NCBI GenBank assembly: GCA_947623455.1
Contig: OX392530.1
Span: 29,729,405-29,793,404, forward strand
DNA length: 64,000 bases
DNA from: Mimachlamys varia
Lineage: Eukaryota > Mollusca > Bivalvia > Pectinida > Pectinidae
Reading direction: 5' to 3'
In this document: piece after piece, positions 1-64,000 of the stretch
How positions within the stretch are numbered: the stretch's first letter is position 1
Layout of the letters: the number at the start of each line of letters is the position of its first letter
Translations under genes and position numbers: made by a program
Notes under the pieces: generated by a model
Told to the model about the DNA's origin: nothing
The model's database searches: none
The model's input: only the letters and a program-made list of their open reading frames with translations

Positions 1-3000
1 TAGATAGTCTTGAATTGATGATCATGCGCTTACCAGAATATCCTGTTATCAAAAGCCAAGCAGAACATATAAATGAGGGATAAGGATATGATGACTACCA
101 TGTAAAACAAGTTGTCTGAGGAATACTGTTCCTGATTTTTTTTTATGAAACAGCTGCTACGATTAGTTTATCAAATTTTTACACAGTTTATCAGATTTTT
201 AAACCCATATATATAAATAATGATGACTTTCCCACCATGACAATTCTGTCTTCATTCCTGGAATATTAGAAATCTGAAATTGGGACGTATTCTTTAAGAA
301 TATGACTATCACATAGCTTTCCCTTTACATTTCCTGAATTCAAAGTTCTGAAATGAGCAGAAATCTGGATGCGTGACTGACCTTTCTGGCTGACTTTCTC
401 TGTGACATACACGTGCCAGACGAGGATGGTACCGACGCTGTCAGCAGTGTACATCTTCTGACCATCGTCATCAAAACAAAGCGAGTTAACATGGCCACGG
501 TGGTCTTCAATCTCTTGTTTTAACTGGAAAAAAAAAACAGAAGGTTTTCCCGATGATAATTCCATTACCAAAAATTCAACAAGTTGCCACAGTCAAAAAT
601 ATTTCCTATGTAATTTCTAGAATTGGGTATGAACATTTTTTAAGTTAATTATGACATACCATTTAAAATTGGTTATATATCTATATTTACTTTTGACTCC
701 TCAGTGAGAAAGCTGAATTTTAAACTGAAGTTGTTAAGTGTGTTAAAATGCAAGCTTCATCATTCATCTTAATGTCTCAGTTTATTAAATATTTTAACCG
801 GTATATACAATCACTCTTCCCGAGTTACCAAAGACATAAAAAACCTGCAGGGAACGCGGTCCCTGTATATAATACAGAGACATTTACATGTACATTCATG
901 AAATTAAACAAACTGTGGTTAAATATAAATGAGCGTTCAACAGATACTCCTGAAAAACAAGCGTAGGTCACTTACACTAAGTCCTATATAGAGAGAGTTA
1001 AAGTGTATATGAATGTGGTAGGTGGTATATTGGTAGGTGGTTATGGTATGATTAATTGACTACCAATTCCCCATTATCTTTTATTGATGTTTATAACACT
1101 TTTTATCTCTAGGTGAAATTAAAAATTCCAGTAAGGTACAGGCACATGTTGACCCCAGACATGTTGACCCCAGACATGTTGACCCCAGACATGTTGACCC
1201 CAGGCATGTTGACCCCAGGCATGTTGACCCCAGACATGTTGACCCTGGCCATGTCCTACCTGTCCATGAACGCTGGTTACATCCACATCCCAGATCCGCA
1301 CCACCTGGTCGTATCCACCCGTGGCGATGATATTCTCCACACGAGGGTGGAATTGTGCTGTGTATACAAAGCCAGGATGGGGCAATAGCTTGGCTGAGGT
1401 ATCAAAGTTCTCCAAACTCCACACTCTGGTAAACAAACAAAGAATATTAAGTTACTTGAAAGAAACTTTTGATCACCATGTTGTATCCTAGAGATTAATT
1501 CCAACCAATTTTGCTACATAAGATCAAACAAAGAGTTACCTATATAGCAGTGTATCTTTATACAACAAGGTTCTTATCGCCCCCCCCCCTCCCCCCCCTT
1601 TTTTTTAACCATTTTACAGTAATTAGAATGACAATAGCAGAATACTAAAACAGTGAAATAATTACATGCATGACATTATTGTTGATTTAATTAGAAGAAA
1701 TGTTTTATAAAAAATACACCAATTAAACAAATATGCACATAAAAATTGCCAAATGTTGACAGAAATCATCAACCTTTACTTTTGATATGAGAAACGTCTA
1801 CCTACTGCTGAAACTGTTTCTTTGTTTGGCCTGAAGCGTTTATTTAATGGGCATGCTCTCGAAACACAAACATAACAAATGTCACAAGCTCGCATAGTCA
1901 GAACTTATCTTCAATCAATCAAATGTTCATTTGGTTGAAGGGAGACAACATCTTTTCTGTATCGAGTATAACTTTGCATCAGTTATCTCCCCTGTCTCAT
2001 TGACCCGATTCAGAAGCTGTGGTTTACTTTCTCTTCTCGCAGTATGCAGTATGAACTGAGACTCCAACCATACAGAATGAGGATAGAGGTTGTACACACT
2101 GTGCATGTAACAGCCTACCTGGTACGCATTTTCAATCTGAAGAGTTCCTGTAGTGGTCAATTTTACCATACCATTATGTAATGTTGAAAGGTCAATTACA
2201 CTACAGTGTATGGTCAGGCTACATACCTGACAGTTCCATCAGATGAGGCCGAACATATCTGGTCATCCTTCTTGGACCAAGAAAGGTCATACACAATCCC
2301 AAAATGACCTTTGAACTTTCCCAGCAGCTGACCTGACGGGATCTATGATTGCAAAAAAAACACAGTTATACATATTACACAAACGTGGAATTTCTGCAGG
2401 GAAAATATCAATGTTGTTTACATTTGCTTGGATATGTTTTTTGTTCAATTCAGAAAAATGACAAATGAAAGAATACAAACCTCATAGACTAGAATTGGAT
2501 AGTTTTCCCTGTCGTGACAAGCACATGCTAAATTTCTGAAATACAATAATGCAATAAGGTTCAAACATACAGTAAAAGCAAAACAAAAATTCTTGGATAT
2601 TTTCACACACTAGGTACATGTATTAAATATTTTAAAAGATACTGACAAATTAAATATATAGAATAAACAAAAGCTCTGTCAAGGCTATTGTAAAATATAA
2701 TTATTTTTCAGTATTTGATCAAACTTTTTTACATATTCATTATGCATAATATTGAAAGCACAATTTATCAAACTATTTTGATATTTCATACAACCCATTA
2801 ACCCATTAACTTGGAATCTTTGATGTTAAGACAGTCTGTGTGACTTAAACTTCCTCTTCTGCAATCATACATATAACTTACAATGGTAGTTAATTTAAGG
2901 TACATGTGTACATGTAAGTGAGTCTACACATCATTGGTATATTATACCTTGTTTCTTAGTGTATTAAAATATGTAAAAAGTTTGTTTGAAAATGCTAATT

Positions 3001-4034
3001 TCATGAATATTATTATTCCCACAAATTTACCTTGTTTCCAATTGTATCAACATATGTTAAAAGTTTGTTTGAAAATACTAATTTCATGAATATATTATTA
3101 CCACAAATTACTTGTTCAGCATAAAACTGGGACGACACTCCATAAAGTTAGCTGTTACATATCAACAATCAACTCTTTTACCCCTTCAATTTCATATTGT
3201 ACTATTCCAACATTTGAACTGGAAGTGCTCAAATGTGTCTTCAGGGGTGAATAATTAGGTATATAATTTGACTACAGACTGCAATAACATGGATATATTT
3301 CTGTGTCTATAGCGGCGTTAAACATGTAACTAACTGTGATACTTACCGTCCATCGTGTGAGAATTTCAATACCATCCATCATATGAGAAATACTTACCGT
3401 CCATCGTGTGAGAATTTCAATTACTGTCCATCGCGTGAGAATTTCACTTACTGTCTATCGTGTGAGAATTTCAATACTATCCATCATGTGAGAAATACTT
3501 ACCGTCCATCGTGTGAGAATTTCACTTACCATCCATCGTGTGAGAATTTCACTTAACATCCATCGTGTGAGAATTTCACTTACCGTCCATCGGGTGAGAA
3601 TTTCACTTACCGGCCATTGTGTGAGATATACTTACCATCATTCGTGTGAGAATTTCACTTAACATCGTTCGTGTGAGAATTTCACTTACCATCATTCATG
3701 TGAGAATTTCACTTACCATCCATTGGTTGAAAATTTCACTTACCGTCTATCGTGTGAGAATTTAAATACCATCCATCGGGTGAGAAATACTTACCGAACA
3801 TTGCATGAGAATTTCACTTACTGTCCATCGTGTGAGAATTTCAATACCGTCCATCATGTGAGAAAAGCTTACTGTCCATCGTGTGAGAATTTCACTTACC
3901 GTCCATCGTGTGAGAACTTCACCACGTAACACCCCTTCCTCCCAGCAGGTAGCGTCAGTTTCATCCTGTTAGGGATTCGACACAACTGACCGACCAACCT
4001 CGACCATGAGGAAAGTGTCTTCCTATCTGTCTCT
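1..4034 (-). CDS. AHI1: AHI1 exons 16-22: start of the WD40 propeller
   Basis: Exon 3900-4034 encodes the lead-in to the propeller (LCRIPNRMKL, KGCYVVKFSHDGR), matching the human segment ending DFSHNGR. Exon 2481-2535 gives LACACHDRENYPILVYE. Exon 2227-2342 holds a WD unit with GHFGIVYDLSWSK and SSDGTVR. Exon 1260-1425 has LPHPGFVYTAQFHP and GGYDQVVRIWDV. Exon 382-523 has HRGHVNSLCFDDDGQKMYT and TILVWHVY. The next pieces are a 33-nt micro-exon (99-131, LRQLVLH) and a partial exon (1-42, GKRMIINSRLS) that aligns with human GKRLLIHTKDS. Phases agree at every junction. The micro-exon was chosen because it is the only segment I found that keeps phase and resembles the expected sequence; an unseen alternative is possible. 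Confidence 0.85.
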
Positions 4035-7000
4035 CTGTGATAGGAAAAAGAAACATATTTTCCATTAACATCACAATTTGTTCCCCCACACAAATTCATG
4101 TTTCCAACAAATTATTAAGCGAATGCTTTTAGTAAAGCATTTGTTTGTTTTTCTCAGTAAAAATATGCCAACAATCTACAGTATTCATTTGTTCATGTTT
4201 TTCTCCTAGTTTTAATTTCATAGTTTTGTTGACAATTCAGTACTCTTTGGGTTTTTTTTTAAAACACCAGGTAATACAATGTATAAGACATTGCACATTT
4301 TTCGCTATTCATGATCATATGTGGACAAATTCTCCCAATTCTCAACACCAGATATATTTTAACCTTCATGACAAAAAGACTGTCAATTAAATACTGAAAC
4401 CTAACAATGCTTTTCCTGTAAGAAAAGTCAAGGGAAAACCAGTGAAATTTCAGACTTATTATATAATATTATGTATGAAAACCAAAGAAAGTCATAAATG
4501 TAATTCTTTTCTATTTTGTCAATAGTAATATTTTCAGACAAATCAATTCATGATTCTTTATGTACAAAATATTTACATGTGGATTTTTATATTTTCAATG
4601 TATTTTTAAATGATAGTTAAACTTTACCTTGTTAAATATATACATATTTTTTAATCGTATATCTTTTATTAATCATTTTCGATATACATGATCTGATTTC
4701 TCAAGCCCAGACATGCATAAGGTCTATGGAGTTCTATGAAAATACAGCTTCTTAATACTGACCAGCCATGCTGCATGCATAGCAATGCAATTTGTACCAT
4801 ATTTGTATGGGGATAGCATGCATGATCAAGATATCTATAGTCATTCACCATGTTGTGTATCACTTTAATTTTACTTAGACAGAAACTTACATCACACTTG
4901 CAATTTGCATAGAAATCTATCAATAATTTACACAGAATTCTATATCATGTCTGAAATCTACAGGAATCTACATAATATATAAAGTTTTTTTCAGAAATCT
5001 ACAATTTGACTATTGCTTTTTCAGAACTCTACAGTATATCTATAGCTTTTTCAGAAATCTACATATGACTGAAGAGTGTTCAGAAATCTGCATTATGTCG
5101 TGTTTTAAGAAATCTACATTATCTTAATAGCTTTTATAGAAATCTACATTATATCTATGGTTTAATTGTCAGAAACCTACACGTGCACTATATCAATATA
5201 CCTTTTTTTCGGAAATCTACATTATATCATAGCTTTATCAGAAATCTATATTATATCTATAGCTTTATCAGAAATCTACATTATATCTATAGCTTTATCA
5301 GAAATCTACATTATATCATAGCTTTATCAGAAATCTACATTATATTATAGCTTTATGAGAAATCTACATTAAATCTATAGCTTTATCAGAAATCTACATA
5401 TGACTAAGGAGGCAATATACAGAAGGATTCTGTGGCCATGGGTGATATTTTTGTACACTGAAGAAACCCTATAATAGCATGTGTATCAAAATCTAAAATT
5501 GAAATAAGCAGTAAAATTGGCATAAACATGATAAAAAGAAGACACAAATTTGGTTAGAGATTAACATTTTGGCCTTTCCGAAACGGGTGTCTACACATGA
5601 AAAGCTAGCTTTACAGGAAGTGAAATTTAAACAACAGCACATGAGGGAAAATAGCAAAAAATCTAAACAAAGACCCATATTGGGACACAGATAATTTACA
5701 ACCAAGTATGTAATCTTTAATTTTGGAAAGAACTTTAGAAAAGAATTCCTATTTGCAGGGGTTACATTTTGGGTCAAAAATAGTGTTGTTTTTGGCCTTT
5801 TTTGGTTATTTTTGATGTGGTAACCATGGTTTTAAAACAAGTAACATACATAGAAAAAAAAGAGTTTATATACTTCTCATTTCTTTGTTTGTATTGGAAA
5901 TAGCATGTCGTTTACAGACTTATAAAAAATGTTTGTATTGTTATGTTAGGTCATATTTCTGAATTTATTAGACATGGGCCTTATGTTTTTCAGAATCGAT
6001 TGATTTTACTGTAATTTGCTACTGTAATAAATCAGCGCACAAATTCATTTTTGAAGACAAGATACCTTTTCATACTTGTTTCATACAAACATTGATTCAG
6101 TGTAGCTTAAAACTTGGTAAAAACTTATAAAACATTACAATTGCCTATCAATATTACCTGCATGCATACAGGGACGTAACTTGCCCTGAATTGTAGCCAA
6201 AAGAAACTCTGAAATAATACACCTGGCAGTTTTGTACCTGAAGAGATGTCTAATTTATTAACTTAATTACAGATCATTCACAGGGTATCTCTCGATACAT
6301 TCAGACAAAATTTCAGACTGTTTCACTCAGTTCAGTGTCCGGTATCAATGGAGACTTGTACATAAATTTGTATTTATTGAAAAATAGTAAAATGTCTGTT
6401 TTCAATCAAATTTTGCAATTATAATTATTCTTTTTTTTCAACTGAATCAGCCTAATGACTAATTTAGTAAATCAATAATGTCTTTTATCAATTTCCGTAA
6501 TTACAGATGAAGAAAAACTTGTTTAATGGAATTGGATGATTTTTACAATTTCTGGCAATCACTTTCATTTCTAGGCTTAAGGAAGCTAACATAATGGTTC
6601 ACGGGTTGCTTATGGTGTCATTTATCTGATTTTTCAGAATTTCTGGCATTCTCATTGTGTTCATCGGCTAAATGAAGTGTGTCTCTTGCCAGACTGTTGT
6701 TGTGATACAGGTTTCCTGGTGGCCATTTGATATCAGTAAATATTGATGATATCATAGATATCCATTGATGATGTCACAGTAACTATTACATCACAGTAAA
6801 TATGAAGTCATCATATAAGGCAAAAATATCACATTAGCCCTAAACTTTTTTGTTTTTCACATTCATACGATTTCAAAACATCCTGTTCCACCTATAATGA
6901 AATTTTATTTATGAAAACTACACATTTATTGAAGTTTTCATTTTTCAGATTACCTCCCTTTGGTTACAGACTCTGTAACTGTTCAAGGGAGAAAGGAAAC

Positions 7001-10000
7001 AGATACATCATTTTGTTCATTGTCATTTTTCAGACATCTAAAAGGTTATGTTTAAATTTTGGGAAAGAAAAAGTGCATTATATCTAAGCTTTATTTCAGA
7101 ATTCTACCTTACATCAGATGTTCTTATTTTTCAAATAATTTCTTCAGAATTCACATCGTACCTGTAAATTTCTCAAAAATCTATATAAATTTTTTTTAAG
7201 GAATCTTCATCATTTTTTCCAAGAAATCTATATGAAATTTATAATTTTTCAAAAATCCACATCTTACATATGCATCTACAACTTGAACAGAAATCTACAT
7301 CACATCTATCACTTTTCTCACAAGTCTACATCATGCAGGCCCACAATGGTCCACATCCTTACACACCCAGAAGTCACCTTAACTCTAGATCTGGCTACAT
7401 TCAATAACTGTTGTAGAAGGCTTGAATAATCTAGTAATTCGTGTAGCAATATTGCTGAAAAAATATTGCAGAAACTAATATCTAAGTAAAAAGTTCAAAG
7501 ATAGCTCTGCTTTGTCACAAATTTTCAGCATAAAACACCTAGGATGGTAAATATGTTTTTGTTTCTACATCAGCTATTTCTCACAATTCCTTGCATAACT
7601 GTACTCTCTGTTGAAAACATGAAAATTTCAGCCCTTTGTTTCCACAATGAGATACATGTTTATGACTAAACAACTGTTCATCTACATCAGAAACGAACTA
7701 CATTAAATAATAAATTCTGACAATATCAACTGCTATAATCTGTACAGCAAAATGAACTAGTTGACAGTTAATTACACTACCAGGAACACTATTGTCATAT
7801 GATGAAATACAGAAAGGCATTATTGTCCTGCATAGTAAGCTTTAGAGATGACACAATCTTACAGGACTTGTTAGAAGATACTAACAACTAAACGTAGATA
7901 AAATTCTGGACAGGAAGTATATCAGAACAGAAGAATCATCTGACTACAGGAGCCTGATGGTGTCACAGACAATAGGTACAAGGTACATCTGACTACAGGA
8001 GGCTGATGTTGTCACAGACAATAGGTACAAGGTACATCTGACCACAGGAAGCTGATGTTGTCACAGACAATAGGTACAAGATACATCTGACTACAGGAGG
8101 CTGATGTTGTCACAGACAATAGGTACAAGGTACATCTGACTACAGGAGGCTGATGGTGTCACAGACAATAGGTACAAGGTACATCTGACCACAGGAAGCT
8201 GATGTTGTCACAGACAATAGGTACAAGGTACATCTGACTACAGGAGGCTGATGGTGTCACAGACAATAGGTACAAGGTACATCTGACCACAGGAAGCTGA
8301 TGTTGTCACAGACAATAGGTACAAGGTACATCTGACTACCGGAGGCTGATGTTGTCACAGACAAAAGGTACAAGATACATCTGACTACAGGAGGCTGATG
8401 TTGTCACAGACAATAGGTACAAGATACATCTAACTACCGGAGGCTGATGTTGTCACAGACAATAGGTACAAGATACATCTGACTACAGGAGGCTGATGTT
8501 GTCACAGACAATAGGTACAAGGTACATCTGACCACAGGAAGCTGATGTTGTCACAGACAATACGTACAAGATATATCTGACCACAGGAGGCTGATGTTGT
8601 CACAGACAATAGGTACAAGATACATCTGACCACAGGAAGCTGATGTTGTCACAGACAATAGGTACAATATACATCTGACTACAGGAGGCTGATGTTGTCA
8701 CAGACAATAAGTACAGGATACATCTTACTACAGGAGCCTGATGTTGTCACAGACAATAGGTAAAAGATACATCTGACTACAGGAGGCTGATGTTGTCACA
8801 AACAATAGGTACAAGGTACATCTGACCACAGGAGGCTGATGTTGTCACAGACAATAGGTACAATATACATCTGACCACAGGAGGCTGATGTTGTCACAGA
8901 CAATAGGTACAAGATATATCTGACTACAGGAGGCTGATGTTGTCACAGACAATAGGTACAATATACATCTGACCACAGGAGCCTGATGTTGTCACAGACA
9001 ATAAGTACAGGATACATCTGAACACAGGAGGCTGATGTTGTCACAGACAATAGGTACAAGATACATCTGACTACAGGAGGCTGATGTTGTCACAGACAAA
9101 AGGTACAAGATACATCTGACTACAGGAGGCTGATGTTGTCACAGACAATAGGTACAAGATACATCTGACTACAGGAGGCTGATGTTGTCACAGACAATAA
9201 GTACAGGATACATCTGAACACAGGAGGCTGATGGTGTCACAGACAATAGTATAGGTTCAAGATACATCTGACCACAGGAGCTTGATGGTGTCACAGACAA
9301 TAGTATAGGTACAAGATACATCTGAACACAGGAGGCTGATGGTGTCACAGACAATAGTATAGGTACAAGATACATCTGACCACAGGAGGCTGATGGTGTC
9401 ACAGACAATAGTATAGGTACAAGATACATCTGACTACAGGAGGCTGATGTTGTCACAGACAATAGGTACAAGATACATCTGACTACAGGAGGCTGATGTT
9501 GTCACAGACAATAAGTACAGGATACATCTGAACACAGGAGGCTGATGGTGTCACAGACAATAGTATAGGTTCAAGATACATCTGACCACAGGAGCTTGAT
9601 GGTGTCACAGACAATAGTATAGGTACAAGATACATCTGAACACAGGAGGCTGATGGTGTCACAGACAATAGTATAGGTACAAGATACATCTGACCACAGG
9701 AGGCTGATGGTGTCACAGACAATAGTATAGGTACAAGATACATCTGACTACAGGAGGCTGATGTTGTCACAGACAATAGGTACAAGATACATCTGACTAC
9801 AGGAGGCTGATGTTGTCACAGACAATAGGTACAAGATACATCTGAACACAGGAGGCTGATATCGATGTTGAACAGACAATAGGTACAAGATACATCTGAC
9901 TACAGGAGGCTGATGTTATTGAAGACAGTAAGTGTGTTTAAGGATACCTATCAAGAAAGCACTAAAAGGTGACAAAGATCAAACTTCACTGGTGGAAAAT

Positions 10001-13000
10001 CACTTCGGGTTAGATCAAATTGATAATGTTACCTGTGAGGGAGTGTAAATGGGAATCAGACACAACGTGTTTATCAAGGAAGGGAATCAAACTTATCATT
10101 TCTTTAATGTCTTCTGTATTACTGAGTTGGCTATGCTTTTCTACAGTAAACACTTAAATCAATTACATACAAACGTTTCTCAAATTTGATTGGCCTTCCA
10201 CTAGCAATATTCCACTACTAAGAGATATGTTTCCTATATACACAGGGAGAAACATGACATACTATAACCTACCTCTTTTTCCTGAGGGAACAAAAGTAGA
10301 AAACATTTATGTAGAAAATCAACTGTACATTGATAAGGTAGAACTTAAAATGAGAAAATACACTATATACTTACATATTATTGAATAATACACAGGTATA
10401 TCAATAAATAATACACAGGTGCATCATTAACATAATACACAGGTATATCAATAAATAATACACAGGTGCATCATTAACATAATACACAGGTATATTAATG
10501 AATAATACACATGTACATTAATGAATATTACCAACGTATATTAATGAATAATTCACACGTGTAATAATGAATATTACACACGTATATTAATGAATAATAT
10601 TATTATATTATACACAGGTGTATCAAGAAAATAATTATCTCTGTGACAATGTCTATAATATGGAACACGGCATGCAACACAATGAACAGCTTCAAATTTG
10701 TTTAAAATCATAAAACATCAAAATAAGTAACTGAAAAATTACAGAAATTATAAAATAAATAATTTAAGGAAATACATCACATGCCATAACAAAGTATTGC
10801 TTAAACATGTACAGATTAAAAGTCGTGCAACGTTACAAGACAGACTGCTCCCTTCTTCTATTGATGACTGAGTTAGTAACAATATTTACATTGTATGAAG
10901 TAAAACTGTGATATAATTCAGCTTAAGTTTGACAAAGGAACCAGTCGATCTTGAAAAGTTGCGATACATTCACATGTACATTGTTTTGATAAAAAAGTGA
11001 AAGTTTGATATTGCAAATTTCAGAAATGAAGAATGTTATTAGGGTATCATGCATTTTATGATTTTTTTTTTCAGCAAATTATGGCTTCATATTTAAAGCA
11101 AATGTCAAGTTGACCTATAGATTTCACTTAAAATAAGAATATAACTATCAATTTAAAATTCTGTTGTTTGTAGTCTAACAGCTGCATGTTAGAAATAGTA
11201 TACCCTTATGATATAGTAAGCTGGTAAAACAAGGGACTATTCCAGCTAGTCACCAGTTTATGGGGAGGATCTCCTAACAATTTGTCTTTTCCCGCTGTTA
11301 TTATTGTATATTCTAACAAACACTTCAGTTCAACCAAACAATATCGTAAATACATTTACTCTGGAACAGGCCATAACAAGCTTGCAATGACTATAGTCAC
11401 ACAGCAGAGTTACTTCCCTTGAAATGGTATAAACGTAAATGGTCAAGCTCTGTGTATAGTATATAATAATGGTACACTGTAAGTTCAAGCGCCTTTTACA
11501 AAAACGTAAACATGACCTTACCTGGCATCTGACCAGTTGATACTCTTCTTTAGGTCTGCATAGGTCCTGCTGCCTACCTCCTGAAACACATTGTAATGGC
11601 AACACCAGTTACTATCAAACCAAGATAAATGTCAACGAAACACAACGTAATGGCAACACCAGTTACTATCAAACCAAGATAAATGTCAACGAAACACAAC
11701 GTAATGGCAACACCAGTTACTATCAAACCAAGATAAATGTCAACGAAACACAACGTAATGGCAACACCAGTTACTATCAAACCAAGATAAATGTCAACGA
11801 AACACAACGTAATGGCAACACCAGTTACTATCAAACCAAGATAAATGTCAACTCAATTAAACATTTGTACATTATAATTAAGGCAATCATGAATATGGAA
11901 AAGTGCAAAGTCAAAACAATAGACTAAAAGACATTTATTTCAGTACATATATTAATTATATTTACCTTCTGTGTTGCAAACATGGATCGCATGGCTGGTT
12001 CCACAGTATCTGGTGGTGTGATGCCCTTCAAGGTCACGTAGAGAGTGGACGGGTAAGGACGCCGACCCTGGGTCTTCCACCACTGCCACAGCTGGTACAG
12101 AACAAAAAACAAAATAAATCAGGGTTTAGTAATTAGAAAAGATCGCGTAGAGAGAAGACAAGTAGGGGCGTCGGCCCTAAGTCTTCCACGACTGCCACAG
12201 CTGTTACAGAACAAAAAACTAAATAAATCAGGGTTTAGTTATTAGACAAGGTCACGTAGAAAGTGGACGAGTAGGGGCGTCGGCCCTAAGTCTTCTACCA
12301 CTGCCACAGCTGGTATAGAACAAAATAAATCAGGGTTTAGTAATTAGACAAGGTCACATAGAGAGTGGACGGGTAGGGGTGTCGGCCCTAGGTCTTCTAC
12401 CACTGCCACAGCTGGTATAAAACAAAAAACACATTAAATCAGGGTTTAGTAATTAGACAGGATCACGTAGAGAGTGGACGGGTAGGGGCGTCGGCCCTAA
12501 GTCTTCTACCACTGCCACAGCTGGTATAAAACAAAAAACACATTAAATCATGGTTTAGTTATCAAACAAGGTCACATAGAGAGTGGACGGGTAGGGGCGG
12601 CGGCCCTAAGTCTTCTACCACTACCACAGCTGGTACAGAACAAATAACAAAATAAATCAGGGTTTAGTAATTAGACAAGGTCACATAGAGAGTGGACGGG
12701 TAGGGGCGTCGGCCCTAAGTCTTCTACCACTACCACAGCTGGTACAGAACAAATAACAAAATAAATCAGGGTTTAGTAATTAGACAAGGTCACATAGAGA
12801 GTGGACGGGTAGGGGCGTCGGCCCTAAGTCTTCTACCACTACCACAGCTGGTACAGAAAAAACAACAAAATAAATCAGGGTTTAGTAATTAGACAAGGTC
12901 ACATAGAGAGTGGACGAGTAGGGGCGTCGGCCCTAAGTCTTCTACCACTGCCACAGCTGGTACAGAACAAATAACAAAATAAATCAGGGTTTAGTAATTA

Positions 13001-16000
13001 GAAAAGATCGCGTAGAGAGTGGACGAGTAGGGGCGTCAGCCCTAAGTCTTCCACGACTGCCACAGCTGTTACAGAACAAACAACGAAATAAATCAGGGTT
13101 TAGTAATTAGACAAGGTCACATAGAGAGTGGACGAGTAGGGGCGTCGGCCCTAAGTCTTCTACCACTGCCACAGCTGGTACAGAACAAATAACAAAATAA
13201 ATCAGGGTTTAGTAATTAGACAAGGTCACATAGAGAGTGGATAGGTAGGGGCGTTAGCCATGGGTCTTCTACCACTGCCACAGCTGGAGCAGAACAAAAA
13301 ACACATTAAATCACAAGCTCACAGACTCTACAAATATTTCTACAATTTTAAAGCAGTACAAATATTTACACATCAATAAATCTGACCTTAAAAAATGATA
13401 AGGGGACCAATGGGAATGCATTACTCACCCGGTTTTATCTCTTTTTAACTTAAATATATGGCTACATATCATTCAAAAGAACATATGAAATATTTAAGAT
13501 ATATTCGACCCCTGTGATCTTGAAGGATGTCAAGGTAATTTGTATTCAAAATTTTTGTTCCAATTCTTCAATGGAAGCAACCAGCCAAATCATATGTCTA
13601 GGCGATTAGGTATTTCTGAAAGAAGTAGTTTAAAGGTTTGACATATTTGAACCCTGTCACCTTGAAAGTAAGTCAAGGTCATTTCATTGTTCAGCTTCTT
13701 CAGAGAAAGCTACGTGCTAAATATCATGTCCCTAGGCCTTTCAGTATTTCAGAAGAAGTTTTTTGAATGTTTGACATATTTGACCCAAGTGACCTTGAAA
13801 GTAGGTCAAAGTTGGATTGGTTGGGTTTTTTTTCACAATCTTCATCAGGCTTCATCCCAGGAAGCTACATGCCATCTTTCATGATGATACACCTAGAGGT
13901 ATTTCAGAGGAAGTTGTTTAAAGGAAAAGCTACTGCATCATCGCAAAATCTAAAATTCTTATACAGTTCTGTATAATCAATATGGTGTGACACCAAACAT
14001 AGCCAGTTCTGTGTTCTGTAAGACCAAGTAACATGAAATTATATAACTACAATTATAGTACATCCACTTTCTATACACTTGTCAGGCTATACTTAATGTT
14101 AACAAAACAACAAACGAATTACCTCCACTTGGCCTGGCTTTGGTCGGAATCTGTAAACTGGTTCAAACAGCTGGAGGCGTACCTTGGAGCCAACATTCAA
14201 TTTGTCGTTCACTCCCTTCACCTAAACAGGAATCAGGTCACATGTTTACAGGTTAAATATCACCTGTGTCATCAGGGTAAAGTTCATCAGGGTAAAGTTC
14301 ATCAGGGTAAAGGTCACCAGAGTAAAGGTCATCAGGAATTAGGTCAGAGATCATTGGTTACAGGTAAAATATCACCAGTGTCATTAGGGAAAAGGTCATC
14401 AGGGTAAAGGTCATCAGTCAAGAACAACATGGAGTCATAGATGTGAGACAAGATTTTATCAGCAGTTTGTTTTATAGATGAGCAGTTTAAAACAAATGCA
14501 ACTAGAACTGTAAGCCGATGGCTGACTAATACCCCCCGCTACCTCTTATTAGAGGTGTCTGACATGTTTTTGAAAAAAACATGATGTAGTACAAGTTGTA
14601 TATAACATGCATTATATAATGTCAACAGTCAGCAGAATTTTAAAAGCCGAACAGACAAATTTTAACCTGTGTATAGTAATCCTCAACATTACTTACTGCG
14701 AAGTTTCATTGAAAATGACCCAGTAGTTTAGAAGAAGTTGTCCAGACATCATGTTATTACGGAAACCTGTGTATAGTCACCTCATTACCATGGCAACCAA
14801 AATTTTGACAAACGAAACCCTGTATGCAAATCTATACATGGTCCCCAACAATACTGCCAAGTTTCACTGAAATTGATCCAGTAGTTTAGGAGGAGTTGTC
14901 CGGACAACACATTATAATGGAAACCTGTGTATAGTGATCTGGTTACCATGGCAACCAAAATTTTGACAAACGAAACTCTGCATGCACATCTACACATGGT
15001 CCCCAACAATACTGCCAAGTTTTATTGAAATCAATCCAGTAGTTTAGGAGGAGTTGTCCGGACAACATTTTATTATGGAAACCTGTGTATAGTGACCTGG
15101 TTACCATGGCAACCAAAATTTTGACAAACGAAACCCTGCATGCACATCTACACATGGTCCCCAACAATACTGCCAAGTTTTATTGAAATCGATCCAGTAG
15201 TTTAGGAGGAGTTGTCCGGACAACATTTTATTATGGAAACCTGTGTATAGTGACCTGGTTACCATGGCCACCAAAATTTTGACAAACGAAACCCTGCATG
15301 CACATCTACACATGGTCCCCAACAATACTGCCAAGTTTTATTGAAATCGATCCAGTAGTTTAGGAGGAGTTGTCCGGACAACATTTTTCTACGGACAGAC
15401 AGACGGACAGACAAGCTGATTCCAGTATACCCCCCCTAACTTCGTTGCGGGGGGGGTATAATGATAAACATATTGAAAAAATCACTTGCTTTTAATTTCA
15501 AAGAGAAATGTTTGCTCAATCTTTTTTCCACCAGGGATAGGGACTTACTTGCTGTCAAATACAGTTATAAACTTATCAATATTCTACTATTCAGCACTAA
15601 CTTTGTTAATATAAAAAACCTTGTTACAATATTCTTTTTTCTCTTTAAACAAACCTATCTAATGATACAATTTTTTACACAAGTAACTTTTAACATGCAG
15701 TTTCTACAGCATAAACCAAACATGTATACTGATTTAAACTTGGGTCCTTAGTAAGTTACCTTTAGAAATCCCCAGGCGATTCTGTGCCAGCCACCCTCAC
15801 TCTTACTGTCCTCGTATTGTCGACTGGCTGTGCTCATGCTTACAAAGTCTAACAGCTGAAGAAACAAATGAGCATATAGCATTCAAATATTGTACCAACA
15901 AACAGCAGAATAATAATTATATAATATAATCTAAAATGATAACATATATTTGAACATTCCACAGGCAAGTCCAACCTACGAAAATCCAGAAAACAAAGCT

Positions 16001-19000
16001 TTTTGTTTTCAGAATCTTAATTAATGAGTATTTTATTACAACAAAATAAAGTATATAAGTGTAGATACACTGTATATCCTGAATTTATCCCATTCCACTT
16101 AAATATTAATCCCTGATATTAAACCCCTTTATTAGAACATGAATTTATATTCAATTCAATGAAACACTGCTGTTTCCAGTTGAAATTGTGATAGAAACAG
16201 GTCACACGACTTGTTGTTGTTGGATATGGTATTTATTTCACTTGAGTTTGTTAATTTTCAAAAGTCACAACAGACACTCGCTAAATCTTGTGTCCTTTGT
16301 AACTTTTGAAAATTAACAAACTCAAGAGAAATATCTTACCTTATCCAACAACCACTTGTTGTGTGACCTCTATATCGACCTGGACATAAACAGCAAGCTA
16401 ACTCCATGACTACAGTAACTGGTGTCTCTATATACAGCACTGTTAACTTTACACTCCTTTTATACATATAATGATAGTGTTCTCATTAAGGTTTCTTACC
16501 TCAAAAAATACAATAACTTTAGGGTAGTCCTTGGTAAAGTAGTTAAAGTTTTCATTGAAGACCAGTAGTTCCTCCCAAACTGGAAGCACAGATCTGTAAA
16601 TAATTTGACATAAGATACTATATAAGTATTTCACAATATGGGGTTTATTACAGAAGTGTAAATTTGATATGGAGATTATCACACTAGTGTTCAAATATGA
16701 CAAATTAAACTTAAAAGTTAATCTAAGTTTATCACAAATCTAAATTGGATATGGAGTTTACCAAACTTTTTAGTCTAGTTTTCAAATGATATGGAGATTA
16801 TCAAATTAAACTTAAAAGTTAATCTAAGTTTATCACACAATATAAATTTGATATGGAGTTAATCACACTTGAGCCAACTCATCGCTGAATTTTTTCTTTA
16901 AATGCGGTTATATGCTAATATTTGAGTGCGCCAAAATCAGTACATGTACATTTAAAGAAATCAAGTAGCGATGACCTTTAACCCTTTAACCCTGACCACT
17001 GACCATAAGAACTTATCGTGGGACTTCATATCACCACACTATGGTGTAAACATACTGTACACAAAAATGGTCAAGTGCAACTATTGACCACTTTGACCTA
17101 ACCAAACCACAAAAAAATTTCGATAAGGTAACCATACCATGGGGTAAATATGAATTAAAGTTGTTTACTATAAATGCCCACACAGATGCACTGACAAAGA
17201 AAACATCTTTTACCCTCGACTCATTGAGGGTTATGATAAATTCAATTCATACAACCAAAACAAAATCAACTCACTTTCTCTCTTTGAAGTCGAAAGGCTG
17301 GGTCATTATTGGCACAATTTGGGTGACGTTATCATTTTGTGTTTCAAAATAGGTCGACACAGCTCGGTCCCTGTAAATATACAAATAACAACAATTTCAA
17401 AACAAAGTACTATATCCATTTACAGAAGATGTGATATCTTGACCAGTAATGAAAATCGATAAATTAAATTAAAATGATAAAATTTAATATTTAATTTAAA
17501 GTTATCGGTAAAACTGTTAAAGGTTTAGCTATTCTATAACAACATATGATAGCTTAAAAATACAATACCAGTGAAGTGGATACAAGAAGACTTACTTCTT
17601 TTGCTTGGTGAGATTCTGTCCGTTCTCCTCGTTAACAATGTGAACGCGCACCATTGGATGCAAGATATGGAAGTCGTTTTTAAGTTTGTCTGTGCGGTGA
17701 ATTGTGACAGCCAGTATCTGCCCTTCGTCCTCTATCGCTTCCCTCTCCAAACGTTGATCCTCCGTCTCTTCTATCGTAACTGTGTGAAATAAAAAGATGT
17801 TTGTCAACATGACAAATCTCTGTATCTCAATATGATGAATTTGTGTTACCTGTCAACATTCCAACATTCATATGTCCATACGATGAATTTGTTTGATATT
17901 TGTTTCATTAGAACAATTCTTATCCCATCTCACTAGACAAAACTTCAGCTCCTTTGTAGACACAAATCTTTAGATTCTCTCTGAAAAACTATTACAATAC
18001 ATCGATACATGTATCAACATAAATACAAATACGGTGTAAACTTATTACAATGTAATACAGAGTCCAGTGTAATACAGAGTACAGTGTAATACAGAATATA
18101 ATGTTATACAGAATACAGTGTAATACAAAGTACAGTGTAATACAGAATGTAGTGTAATACAGAGTACAGTGTAATACAGAGTATAGTGTAATACAGAGTA
18201 TAGTGTAATACAGAGTACAGTGTAATCACAGATACAATGTTATACAAAGTCAGTGTAATACAGAGTAAAGTGGAATACAGTGTAATACAGAGTAAAGTGT
18301 AATATGGAATAGTGTAATATAGAATACAGTGTAATACAGAGTACAGTGTAATACAGAGTAAAGTGGAATACAGTGTAAAACAGGTAGAGATAGAGTATAA
18401 TACAAATTACAGTGTAAAACAACGTACAATTTAAACAAATTCCCTCAAATGAAACAGTCTGTCACCTATCATACACTTTGCAACTCTAATGACATTTATG
18501 AAATTCTTATTGCCTTCTCTGTAAATTTTAGAAATGATGTCTCTCGAGTGATAATTATTTCATGAAATATTAGCATTGGCTTTCCCCTTGACCATGGCAC
18601 TATGACATAACCAAATAAGATATATTCTCCTTCTTAAAAATGTGTTTCAGAGATCAAAATCTGTGTAGATACGAAGCTACAAGTATGATGACAAACACTT
18701 TCACCAAAATGTAATAGTGACCTTGTTACTATTAAATGTGAACTTTATCAGGATATTCTTAAAACTTGACCACTGCATGTGTATGGGATGAGAAAGTGTG
18801 ATTTTCACAAAAACAGCTTTCCTTCTTTCCACACATCAAAAATCAGTACATAAAACATGATCAAATATATACAGGTGTGTGCATCTAAAACCTACCTGGT
18901 GTCTTCTTTTTTACTTTCTTTGCTTCTTTCACCTCTGTTTCCTCATCGTCTGCATCTGCTTCTGCATCCTCAGCCTCAGCATCCTGTAATATACCAAGAC

Positions 19001-22000
19001 ACCATTGACAAAGCTCATCTTCAGGCATCACCTTGTGAAATCAAAAAATCTTAAACCTTGCTGTTTATGGCCATTATACTTAACTTTGAATTAAAAGTAA
19101 TCCCATAACATCTTAATATCATCAAAATACTTACCCAGGATAAAGTGACTGATGATGATTTATATGACACTAATTAGGCAGTAAATGTTTACTTACCTGA
19201 ACTTCCTCCCCTTCCTCTCCCTTCTTCTTCTTTTTCTTTTTCTTCTTGCCTTTACTAGGTGTGGTTGGCTCCTCGTCACTCATAGGAGGTGACAGCATAG
19301 CTTCTTCCTCTTCTGTTTCCTTCTTTACTTTTTTCTTCTTTTTCTTCTCTGGCTTTGGTGAGCCCGTCTCGGCTGGTGACATAGCTCCTTCTTCTTCTTC
19401 CGTTTCCTGCCCTTTTTTCTTTTTCTTCTTCTTGCCAGCTTTGGGTGAGGTAGGTTCAGATTCAGGTGGGGACAGGGGCTCTTCTTCCTCACCTTGTTCA
19501 TCTGTCTTCTTTTTCTTCTTGCGTTTAGCAGGCTTTGGTGAGGCTGGCTCGGACTCTGGTGACATAGGACGGTCATCATCTGCAGCCTTCTTCTTCTTTT
19601 TCTTCGTCTTTGTGGGAGTGGGAGGCTCCTCCTCAGGAGCTACAGCTTCCTCCTCAGTATCAGGGGGTTTCTTCTTCTTTTTCTTCTTCTTCTCCACAGG
19701 TGCTGAGGGATCTAGTTCTAAGATAGTCACTGATTTCTCTTTAGGTGAGGTTAAACCAGAGTCGTCCCTACCAGAACAAAAACATCAGTATTGCAGTTCA
19801 AGTCTACCAATAGATTCAATTGAGTCTAACACATAAATTATATATCTGGATTCCTCATCATCATTTTTCCCAATCATTCAGGTTTTTTTAGGCAAATTCC
19901 TAATGAATATCAGATCCAACTTCTTTGTAAGCGGATGAAAACATTTCTTTAAAAGACTTTTAAAATAAAAATATTTAAATTTTCAAATTAAAGTAAAAAT
20001 CATGAATGTTTAACAATAGAGAAATGAATTATATTTTACTTCTTTTTCTTCTTCTTTGTTTTCTTTGTTTCGTCAAGAATTTCAAAGCCTTCATTGTCTT
20101 TCCCCTCTGAAAACATCAAAACAAATACATTTATTTGTTAAAACATACTGGTAAGCTTAAAAAGAAAATTGTACCGATCAATTTGTTTATTTATTATTTA
20201 TTTTGTAAAATAATAGTATCAGAAAGGATCTAGAAACCAGTTGTACAACTTATATCAATCTGTAGTATTTTGTAATTTAGATGCAACCATGACTATTAAT
20301 ATTTTTATTATTATAACATTTCTCTAAATTGTTATAATATATTGCAGGATGGAAAACCCTAACAACAGCTTCTGACAGAAAATCATTTAAGGATTAACTT
20401 TCTACTTTGTTTTGGTTCCCGGGGATAACTACAATGCAACAGGGGTAAATTCAATAGTTTATCCGTTTTCCATTGTAGTTATCCCCAAATAACCTGAACA
20501 AAATAGAAAATTTATCCTTATATTGACAGTATCTTTTTGTGAAATGTTTGTAACTATTATATAGTCTCATCTTCAGACACAGATTTCATTTCAAAACTAA
20601 TAATCGTGAAAATGGTTCAATAAATGTAACAGAATGAAAATTGCATAAATCATTGTTACTCTCCCCACGTTTATTGTTGGTGACGTCACACAATTGGGTT
20701 TCAAACTGAAGGATTTGCATAGCTCTGCCAACATGAATTAATGTTGACGTCATAGAAATTTGGCACGTGTTTGAGTAGAGTTATGAGGTGGTAATGACAG
20801 TCTGCAGTACAATGGTTATCGAGTGAATGACAGTATAGACTGTAAATATTACATTTTACATGTAGAAAAAAATAGCTTACAACAATACTTTGCTTTACCT
20901 GGTAACTGACTTTGACATGTCCCTACCTATTTCCTTTAATTTCTGTTTTTGTTTGTTACTTTTCTCATTCTTGGGGCTGTTTCCAGGATCGTAGGTGTTG
21001 GCTTTAATGGCTGCATCCTCATCTTTCTGTAGACCTTCCCCTTTCCGGAGTGACTCCAGCTGCAACGAAGGGAAAACAATTCATGAAACAAGAACTCCAG
21101 CTGATTTATATTATTATTTGGCTTATTTTGTTTAATGCCCTATGAACAGCCAGGGTCATTTAAGGATGTGTCAGGTTTTCGAGTTTGAGGAAAGCCGGAG
21201 TACCTGGAGAAAAACCATCGACCTACGGTCAGTACCTGGCAAGTGCCCCACATGGGATTCGAACTGGCAACCCAGAGGTGGAGGGCTAGCGGTAGAATGT
21301 CGGAACACCTTAACCACTCAGCCACAGCAGCCCCTGTATTTTATTTATTTTATTATTGTAGACTGATTCAAATGTTAGATTCAATAGACCGAAAATCTTG
21401 ATTTTTCCACCAATTAAATCAACACTACCTGTTTTCTTCATATGCTTCCACAATCTCACAAGCTTGACTACTTCATAATAAAATTTGATACTTTTTCAAA
21501 ATCAATCAGCAGGCTAACATTCTAAATCTATACAAAACTGTACATTGCTGGTTGTTTTTTTCACTCTAAATCTATACAAAACTGTACATTGCTGGTTTTT
21601 TTTTACTCTAAATCTATACAAAACTGTACATTGCTGTGGTTTTTTCACTCTAAATCTATACAAAACTTACATTGCTGGTTTTTTTTTTTTGATTGAGATA
21701 TTTTACAATTACTGTACCGGGTACCGGTATTACCTATATCAATAAAAAATGTACCTGGTATGTTCATAGTACTATATATATTACACAGATTCATAGTGCT
21801 ATACACACCAGATTCATAGTGCTACATGTATACATACCACAGATTCATAGTGCTATACATACCACAGACTCATCAGTTTGCTTTGTCTTCTTCTTCTTTT
21901 TAGTCTTTGCTCCCCTGTAAATAAAATCATGTGGTCAGAGTGTACTAGTATAGCATACCTAAGATTACTGTAAACAAATTTTAGCGCATTACCAAATTTA

Positions 22001-23966
22001 AACAGATAAGCACAATGATGACTTGGTGCACTGACAGCACTTGCTGTAGAAAGCATTCCTCGAGAAAATCACAAAAACAAGATTACTGCTGAAACATTTA
22101 CAGTTCTTGGTTTGATTACACATTCAACACAAGTCCTCAACATGATAATTTGATAAACCTTTTCACTTAACAAGCATAAAGCACCTTTTTACTGCAGGTA
22201 AGAGTACACTGTATTACAAGTACTTTCTAGTGCAGCTTACAACTTACAACTGAGGTTGTGTGAAACATTTATTGTAGCTATAAAAGCTGTTTTAACTTGA
22301 AATTATTTAGCAACTAATAAACCTTAACATATGTTATTGATGATTACATACTCTGTGGCTTGGCCAACAGCCTGCTGCAGAAGCTGGTCAAACTTGGATT
22401 TGGTGTCCATATCAGCTGCAAACATAAAAGTTTATTCTAATACTAACTTTCAGTATTTATATGTCATCATATCTTTTCAATTTTAGATTGATTTACACAT
22501 TGTATTTATTTTCTTTGACAAATAACATAGACGTTAACATAACTTTTGATCACAATATCAATGACCATTGAAGGTTGCTCTGGAAAAGCAATTTTTTTTA
22601 AAGATATATCCCCGTTATTCAGAACCCAAGGCAAATAATTATAATTGAATTTCATCTATCTGAAAGTTCACAAAATCTTGTTTAGAACTATGTATCAATG
22701 ACTCCCATCCAGTCAATTGATGGGAAAACTGAAGACAGTGAAACTAGCTGGTAGAGACCAGCTGGTATTATTGTATTAGTAATCAAAATGATGATTTATT
22801 AAATTCTTACCAAGAGGAATTTCTTCCTCATCTCCGACAGGTTTGGACGATTTTGGTCTAGCCTTTTTCGTCCTTTTAGCCTTTGTTGGTGTTGCAACTT
22901 CTGGACATAAAACAAAAGCATAGTGAACTATACGTATACCAACACCTAAGGTTTCAATTTCAGTCATAATATAAGGATAAAACAGAAAAGAAATAAAGGA
23001 TGCAAATGCTTAGATGACAACATTGCTTTATCATGTTCTATAAAATAGTAAATGGCTTGAATAGGTAGGTATATCCCCAAAGAGGATCATATTACTCGTA
23101 ACAATGGTAGAACTCATTAGAAACATTCGAAAGTGTACAAAATTATAACAGCAAATTCCCCAGAACTGTAGGAGATTGGAATAAGCTATATAAACTGAAA
23201 TTTGTGTTTCGGCCAAGGACATGGATGGATTCAAGAAATAAACATCTGTACTTTAATCTGCCCCCTCCCCTCACTGTATATGTGGACATCAATCTTCAGA
23301 ACTGAAAGCAGTCCAAGTAACCTACTGATACACAACACCAGTATTTCCTCTTCTAAATTCTTCACCATAGTTTGTATATAGCACACGGCCTACATCATGT
23401 TTCTATGTTTTTATATATCAAAATAAGAAACAGAAACTTGATAATCAGTGCATAATGTCAACAACATGAAAAAGATGTGTTTCTATCTGTTTATGGTTCT
23501 GAACTGTACTGTAATCATATTGAAACGCATGGTATACATTCATGTTATATGATGATGATTTAGTAAACGGTTGAGTCAGTGTGTTGACAGTGTATGTTGG
23601 CAATCATGCATACACGTACATATACAAGACAGTGTGCCAATGATATAGATCTACATTTATAACATCCAAATCAATATTCATTTTAAAGTTAGTAAATTGC
23701 GTTTCGTCTTCCTCTATTTTACATGATTTAAACTATATTGTATGTTTTGATATTTAAGGAATGTCAGGTCTATTCTTGTCGTCTCAATTTTCATTCAAAT
23801 ATTTCAATATTTCTACGCTGTAAGTAGATATCAAACCATCATTATATCTGAGAAAACTAGATTTTGCATACAATTACAATAAAATAATTACAAAAGTACT
23901 AACGTACGTTTCACAATTTCAGAAAATCGGTTTAAAAGAATGAAAGTACACACCTGTATCCGCCAT
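1..23966 (-). CDS. AHI1: Jouberin (AHI1 orthologue), 22 visible exons, 3' part missing
   Basis: AHI1 is a scaffold of the ciliary transition zone; the human gene is mutated in Joubert syndrome type 3. I joined exons by GT/AG sites and matching phases, in coding order: 23966-23954, 22900-22811, 22415-22352, 21914-21863, 21059-20927, 20106-20040, 19767-19197, 18983-18896, 17779-17596, 17370-17275, 16593-16500, 15855-15760, 14221-14123, 12091-11966, 11580-11522, 4034-3900, 2535-2481, 2342-2227, 1425-1260, 523-382, 131-99 and 42-1. This gives about 840 residues, against roughly 1200 in the human protein. The rest of the WD40 propeller and any SH3 domain lie beyond the left edge. Identity rests on the order lysine-rich N-terminus, a conserved middle region (LAVTIHRTDKLK, VPIMTQPFDFK, YPSTLYVTLKG) and WD repeats (LPHPGFVYTAQFHP). 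Exons 99-131 and 1-42 are less certain. Several introns carry tandem arrays touching splice sites. Confidence 0.93.
524..2226. other. AHI1 introns with little structure apart from the 15-bp array
   Basis: The stretches 524-1144 and 1426-2226 show no coding potential beyond short chance frames. A C-rich tract followed by T residues lies at about 1579-1607 (nine Cs, T, then eight Cs). Nothing else was recognised. Confidence 0.5.
1145..1259. repeat. 15-bp tandem repeat directly after an AHI1 donor site
   Basis: Seven copies of a 15-bp unit (CATGTTGACCCCAGA and variants) end about 10 bp from the exon 1260-1425 donor. The unit length is a multiple of three. Translated on the minus strand from the exon, the array stays open as repeats of WGQHV/WGQHA for about 45 residues before a stop. 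Intron retention would therefore add an in-frame repeat to the WD40 region; whether that happens is unknown. Confidence 0.9.
2940..3115. repeat. Two-copy tandem duplication in an AHI1 intron
   Basis: Two diverged copies of about 80 bp, each containing AAAAGTTTGTTTGAAAAT and TAATTTCATGAATAT, lie in the intron 2536-3899. No coding content or splice function is visible. Confidence 0.7.
3346..3926. repeat. 27-bp tandem array overlapping the 5' splice site of AHI1 exon 3900-4034
   Basis: About 22 units of 27 bp run from 3346 into the exon itself. Each unit carries, on the minus strand, the last 20 or so coding bases of the exon (ending CACGATGGACG) followed by the donor GTAAGTG. The last unit is the genuine exon end at 3900. 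About 15 units keep GTAAG; others have decayed to GTATT or TTAAG. The next codons after any retained donor read CGG TAA, so use of a decoy would terminate translation at once. Confidence 0.93.
4035..4939. other. AHI1 intron, nothing recognised
   Basis: AT-rich intron sequence between exon 3900-4034 and the repeats that start near 4940. No coding frame of note, hairpin or tandem repeat was seen. Confidence 0.4.
4940..5412. repeat. Degenerate 29-30-bp tandem repeat in AHI1 intron 15
   Basis: About 14 units built around CAGAAATCTACATTATATC and TATAGCTTTATC. The best-conserved copies are at 5210-5400. Isolated diverged copies of AGAAATCTACAT continue to about 7330, so the array was probably once longer (inference). 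Confidence 0.85.
5413..7929. other. AHI1 intron, largely featureless with scattered repeat remnants
   Basis: Only remnants of the 29-30-bp repeat (7090-7330) and a short repetitive patch of GATATCAT/GATGTCACAGTAA (6730-6800) were noticed. No gene or RNA was recognised. Confidence 0.4.
7930..9945. repeat. 49-bp minisatellite, about 40 copies, in AHI1 intron 15
   Basis: The unit contains CATCTGACTACAGGAGGCTG followed by ATGTTGTCACAGACAATAGG and TACAAGATA. Variants include ACCACAGGAAGC and an insertion giving ACAATAGTATAGG. A block of 314 bp is repeated in register (9169-9482 and 9483-9796) with no difference that I can see, indicating recent expansion by multi-unit duplication. The long minus-strand reading frames inside it are a by-product of the repeat. 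Confidence 0.95.
9946..11521. repeat. AHI1 intron with an AT-rich ATACACAGGTATAT repeat patch
   Basis: At 10375-10625 there are about nine degenerate copies of AATAATACACAGGTATATCA or AATATTACACACGTATATTA. The rest (9946-10374 and 10626-11521) is AT-rich with nothing recognised. Confidence 0.7.
11522..17779 (-). CDS. AHI1: AHI1 exons 9-15: conserved region before the WD40 repeats
   Basis: Seven exons encode the strongly conserved middle of Jouberin, about residues 360-611. Exon 17596-17779 has LAVTIHRTDKLK and HPMVRVHIVNEENGQ. Exon 17275-17370 has VPIMTQPFDFKER. Exon 16500-16593 has LPVWEELLVFNENFNYF and PKVIVFFE. Exon 15760-15855 has GGWHRIAWGFLK. Exon 14123-14221 has VRLQLFEPVYRFRPKPG. Exon 11966-12091 has LWQWWKTQGRRPYPSTLYV. 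Exon 11522-11580 has KKSINWSDA. The pattern of beta strands looks like a C2-type sandwich, which is my inference. Exon 11966-12091 is the source of a tandem array in the intron before it (12136-13305). Exon 11522-11580 is abutted at its acceptor by a second array. Confidence 0.92.
11581..11857. repeat. 54-bp tandem repeat abutting the 3' splice site of AHI1 exon 11522-11580
   Basis: Five copies of a 54-bp unit containing TAATGGCAACACCAGTTACT and ATCAAACCAAGATAAATGTC. The array starts within two or three bases of the exon. On the minus strand the real acceptor reads GTGTTTCAG|GAG, while the other units read GTGTTTCGTTG. The copies therefore keep the pyrimidine-rich lead-in but lack the AG. The near-identity of the copies indicates recent expansion. 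Confidence 0.93.
12029..13305. repeat. ~110-bp tandem array made from the start of an AHI1 exon and its acceptor
   Basis: Eleven units of 100-115 bp follow the genuine copy at 12029-12138. Each carries, on the minus strand, an acceptor (TACCAG or AACAG before CTGTGGCAG) and about 60 bp matching the first half of exon 11966-12091, then an intron-like segment ending in CTAATTACTAAACCCTG. Most copies change the fifth codon from TGG to TAG, and all lack the exon's 3' half and donor. They look like partial pseudo-exons that retain a 3' splice site. Confidence 0.94.
13480..13960. repeat. Diverged ~155-bp repeats with TGACCTTGAAAGTAGGTCAA motif
   Basis: Three diverged copies each contain 'tttgacccnngtgaccttgaaag', followed by GTCAAGGTCAT or a variant and by TTTCAGAAGAAGTT. 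This resembles a dispersed repeat that I associate with bivalve introns (from memory, not checked). Nothing coding was seen. Confidence 0.6.
14258..14420. repeat. Short tandem repeat GGGTAAAGTTCATCA next to AHI1 exon 14123-14221
   Basis: About nine degenerate copies of a 13-15-bp unit (CATCAGGGTAAAGGT and variants) begin about 40 bp from the acceptor of exon 14123-14221. They lie in the intron only; no exon sequence is included. Confidence 0.8.
14690..15460. repeat. 158-bp tandem repeat (about 4.5 copies) with GTTACCATGGCAACC motif
   Basis: Units of 158 bp contain CAGTAGTTTAGGAGGAGTTG, TCCGGACAAC, GGTTACCATGGCAACCAAAA and CATGGTCCCCAACAATACTG. The array ends with GGACAGACAGACGGACAGAC and a small hairpin formed by TATACCCCCC and GGGGGGGTATA (15427-15460). 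This is a dispersed repeat type that I associate with bivalves (not checked). Copies at 14942-14955 and 15100-15113 match the RFX X-box consensus; the first and last copies each carry a mismatch. Confidence 0.85.
16199..16369. mobile_element. Foldback (MITE-like) element with ~65-bp inverted arms
   Basis: The left arm (AGGTCACACGAC, then ACTTGAGTTTGTTAATTTTC) is inverted at the right end (GAAAATTAACAAACTCAAG, then GTGTGACCT), leaving a short loop. It lies in the intron 15856-16499. No coding capacity or clear target-site duplication was found. Confidence 0.8.
16600..16885. repeat. Duplicated AT-rich segment in an AHI1 intron
   Basis: Repeated pieces include TTTGATATGGAGATTATCA and AAATTAAACTTAAAAGTTAA with TCTAAGTTTATCACA. 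There are two long diverged copies plus fragments. No function is visible. Confidence 0.6.
18048..18425. repeat. ~16-17-bp minisatellite GTGTAATACAGAGTACA
   Basis: About 20 degenerate units of GTGTAATACAGAGTACA / GTGTAATACAGAGTATA in the AHI1 intron 17780-18895. The flanks 17780-18047 and 18426-18895 show nothing recognisable. Confidence 0.9.
18896..23966 (-). CDS. AHI1: AHI1 exons 1-8: lysine-rich, low-complexity N-terminus
   Basis: The start ATG (23964-23966) is in the context AAAATGGCGG. Exon 1 encodes only MADT plus one base. Exons 2-6 encode a basic region (TPTKAKRTKKARPKSS, FDQLLQQAVGQATE). Exon 19197-19767 (571 nt) is dominated by alternating poly-lysine and acidic/SP blocks: about five rounds of a 6-9 lysine run followed by EEE and SPxSEP. 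This exon is strongly purine-rich on the coding strand, so the opposite strand has a long false reading frame. Exon 18896-18983 is acidic (DAEAEDAEADADDEE). In human AHI1 this region is also charged, with coiled-coil character. Exon 21863-21914 has copies of its donor in the adjoining intron. Confidence 0.88.
20390..20521. mobile_element. Foldback element with ~50-bp inverted arms
   Basis: The left arm contains AAGGATTAACTTTCTACTTTG and GGGGATAACTACAATG. The right arm is its inverse, with CATTGTAGTTATCCCC and AAAATAGAAAATTTATCCTT. It lies in the AHI1 intron 20107-20926. The rest of that intron shows nothing notable. Confidence 0.8.
21118..21337 (-). mobile_element. tRNA-derived SINE (minus orientation)
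   Basis: On the minus strand a pol III A box (TGGCTGAGTGG, about 21309-21319) is followed after about 55 bp by a B box (AGTTCGAATCC, about 21257-21267). The spacing and 5' sequence resemble a serine- or leucine-type tRNA head. A conserved-looking core follows (GTGGGGCACTTGCCAGGTAC, then TTTCTCCAGGTACTCCGGCT), and a tail with GGGCATTAAAC. This fits a metazoan core-SINE of the type known from bivalves. The exact family needs a library search. Confidence 0.8.
21480..21692. repeat. ~41-bp tandem repeat, about 5 copies
   Basis: Units contain CTCTAAATCTATACAAAACT, GTACATTGCTGG and a T-run. It lies in the AHI1 intron 21915-20927 direction side (between exons 20927-21059 and 21863-21914). No coding content. 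Confidence 0.85.
21745..21870. repeat. ~26-bp repeats carrying the donor of AHI1 exon 21863-21914
   Basis: On the minus strand the exon ends TCTGTG and the donor reads GTATGTATAGC. The following intron repeats ATGAATCTGTG|GTATGTATA, then ATGAATCTG|GTGTGTATAGC and ATGAATCTGTGTAATATATA, giving about four units that share the exon's last six bases and the donor. This is a small member of the junction-overlapping class. Confidence 0.75.
22416..23953. other. AHI1 first introns, nothing recognised
   Basis: The intron segments 22416-22810 and 22901-23953 flank the 90-bp second exon. They contain no tandem arrays, hairpins or coding frames that I can support. Confidence 0.4.
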
Positions 23967-24110
23967 TTTTGTTTATATCTAGCAACACTGCCAAAGTAAA
24001 CGGATTTCTGATTGGTCAATGAAATAGCGATTTATTTCACCGTATAATGGGAGGTAACTCGTACATAGCACGCGGGGGTTATCTGCGGATTGGATTAAAA
24101 CCTTCAAATA
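23967..24110 (-). promoter_or_regulatory. Putative AHI1 promoter / 5' UTR
   Basis: Upstream of the ATG on the minus strand is GACCAATCAGAA (about 24009-24020), a good CCAAT box. A CpG-containing stretch CCCCGCGTGCTATG lies at about 24065-24080. A possible half X-box GTTACCTCCC lies at about 24050. No TATA box is evident. The transcription start is not determined. Confidence 0.45.
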
Positions 24111-25901
24111 TAGTCGTTCCTGCTTTACTGTTATTTTTGTGACTTTTTCTTAGCGTGTTTTTCGCAAAAATTATAAATGTTACATTTTTTTGATATTTTG
24201 CAAACTGTGATATATTTTGATATCTTGCAAACAGTGATATAGGCTGGTCTTATATGAACATTGTTATATATTTTTATATCTAATAACTATAATTTGATTG
24301 AACAAAAGACTTCATATAAAGTGTTGGAGTAACATTGTAATTACGTCTCAAGATGTTCATGGGCAATCATTGGCAAGTCTTTTACAGAAATTATCATTTT
24401 GTTTAGAAAATAATCATGTATATTTTCAAAAAAGAGTAAGTGGAACTATCGTTTTATAGAATATGTTGTTAACTTTCTTGTTTTACTGGATATCTATGAT
24501 ATTGATATTGATATATACGAAATGAAATCAATCAATCAATCAACAAATAGTTATTATTTAACTTAGCTCACCTCCATGAAGAAATCTTATCCAACATGGG
24601 TTTATTATGTCATTTGCCTTTAAAATGTCAAATACCATATTTATTTCTGTTGAATGTCAAAACCACATATCAATTAATAAACTGGTCGTACATTAGTGGC
24701 AACATATTATTAAGGGCCTTGGAAAACCCAATTTAGAAATTTAATTTTGAATTGAACGGAAATGTCATTTCAATTGCAATATACTTTTGCTGACAAAATA
24801 AAAACATTTTTTTATAAAATTTGAATTAACATAAAATTGATTTAATTGAAAGGTTCATTTAACGTCGGTACATTAATATAACATAAGATTTAATAAGCTA
24901 TTATTGGGTGCGCGGTTACTGATTAAAATAAAGACACACAATAAGTGCACTGATTTTCGGCCCGAAAAGAAATAGTTATCTATCTTACACATTCGTATCG
25001 TTTTTTCGGGAAAAAAATCTCGATTTGTTTTGTTGCTTTGCGTTTTTATTATTTTCCAGACGAGAAACTTATCTTCAATTTTAGAGTGATAACTGTTCTT
25101 TTATACATATACGGGTAAACAATTATGAGATAAAGTACAGATTTAACCACAGGCACTAGTCTCGTTTGTCAAACACCTATAATGTTAATATTGTAGGTGT
25201 TTGACAAACGAGGCTAGCGCCTGTGATTTAACAGAATGACAAATGCTATAGATTAAAAATTTTGATCGATTTTGATTATGATGAATTTATGTCGTGATGA
25301 TGTCTTTTATTTTCTTTTATTTCCTTTTTTATTTGCATGTAAGTTAAATGCATTGCAATGAAATCCTGTCGATTGGAAATTATGTTTGTATATAGTCTAC
25401 AATACATCGTATACATAGTAAAATGTACATATAGACCTATCCCATTGAAAACTTATACTACAAGTGTTTACCATTTCAAATGAAACATATTCAGGCCATA
25501 TATATGTATTTTACCTTGAATTGTTACACTCCTGTACTCATTCACTATATATCGTCTGTATTCTATATGTATGCTGAATATACAATGTATCTGCTTATTT
25601 TCACTACCAGCTTTTGTCATCGATTTACAAGTTGCCTCAAAATATTTTGATTAAAAAAAAAAAAGTCAACTGGAAATTCACTTAAAACTACGGTTCTGAT
25701 CATAGTTACCTCTACGGTTATGTATACATACATATATCATGTTGCACCATGAAGATATATCCTTCATTCTATTGGTGTATATTTGCTGTATTGTTCTTCA
25801 CGTTTTGTTTCTTTTCTACCGCTGGATCTACATAAATGCACACTTAATTGTACTAACTCTGATTTGTCACCCAAATATATGTATACACAAACATTTGATT
25901 T
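24111..25901. other. Intergenic region with one foldback element
   Basis: AT-rich sequence between the AHI1 promoter and the retrotransposon. At 25149-25225 two 35-bp arms (CACAGGCACTAGTCTCGTTT and its inverse, ending GCGCCTGTG) form a near-perfect hairpin around CTATAATGTTAATATTG. The rest shows no gene or array. The last few hundred bases before 25902 may be the 5' UTR of the LINE, but no boundary is visible. Confidence 0.55.
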
Positions 25902-28900
25902 TTGACAATGGGTAATGATTTTATGGGACACAGGGTGGCAATCGGAAATTTCTATGCCAAAGCATATGGATACAGAATGTCTCGTTTTTATTTTGTTTTC
26001 TTAATTTTTACATTGTTTACATATTTCTTAAATGTCTTCAAAAGCAGTATTGCAATCTGTGTAAACTTGTTGAGTGATTATCATATGACACACATGTGCA
26101 ACAATGACTTTTTGTTTATATTGTTGATGCTATTATTACAGCATATGGACGTTGAGTCAAACCCAGGCCCTGTAGAAGGCGAACATTCTGTTTTTCATTA
26201 AACATTAGGAGTACGAGAAACAAAATTTAGTAGATGTAATTTGTTTTACCGAGACGCATCTTGATGTTGGGATTCAGACAGATGAGTTATTGATAGAAGG
26301 TTTTCATCCTCCTTTTAGACTCGATAGAAATTTTGCCGGTGGAGGAATTTTAGTATATGTAAATGAGGTTTTAAAAGTTAACAGACTACTTGATCTCGAA
26401 TGCCCCGGCAGCGAAGTATTATGGCTCCAAGTTTTTCTTCCTGCCAAAAGTCTTATTATTGGGACAGTTTACCGTTCTGATTACCACACAAGTCAATTTT
26501 GGGAACTTTTCCGGGCTTCCATTAGCGATGCTGTAGAACTATCGAGAAATCTTATTCTGGTAGGAGACCTTGATGTCGACATGTTTACCTTGTCCCAGAA
26601 TCATGCTCTTGCAGATATTATCAATTCTTTTAATTTTACAAACGTTATAAATGAACCCACACGAATAGGTCCCACGAGGTCTAGTTTACTTGATCCAATT
26701 TTAGTGTCTGAATCAATTTCTTGCACCGACTCTTCTGTAATAGCTACCGAAAACGCATTTACTGATCACGAAGGCTGTGTGGCATATATTTCTGTTCCGT
26801 CTTTTATCAAAGAAATCTATAAACGGAAAATTTGGTTATATAAAAGGGGTGATTATGTGCTATTTAACCGCCTTATCGAGGAATATGATTGGTTGCTCTT
26901 TTTTCTACATGTACATGTAGCTCTATTGATTTGGCCAGCGAGCGTTTTTCTGAAATTTTTCTCAATTTTGCTTATAAATCGATACCACATAATGAGGTTA
27001 CTATAAGACCAAACGATAAACCATGGATGAACTCGGACCTTAGAAAAAATATGAGATTACGTGATAGATTAAGGAAAACGGCAAAGCATACTCAACATCC
27101 ACGAGATATATCTAAATTTACAAATCAGCGAAATAAGGTTAATAATATGAAAAAATATGCAAGGCAGTCCTTTTATGAAAATGTTGGAAATCTTATTGAT
27201 TTTTACAATTCCTCTGATCCCAAAAACTATTGGCGACTGGTCAAAAGATTGATGGGAAATTCTGAGACCCCACAGTCTATCCCTTCGTTGGATGATCCAA
27301 CTTCGGGATGTGTATTAGTTGACGATAAGGAAAAGTCAAATCTACTGAATGATTATTTTTGCAGTATCACTAACATAGATGATACTAATTCTGATATTCC
27401 TCTCTTAGAACCTATAACAGAAAGTTCATTTGAGCTACCTGAAATTGACCAAGATGAAATATGTGACGTTTTGATAAATTTAAAACTTGGTAAAGCCTCG
27501 GGTGGGGATGAAATTAGCCACCACATGTTAAAGTACACTGCCAAAACTGTGTGTAAACCACTTAAACTGCTTTTTAACTTGTCATTATCAATTTGTACTT
27601 ACCCTGATATTTGGAAATTTGCTAAAGTCATACCGCTTTTTAAGAAGGGTGATAGGCATTCTCCATCAAACTATAGACCGATTTCTCTTTTATCTACTGT
27701 TTGTAAAACTTTCGAAAGAGTCATTTTTAAGCATTTACATAATTATTTTCTTGAAAACTCTCTTTTCTATCAGTACCAATCAGGATTTATGCCTGGTCAC
27801 TCAGCTGTTTATCAACTAATAGAATTATACCATAATATTTGTCTTGACTTAGAAGAAGAAAAGAAGCATACTTGTTTAGTTTTCTGTGACATTTCCAAAG
27901 CTTTCGACAGAGTCTGGCAAAAGGGTTTACTAGTAAAGTTTAAATCATATGGTATCTCAGGAAATTTCCTATCTTGGATAGAAAATTACTTAAGTGACAG
28001 ACGACAAAAAGTTTTTACAAAAAAAATTTCTTCTGATTTTGGCTCGATACATGCTGGTGTTCCTCAAGGTTCAATTCTTGGACCTCTGTTTTTCCTAATA
28101 TATATAAACGATATCGCCGAAATACTAGAATCAGCAACACGTCTCTTTGGTGATGATACTTCTTTAAAAGTCTCTTCATCTTCCTGTCTAGAAATACAAT
28201 CAGTTTTAAATAGAGACCTGGAATCTTTAAATAAATGGGCTAATACTTGGCTTGTTACTTTCAATCCAAATAAGACTGAAGTAATTTTAATATCAAATTC
28301 AAGTGATATTGATGAAGATCTTGAACTGATTTTTGATGGGCATTTTTTAAATTTTAGTAATATGCATAGACACCTCGGAGTTACTTTGAATTCAGATGCA
28401 AAATGGGTCGATCATGTTAATGAGGTATATAATGGTAATGGAAAAAGTAAATATTTTGCGAAAACTTAAGTATCTATTGAAGCGGGATGCTCTCTTAAAA
28501 ATTTATAAAACTTATATACTACTAGTTTTAGAATATGCATGTGAAGTTTGGGATGGGTGTACTTTAAGTGATTCAGAAAAGTTGGAGAAGGCTCAGCGTG
28601 AAGCGGCTAGAATAATTACAGGGTTACCAGCATATGCTAGAAATAAATCATTATATACAGAAACAGGTCTCGAACTACTTTCAGATAGAAGAACAAGAAG
28701 AAAACTACAATTAATTTATAAAATGGATAGGCACTACACTCCAAACTACGTAACAAATTTACTTCCTCCTACCGTTGGAGAAAGTAGAGGCGGCCTTAGA
28801 AATAATGAAAATTACAGAATTCCCAACTTCAAACTATCTCTTACGAATCTATCTTTCCTGCCTTCTTCTTTGAGGATGTGGAATAATCTTGGCGATGGTC

Positions 28901-29294
28901 CATGAATTTCTCTTCTTTCATGTCCGCTTTAGTCCCAGACGTACCATTTTCAGTACCCCCTTACTACTTACTTGGAGACAGAAAACTTAATTTTCTTCAT
29001 ACTAGACTTAGACACGAATGCAGTGTTCTCAAACATGATCTTTACCGTGCAAATCTGGTCCAGGACTCAAATTGTATAAATTGTGGCTATCGTTGCGAGA
29101 ATGCCTATCACTTTTTCTTTGAATGCCAGACTTACTCCAATGCTCGTACTGACCTTTTAAATCATTTACATAGTTTAAATATTCATACATCGTTAAGCTT
29201 ACTACTGTTTGGTAATGAAAATATGGCTTTGGATTTAAATTGTGACGTATTTTATCAAGTGCAAAATTTTATTAGATCCAGCGGAAGATTTTAA
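25902..29294 (+). pseudogene. Degenerate CR1/L2-like non-LTR retrotransposon (LINE)
   Basis: The coding remains occur in order. An N-terminal hydrophobic segment with a 2A-like peptide occupies 25908-26201. An AP-like endonuclease covers about 26215-26890 (TETHLD, VGDLDVDMF, TDHEGCVAYI). Reverse transcriptase follows at 26889-28469, with KASGGDEI, YRPISLLS, FCDISKAFDRV and GVPQGSILGPLFF. A thumb/C-terminal part is at 28396-28905, and a terminal CxxC...HxxxxC region (NCINCGYRCENAYHFFFEC) at 28902-29294. It is broken at least four times: a gap or shift near 26200-26225, frameshifts near 26885-26895 and 28425-28445, and a gap near 28900. The RT catalytic motif reads FGDD instead of FADD, and the endonuclease GDxN motif reads GDLD. 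It is therefore almost certainly dead. The family assignment is by motif resemblance only. Confidence 0.88.
26148..26171 (+). other. 2A-like ribosome-skipping peptide motif in the LINE
   Basis: The codons spell DVESNPGP, matching the D-x-E-x-N-P-G-P consensus that makes ribosomes release at the G-P junction. It follows a hydrophobic stretch (FLFILLMLLLQH). 2A sequences at the N-terminus of APE-type non-LTR elements, including signal-sequence-like versions, are an established phenomenon. Activity here is not shown. Confidence 0.85.
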
Positions 29295-29506
29295 TATTTT
29301 TATTATGATATTGACTTTATAACAAATGCTTTATATGTGATTAACAAATTAAAATGTATTGAAACTAACAGTCTATATTGTCATCTGTTGTTTTGCCAAA
29401 ATATTGTAAGGAGATGGCTTAATAAGTTGCTATAACTTGTGCCAAATCCTTTTCTCCAAACTTTGGTTAATAAAATATGTTTAAAGTCAAAGTCAAGATG
29501 ATGATT

Positions 29507-29543
<37 letters not shown>

Positions 29544-29740
29544 CGACTATGATGATAAGATAATGACGACGACAACGATGATGATGATGATAATTGTATT
29601 GCTGATGTGTTGATGATGAGGAAGTGATCATGAGTGAGCATAGGAATCAAAAATGCACATGTTGTTAATGCGCATTTTATTTTTAAATCTTTGAAAAATA
29701 AAAACAAATAATATATATATATATATATTAAAATAAAAAG
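29295..29740. repeat. LINE 3' region ending in microsatellites
   Basis: After the last codon there is an AT-rich 3' UTR-like segment. It ends in TTTAAAGTCAAAGTCAAG (about 29477-29494), followed directly by an ATG/ATGATG microsatellite (about 29495-29600). A short TA run lies at 29711-29728. The AAGTC repeat may be the original 3' tail; the boundary is an estimate. Confidence 0.6.
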
Positions 29741-31429
29741 TTTAAATTTCTCCTGTTTTATATTCATTGAGAAATGTTTGGAGTAGAATGGAAGCTAGAT
29801 TCGATTGGAGAACTAAATGTCAGACATTTAAAGACAATTGTATGTAAAAAATATCTTCAGTGTTTCAAATTAAAGTGCGTAAAATTGTTAATAATTATAA
29901 GGTTCCTGATCGAAAATGTGGATGCCCTTTAAGCAATCAGGTTTGACCGTTCGCCTGTCATTGTTTTTCCTTTTGCACAGTATTGAAGGAAATAAGTCGA
30001 ATATGAAGTACTGTTAATCAGAATCAAACAATGTGCCGCTGACCAGACCTTAAGGTCACCAGGGCAAAGGTCAAGGACAAATTTTACATTTATTGGATTT
30101 AAACATTAGAAAAATAAAATTATGCTGCTCTTAACTGATAATAATTTTGCAATGACATTAAGAACTAAAGTTGGTTACAAATAAACAAGGTTGTAACTGA
30201 CCAAAACTGATTGTCATCGCGTCAAAGGCCATTGTAACATTTTGTTATGACATTATCGGCGAAATGATGGTCTAAATTAAATAAATTGTCTTCTGACCAT
30301 ACCTCAAGGTCACGGAGATCATATTTCAAGGTTAAAAATTATATTCTCGGAAATGGGTTTCTCTAACGATTGTGAGCTGTGTCACGTGGGTTTCTGGTGA
30401 TGGGTTAAATATAACATGTATTTACAGTATAATATTTTGTTATGACACTATGAAGGAAATTTGATCAGAATCAAACAAGGTGACAAATGACTAAACCTCA
30501 AGGTCGTAAGGTCTAATACCGCAAAAGTATAGTGCTGTCTTCCGTTGAATTACAAGGTTAAATGATTGAAAATAAACGTTGAATAAAATATAAGGTTTGC
30601 ATCTTTCTTCGATTGATTTCATGGGGTGATGAATTGAGTTGATCTTGAAACAAATTCAACACGAACTGTTCATTTCAATTTGTTTTAATCTTAACTCAAT
30701 TCATCACTCAATGAAGCAAAGTTGGTCAGATTTCAACTGACCAAACTTCAACGACATCAGATAAAAGGTCAATATCAAACTTTTAAATTTATTTACTTTA
30801 TTATTATTTGTTATGACATCAGAAAGTTTATTTCGTCAGAAGATGTCAACTAATCAAATATCAAGGTCATTATCGGACCAAAGGACATGTTCATATTTTT
30901 CTGTGTTGTAGATATGAGCAGGTTGATTTGTGTAAAAGGTACGAATACAAAAAAATTCATGCATGGTGAATTTTCAACCCAAAACATTATTTTTGTCCGA
31001 AATTGAGGCCGCTCTTGCTGTTTTTACGATTTTGTTAATTAATTGGGCCATGTTAAAGTTTTCTGTTTAAGTCTATGCTGAGCTTTATTTCTCTCACAAT
31101 ACATAAGCTATCAATGACATGATGAATACACATATTTCTGTTTTATATTCATCTCAATACATCTTTCAAATTCCAAGTTCCAGCTTAGATTTACAGTTAT
31201 TAACTTACCATGACCAAAGGTATAAGATAGAGAAACTCCACCTAAGCGGTTTTTTAATTTGGTAAAGCCTGCAGCTTAATGGTTTTTCAAAACTCTGAAA
31301 ACCCTTGGGTAATTTCTCCCTATCTTTCATCCCATGGTAATGAAAGAGTTCAATATAATAATTTCCTAGACTTATACAGATCCTATAGGCCTCTTTTTAG
31401 GAAGCTAAAGGGAAGCTACTCTAAATATT
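29741..31429. repeat. Intergenic region with ~6 diverged repeats carrying CTCAAGGTCA
   Basis: Diverged copies of a roughly 150-200-bp unit occur at about 30000, 30150, 30250, 30440, 30720 and 30820. They share 'gacat.a...aaatttgatcagaatc', then AACTGACCAAACCTCAAGG and TCA. A separate foldback element (30618-30715) has arms GGTGATGAATTGAGTTGATC and its inverse. No gene was recognised. Confidence 0.6.
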
Positions 31430-31540
31430 AAAAATACTCGCGCCTAACACCACAGATATCCCACAATGCATTGCCCACATACTTCGAAGAAGAACATTTT
31501 CATGGTTTTGTACACAAGTCCTGTCTAATAGAGGGAAAAT
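31325..31540 (+). promoter_or_regulatory. Putative IFT74 promoter and 5' UTR exon
   Basis: The sequence CATCCCATGGTAATG (31329-31343) resembles an imperfect RFX X-box. ATCCCACAATGCATTGC (about 31457-31473) resembles the ZNF143/THAP11-type promoter element known from metazoan promoters. The first exon ends at 31540 with the donor GTAAGC. A small upstream reading frame of eight codons starts at 31502 (MVLYTSPV) and ends just before the main start. All regulatory assignments are by eye. Confidence 0.4.
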
Positions 31541-34500
31541 GTAAGCGTCATTGTTTCTTGATATCAAGTTCATTATATGAGTGATATATTTGTGCATTTT
31601 TCAAATGTACAAATATATCTGGTTTTGGAAATTACGCCGTAAGAAAGTTGTTTTCTTTCTGAAATCGTCGACAAATTTCAAGATCTGTCTTGCGTTTACC
31701 TTGGCGACAGTTTGCAATCGGCTTGATATGGGATTTTTTGTCAACTTGTCAACGTCGTTTTAATTAATCGTACATACATTATAGAAAAAACAAAAACAAT
31801 AATTGCCATTATTGGAAAATCAATTGGTTTGATTTCGAATTACGATTTGTTTATAAAAGAAGAAGATGCGGGGGGGGGGGGGGGGGGGGGTTACAAAAAT
31901 GTAACTGTATTGCAGTAGTAATCAGCTGAGAGCACTGTGCGGTTGCAGGAAAGTGTTTCAATGAAAAAATAATCTTCAGTTTGTTGAAGGTGGCTCACTA
32001 TATGTAGAACTTATCAGAAGCTGAAATACATGTACTTCATACAGGCAAACTCAAATGGCAATAGTGTTTAATAGTATGGGTTTTAGTTCAATAATTGTTT
32101 AAATTTCATCAAGACTGTACTGTATAGTAAACATTTAATTTTTTATTCAAGGAGTGGAAGAGTACCAACTGCTAGTGGGGGTCGTCCCAAGACAGGAGCG
32201 AGGGGAGCACTGGGAACAGGTATTGCATTTTGACAACAAATTAATGTTTTGGGTTTCCTTATAAGAGAGCATAATCTGTAGCATCTCCATTTTGATTTTG
32301 AAATTTAACCTCTTCGATGCTACCATGCCCATTTTCAACCCTGAAGGGACCTTCTTGAGTCATCAAATACAATGTTTCCATACTTACACTCTATGCTTCC
32401 ATTATTGACGCTTTTTTTTTTGCTTTTTTTGATGGGGGGATACTCTAGATCTGCATGGTATTATCAGAAGGTGGTGAAGGCTATTTTGTTTATTTAATAC
32501 TGTGACTATTGTAGCTGCTGGGATACAACCAGGAACAGCTTCAAGATTGACCACAGCAATGGTAAATATGTCATTATAAATGTCTCAATAGACTGACCAC
32601 AGCAATGGTAAATATATCATTATAAAATGTATCAAAGATTAACCACAGCAATGGTAAATATGTTATTATTTAGCATCTTAAAGATTGTAAAGTGTATTCA
32701 TTCGTGTAAATGAGGAAGTTTTATGTGAGCTGGCATGATGTGGATATTATATATATAATGTGAACACTGTACAATTATAAATTTTATAATTATACAATAG
32801 CAGTGACAAACAGGACCACCATTGAAAGTATCATTTTAATGTAAGAGAAATGGGAACAATCAGTGATATAGCAACTAGAAGTATAATTAGTGTAATGTCT
32901 TGGTTTAATCATAGTAAGAACAATTTATATTTCACAGAATCCCGGCACTGCTCGTCCAGGAACCAGAGGCGGTTCTTTGGGAGGGGGAGTTGGTGAGTAC
33001 AGGCAGTCATTGTATTCTCCTCCAATTTCCGAGTTTACAGTATACAGATACCATGTAAGAAACAGTGCTAAGATTAAAACAGAATTTAAAGGACAGAGTC
33101 CTAAGTGATAAGTAAGATTCTTTTGTAAAATATATTATTTTTCCATCTGTTAACAGCACTGAATGCCCAGGTGAAGGTTGTGGACCGCCCTATGACACAG
33201 CAAGGCCTGGGAGGCATGAAGACTGGAATCAAAGGTAATTCTGACTTCAAATCTTCTGTATGTTTTAAGTCACATTGTCATATTTAAATTTTTTTCAATG
33301 ACATGACAAAGTGAAACAGTTTGATATCTTAAATAAAAAATAGAGTAGTGTTTTGTTTATTATTAATTATTTATTGATTGTGATGTGGTATTATTTCAGG
33401 TTCAGGCCCACAGAGACAGGTCCAGGACAGAACTTACTTCCTAGGACTGATCAGGTACATATGGACAGGAGATGTTTGAATTTTGAATGTTTATTTTATT
33501 GTGTTTGTCTCAAAGGATTGTAGTGTTGTATTTTGACTGACATAACAGCTCCAGGTGTAGACTTGATACATGGACAAGACCTCATAAGTTGCTATTGCTT
33601 TTGTAAAGTTTGACCCAATTAAAACACTTTAAAATGACTGGTCCAAAATGAATGTTTTACAATACATAAAGATGCATTACACTAGTTTTATACACATATT
33701 TGCCTTTTTTTTTTTTGTTATTTTCATGCATGCTCAGAATTGAAGCATAAGTTGAATGTATGTTCTTGTGGGAACATAAATCCTGTTGAAATGGCATCTT
33801 GCAAGTTTTCTTGATCATTAATCATCATTAGATATAAGACTAGGAAGTGTTTAGCAAATGTGCTAATTTGAAAATACTGAATTCAAGGGTTCTGAATTAT
33901 AATCCGATCTTCCTCTTGAATAGGAAGAGTTGGCAAGTATATACTGTATATAAAATGTTTGTTAAATTGTTTTTGCAGGAGTAAAATCAATGAATTGAAT
34001 ACAGAGAACACCAGATTAAACAAAGAGATTGATAGTACACAGGACGAAAATTCCACATATCTGACGTATGAGAAAAGGTGAGTAGATTCTGTTTTCGCTC
34101 ATTTCAAAATCAAACTTGAATGTTGAATATAATTCAAATGGAGAGTGAAGCCTTACTTCTAGGTTGTAAGTACCTGTCGAGGTTCTCCTTGGACTCATTA
34201 ACCAGTTACCTATAAAAGTTCTGATTATGATGGATTGTTGCAAGAACATCAAATATTTGATATATGTAACAACATAAATCCAATCTGATTTAAATTATAT
34301 CTTGATCGCCGTGCTGTTCCGATAATTTCTCTCTGCTGTGTCAAGATCTGAGGACATCCCATAGGGGTCACGTTCAGATGACCTTTTGCATTAGCCAATC
34401 AAATAACTAATTTCAGAATCTGAAATGTGGATTTTTGAGGCGACAAAGTTTGCATAATCGCATCTGTATGATTAGTCATTTTGTCACCAAAAAGTTTAGG

Positions 34501-35144
34501 TGGAATAATGTGACATGTTTTGATGCATCTTCAGGTTCTGGCCTGATGTATGTGTTTTGAATTATTTGAAAATTCAACAAATTTTATTTGAAAATAAAAC
34601 ATAAAATGTAGATTCTAGTCAATTGACATGTAAATTTAATATGTCGCGAGACTACATAAAACCATTTTTTTTATAGAGCTGAACAGCTAGCGACAGAAAT
34701 CCGAGATCTACAAGGAGAATTGGGTGACTACAATACGGTAAGCACTTACTCGCACATAGTGAAGTATGTTCATGTATTTTAATTCAATGAAATAAAGATG
34801 CTCCTCTTGATTAAATTAAACATTCACTTAAGCAGAGAATGTCAGAGTTGAAGTGTTGTCATTAAGTCCATGATTCTAATCCTGTCTTGGGTTGCATCCA
34901 ACATAATTTCTATCTTTTGCCAATGATTCTGTAGTAAAAGTTATTTTACTAAATGTTTACTGTAGTGTTGAATATTTCCATTATTGATCATTGTAGCATC
35001 AAATGTGCTATAATAATGAAAGATTATCATCGCATATATATCAATACCCTGTACTCCATGTACATGTGTCTACTTGCGTTTCAGTTGGTGGATAAGTTAA
35101 CAACAGACGAAGACATCCAGGATGTTGAATTTGATCTTAATGAT
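31539..35144 (+). CDS. IFT74: IFT74 exons 1-9: basic N-terminus and first coiled coil
   Basis: This part contains [42 protein letters not shown] and the conserved [19 protein letters not shown]. The positively charged, flexible N-terminus is the part known in other species to bind acidic tubulin tails. Coiled coil starts at [17 protein letters not shown] and continues through SYEKRAE-like [19 protein letters not shown] to DYNTLVDKL. The exon at 32515-32561 has its last bases and donor triplicated. Introns 33455-33978 and 34078-34676 hold nothing notable. Confidence 0.93.
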
Positions 35145-38100
35145 GTAAGTCTGATTAAATTGAGTGAAACAGCAAAACCCCACTTACTCGAAATTGTGGG
35201 GACCTGATTAATTGTTAGAGGAATACATGGTATTCAAGTCTTCTGAGTTTGGTTGAATATGTACGAACTTGGTTCGAACCAGACAAGCTGATCGAAGAAT
35301 GAGGGGTATTCTAGTTAACCAGGATCGAGTAAGTGGGGTTTTACTGTAGTATTGAATCTAACTAAGGAATTTACCATAATCAAATGTATAGGGGTGGTAC
35401 CTGTATTATTCTCTCATCCCTACCGGTGTCATACTGGTCTGTCCAGGTAAATACACCCATGCTTACTGTGTGTGTATTCCCTCGCTGCCGGTGTAGGATA
35501 GCCACGCGCGCGCAATGATACAAAAGTAGGTCGCCGAACCGAAAGTAGATATATCTATAGATTTGTAAACACATCGTCTGCTCCATGTGCTAGGCCAGAT
35601 CTAATGTGAAATCAACAAGCAACACAAACAGTCGTCTTGAATCATTATTTGCTGGATCTTACATTCAAAATTGTTCCATTAACATAACAATTTCAAATCC
35701 AACACCAGCACCTCGTCGTCGTGTAAACATGATCGACAGTGACAGCGAGTAAACTAAACGTTGTTGACCTAAATATTGACGTCACACCACGTGCGGCTAC
35801 TAGCCTTGACTGAACATTCCTTTGATTTGTAGGTCATCGGTACTTTAAATTACATTGAATTAAGATATTTTAATATCTTTTTTATTTTTGATATAAATTA
35901 TGTAAAAAAAAACACGTTCTTTTATTGTTTTTTATTAATAAAACATAGAACTATATTTTCACGTGAAAGGACACACTAGCTTGGCCGACATCAAGTGATT
36001 TGGCTTCGCTTGCAATGACAGGGCTGCTGAAACAACGTTAGACTGTGGAAATGAATGGTTCCCTTCGTTTTTAGAACAGCAAACGTCGTTTGCATATATG
36101 GGGTATGGTAAATCGATTGGCGCTGTTCTTTTTTTATTAAATGCAGTAGGAAAAAAGTTTGGATTTAGAAAAAATGGCGTCTATCTGAGAAAGCTATCGA
36201 CAGATAGTGCCTATTTTTGCATATTTTAGGTTGGGGAATGAGAGAAAAATACTCAATCATATGTGGTTCATGTAGGATAGGGATATTCCACCCGAGGGGT
36301 CACAAAATGTGGTAAAACCCGAGGCTCCGCCGAGGGGGTTTTACCACATTTTGTGACCCCTCGGGTGGAATATCCCTATCCTACATGACCACATATGATA
36401 GAGTCTTATAATATATCATTGATGTAGGTTTAAAACTAGATCTGTCTGCCAAAGATTTTCAATTTTGGGGTGGGGTCTATGAAAAAAGTGTCTCTAACTC
36501 CCATTTTGTAGTAATAGTACTGGATCAGTGTTTATGGTATCAAACATTCTCCGGCATATGTGTTCTATTTAACAATGTGGATGTTTCATGAATTCTTCTC
36601 AAAAAAGAATTATCTATCATTCCTTAATTTGTGATATTGAAAGCACATATTTCAATACACTAAATGATAATACCCTTTGTATCCTGATGTGTTTTTTCTA
36701 TGTTCAGCTGAGGAATGGTAATGAGAGAGAGACAAAAAAGATAGAAGAATTATTTGAAGTGAAGAAAACGTGAGTATAATTTATTAATAGTACATGTACT
36801 CAAGAACATCCAAGTGTGCTAAAGTAAGTGTTTACAATATACAATAAATGTTGATGGTCAAATTGAGGTGTTGCAACCAACCTGGTGGTCTGCATTCTTT
36901 TGCAGAGTTATGGCCCTTTTATCAACAAAAAGTATAATTTTTCTTTATTTTCTTTGCAATAACAGCAACAATTATCATCTGATTTTCTCGAAACTTGGTA
37001 ACAAGATTAAATGCTTAATGGGCTTGGTAAAGTTCAATAGCCACTTTTGGCTAATGTTATTTGGCAGAGTTATAGCCACTTGATTTACATTTCTGTGTAA
37101 TCATTGCAACAAGTATTATCCAATTTCTGTGTACCAAGAAATATGTCTTGTATCTACATCATGAACATTTTATCTACAATATGATTACCCTCTTATAATT
37201 ACGAAAGGGGGGAAAGCGGGGGATATCAATTTTACGAATTAGATTGTTATATTATGTTTATTTGTCACTTATATAGTGATGTTATTATGCATGGAAATGC
37301 ACCTTCAGGAATATATATTCTGGTTGTGTTGATTTATAGCAAGGAGGAGGCTATTCAGCAGCTGGACCAGGAACTCGATCAGGAGAAGAGGATGGCAGAC
37401 AACCTTGTCAATGATATGGTATGTCTGCTGAGTAGCCGTTTTCTGATGCACAATATTCAAAGTATCTATGAAGACAAATTTTACAAAAATTACGAGAAAT
37501 GTGGAATTTTGAAATCTGGTTTCCATACAGAATTAATTTAAAGACAATTTCAGAACAGCAACCCAAAATTGGTTCTTAATTTGTGGATCACATTATGATA
37601 AAACAAAGTTTTATTTCTTAGAATCCCGAGATGAGAGAAAAGTATGTGAAGCTGAAGGATATGAATGAACACATGCTGCGACAGCTAGAAAAGGGCCAAC
37701 AGGAACTGGACGTCCTCAACTCAAAGATTGAAACACAGCAAGAGGTGTGTGTCACGATTCTACGGAATAAACGTACATACTTTAATGATACAGAACATTT
37801 TGCTAACATACAATTAAATTTCTCTTTTCAGGTCATCTGACCTGAACAAAAAATATGTATTTATAGTCAGATGACTGTTAAGGCCAATGGGCCTCTTGTT
37901 TAAGTTATAGATAGGATTCCATCATTTGCAAAGCCATATAACATAGATCAGAACATGATATTGACTGTGCTCTACAAGTGTGCCCATAACAAACATTCTG
38001 ACAGAAATGCCCCCCCCCCCCTCCCTCACCAAGATCATTTAAATAAGATGCCATATCAACAGGCTATATAAGAGACAATGTACAGACTATGTAAGCACAT

Positions 38101-41100
38101 AGTTATTGCAAACAGACTATGTAGTAGGACAGCTACTTGATAGGACTGTGTATGTTTTGTATAGGTTTTTATTAATTTTAATATATTGCTTGGTGACTTA
38201 ATGTTGATTTAATTTACAGGAATTGTCCTTATCACAAGTCAAACAAGAAGCTGGTAAGTATGAATGGTCTCCCTTTGAAGATGCATCAAATCATCTTTAT
38301 ACACTGGTTTGATGTTCAGTGTGAATAACTAATCCTAGAATGTAGTATAAATGTTCTTTTTGATGTATTATTAATCTTTTTGATAAGTGTACTGTAAAGC
38401 AGTTATATATTTCGCTGGGATTTATTTTGCTATATTTGTGTTTTCACCAAATCTTCAAATCCTAAACACAAATAAAATATATAGCACAACACTGATGTTA
38501 TGAAGAGATGTCAAAGAACTGTATCATAACATGGTGAAAATATAATTCAAAAAGGTTACCAGTATATTTCAATGTACAGTATACTTTAGTCGACTTAGCA
38601 ATAGAAGTTGGGATATAAGACATATTTTGATAATAAATGATAGTGGTATTCCGACTAAACCATTGTGGGATGAAGGAACTGACCGATAAATCAATTACAA
38701 TTTTCATGATCGACTTTACTCTGTTTACTAAAGTAAATTATAGGAATCCGTGCATCAACATTTGAAAATTTAACTGATTCCTAACACTAACAAATAAATA
38801 CATGTCAAAAACCTGTCTGTTCAAATGTGACTATTAGCCACGGTACATGTAGTGAGGTATAGTAGGCTGTCAGTCAAATGACACAAACAATAGTTTGTAA
38901 AATCATGATAAGTATAAAAGCATTTAATTGATTATAACTCACTTTTATTACATATTCTACTAGTACTAGCTGAGCGAAGTCACTGGGGCATGACGATAGT
39001 CCGGACATTAATATATTGTAAACGCTTATTGTTATTGGCATGCTGCATACCTGTTTTCAAACGAATTTGCCCTCAAACAATTAGACCCAAAATACATTGC
39101 ACAGCAAAGTGGATAAGTGCTAGCAGTCTTGTAATTATGTTTTATGAATTGTCTGCAATAGCGGAAGCAGGAGGACTCGCTGGAAATCTGAATATATGGT
39201 AGTGAAGTGGACCGAAAACCACTCAAATAATTGGGTACAGGTGGTGTACAGCAAAATTTCCATCCGGCAAATATGTTACATAAACACCACAATATTAAAA
39301 TGGTATATTCTATATTCATACATTAAAATTCTCCAAGTCATGGATATAAAATATAACCTTTCTTTATTTGTCTAATGTATTTTTGAAATTATAAAACATG
39401 TATGACTTGACCTCCCAGTTTTAGAGTCACATTATTTTGTAATTCTGTTTCTAGTGAGACTTTACGAGCAGCTTAACGAGTTGGAGTCTAAGAGAGACAG
39501 TCTGATAGAGGAAACAAAATCTACGGTGTCACCGGCCGAGGAACGGGAACGCCTTCTGAAACAGGTCAAAGAGGACAACCAGGAGATCGCCAGTGTAGAG
39601 AGACAGTACGTACATTAAACACTGTTTAGTATAACATGGTATAGTGGTGATCGTCAGTGTATAGAGACAGTATGTACATTAAACACTGTTACTATAACAT
39701 GGTATAGTGGTGATCGTCAGTGTAGAGAGACAGTACGTACATTAAACACTGTTTAGTATAACATGGTACAGTGGAGATCGTCAGTGTAGAGAGACAGTAC
39801 GTACATTAAACGCTGTTTAGTATAACATGGTATAGTGGTGATCGTCAGTGTAGAGAGACAGTACGTACATTAAACACTGTTTAGTATAACATGGTACAGT
39901 GGAGATCGTCAGTGTAGAGAGACAGTACGTACATTAAACACTGTTTAGTATAACATGGTATAGTGGTGATCGTCAGTGTAGAGAGACAGTACGTACATTA
40001 AACACTGTTTAGTATAACATGGTATAGTGGAGATCGTCAGTGTAGAGAGACAGTACGTACATTAAACACTGTTTAGTATAACATGGTACAGTGGAGATCG
40101 TCAGTGTAGAGAGACAGTACGTACATTAAACACTGTTAGTATAACATGGTATAGTGAAGATCGTCAGTGTAGAGAGACAGTACGTACATTAAACACTGTT
40201 TAGTATAACATGGTATAGTGGAGATCGTCAGTGTAGAGAGACAGTATGTACATTAAACACTGTTTAGTATAACATGGTATAGTGGAGATCGTCAGTGTAG
40301 AGAGACAGTACGTGCATTAAACGCTGTTTAGTATAACATGGTATAGTGGAGATCATCAGTGTAGAGAGACAGTATGTACATTAAACGCTGTTTAGTATAA
40401 CATGGTATAGTGGAGATCATCAGTGTAGAGAGACAGTATGTACATTAAACACTGTTTAGTATAACATGGTATAGTGGAGATCGTCAGTGTAGAGAGACAG
40501 TATGTACATTAACTGTTTAGTATAACATGGTACAGTGGAGATCGTCAGTGTAGAGAGACAGTATGTACATTAACTGTTTAGTATAACATGGTACAGTGGA
40601 GATCTTCAGTGTAGAGAGACAGTACGTACATTAAACACTGTTTAGTATAACATGGTACAGTGGAGATCGCCAGTGTAGAGAGACAGTATGTACATTAACT
40701 GTTTAGTATAACATGGTACAGTGGAGATCTTCAGTGTAGAGAGACAGTACGTACATTAAACACTGTTTAGTATAACATGGTATAGTGGAGATCGCCAGTG
40801 TAGAGAGACAGTATGTACATTAAACACTGTTTAGTATAACATGGTATAGTGGAGATCGTCAGTGTAGAGAGACAGTATGTACATTAAACGCTGTTTAGTA
40901 TAACATGGTATAGTGGAGATCGTCAGTGTAGAGAGACAGTATGTACATTAAACACTGTTTAGTATAACATGGTACAGTGGAGATCGCCAGTGTAGAGAGA
41001 CAGTACGTACATTAAACACTGTTAGTATAACATGGTACAGTGGAGATCGTCAGTGTAGAGAGACAGTACGTACATTAAACACTGTTTAGTATAACATGGT

Positions 41101-44100
41101 ATAGTGGAGATCGCCAGTGTAGAGAGACAGTATGTACATTAAACACTGTTTAGTATAACATGGTATAGTGGAGATCGTCAGTGTAGAGAGACAGTACGTG
41201 CATTAAACGCTGTTTAGTATAACATGGTATAGTGGAGATCGTCAGTGTAGAGAGACAGTATGTACATTAAATGCTGTTTAGTATAACATGGTATAAATTT
41301 ATTTGGCATGGAGTTTTATATCAGTTTGTTGACGGTGAAAGATTTTCTCTATTTAAAAACTACTTAAAACTCATTAGTCATTAATATAAAGACATATCTT
41401 ATGTGAGTGGGGTAGCTTTCATTCTCCTAGTCTTAGCTGGATGTTGCCATGTTGGATTCAGGAATTCCTTCTCTGTCATTGATAAATAACATTTGTTTGT
41501 AGGACAAAGGAGATCAGAGAGAAAATTGAGCAGATGGAAGAAGAAAGCAGACAACTTGATATTGATATAGAGGAGAATCAGGGTAGGTTGAGTAAAAGCA
41601 GGAGAATGAAATCACGGTATAAAGTCAAATTGTAAATCCTCAACAATGATGGCCTATTACGATATATTTGCAAATCTGGAGATGAGCAATGGTTTGAAGG
41701 AGGACTAATGTTCACTTGCATATAAGGCCTAGTTGTCAAATTAATTCACAAAGCAGACAAAATGTTTGATTGGCTTGGGCACATGTTTATGTTTACCAGA
41801 AAAAAACATCGGTAAAATGTGCCTTATTTATGCACATTTGTTCGAAAATCGCTGACAATAATATTGCACATCATGAGTACTACACGTTATTGTGTAGTTT
41901 AACACTAATGTGTAAAAATAGGACAGTGTACGCAAGTTATACGAGGTTTTCAATTGCCTTCCCGAGGGCCATCCATTACTTAAGTTCTGCAATCAAACTG
42001 TGTGTTTGAACTATTTGAAACCTGTGTAAGAAAGGTTCGAATTATCAGTAGCCTAAAAATTATTATTTTCATCGCTTAAAAGATGTGTTCGAACTATCCG
42101 CCTATTGTAACTGACCGAAGATTTATCGTGTATGTAAAGGAAGACCATTTTACAAATACAAAAGATGAAATTAGGCTCATATGGAAAAAGATTGGTTTAT
42201 TTAATGTAAATGCAGAGGACAAGGGATGGAGAGAGGGGCTCGGATGGGGGGGAGGGGTTCTAAGCAGACACAGATTCACATAGAGGATTCTAAACTGCTA
42301 TAAACAACAAAGGTCATGTCTTTTTTCAGGTGAAAGAAATCAGAAATACAAAGAACTGAAGAAACGAGAGGAAACGATGGATGGTAAATATAACTGATCA
42401 TCAAAATAATGTTTGTAAAATAACAGGTAAGAAGGTAAACATCGAAACTGCATTGGGACATATTTTGTTTGATTTACAATAGTTTATTTCTTTGTTGATC
42501 AGCAAATAATTTCTGGTGGTTATGATTAATAATAAATACACTTAAAATGAAAGTAAGTCCACAAGCCATGTGAAAACCCTCACAATAAAATTCTTATTAG
42601 AAGGGTATGACATTAATTGGCATGAAGAAAGAAAGTTTTGATTTGACATTTGTTCAGTCTATTTTTGATGAAGTCACACTTTAGCACTAGCAGGGAGTAT
42701 ATCTGTCATTGTTTCTGTAGTTTTAATTTGATTTATTTGTGTGGTCACTCCGAACTGTTTGACATACTGACATGACAAGGTAACTAACTAATATATGAGT
42801 CTACAAGACAAGTGAAATATACAATAATTATAATAAATTAACACATTCTTTCCATTTCAGAATTTCTCAATACTTTCGAAGAATCTAAAATGCAAGAAGG
42901 GGTAAGTTAACATCACTAGTTAAAAACTTTTCAGTATAATTAAATGTGTAGAATATTCATGACTTTAATATTTCATTATTAAAAGCTTAATTAATAAAAT
43001 GTCGGTAGAATTTTGTGGAATTTTTAAAAGTAACACAAGATAGATATTTGTTCTCAAAAATACTTTTTAGAGATTGGTTAAGATTGCTGAAGTTTTTATT
43101 GTTATACATAAAAGTGCTTTCTCTGGTTTTCATTTTCTGATTTTCCTGTTTCTGAAGTGTGCTCGAGCTAATTTTCCTTTGTGTTATTTCAGCAAAGAAT
43201 TAATCAACTAGAACAGAATGTTGTCAGTATCCTGGAACACATAAGTCGGGTAAGTGGAAACTGTCTATAACATTTAGATAACGGTTGTAATTGGTTATCC
43301 TGATACACATTAGTCGTGTAAAGAGGAAATTTGTTTACATTTAGATAACCGCAGTAATAATGTCTTGAATTGGTTATCCTGAAACACATTAGTCAGACAA
43401 GTGGAAACTGTCTTTAACATTTAAATAACAGTAGTAATTAGTTACCCTGAAACACAGTAGTCGGGTAAAGAGGAAATGTGTTTTGCATTTAGATACAGGA
43501 AATAGGTATTAAATGATATCTGAAATTTGTTATCCTGGAACATCAGTTGGTCGAGTAGTACAAGTGTTGTTTTTTTTTCGGATTGGATAGTATGTAGAAT
43601 TTCATGCAGTTTCACGCATCATGACTTTGTTGCTCTTTCAGAATATGAGTCGATTCTCACATCTACCAAGTCCACAAGAGCTGGCAACAATGAAACAAGA
43701 CTTAGACTTCAAAACCGGAGAGATGAAAAAATCAGAAACTACCACCTTCGGACTAGCAGCAGGTTGGTATACTTATCCCAAGACGTTACATTTGGAAATC
43801 AGTTGGTCCTTCCAGACTGTGGCCCATGTTCAAATACATGTTAATATGAATTGTCTTTGCTACTAAAAACAAAATAAAAGGCATTCTATTAAATAATAAT
43901 CATACAAGATGTAACTCAAGTTAAATAGAATGTCCTCGCTCCCCTAGGATCACCGCAGGTGTTGTTATAAACATGTTCCTGTCTTCTAATGATCTTGTCC
44001 ATGCTTAAACCTTCTGAAAGGTCTTCACAGACCATTCATAGCTTTTGTAGTCATGTACTTTCAATGGCATCTGTATGCATCCATCAATATATTTCTGCAA

Positions 44101-47100
44101 CAACATAGACTTATAATCTTCAGATAGAAAAAGACTGCCAAGTCTGTTAGATTTAGGGCAGCTCTTCTGATATATCATGATTGGGAAATGAACATAAAAG
44201 ACAGTTACACTTCATTGTATAGCTTTGATGATACCTGTAACAAAATGGCTTTTTGAAAAATCTTTCTGTAGTCATTTAATACAGTACCCGGGTATTTAAA
44301 TCATTCATGATCCTCGATATTCAAATTAATTGTCATTACATCCAGAAAATTTCTATTTACCAGGGTAATGGAAATGCATTTAACATCAACTTTGATATGA
44401 CTTTATGATCTGCATAATATCATATTGTATTGAATAGTTTCTCATCACTGTTGTTAGAGTGTTAGGTTGTAGATTTATCAACAATGTTTGGTTGTAGAGA
44501 GTGACAAGCTACAACAGTTAGGTCACAGATTTATCAACAATTTTAGGTTGTAGAGAGTGACAAGCTACAACAGTTTAGTCCCAGATTTATCAACAATGTT
44601 TGGTTGTAGAGAGTGACAAGCTACAACAGTTAGGTCTCAGATTTATCAACAATGTTTGGTTGTAGAGAGTGACAAGCTACAACAGGACCTACAGAAGGTG
44701 GAACAGCTGGAAGATAAGATCAACTCAGAGTTAGTTGTGTTGGGAGAAAAGATCGCCACTATGGAGAAGGAGTTGGATACTTACTCTGACCTTGACACCC
44801 TCCGAAGAAACTCGGAACAGAAAAAGAAGGTATTTCTTTTGCAGACTGTTCTTTGTACTATTATGTTTTGTGCAGGTCAATATTATGAGTACATCCAGTA
44901 AACCCCCTCCCCACAAAAAAAAATGCAATTTTGCCAGGTGTTGGTACAAATGACTAGGTAATGTTTTAATGTTTCTTATGTAGAGTCCACCAGGTGTTAT
45001 TATGTTTTATGTTTTTCAATCTGAAAAAAAAAGATGGCTGCCCTAGCCTCAGTAGAACAATGTTAAAGGATTTTACATGGCGAAATACTGCGTAACAGTC
45101 TGCATAGAAAAAAGGATGACTAATGGCCTCATATGTTAAATGAGTACTGTAGCCTCTGACTGACATTTAAAGGTTTTAATTTTTTTTTTAGAATGGCTGT
45201 TTTATTTGACCCAGAATTAGTACAAATGCTCCTTTAGGCGAGTAAATATTGTGTGAGCTTCAACGATTCTTTGCCTTGTTTTTGAAAAAATCAGCCATAT
45301 TTATGTCTCATTAACTCTTTTATCCCTAAAAACACATTAAACCTCTTCCATTTCAAAGGTTGGAATAGCTCATTAAGAATTTTCAGGGGTGAATGAGTTA
45401 AGACCACCTGATTTGAGAGAGAATAATTGTCATATACCTGGGTATTAAATCTGTCACAGAAACACCTGCTTTGTATAGAATAGAGTCTTAAAGGCCCAAT
45501 ATGCATAACTTTCGGCAAAACTTGAAGCGAAAATTAAGCCTAACAATTTATTATATTTCTAGATTTAGTTAAGATTAACTGATATCAGCAATATTCAAGG
45601 TGAATTCTTATGCGGATACCGGTACAGCAGCAGTTGAAACACGGTATATGGAAACACACGTCCATTTTGAACTGTCTTCTACCTTCAGTTTGTTGTTGAA
45701 GTGGGCCCCACCTGGATAATTTTCAGTTCTTTGGATTTTTCTGTCAAGAGTTTCTTATTAGTTACCGCTCATGTTTACTTCGTTTTAGGCTTATTTTTGC
45801 ATGGTTATCAACTGGATTTTATTTCATAAGTTTTCAGAATCCCGAAAAATATCCTGAAGTTACATATATTGGGCCTTTAATTATTCAGTCTGTTGATAAG
45901 AGGAGTGATGAACAACAGCCTTGATTGTGTGTTGAATTATTATTTACAGAAACTGATGGAAGATCGGATAATCCTACAGAAACGTAGAGATACCTTCAAA
46001 AAAACAATGCAGCACTTAACAGCAAAGTATGAGGGACTGAAATCTCACCTGAAAGAAAATGAAACCTTCAATCAGGTAAATATAAAAATGCTGATGTACT
46101 TATCCAGAAAAAAAGTCCATGTCTACTAAATAAGCCCACTAAGCCATCAACTCCTAGCTTTTGCTGTATTGATCTTGTAAAAATGCCAATGGTTGGTGTA
46201 TAAGCCAAGTAAAGATTTTTTGCAGTTTTGAAGAAAAGTCAGTAACTTTTATTTTCCTGTAATAAGCATTAAAAATCATTTAGTTTTCTATTAAAAAGAA
46301 TATATCAAATGTGTTCTCTTAAAGCATACTGCTCATTTACAGGTATACTGTAAAAGTATCGATGATGGATAAGCCAATGACATGAATTTAGTGGAACTTT
46401 TTAAATTCAATTAATTAGATATTACTTATATCATCTAAGTTTAGTTGAAGATTTAAAAAAAAGAAGTTATAGATTGATATCTAAATGTATTGTTGATATG
46501 ACATAAAAATAAACTTTTATTTCTATTTCAGCTTGAAAATTTGGAACGAAAATGGCAACATCATGAACAGAACAATTTTGTCATGAAAGACTGTATCCTT
46601 ATCAATCATACAACTGTACTAAACTGTATATTAGTTCTGTGTTAATTGACTTTAAATCTATATTATTGGTAAATTTTACAAATTAAAATTTGACAGGAGT
46701 CAATAAAGGTTAGACTACATGATATGTCATACATCACTGTCATTGAAAGCTCCTTCTCCCCCTCCTATCCCGATTAACAGTTTTAGCTTTAGGTTCACGG
46801 AAGCATATATTGGCCCTCAGTACAAGTCAATACTTGCATGTATACAGGTTAGGGGTATACTACCCAGGAAGGGGGTGGAATCTATTATTGCAAATATGCA
46901 GGTTCTGACACTGGAATAGAAAAGTACCTATTTTGCTGTTTCCAGACTACCTGGTACATTCCCAGAGAAGGCTAAGACACAAGTTATTTAGATAAATCGG
47001 TAAGTGAAGGCATCAATAAGTGATCTAAGATACAAATTATTAAGATAAATCAGTAAGTGAAGGCATCAATAAGTGAGCTAAGACAAAAATTATTAAGATA

Positions 47101-47999
47101 CATAAGTGAGTGAGGGCATCAATAAGTGAGCTAAGATACAAATTATTAAAATAAATCAGTGAGTGAGGGCATCAATAAGTGAGAAAAAGGAATAAAAACC
47201 ATCTGCAATTGTGGTCATTTACTGCTTTTGAGGAGAAAAACAGAATGCAGATGTGAAGTGTTAAGTATGTCATCTGAAAAGGTGACATTAAAGATCACTT
47301 TTTTGTGGCATATTAGTCTTCATTGTCGATTGCGTCATCCAAAAAATGGTTTCAATGTGATAACTTTAGTTTGTTTGTCGTAAGATAACTTGAGTTCCTG
47401 TAAGCTTAGCAAATTCATACTTCATAGAGTGCTTCCTTACTGGAAGTCCTTGTTTGGGATTGTTATCAAGTCTGAAAGGTCAAAGATCAAGGTCACTGCT
47501 ACTATAAAAAATACCGACATCTGAAATAAGGTTTCCGTGAAATAACTTGAGATCCCTTCGGTCTATCAAACTCAAACCTCATTCAGTGTTTTCTGAATGG
47601 AAGCCCTTGCTTTGAATTGCTGTCAATGATTAAGGTCAGTTACTTTGAATAAAACTGTAGTCCAAAGAAAAGTGTCTTTAAGATAACTTATGAGTTCCTT
47701 GGGGGTCTATGATTCTTGATTATTTTGAAAAAATAAAATCTTAATTAAAAAGTGTTCCTCTACGTTTTCCGTCTACTGTTGGCCAAACAGGCCACACAAC
47801 CACTTCCTTGGAATTCTTGTTTATATGTCATCGGTTTTAATATTTTTATTGTTATTTTTATTCCTTAACTCTGATGCCAGTCATTGCTGCCAAAACCATG
47901 GAGTGTGACTTCCGCCCTGTCAGCCGGAAAGTAAATGTAGCCATTGAGGAGTACAACGCATTACTTCAGAACCAGATGGCCGGCAAACCAAGCATGTGA
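31539..47999 (+). CDS. IFT74: Intraflagellar transport protein 74 (IFT74), 23 exons, complete
   Basis: IFT74 pairs with IFT81 in the IFT-B core and helps bind tubulin cargo during cilium assembly. The exons are ..-31540, 32152-32219, 32515-32561, 32938-32992, 33157-33234, 33400-33454, 33979-34077, 34677-34737, 35085-35144, 36708-36769, 37340-37418, 37622-37744, 38220-38253, 39455-39605, 41503-41582, 42330-42383, 42861-42901, 43193-43249, 43642-43762, 44666-44829, 45950-46075, 46532-46592 and 47881-47999. They sum to 599 codons including TGA, giving 598 residues; the human protein has 600. The start codon is split: AT at 31539-31540 joins G at 32152. The N-terminus is basic and Gly/Pro-rich ([10 protein letters not shown]); the rest is coiled coil. 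Four exon junctions are overlapped by tandem arrays. Confidence 0.95.
31541..32151. other. IFT74 intron 1 with a G-run
   Basis: A run of about 20 Gs lies at 31871-31890, just after AAGATGCG. It could form a G-quadruplex in DNA or in the nascent transcript (inference). Nothing else was recognised. Confidence 0.6.
32544..32662. repeat. Three ~48-bp units carrying the IFT74 exon 3 donor
   Basis: The exon end ACCACAGCAATG with donor GTAAATATG (32550-32570) recurs twice downstream: near 32596 as GACCACAGCAATGGTAAATA and near 32641 as AACCACAGCAATGGTAAATA. The spacer AT-rich sequence is also repeated. The first copy is the real exon boundary at 32561. Confidence 0.9.
35170..35346. mobile_element. 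Short element with CAGTAAAACCCC terminal inverted repeats
   Basis: The left end CAGCAAAACCCCACTTACTC is inverted at the right end (GAGTAAGTGGGGTTTTACTG), with 177 bp overall. The ends resemble pogo/Tc1-mariner-type MITEs, and TA follows the right end. No TA is visible on the left, so the target-site duplication is unproven. Confidence 0.6.
36259..36397. mobile_element. Near-perfect 65-bp-arm hairpin element
   Basis: The left arm runs CATATGTGGTTCATGTAGGA, TAGGGATATTCCACCCGAGG and GGTCACAAAATGTGGTAAAA. The right arm is its almost exact inverse, ending CCACATATG, with a loop around GGCTCCGCC. It lies in the IFT74 intron 35145-36707. The few differences between the arms suggest recent origin or gene conversion. 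The rest of that intron (35347-36258 and 36398-36707) shows nothing coding. Confidence 0.9.
36708..39605 (+). CDS. IFT74: IFT74 exons 10-14: central coiled coil
   Basis: The segments include [72 protein letters not shown] and [20 protein letters not shown]. All align by eye with human IFT74 in order. Exon 39455-39605 ends AGAGACA before the donor GTACGTAC and is the seed of the largest junction array in the window. The remaining introns carry small elements listed separately. Confidence 0.95.
36860..37090. repeat. Dispersed bivalve-type repeat with AGAGTTATGGCCCTTTT
   Basis: Two related halves contain TTTTGCAGAGTTATGGCCCT and GGCAGAGTTATAGCCACTT, each preceded by TGATTTTCTCGAAACTTGG-like sequence. 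I associate this motif with bivalve intronic repeats (from memory). It lies in the IFT74 intron 36770-37339. Confidence 0.5.
37828..37905. repeat. Repeat end with AGGCCAATGGGCCTCTTGTTT
   Basis: CAGGTCATCTGACC is followed by AGTCAGATGACTGTTAAGGC and CAATGGGCCTCTTGTTT. The palindromic halves and the terminal GGGCCTCTTGTTT are typical of a widespread bivalve element (recognition from memory). No coding content. Confidence 0.5.
38254..39454. other. IFT74 intron 13, nothing recognised
   Basis: AT-rich intron with only chance reading frames. No array or hairpin was noticed. Confidence 0.35.
39566..41293. repeat. 64-bp tandem array (27 copies) overlapping the donor of IFT74 exon 39455-39605
   Basis: The unit contains GGAGATCGTCAGTGTAGAGA, then GACAGTACGTACATTAAACA and CTGTTTAGTATAACATGGTA. 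The first unit is the genuine exon end (GAGATCGCCAGTGTAGAGAGACA) plus donor GTACGTAC at 39606. I counted 27 donor copies, reading GTACGT or GTATGT. Units are 58-65 bp and very similar, so expansion is recent. The unit is 64 bp, not a multiple of three. Reading through from the exon meets a TAA seven codons into the intron. Confidence 0.96.
41503..47999 (+). CDS. IFT74: IFT74 exons 15-23: C-terminal coiled coil and end
   Basis: The segments include [76 protein letters not shown] and the C-terminus [20 protein letters not shown]. The human counterparts ([28 protein letters not shown]) confirm identity. Junction arrays touch exon 43193-43249 (donor) and exon 44666-44829 (acceptor). A likely polyadenylation signal AATAAA is at 48608-48613. 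Confidence 0.95.
41583..42860. other. IFT74 introns 15-16, nothing recognised
   Basis: Short chance frames only around the 54-bp exon 42330-42383. A G-rich patch (about 42225-42260) is present. No transposon ends or arrays were seen. Confidence 0.35.
43210..43560. repeat. ~65-bp degenerate repeats carrying the donor of IFT74 exon 43193-43249
   Basis: The exon end GTATCCTGGAACACATAAGTCGG with donor GTAAGTGG recurs in the intron. The copies are TATCCTGATACACATTAGTC, TATCCTGAAACACATTAGTC, TACCCTGAAACACAGTAGTC and TATCCTGGAACATCAG. Of the matching donors, GTGTAAAG and GGGTAAAG remain plausible; the others are altered. There are four decayed copies after the genuine one, so this array is older than the one at 39566. 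Confidence 0.88.
43763..44449. other. IFT74 intron 19, first part, nothing recognised
   Basis: No repeat array, hairpin or coding frame was noticed before the acceptor array that starts near 44455. Confidence 0.35.
44455..44686. repeat. ~62-bp tandem repeat carrying the acceptor of IFT74 exon 44666-44829
   Basis: Four units end in AATGTTTGGTTGTAG followed by AGAGTGACAAGCTACAACAG. The fourth is the real acceptor and first 20 bases of the exon. The three upstream units repeat the acceptor and these exon bases exactly. Use of an upstream acceptor in the correct phase runs into a TAG formed by the next unit's own TTGTAG, so decoy use would truncate the protein. Confidence 0.94.
45492..45876. mobile_element. 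MITE with TTAA target duplication (piggyBac-like)
   Basis: Terminal inverted repeats AGGCCCAATATGCATAACTT at the left and AAGTTACATATATTGGGCCT at the right are flanked on both sides by TTAA (45488-45491 and 45877-45880). The element is 385 bp and has no coding capacity. TTAA duplication is characteristic of piggyBac-superfamily elements. It lies in IFT74 intron 20. Confidence 0.75.
46958..47190. repeat. ~60-bp tandem repeat, four copies, IFT74 intron 22
   Basis: Units contain GCTAAGACACAAGTTATTTA or AGATACAAATTATTAAGATA, followed by AATCAGTAAGTGAAGGCATC and AATAAGTGA. A donor-like string AGTAAGTGA occurs in the first units, but no known exon is attached. It is possibly a remnant of the same process (inference). 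Confidence 0.8.
47290..47820. repeat. Diverged ~200-bp repeats before the last IFT74 exon
   Basis: Two copies share GATAACTTGAGTTCCT, CAAACTCAAACCTCATTCAG-like and TTCTGAATGGAAGCCCTTG-like segments, plus TCAAGGTCACTG. The 3' end reads GGCCAAACAGGCCACACAAC. This is a bivalve-type dispersed repeat by eye. Confidence 0.5.
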
Positions 48000-48607
48000 T
48001 TTTAGTATTATCAGAATTCCAACATTCACCAGAACAATGAATTCAACAACCACCAGAAAAGTACAAATAATTCAACAACCACCAGAAACGAAGCAAAGAA
48101 TTCAATATCCACCAGAAAAGTACAAATAATTCAACATCTTTCTGTACAGAGTACAGTACAGAGATGACACGGTTACAAATTGTCATTAATTTGGTCATTT
48201 ATGGTAGAAGGAACAGCTAATTCTGGTTGTTGGATTAGTTAACATCAAGACTTTGATATTAGATGTCTGAGGGCTACCTTAATTACATGATTTTGTCTGA
48301 CACAAGGACTGGCATGAGTCCATTCTGGAATTGTACAAAAGGAAGTAGCAATATATATACTCTGAGAGAGGTTCAGAAAAGATGTCAATTAAGGTTTGGG
48401 GTGGTTTACATTTAAATTAGGTCATGGTGAACATGTCAACAAAGATGAACTAAGGAGAGACATGCATCAACAAAAATGAACTTTAAATTAAAAGTCTGTG
48501 AGATACGTATCCAGGATCCATAGAACATTTATATTCATTTAATTACTAACGCATTCATCCATTTATTTATATATGTAGAATTTGCATTCCGTCCTTGTTT
48601 CTGTGAT

Positions 48608-48613
48608 AATAAA
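48608..48613 (+). terminator. Probable IFT74 polyadenylation signal
   Basis: AATAAA lies about 610 bp after the stop codon, within GATAATAAAAATTCTA. A T-rich stretch follows at 48657-48674. Earlier candidates are weaker. Confidence 0.5.
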
Positions 48614-48619
48614 AATTCT

Positions 48620-49539
48620 ATACATTAAATTTAAATTGTTTTTCATGCTTTAGAAACTTTTTTCTTTTTTTTTTTGAGAAATGATTGTCTACCGTAATTG
48701 CAACGAAGACGTGATAAATGCAATAAATTCAGAGGGCATTGAATTTAGGATAGGATATGTTTCACTTGAGATTTTTACATTGCCGGTCAAACAAACCAAT
48801 TTGAAGGGATTACTGTGTTAGCAATAGCTTTCCAATTAATGATTTTCATCTGTTCTTCTGTAAAGGCCAGGTGTCAATTAGTCACTTTATTAATGACCTA
48901 TAAATCAACAGTGACAAATGGCCATCAAAGCTTTTGAAGGTTGTTTCCATGCGACAACTCTAAGGGAATGCTAAAATATTCTTCAAATCAAACACCCAAA
49001 GTTCAAATTTGAATCATTTTCAAAATTTTATTTGGCTTAAAGTTTTTCTCTTTGGGCAAAACCAGAGTTCAAGATGGCTGCCATAGGCTATGATCGGCTG
49101 AGACATTTTCAAAATTCTTTCAAGAACTAATACAGCTACTTATTTCAAATATTGATTTCCTTGTTAATTGCTTCTTGTGAGGTTCTGATAAGAATTATGA
49201 TATGATCCAAAATTGATCAATATACAGCTATCCATTTTCAAGATCAACAACAGTATCCAGTTTCACAGGCTATTAAATATTACACATTATACAACCTATG
49301 ATTTGTTAATGTTTTAGACAGACATGTTGAGTATTGCACAACTATTTAAGCCGTGTGTCAATCATGTCAACTGTTCTGCCAACCTGGCCCCAAACTCTGA
49401 ATTAACTACCTAATGGGAAAAATATTTTTGCTCAGTGTTTGCAATGCATATGCATCAGCCCACAGAATTTGAACAAACAAAAATCAGCATTACGGTTTAA
49501 AGAATGCCTTTCAATGTTTTGTAACAGAAGAGAGGAAAA
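48620..49539. other. Intergenic sequence after IFT74, nothing recognised
   Basis: No gene, array or transposon end was noticed in this stretch. Confidence 0.35.
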
Positions 49540-49775
49540 TGTAGCGGCCAGACTGGGGTTCAGACCTGGGACCTTCAAACTCGAGACAAGCATTCTACTA
49601 ACAATGTGTACTGATTGCAAATGATTGGTCCATATCATGCAGTCCAGAGTTGGCAAACTCACAAATTTTATAGCAGCTAGCTTATAGAGTCGGGAGAGAA
49701 ATTAAAGGTATTATGAGCGGTCAGCTAGACCAGAGTTTGAACTCTGGACCTTCCAACACTCTATCGCTGAGCTAC
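49540..49775 (-). repeat. tRNA-like (SINE-head-like) sequences
   Basis: On the minus strand GGTAGCTCAGCGATAGAGTG (about 49755-49775) resembles a tRNA A-box region. It is followed by GGTCCAGAGTTCAAACTCTG, a B-box-like T arm. A second B-box-like piece (GGTCCCAGGTCTGAACCCC) lies near 49555-49573. No complete tRNA cloverleaf with an anticodon arm was built, so I call it SINE-like rather than a tRNA gene. Confidence 0.45.
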
Positions 49776-49783
49776 CTGGTCAC

Positions 49784-49874
49784 TAGTCCGAAGGGTTCTG
49801 ACGCTCTGACCCACTAATGCACCCGCCTGTCGTCAAAACATTTAGCGGGTCAGAGAGTCAGAACCCTTCGGACT
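49784..49874. mobile_element. 91-bp foldback element with 11-bp target-site duplication
   Basis: The arms AGTCCGAAGGGTTCTGACGC and its inverse (TCAGAACCCTTCGGACT at the right end) flank a loop with CACCCGCCTGTCGTC. The element is bordered on both sides by the same 11 bases, ACCTGGTCACT (49773-49783 and 49875-49885). A related copy lies at 51595-51650. The long duplication suggests a Mutator-like origin (inference). Confidence 0.8.
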
Positions 49875-50599
49875 ACCTGGTCACTGATGACTTACCCAGT
49901 CCAGTTCCGTTACAGTTGTTAGCCTTGTACTTATTTTTTTATTTTACAAAGACATATAATTAAATAATAAACCAGGATTATTTTAGACAAATTAAGTAGA
50001 AAAATAAAACCAGCATGCAGACTAATATAGATTTTAATTTGTTAAATCTTCCTCTACAAGAGTGGTGGCAGTGTATAGACACCCCAGTGAGTATGTAGGT
50101 AATTCACTTATCATTGGAAAGTTGTATATGCACAGCACTTGCATGTATAAAATAATTAGTGTGTTGTCTACTGATTTTAAAACAAATGTGCTGTTTTGAG
50201 AGGTCATTTAAATTTTAGTTAAACATTTTTCTGTCGTACCAAACAATATATTTTTTGAATTACAAGAATGTTTTTTATCTAACAAAATCAGTTACACACT
50301 TTCTGCAACACACATACATGTGAGCTATTATCTATGGACAAAAGCTGATTTCAGGACCTAAATATTTGAAGTATAGTTGTAAATATTTAGAAATATACAC
50401 GTAAAATAAATTTATTCTTTAACTTTTTATTTACTCTTTAACTATTTTAATACACTTAAGTACATTTAGTGAGGAGATAGAGCAGGTATAATACATGTTA
50501 ATACTTATCATGAATAATTAAGTAAATTTATTATTTCACTTGATTTATAATTGTCCTTACAGTAACTTTTTAAGTACTTTCGAAAATCACTATGGCCCT

Positions 50600-50772
50600 C
50601 TTCAAAATCAGGTGAAATATACATGTAATTGAAAAGTATTTGGGCATTACAGGGATTTTGTAATGTAATGAATTACATTACCATTACATGTAATTAAATT
50701 TGCCTTCAATTACACATTACATTCAATTACTTGAAAAAAGTAATGCATTGCAATGCATTACCTGGAGCTATT
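50600..50772. repeat. AT-rich cluster of TGTAAT/ATTACA inverted motifs
   Basis: Many short inverted copies of ATTACATGTAATT, TGTAATGTAATGAATTACA and GTAATGCATTGCAATGCATT form a foldback-prone region. It may be a decayed DNA transposon end; there is no coding content. Confidence 0.5.
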
Positions 50773-50929
50773 ATAAACTTTTTTTTTTTACATAATTCAT
50801 ACTTCTCAAATGCTTACATGTGTATTTATTTATCAAACCCACTAGGCAATATTGAAGAAATGGATGTGCAAATCAATATTGAACAAGCGGCCGATTTATT
50901 TTGAAAATTAAACTGTTGGAACCGGATTT

Positions 50930-51107
50930 ATTCGTAATTTCCGGACCTATAATTGTAATCCGGAAAACGGCTTTGGATATTAGAATGATTTGTTTACAAC
51001 CGGTCTGTCCCACACGTGCACGTGCCTTTGTGTTGTAAGTTTTCTGGAGTTTTCACGGTGTATTAGTGCGAATACACAAATAAACGGGCAGTTTTGAAGA
51101 TGTTTAA
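50930..51107 (+). promoter_or_regulatory. Putative METTL4 promoter and non-coding first exon
   Basis: Several ETS-type sites occur: ACCGGATTT, ATTTCCGGACC, AATCCGGAAAAC and CAACCGG (50932-51003). An E-box-like CACGTGCACGTG follows at 51013-51024. A candidate first exon ends at 51107 (TTTGAAGATGTTTAAG) before GTAATTTA. If spliced to 52260, the ATG in it would make only a six-codon upstream frame, so I place the start at 52287. Confidence 0.4.
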
Positions 51108-51434
51108 GGTAATTTAAATAAGAGCACTGCACGAAAGATTAAAATTAGTGCGTCAAATTGTGATTCCCGACATCACTGAATCACAGCACACTGACATGCA
51201 AAATGCAAAGACTTACATTGTATACTGTACCGAGTGACGTGCCAACGGAAAATTAAATAAATATTACGAGAGGAAATTTTGTATATTTCTGTACCAAATG
51301 ACAAAATACTGTCAAAATCCATCCATAAACAAAGTCAGGATAATCCATTGAAAAAAGTTGGAAATACAAAGAATATATAGCAAAATAAAAAAAAAATGAA
51401 AGACTTTTGGCACGTACAGTATCTGTACTGCAGT

Positions 51435-51573
51435 ATATTGATATTGTTTGACTTCAGTCGCTGGGTGTGTTATGTCCCAATATGTATTGGGATGTCCCAA
51501 TGCATATTGGGATGTCCCAATGCGTATTTGGATATAACACACTCGGCGACTGTAAGTCAAACAATATCAATAT
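51435..51573. mobile_element. Hairpin element with an internal TGTCCCAAT inverted tandem
   Basis: Arms of about 38 bp (ATTGATATTGTTTGACTTCA, GTCGCTGGGTGTGTTAT) are inverted at the right end (ATAACACACTCGGCGAC, TCAAACAATATCAAT). The centre holds three tandem copies of GGGATGTCCCAATGCATATT, themselves palindromic. There are no genes inside. Confidence 0.85.
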
Positions 51574-51594
51574 AAAAGTCTTTGCGTGTTCCTT

Positions 51595-51650
51595 AGTCCG
51601 CAAGACCCGCCTGTCGTCCAAATATTTAGCGGGTCAGAACCCTTCGGACT
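51595..51650. mobile_element. Shorter relative of the foldback element at 49784
   Basis: It begins AGTCCG and ends CAGAACCCTTCGGACT. It shares CCCGCCTGTCGTC and TTTAGCGGGTCAGA with the 49784 copy, but has lost most of its left arm. No clear target-site duplication. Confidence 0.75.
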
Positions 51651-52286
51651 ATGTGTCCCTGTGCCCCTACCGTCATTGAATGAAAGCTTGCATAAGCTTA
51701 TGTCGGATATATATACAGCATTGTCATTTCCACACAACTGTCTTGTACCGTGAGTTACATTTCTGCAACTTGTACATGTATGTTCCGGTTGGCATGGGCT
51801 TGTTCAACTTTTCAATAACTTTTGTCTACACTCCTGTACATATCTTCTAGGTACTTAAAACACATTTATACTATATTATTCTATACACAGTTCCATTCTT
51901 GTTAGTAGAAAATTATTAAAACTGATAATCATCTCAAGTCTGATGTGACAAACTTATCATGAGGATCATTATAGGAGGAATGAAATTGAATTGAATTGAA
52001 AAAGGACAAGGAATATATAATGATAATATATTCATTGTCCTCTTTCAATTAATATATTCATTGTCCTCTTTCAATTAATATATTCATTGTCCTCTTTCAA
52101 TTCAATTTTATTTAATATCGTTCTTGCTATTATTCCAAGCAGGTAACCTTGAGTATATGGCTCTCGAGTAATGTTCAGTGATCGACCAAAAAATGACATG
52201 ATTGTTGGAAAATGTTTTGATCAATGTATAACTTTGACTATAGTTTGGTTTCCTCTTAGACTTGGAAATAGAAGATCTGATATCAT

Positions 52287-53665
52287 ATGGCTGTTATATG
52301 CAAGAGTGAACATGGCTGGGTTATAGACCACAAGCAATATTTAGACCAGTCCTACAGTCGAAGGAATACCCAGCCGTCAGAAGGAGTCTCGACATCATTT
52401 CAATTCCAGGCTGATCTTTTTGATATAAAATGCCCGTTTATGATGGACAGTCAGTTTGCTGCAGTCACACAAAAGAGCCACACAGGAACAACAGATGAAG
52501 GCGAGTCAAGTGTGAAAAGAAAACGAAAAGTAATTATAGATTTTTCAAACATCATACGTTACTCATTCCATTTCACATCACAGCATTTCTATATCACATT
52601 TGTGATGTGAAAATATACTCTTGTTCCAAAGAAATTTAAATAGAAAGCAATGCATTAGCTTAATTGAGTTTCTTCTGGCCCAAACACCAGACTGAGACAT
52701 TTTGACATATAGATGTTTTATGTGGGACTATCTGAAGTCTAGTGTCAGAGTCAGAGAAAACTTTAGCTACACATGTGTTTGACCTTCATATTCAAAACCA
52801 AAGAAAGCCTTACTGATGTGCATACATTTTCAAATTACCTGGTACCTAAAATGTACCTAACAAAAAAACTCATATATAACCATATGATTTTCTGACAAAG
52901 AGATGATTTGACATTGGGGCTTTTCAAATGTTCTTTTTGAACCAGTAGATATTTTTTTACAGAAGAAAAGAAAAGCAGAGCTGAATTATGGTGAAGTGAA
53001 AGCTGCAGAATATCATGATCAGATCAAGAATCAATTACTAATAGCTGTCAATACATTGCTGGAACTTGGGAAAGGAGTTGGCTATTTCCCTACTGAAAAA
53101 AAGTCACAGGATTTAGACAACAATGTTAGAGCACGGTCTGCAGTGAAATCTCTTGGAGAAACTGATTATTGTACCGAAGAATCCTGTTACCATGGTGATT
53201 TTCCCAGCATCAAGGGCCAGCCAGGAATAATATTGAAGAATAATGGTATATATACATGTATATAACTGTTTTTATCAGATGTACCTATTATCTTGTGAAA
53301 TAACGTTACATTTCTATTGTGACAAAGTTGTTAATTTTATACCATCACACATTTGACTGGTGGAGAAATTGCATAGTTTAGATATTTTTCATTTCATTAA
53401 TATTTTTGTATACCATTATTGATAGAGTCATCGATTTCATCAAACAGATCATTCCACACTGTTGACTTGAAAAAAATTCAAATGGGATTATATGGTTATA
53501 CTACAGATAACGTTATGATGAGCAGCATTGTAAACAGACCTGTTCATTACCATGGTGATGACCCTGCTGTGGTCAGTGTGGACAATGACCTTTACCTACT
53601 GCCACCAAGATGTTCCTTCCTTTTGTCTGACTTTAGTGATGTCAAATTACTTCAGACAAGTCCAG
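52287..53665 (+). CDS. METTL4: METTL4 exons 1-3: N-terminal region
   Basis: The N-terminus (SEHGWVIDHKQYL, FQFQADLFDIKCPF) matches the human layout, where the segments are GWLLDH and FVFRPELFDVTKPY. A basic stretch KRKRKKKRKAELNYGEVKA spans the first junction and may act as a nuclear localisation signal (inference). The AEYHDQIKNQLL segment matches human MEYHTKIRELIL. The third exon ends with LYLLPPRCSFLLSDFSDVK just before the catalytic domain. Intron 52530-52962 shows nothing notable. Confidence 0.9.
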
Positions 53666-56600
53666 GTAACTACTGTTATTTGTTGGTGAATGTGGTATAC
53701 AGTGGACTCCACTTAATATCACCCCTGTTAATATCACATTCCTCATTCCATCATGTTTTCCCAAGCACCATTTCTCTCTCTATATAATTTTATTTGGTTA
53801 ATATCATGTATTTTGAGGTGAAATCCTCTTAATATCATGTATCTAATAATCTTAATATTAATATCATTTAACCAACTAGATAAAATATCCAGAAAATGAT
53901 GTCATTTCCATTGATTTCAGATACAACTTGTACAAAATGTTAAATACAAAAATAAGAAAATAACCCCAAAAATGATTTCTAATTGAAATAATGTTAATTG
54001 TATATTGAAACATCTTCATATGTATATTGAATAGCTTATTTTTAGTTATGGAGATTAGAAATGCACTAGATTTAGTGGAACAAACATGTTTCTTTTAATG
54101 TCACAATCCTGTTAATATCATGTTTTTGTCTGACAAATACAACATGATATAAAGAGGAATGCACTGTACAACTACACCCTGTTAAACAATTGACTAAGAG
54201 GAACTATGTTCTCTTACCCTGGACAGGGATATCTACCATTTTACCAGTGTTAGATTTCCTTATCTCACCCTAGGGTTGTTGTAACATCAATATTAGATAT
54301 AAAAGAGGTTTAATAGGGTAAGAGGAAAATAAACATTTATTCCCTTGGGAGTGAGACAGAGGACGTCAACCCTCGGGGTAAGATTCTTTAGCTGCCAAAC
54401 ACTCTGCAAGCCAAGGGGGTGAAAGATTCTTTTATATAGAAATCAAACAGTAAAATTTGAGGAATGGTAAATGCTTTAGTAAGACATTTGAATATGGTAT
54501 GTATTCGTAATATGGAGCCAAACTCGTTCAGATTACCAGTAAAGCAAGGAACAACATTTTCCAAAATTTGGTTTGGCTAGAATCTTAACAGGGAGGTATA
54601 TAATATCAGGAAGTGTATAAAACAGATTGTTTAATTAAGCTAAGTTGATTTTCAGGCAGTACCCACTTCGAAAAACAATGGTTTTCTTTTACGTTTTTCT
54701 TTTCTTTGAAATTCTTTCTTTATTCTGCAACAGTTTGTACTAAGATTTGTTTTTTAAAGGGATTTGGCGATAATTGAGAATATTTATGAAGTCATTCTTA
54801 CAGAAGCAGAGGAATATTAAGGTTTTTGGAAAGTTTATACTCAGGAATAGAATAAAGGGATAGAATCTTTGCAAACATTGGTTCAGACTCCAAAATTCTA
54901 ACTTCAGTTCAAATACCTACATTATCATGACGTGACTTCAAGAAATGTACAACATCTGTTTCAGAATTTCCTCAATTTGATATGATCGTGATGGATCCTC
55001 CATGGCAGAACAAATCTGTAAAAAGACTAAAAAAGTAAGTGAACTAATCTCTTGTATGGATTAGGAGTTATGCATTCTTCAGAGGTGTCCTTAATGAGAT
55101 GATTCAATAATATGTGTGGTCATGTCAAAAATCTAGAAAAATAGATTCATTAGGACTTATGATAACCGTTTTAAATAAGAATTTGAATACTTAACCTGTT
55201 TCAGTTTTAGTTTCTGGAACTGCATGACATTTCAGCTTCAGAATTCACTACTGATAAGCTACAGTATTCTAAAAAGTAATGGCACTTCATTCAAATATGG
55301 TGAATATTTTCGCATTTTGAACTGATAGTGTTGATGCTAGTGGATAGAGGAATATCAATTTGAAGGGGAAGACTCATAAGTTAGTAGTCCAACACTTCGC
55401 AAAGCCTCTTGTTTTGTAGCTTAAAAATGTTTTCTCGAAAGTTGAAATTTCTGTTTCTCAACCTCTAGTGGATGATTAATTCCTTTTAATTGATAATGTA
55501 TCATAGCATAACGCAATATTATAAATCTTAACATAAATGTGAAGTCAGGCGGTCGTGTTATGAAAAGGGAAGTCACTGTCACAAACCTGGGGTCATCATC
55601 GGAAACCCACGTACACTTCTCTGCCGTTTGCATCCTGTGGGCCAGAATATCGGTATAAACTTTCGTTTCCCCGAATAGAAGTTTATTCGGAGATTTCGAC
55701 CAATCAGAATGGTCGTTTCTCGTGACACTGTTGGATCATTTAACCGTGAATACGACCAGTATGTTTCTGTAGGCATGACACTGATGACAATCGCCGTATA
55801 ACAGGACCTTATATTTTTATAAGAATCGACACAATTATAACACAATCGACAGGTTTTGTTGACAGGCGGTGCTACATATGAAACGGGATATCCCGGCTTG
55901 ATGTCCCGGCTGTATGTAGTCACGGATGAAACAATCGATATGATTGGCTAATATTTTTGTACGAAAACGGAAGTTTCTTTTCATTTTATCCCACGGGATG
56001 CAAACGTCAGAGAAGTATACTGTGGGTTTCCGACAATGACCTGGGGTAAGGCATGAATAATTCACACCTGTTAAAGTATTGATACACCTGTCCAGTGTAA
56101 GAGAAAAATTTAAAACAATTTTCGAAATGAAAATGTATGCCATTGTTTTCTTAGGTACTACAGTTTGAGTAATGAAGACTTACTAGACATTCCTATTCCA
56201 AGGATAGGGACAGATAACTCCCTTGTAGTGGTATGGGTCACCAACAGGTGGCAGCACATTCAGTTTGTCAAGGATACACTGTTCCCTAGATGGTCGGTTG
56301 AGTTTCTGGCTGAATGGCACTGGGTCAAGGTAAGATGCTGTCTTTTTTGTTGTGTGGGACACATGTTTAATCAGTACAACAGATGGGTGTATTCATTTTG
56401 AGAACAACGCTATTGTAGATAACTTTGAAAATAGAAATAAATTCCAGCACTGTCATGATAGCATTCATATATTGATCACAGTGAATTTGAATTGTAAATG
56501 TTAAAAGTTTTCATTGCTGATAAAAGCATTATTGTGATAGGATTTATTGTTAATATAAACCTTGTTTGATTATAGTTGAAAAGGGTTTCTTACCTATTCA

Positions 56601-59600
56601 TTTTGCAATCACATTTTATATTTGTTTAAGTAATGTAAATGTATAATTAAACAGTGAGCCCAACACGGAGGTTCTTCAAATGGTCTGATATTTTTATTCA
56701 AAGCGTTATCATTATTTAAAGTGTTTAATATGACCATAATTTCACATTTTCTGACGACAGGTCACTAAAGCAGGAGAAATGGTCTATACTTTTGACTCCC
56801 CACACAGGAAGCCTTACGAAGTCCTAATCATTGGTAGCTGCAGGAAAACTGAGACATCCTCTGAAGGTATTGATGAAGAGACTGTTTTCCAGGAGAGGTC
56901 GACTTCACAGATCCCTGTCCACAGGGTGATTGTCAGTATACCATGCTGCATCCACTCTGTCAAACCTCCACTACAAGGCAAGTCTAACACAAACCTCCAG
57001 TACAAGGCAAGTCTAACACAAACCTCCAGTACAAGGCAAGTCTAACACAAACCCCCACTACAAGGCAAGTCTAACACAAACCTCCACTACAAGGCAAGTC
57101 TAACACAAACCTCCACTACAAGGCAAGTCTAACACAAACCTCCACTACAAGGCAAGTCTAACACAAACCTCCACTACAAGGCAAGTCTAACACAAACCTC
57201 CACTACAAGGCAAGTCTAACACAAACCTCCACTACAAGGCAAGTCTAACACAAACCTCCACTACAAGGCAAGTCTAACACAAACCTCCACTACAAGGCAG
57301 GGTTCTCATTAAAAGCGGGTTGCCGGCAAAAATAGCCTGTTATTCACCAACTCTGAACCAGCTATTTTTCAGAATTTTATATATGTCAACATTACCGAAT
57401 GTGAAATTAAACCGGCTATTCTTTCGAAGTCAACCAATTATTGCAAAACTTAGTGAGAACACTGAAATGAAATCTGCTGTATTCACTCTCTTAAACCTCC
57501 ACTACAAGGCAAGTCTAACACAAATGAAATCTGTTGTATCCACTCTGTCAGACCTCCACTACAAGGCAAGTCTAACACAAATGAAATCTGCTGTATCCAC
57601 TCTGTCAAACCTCCACTACAAGGCAAGTCTAATACAAATGAAATCTGTAGCATCCACTCTGTCAAACCTCCACTACAAGGCAAGTCTAACACAAATGAAA
57701 TCTGTAGCATCCACTCTGTCAAACCTCCACTACAAGGCAAGTCTAACACAAATGAAATCTGTAGTATCCACTCTGTCTAACCTCCACTATAAGGTAAGTC
57801 TTACACAAATGAAATCTGCTGTATTCTCTCTGTCAAACCTCCACTACAAGGCAAGTCTTACACAAATGAAATCCTGTACGAACTGCAAAGCTATTTGAAT
57901 TATTTAATGCAAAAATAATCTGTACAGAAAAACGAGGCAAACTATTTGAGAGGTATGCATGCATCGTTTGGCAATGGAAGGTGTCAATTCTCTAAACACA
58001 GTGACATATCAGTCTGCTTACTAGAGACTAAGGAGGGTGACTAATTATTTTGAAGCAAATGTTTTCAGCAAGCATGTAATTTAATTCTTTCTGAAGTAAA
58101 CTGAAACTTCATACATTGTTTCTTCTTCTTTAAAAGAATAAAATGTTTTTCAGGTGTGAAGGTCAAAGGTTAAGATCACTTACTGTTCGCCGGATCAATA
58201 ACACTCCTAGTATTGAGACACTGCTTAGTAAACTTGATCAAAATGAGTTATATGGCCAATCAAACTCAATTTTCTTCCAGCCAGTGTCAACTTTTTCTTT
58301 TCTGAATTTCTAAATAACTAACAGGTCAAAGGTGATATGGTATAAAGCCAATAACAAGCTTGGATGAAATGCAACTTAACTTATTCATGTAAATGATCTT
58401 GACCCACTTTCAATGTCACTAAAGTTAAATATGATGAAATGATATTTAATTAGCTTCCTCTTAATGTCAGAGCAAAGATCTCAGGGTGATAACTGTGAGA
58501 TAATTAGCATGATGGGATGAAGAGCTACACTATTTCCTGAAATGAACAATTGTGGACACATGTTCAAGGTCATATATGTCACATTTAGGAAGTATTTTCA
58601 AATGATTGACCTTGTTTTTTATACTGCTACTGTATGGACAGGACAGCTTTGCTGTTTACACACCTGAGTGAAATTTTTTGTAGACAGGACTGGTATTAAT
58701 AGACAGGACTGGTTCAGTGTTGCGAAGTACTATCAGGTGTATATGAGAGAGATCAGAATAATTTGTGATCATAATCCCTAGAGTATTGAAGATGTGTACA
58801 TCTTAGAATTGTCGCTGTGTACTTTCAGAAGTAATGAAGGAATATCTTCCACCCAACCCTCACTGTCTGGAACTATTTGCCAGAAACCTCACTCCCGACT
58901 GGACTAGCTGGGGTAACCAGGTACAGTATATATATATAGTCTATATCCTGATATATCAATCAGTGATTTCCCAGTTAGTGTAAAATGCATCAGTTAATGT
59001 GTTTAAATGGCAATAGTGCTTTCCAGGTGGTCTAAGACTTGTTGAATGAAAATGTAGAGTTCTGCAGCATGTTGTATTCACACTTCACTATGAAACTGAG
59101 GGTTAAGAATATACATTCATAAATCTCAATGGATGATTAAAATAGTCAGCATTAATATTAGCAGGTTTTCAATAACTAAATATATTGTCTGATTTAATTG
59201 AGATATTAATGGGATGTCAATTTGATGTACTGTATTTAATGAAACACAATTTTTTTAAGGGTCATCCCATTAAAAAAATCCAAATACAGATAGATAAGAA
59301 CCTGTCATTGTGATATGGTTTGACTGCAACAGTACATATTCACATTAATAGTAGAATGTTTTTCTTCTTTTTTTTATAGTGTATCTGATACACTACAAGT
59401 CACTGGAACTTCATACCTGGTGTATGGGTAGATCCACCTTGATAGGAAATCAAATAATGAAATGCCCTAAAATACATAGTGTCACCATGGCCAGATGCAA
59501 TTTAGAAGCATTATGGCACCACTTTACCGAGTTGGTCTAACGAGTTATACCGCATCACTAGAAAAGCTAGCTTTTTAATTGCCAGTAAGGCAGAATTCCC

Positions 59601-59914
59601 CCCTGACATACCGTACCTAGCTGGACAATATAATAGCACCCACACTATTCCTTATTTAATAGGGGGTCTATCAAACAGTCGTATGTGTAATTAATTTTCC
59701 TTCACAAATTTATCATCTGTGCATTCTTGGCATATAATTAAACATTAATTGGGGAGGGGGGGGGGGGGGGAGCTAATTTGTCGGATTGTCTTCTTTTTCT
59801 ATAAATGTGTTTGATCATGTAATATGTAATTACAACACTCTTTATATCGTTGTATTATTTCTTTTTCAGGTGCTAAAGCACCAGCATAAAAAATACTTTG
59901 ATGCAGTAACTTAA
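52287..59914 (+). CDS. METTL4: METTL4 (MT-A70 family N6-adenine methyltransferase), 8 coding exons, complete
   Basis: METTL4 transfers a methyl group from S-adenosylmethionine to adenine N6. The best-supported substrate in mammals is the m6Am position of U2 snRNA; DNA 6mA activity is also claimed. The coding exons are 52287-52529, 52963-53245, 53426-53665, 54965-55034, 56155-56329, 56761-56977, 58829-58920 and 59870-59914. The phases are consistent and give 454 residues; the human protein has 472. The catalytic DPPW motif is at residues 266-269 (54994-55005). Conserved flanks are LLPPRCSFLLSDF, NKSVKRLKKYYSLS, WHWVK, DSPHRKPYE, LELFARNLTPDWTSWGNQ and a short C-terminus. The intron after 56977 uses a GC donor. 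The stop is followed within 50 bp by a 4-kb satellite. Confidence 0.94.
53700..54166. mobile_element. pogo/Tc1-like MITE with TA target duplication
   Basis: The left end CAGTGGACTCCACTTAATAT and the right end ATATAAAGAGGAATGCACTG are imperfect inverted repeats, each bordered by TA. Inside, TTAATATCA recurs many times near both ends. It has no intact coding frame. It lies in METTL4 intron 3. The remainder of that intron (54167-54964) shows nothing notable. Confidence 0.65.
54965..59914 (+). CDS. METTL4: METTL4 exons 4-8: MT-A70 catalytic domain
   Basis: Exon 54965-55034 carries the DPPW active-site motif (FDMIVMDPPWQNKSVKR). Exon 56155-56329 carries VVVWVTNRWQHIQFVK and AEWHWVK. Exon 56761-56977 carries FDSPHRKPYEVLIIG and VIVSIPCCIHSVKPPL. 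Exon 58829-58920 carries CLELFARNLTPDWTSWGN, the segment of MT-A70 proteins that closes the SAM pocket. The final exon has only 14 codons. No catalytic residue appears lost. The 56977 donor is GCAAGT and is multiplied in the following intron. Confidence 0.94.
55588..56045. mobile_element. ~455-bp MITE with ~80-bp terminal inverted repeats
   Basis: The left end GGTCATCATCGGAAACCCAC and CTTCTCTGCCGTTTGCATCC match, inverted, the right end (GGATGCAAACGTCAGAGAAG, GTGGGTTTCCGACAATGACC). The inverted similarity extends to AAACTTTCG / CGGAAGTTT, about 80 bp. It lies in METTL4 intron 4 and has no coding capacity. The superfamily is not determined. Confidence 0.8.
56947..57299. repeat. 29-bp array multiplying a GC 5' splice site of METTL4
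   Basis: About 12 units of CCTCCACTACAAGGCAAGTC followed by TAACACAAA run from the exon end into the intron. The first unit is genuine coding sequence (CCTCCACTACAAG) plus the GC donor GCAAGTC at 56978. The copies are nearly identical; three have CAGTACAAG. Read-through from the exon stays open for about 68 bp of the array, then hits TAA at about 57043-57045. Confidence 0.95.
57430..57870. repeat. 57-bp array, about 7 copies, with a longer piece of the same METTL4 exon
   Basis: Units hold ATCCACTCTGTCAAACCTCC, then ACTACAAGGCAAGTCTAACA and CAAATGAAATCTG. About 30 bp match the exon end (GCATCCACTCTGTCAAACCTCC onward), more than in the 29-bp array. The 57-bp length keeps a frame open (19-residue repeat ASLTQMKSVASTLSNLHYK), but there is no supported start and no link to METTL4 in frame. 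The stretch 57300-57430 between the two arrays is unrelated sequence. Confidence 0.93.
57871..59869. other. METTL4 introns 6-7, little structure
   Basis: Around the exon 58829-58920 there are only chance frames. AAGGTCAAAGG motifs at 58160-58330 hint at a decayed dispersed repeat. A G-run (about 15 Gs) lies at 59757-59771. Nothing else was recognised. Confidence 0.4.
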
Positions 59915-59959
59915 TGTCATATCGACAAGGTGTATTCACTAAAATCTTAATCATCTGCC

Positions 59960-62900
59960 AATAAGACTGGGATGTCATCTCCAAAGGAGAAAGACTTGGA
60001 TGCCATCTCCTAATGTGAAAGACTTGGATGTCATCTCCCAAGTAGAAAGACTTGGATGTCATCTCCCACTGAGAAAGACTTGGATGCCATCTCCCAAGGA
60101 GAAAGACTTGGATGCCATCTCCCAAGTAGAAAGACTTGGATGCCATCTCCCAAGGAGAAAGACTTGGATGTCATCTCCCAAGTAGAAAGACTTGGGTGTC
60201 ATCTCCAAAGGAGAAAGACTTGGATGTCATCTCCTAATGTGAAAGACTTGGATGTCATCTCCTAATATGAAAAACTTGGATGTCATCTCCCAAGGAGAAA
60301 GACTTGGATGTCATGTCCTAATATGAAAGACTTGGATGCCATCTCCCAATGTGAAAGACTTGGATGCCATCTCCCAAGGAGAAAGACTTGGATGCCATCT
60401 CCCAAGTAGAAAGACTTGTATGCCATCTCCCAAGTAGAAAGACTTGGATGTCATCTCCAAAGGAGAAAGACTTGGATGTCATCTCCCAATGTGAAAGACT
60501 TGGATGTCATCTCCTAATATGAAAGACTTGGATGTCATCTCCCAAGGAGAAAGACTTGGATGTCATCTCCAAAGGAGAAAGACTTGGATGTCATCTCCAA
60601 AGGAGAAAGACTTGGATGTCATCTCCCAAGGAGGAAGACTTGGATGTCATCTCCCAATGTGAAAGACTTGGATGTCATCTCCAAAGGAGAAAGACTTGGA
60701 TGTCATCTCCAAAGGAGAAAGACTTGGATGTCATCTGCCAAGGAGAAAGACTTGGATGTCATCTCCCAACGAGAAAGACTTTGATGTCATCTCCCAAGGA
60801 GGAAGACTTGGATGTCATCTCCCAATGTGAAAGACTTGGATGTCATCTCCAAAGGAGAAAGACTTGGATGTCATCTCCAAAGGAGAAAGACTTGGATGTC
60901 ATCTCCCAATGAGAAAGACTTGGATGTCATCTCCTAATGTGAAAGACTTGGATGTCATCTCCAAAGGAGAAAGACTTGGATGTCATCTGCCAAGGAGAAA
61001 GACTTGGATGTCATCTCCCAACGAGAAAGACTTTGATGTCATCTCCCAAGGAGGAAGACTTGGATGTCATCTCCCAATGTGAAAGACTTGGATGTCATCT
61101 CCAAAGGAGAAAGACTTGGATGTCATCTCCCAACGAGAAAGACTTTGATGTCATCTCCCAAGGAGGAAGACTTGGATGTCATCTCCCAATGTGAAAGACT
61201 TGAATGTCATCTCCTAATGAGAAAGACTTGGATGTCATCTCCAAAGGAGAAAGACTTGGATGTCATCTCCAAAGGAGAAAGACTTGGATGTCATCTCCAA
61301 AGGAGAAAGACGTTGATGTCATCTCCAAAGGAGAAAGACTTGGATGTCATCTCCAAAGGAGAAAGACTTTGATGTCATCTCCTAATGTGAAAGACTTGGA
61401 TGTCATCTCCCAAGGAGAAAGACTTGGATGTCATCTGCCAAGGAGAAAGACTTGGATGTCATCTCCGAATGTGAAAGACTTGGATGTCATCTCCAAAGGA
61501 GAAAGACTTTGATGTCATCTCCAAAGGAGAAAGACTTGGATGTCATCTGCCAAGGAGAAAGACTTGGATGTCATCTCCGAATGTGAAAGACTTGGATGTC
61601 ATCTCCAAAGGAGAAAGACTTGGATGTCATCTCCGAATGTGAAAGACTTTGATGTCATCTCCCAAGGAGGAAGACTTGGATGTCATCTCCCAATGTGAAA
61701 GAATTGGATGTCATCTCCGAATGTGAAAGAATTGAATGTCATCTCCCAAGGAGAAAGAATTGAATGTCATCTACCAAGGAGAACGAATTGAATGTCATCT
61801 CCCAAGGAGAAAGAATTGAATGTCATCTCCCAAGGAGAAATAATTGAATGTCATCTCCCAAGGAGAAATAATTGAATGTCATCTCCCAAGGAGAAATAAT
61901 TGAATGTCATCTCTGAATGTGAAAGACTTGGATATCGTCTCCCAATGTGAAAGACTTGGATGTCATCTCCAAAGGAGAAAGACTTGGATGTCATCTCCAA
62001 AGGAGAAAGACTTTGATGTCATCTCCTAATGTGAAAGACTTGGATGTCATCTCCTAATGTGAAAGACTTGGATGTCATCTCCAAAGGAGAAAGACTTGGA
62101 TGTCATCTCCTAATGTGAAAGACTTGGATGTCATCTCCTAATATGAAAGACTTGGATGTCATCTCCCAATGAGAAAGACTTGGATGTCATCTCCCAATGT
62201 GAAAGACTTGGATGTCATCTCCAAAGGAGAAAGACTTGGATGTCATCTCCTAATGTGAAAGACTTGGATGTCATCTCCTAATATGAAAGACTTGGATGTC
62301 ATCTCCCAAGGAGAAAGACTTAGATATCATCTCCCAAGGAGGAAGACTTGGATGTCATCTCCCAATGAGAAAGACTTGGATGTCATCTCCTAATTAGAAA
62401 GACTTGGATGTCATCTCCCAATGTGAAAGACTTGGATGTCATCTCCAAAGGAGAAAGACTTGGATGTCATCTCCAAAGGAGAAAGACTTTGATGTCATCT
62501 CCCAAGGAGGAAGACTTGGATGTCATCTCCCAATGTGAAAGACTTGGATGTCATCTCCAAAGGAGAAAGACTTGGATGTCATCTCCAAAGGAGAAAGACT
62601 TGGATGTCATCTGCCAAGGAGAAAGACTTGGATGTCATCTCCCAACGAGAAAGACTTTGATGTCATCTCCCAAGGAGGAAGACTTGGATGTCATCTCCCA
62701 ATGTGAAAGACTTGGATGTCATCTCCAAAGGATAAAGACTTTGATGTCATCTCCAAAGGAGAAAGACTTGGATGTCATCTCCTAATGTGAAAGACTTGGA
62801 TGTCATCTCCTAATGTGAAAGACTTGGATGTCATCTCCAAAGGAGAAAGACTTGGATGTCATCTGCCAAGGAGAAAGACTTGGATGTCATCTCCCAACGA

Positions 62901-63950
62901 GAAAGACTTTGATGTCATCTCCCAAGGAGGAAGACTTGGATGTCATCTCCCAATGTGAAAGACTTGGATGTCATCTCCAAAGGAGAAAGACTTGGATGTC
63001 ATCTCCAAAGGAGAAAGACTTGGATGTCATCTCCAAATGTGAAAGACTTGAATGTCATCTCCTAATGTGAAAGACTTGGATGTCATCTCCAAAGGAGAAA
63101 GACTTGGATGTCATCTCCAAAGGAGAAAGACTTGGATGTCATCTCCAAAGGAGAAAGACGTTGATGTCATCTCCAAAGGAGAAAGACTTGGATGTCATCT
63201 CCCAAGGAGAAAGACTTGGATGTCATCTGCCAAGGAGAAAGACTTGGATGTCATCTCCAAAGGAGAAAGACTTTGATGTCATCTCCCAAGGAGAAAGACT
63301 TGGATGTCATCTGCCAAGGAGAAAGACTTTGATGTCATCTCCCAAGGAGAAAGACTTGGATGTCATCTGCCAAGGAGAAAGACTTGGATGTCATCTGCCA
63401 AGGAGAAAGACTTGGATATCATCTCCAAAGGAGAAAGACTTGGATGTCATCTCCAAAGGAGAAAGACTTGGATGTCATCTCCAAAGGAGAAAGACTTTGA
63501 TGTCATCTCCGAATGTGAAAGACTTGGATGTCATCTCCGAATGTGAAAGAATTGAATGTCATCTCCCAAGGAGAAAGAATTGAATGTCATCTACCAAGGA
63601 GAACGAATTGAATGTCATCTCCCAAGGAGAAAGAATTGAATGTCATCTCCCAAGGAGAAATAATTGAATGTCATCTCCCAAGGAGAAATAATTGAATGTC
63701 ATCTCCGAATGTGAAAGACTTGGATGTCATCTGTCAAGGAGAAAGACTTGGATGTCATCTCCCAAGGAGAAAGAATTGAATGTCATCTCCCAAGGAGAAA
63801 GAATTGAATGTCATCTCCCAAGGAGAAAGAATTGAATGTTATCTCCCAAGGAGAAAGAATTGAATGTCATCTCCCAAGGAGAAATAATTGAATGTCATCT
63901 CCCAAGGAGAAAGACTTGGATGTCATCTCCCAAGGAGAATGATTTGGATG
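59960..63950. repeat. 28-bp satellite, about 140 copies, directly downstream of METTL4
   Basis: The unit ATCTCCAAAGGAGAAAGACT TGGATGTC has common variants (CCCAATGTGAAAG, CCTAATGTGAAAG, TGCCAAGGAG, TTGATG, AATTGAATG). Because 28 is not a multiple of three, the three frames are cycled and give long meaningless plus-strand reading frames. Blocks of variants recur. The segment at 61721-61890 matches that at 63541-63710, exactly 1820 bp (65 units) away. Similar higher-order blocks recur near 60700, 60960, 62590 and 62840. It starts about 45 bp after the METTL4 stop. Confidence 0.97.
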
Positions 63951-64000
63951 CCATGTATGTTTGTACACCAATCAAGACGCTTGAATGTTTTAAATGCTTG

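Follow-up and report, generated by a model that had tools for sequence, protein, structure and literature searches.

Tandem arrays that include real exon-intron junctions in three adjacent genes of Mimachlamys varia are probably tolerated minisatellites

In a 64,000-nucleotide stretch of the Mimachlamys varia genome (hereafter the window), real exon-intron junctions are copied within tandem arrays of three adjacent genes, AHI1, IFT74 and METTL4. We consider these arrays, with a probability of about 0.7, to be ordinary minisatellites whose unit includes a real junction, seeded at random and tolerated while the exon and the outermost splice site stay intact. The first-pass annotation of this DNA had described the arrays and proposed either a mutational process that nucleates on junctions or a selective one in which expansions sparing the exon survive; the selective part fits the data presented below, while the junction-seeded part was not supported by counts of arrays crossing junctions in independent genes. 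The structure itself is already known from lancelets, and what is new here is its occurrence in a second animal lineage and its count against random placement.

Tandem Repeats Finder (TRF) returned 44 rows for the whole window. All eight arrays that had been named as holding a genuine splice junction copy a real one, of which seven overlap an exon by TRF and the eighth, at IFT74 43249, is degenerate (Table 1). The repeat units carry the exon edge together with the splice signal, and junction copies were aligned in all eight cases. Both boundary types are duplicated, with six donors and two acceptors in the window, the same division as reported earlier, and both were also found in dynein genes elsewhere in the genome. 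The exonic overlap of the seven TRF-called junction arrays was 11-63 bp, closely matching the earlier estimate of 6-60 bp. In each of the eight cases every flanking exon is in frame across its junction and the true exon is intact, as had been stated; judged from the reading frame, the junctions are genuine by sequence. The two arrays noted earlier as near misses (AHI1 1260 and 11580) are both present, with edges 14 and 2 bases from the junction.

Table 1. Arrays at or near exon-intron junctions in the window (positions are those of the window).
Feature	Position	Strand	Unit	Copies	Junction and remarks
AHI1 near miss	1144..1245	-	15 bp		starts 14 bases into intron after exon 1260-1425; junction not included
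AHI1 donor array	3341..3922	-	base unit ~27 bp		junction 3900, after exon 3900-4034
AHI1 near miss	11583..11852	-	54 bp		ends 2 bases before acceptor of exon 11522-11580; junction not included
AHI1 acceptor array	12029..13313	-	109 bp	11.9	junction 12091, before exon 11966-12091
AHI1 donor array	21763..21873	-	~25 bp		junction 21863, after exon 21863-21914
IFT74 donor array	32543..32669	+	46 bp	2.8	after exon 32515-32561
IFT74 donor array	39582..41295	+	64 bp	27	after exon 39455-39605; donor GTACGT
IFT74 exon 43193-43249, donor and degenerate downstream copies	43193..43495	+			TRF calls only 43368-43495
IFT74 acceptor array	44471..44685	+	56 bp	3.8	before exon 44666-44829
METTL4 donor array	56961..57299	+	29 bp	11.7	GC donor CTACAAG/GCAAGT (slash at junction), after exon 56761-56977
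Second METTL4 array	57465..57873	+	57 bp	7.2	same intron as 56961-57299

The splice signals recur along the individual arrays. In IFT74, 26 copies were found downstream of the junction at 39605, with GT kept in 26/26, and AG is kept in three upstream copies of the array at 44471-44685. At 43249, 118 bases separate the junction from the start of the TRF array, and 20/24 bases match in a copy of the junction 147 bp downstream. In AHI1, the exon end plus GTAAGT is repeated about 22 times in the array at 3341-3922, and the array at 12029-13313 reaches 63 bp into its exon and keeps AG in 11 upstream copies. The METTL4 frame continues across the GC donor into the next exon, and the second array of that intron is built on the same GC-donor sequence.

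The gene names AHI1 and METTL4 are those of the first-pass annotation, and the predicted WD40 and MT-A70 domains, respectively, fit them. One frame was maintained through 19 AHI1 exons and through 17 IFT74 exons, and also through the four 5'-most IFT74 exons including that ending at 32561. A search with the joined IFT74 protein recovered the solved IFT74 chain 8bd7_G (E 1.6e-50, aligned over query residues 3-474); no solved relative was found with one short IFT74 exon as query, and Pfam matched no family for IFT74. Apart from MT-A70 and a retroelement, Pfam gave no family for 5 of 7 pieces.

An assembly artefact is a very improbable source of the arrays, given the chromosome scale of the assembly (71 contigs, 975.3 Mb), the differences between copies within the seven TRF-called junction arrays (TRF matches of 75-98%) and the presence of similar structures on three further chromosomes. 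A dispersed, introner-like element carrying splice sites, or an intron newly formed by duplication, would agree with units that contain splice signals. However, the units are not the same from gene to gene and reproduce local exon sequence, in keeping with the earlier view that they are not one dispersed family, and the array at 3341-3922, the one of the eight searched genome-wide, matched only itself; we hold this origin to be the least probable of those considered.

We compared junction crossings with random placement in two samples: the window (40 introns, 22 arrays), which was chosen for showing this pattern, and an independent sample of 201 introns with 63 arrays, taken from four dynein heavy-chain genes located elsewhere in the genome. 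A crossing was defined in the dynein Monte Carlo as an array reaching at least 5 bp across a junction. Raw coverage was insufficient alone as a null, because an array lying outside the exon touches the junction only by its edge unit, and a model in which the first unit of each array was placed randomly in the pre-expansion intron was used beside it. Gene models came from our own gene finder, working on sequence only, with hand-entered splice matrices and a codon table trained on the window exons. In the C8 dynein, six predicted exons were dropped and two trimmed by eye after the arrays had been seen; both trims turned a donor into an array-adjoining one, and 25986 is among the six dynein donor crossings. 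The reported counts use a set in which the IFT74 donor 39605 was placed at 39604 and two IFT74 introns were counted as one because exon 32938-32992 was missing; some long introns probably hide further missed exons.

The results showed that arrays cross dynein junctions no more often than random seeding predicts. Six donors (Monte Carlo means 4.2-5.8) and one acceptor (4.4-5.9) were crossed, giving 7 crossings in 201 introns against about 8.7-11.8 under random seeding. Hence, the repeats are probably by-products that are tolerated, not the outcome of a junction-seeking process. In the window, 5 donors and 2 acceptors were crossed versus 1.4-1.9 expected for each (donor P 0.009-0.023), and with both samples pooled there were 11 donor crossings versus 5.6-7.6 (P 0.017-0.11). 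Duplicated 24-mers covered 8/201 dynein donor junctions, 11/201 points 30 bp into the intron and 3/201 points 30 bp into the exon, and the corresponding acceptor counts were 3/201, 8/201 and 0/201; in the window, 6/40 donors were duplicated and 5/40 points 30 bp into the intron. Thus, junction overlap did not exceed what intronic coverage provides, which goes against the earlier claim that arrays arise repeatedly on junctions, and nucleation on junctions was not cleanly replicated in independent genes.

A mild donor bias may nonetheless exist, since 12 dynein arrays started between -80 (exon) and +10 around donors versus 5.85 expected (P 0.017), against 6 versus 5.85 at acceptors. Junction-directed mutation, in which duplications would begin at 5' splice sites at about twice the rate of the rest of the intron, possibly through R-loops, breaks linked to transcription or short direct repeats resembling donors, would account for these starts and for the excess of donor crossings in the window. 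It would also agree with donor-like AGGTRA words, of which intron positions 8-240 hold 59 in sense and 29 in antisense orientation, and with the slightly higher scores of donors with arrays (mean 3.40, n=17) than of those without (2.71, n=216; P 0.047). Array edges at -4 to +10 likewise numbered 6 at dynein donors and 5 at acceptors versus 1.9 each (P 0.013 and 0.042), but edge counts hinge on where TRF ends an array. Given also the selection of the window, the agreement of dynein crossings with random seeding and the lack, in both samples, of any surplus of duplication at donor junctions over neighbouring intron positions, we regard this process as rather unlikely. Donors were duplicated in 14 and acceptors in 5 of 241 introns of both samples, a difference that was not significant (P 0.058), and the listed donor cases were uneven by gene (8/60 in the C8 dynein, 0/70 in the C1 dynein).

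Random seeding followed by tolerance would work as follows. Slippage or unequal exchange would first duplicate a stretch some tens of bases long. Where this stretch includes a donor, exon and donor would survive in the first copy and every later copy would become intron. Where it includes an acceptor, acceptor and exon would be retained in the last copy, which would work only if the stretch also carries enough of the polypyrimidine tract and branch region. Because of this need, acceptor arrays would be less frequent and have longer units; units at the TRF-called acceptor arrays were 56, 60 and 109 bp. When a geometry filter was applied (about 6 intronic bases for donor seeds, 25-45 for acceptor seeds), the dynein acceptor expectation was 0.8-3.3 versus 1 observed, which fits the low acceptor count but is no proof. 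The survival of expansions that spare the exon is consistent with the distribution of repeats in the dyneins, where locally duplicated 24-mers covered 11% of mid-intron positions, 4.5% at donors, 1.9% at acceptors and less than 1% of positions more than 60 bp into exons, and TRF coverage was 11.7% in introns and 0.76% in exons.

The closest known structures are the amphioxus "mirages", described as minisatellite-like tandem copies across exon-intron boundaries in the globins BflGb6 and BflGb9 and in Adh3 (PMC3087553), and also in PGBD5 and troponin C (PMC3902484). According to these accounts, they occur at 5' and 3' boundaries with units of 10 to 160 bp, the authentic exon is intact and many copies keep AG/GT signals (PMC3087553; PMC3902484), and RT-PCR of the Adh3 and globin mirages suggests no interference with splicing (PMC3087553). 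The present arrays share the tandem copies of exon edge and splice signal, both boundary types and the intact, in-frame exon; they differ from the mirages, as described there, in the animal, in reaching 26 donor copies, in multiplying a GC donor and in having been compared with a random-placement model. For amphioxus, both splicing and instability of length have been shown, whereas the present arrays are known from one haploid assembly. The human IFI6 (6-16) minisatellite, with multiple splice donor sites (Turri et al. 1995, via PMC4526556), likewise lies at a donor and offers several donor sites, but its downstream copies are used and yield several mRNAs. Human segmental duplications were also reported to carry minisatellite repeats, about 30 bp long, at the borders of exons and introns, with 27 intron modifications (De Grassi and Ciccarelli 2009, PMC2812944); by that report recent paralogues differ in how many copies they carry, and the repeats alter the transcript. 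The Rogers model of intron gain, in which a proto-splice site is tandemly duplicated (Lehmann et al. 2010, PMC2891723), also involves, as outlined there, duplication of splice-competent sequence, but the present arrays multiply a junction that already exists, and no new intron was seen. So far, mirages have figured in the literature as curiosities of a handful of amphioxus genes; the same structure now appears in three adjacent genes of a second lineage and again in three of the four sampled dynein genes, at about 1 donor in 25 there (8/201).

Decoy splice sites, which had been suggested earlier, do exist as sequence. Among copies selected by similarity, which favours a kept signal, GT or GC was kept in 80/87 donor copies, 53/87 were at least equal in strength to the true site, and AG was kept in 21/21 upstream acceptor copies. 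Two ideas of splice-site choice, that the first-made site wins and that the site nearest to the other intron end wins, make opposite predictions here. The former, considered as a reason for the predominance of donors over acceptors, was dropped as the sole rule on account of the 21/21 upstream acceptor copies that keep AG. Because decoy copies mostly keep their signals, and decoy acceptors, although transcribed ahead of the true one, keep them in full, the true site is likely chosen by pairing across the exon; the spliceosome would thus take the exon-adjacent site among equal copies. It is doubtful that two things hold together in this genome, namely that donors give rise to arrays at about twice the rate of other intron positions, and that several per cent of all introns carry full-strength decoys ignored through cross-exon pairing even when the true site competes with up to 26 equivalent donors or 11 equivalent acceptors. 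Provided that their transcripts are normal, the present loci offer natural test cases for spliceosomal choice among many equal sites, and RNA reads there could separate the two ideas. Retention of the decoys by selection, with repeated donors binding U1 snRNP or slowing splicing, is highly unlikely. Copies diverged from the true site by 6.6% in donor windows and 9.9% elsewhere, as such selection would predict, but the latter value is inflated by flanking exon-side positions beyond the array edge, the copies were picked by similarity, and the trend was reversed in 4 of 15 donors with copies.

Gene models for AHI1, IFT74 and METTL4 were obtained with a purpose-built small gene finder; the assembly around the window is chromosome-scale (975.3 Mb, 71 contigs). 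A single open frame ran across 19 joined exons in AHI1 and 17 in IFT74, four exons of the IFT74 5' part were likewise joined in one frame, and the METTL4 exons joined over a GC donor. The IFT74 product matched the solved IFT74 chain 8bd7_G (E 1.6e-50), the AHI1 piece contained WD40 repeats, and the METTL4 piece contained an MT-A70 domain and matched 7cv6_B (E 1.9e-17), the aligned part ending short of the junction. All eight array-bearing junctions named in the first-pass annotation were exon edges in these models (8/8).

Tandem Repeats Finder (TRF) returned 44 rows for the window. Exonic overlap was 11-63 bp in 7/8 of the named junction arrays; at IFT74 43249 the repeat is degenerate, with an entirely intronic TRF array and a junction copy matching at 20/24 bases. 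The TRF-called donor arrays had units of about 25-64 bp, and the acceptor arrays units of 56 and 109 bp. In METTL4 the multiplied site is the strong GC donor of a GC-AG intron, with GC or GT in 18/18 downstream copies found.

Because the window was chosen for its pattern, it cannot alone decide whether arrays meet junctions more often than by chance. We therefore used dynein heavy chains from elsewhere in the same genome, located via Pfam PF12781 (the C7, C1 and C8 genes and part of the C5 gene), which provided 201 introns and 63 arrays, compared with 40 introns and 22 arrays in the window. The dyneins also carry junction arrays (see table). The C8 gene (60 introns) holds 8/17 of the listed donor cases (8/60 donors), and the C1 gene (70 introns) holds none (0/70).

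Coordinates of junction arrays and other features in the window, its flank and the dynein regions
Region	Position	Feature	Detail
Window, AHI1	3900, 12091, 21863	named junction arrays	
Window, IFT74	32561, 39605, 43249, 44666	named junction arrays	
Window, METTL4	56977	named junction array	
Window, between AHI1 and IFT74	26209-28466 (+)	retroelement remnant or copy	overlapping frames with hits to PF03372 (endonuclease, E 8.2e-9) and PF00078 (reverse transcriptase, E 6.6e-31)
Window, directly downstream of METTL4	59963-63954	array	about 143 copies of a 28-bp unit
L004, 1.3-5.7 kb past the window's right end	1252-5695 (-)	predicted long open stretches	KISVATQTAVEETVTQ-like repeated peptide
C8 dynein	25986	donor array	47-bp unit; exon end ATATCATCAAG, followed by GTAA
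C8 dynein	45881	donor array	97-bp unit
C7 dynein	34781	donor array	two copies
C7 dynein	32474	acceptor array	
C5 dynein		two arrays	one at a donor, one at an acceptor
C7 dynein, oriented	45551-45673, 46129-46251	similar adjacent predicted exons	FTGLEDFNWF.../FVLMDDYHWF...
C7, oriented, past the dynein gene	70382-76503	predicted coding blocks that recur in near-identical form	NMDKYKPITEAELG..., SMKITKLNMDIN...

A junction was scored as duplicated when its surrounding 24 bases recurred at 20/24 or better within 800 bp, and points offset from it were scored in the same way. In the dyneins, 8/201 donor junctions were duplicated, compared with 10/201, 11/201 and 14/201 at intron points 15, 30 and 45 bp from the junction and 7/201 and 3/201 at exon points 15 and 30 bp from it. 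Acceptor junctions gave 3/201, successive intron points 5/201, 8/201 and 9/201, and exon points 1/201 and 0/201. The window gave 6/40 at donors (intron points 5/40, 5/40, 5/40) and 2/40 at acceptors (3/40, 3/40, 4/40). In both samples, therefore, junctions are not peaks of duplication. More than 60 bp from the exon edge, duplication reached 1.7-7.6% in window exons, where there is little such sequence, versus 0.2-0.8% in dynein exons.

We then placed the first unit of each array at random in its intron as before expansion; ranges reflect the choice of TRF period (smallest or best-scoring). The dyneins showed 6 donor crossings versus 4.2-5.8 expected and 1 acceptor crossing versus 4.4-5.9 expected, and the probability of at least the 7 observed in total was 0.81-0.98. 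Crossing counts in these independent genes are consistent with random seeding, and together with the positional counts they speak against the earlier proposal that arrays nucleate on junctions. The pattern-chosen window had 5 donor and 2 acceptor crossings versus 1.4-1.9 expected each (combined P 0.009-0.031). For both samples together, donor crossings numbered 11 versus 5.6-7.6 expected (P 0.017-0.11), and acceptor crossings 3 versus 5.8-7.8.

Other counts weigh against random seeding. Dynein arrays started between -80 and +10 of donors 12 times versus 5.85 expected (P 0.017), and of acceptors 6 times versus 5.85. Much of the donor excess consists of array edges at -4 to +10 of the junction (donors 6, acceptors 5, versus 1.9 expected each); at some of these edges, the repeated donor word is accompanied by just three or four exonic bases. 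Donors with arrays were slightly stronger than others (17 vs 216, P 0.047), and AGGTRA donor-like words at positions 8-240 of the sampled introns numbered 59 on the sense versus 29 on the antisense strand, compared with 43 versus 39 deeper in. Given the start excess, donor strength, sense-strand words and unevenness among genes, a mild donor bias stays alive.

Downstream of 16 donors, copies were collected at a match of at least 21/30 bases; 15/16 donors had them, and of these 87 similarity-chosen copies 80 kept GT or GC and 53 equalled or exceeded the true site in score. Upstream of five acceptors (match of at least 24/34), AG was present in 21/21 similarity-chosen copies, including 11/11 in AHI1. 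Since choice by similarity favours kept signals, these copies show that strong decoy sites exist as sequence, not that selection maintains them. If the mRNA is normal, the cell must have a way to recognise the true site among neighbours of identical sequence. A mechanism that would single it out at donors and acceptors alike is pairing across the exon, which may be how sites are selected; order of synthesis alone would not account for acceptors.

Repeat units bear junctions while frames stay whole, and duplication is rare deeper in dynein exons. The arrays may have arisen by slippage or unequal exchange and probably survived because the exon and the outermost splice site stay in place; acceptor arrays would be rarer because a working last site needs more intron to be copied. 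Structures of this kind are already known: published accounts describe an amphioxus counterpart (PMC3902484) and human parallels in the IFI6 minisatellite (PMC4526556) and in boundary repeats of segmental duplications (PMC2812944). No mollusc example was found in searches of openly licensed PMC papers.

Among the other repeated features, the numerous long ORFs in the array downstream of METTL4 are the repeats themselves, and the adjacent C7 dynein exons are perhaps an exon duplication or a mutually exclusive pair.
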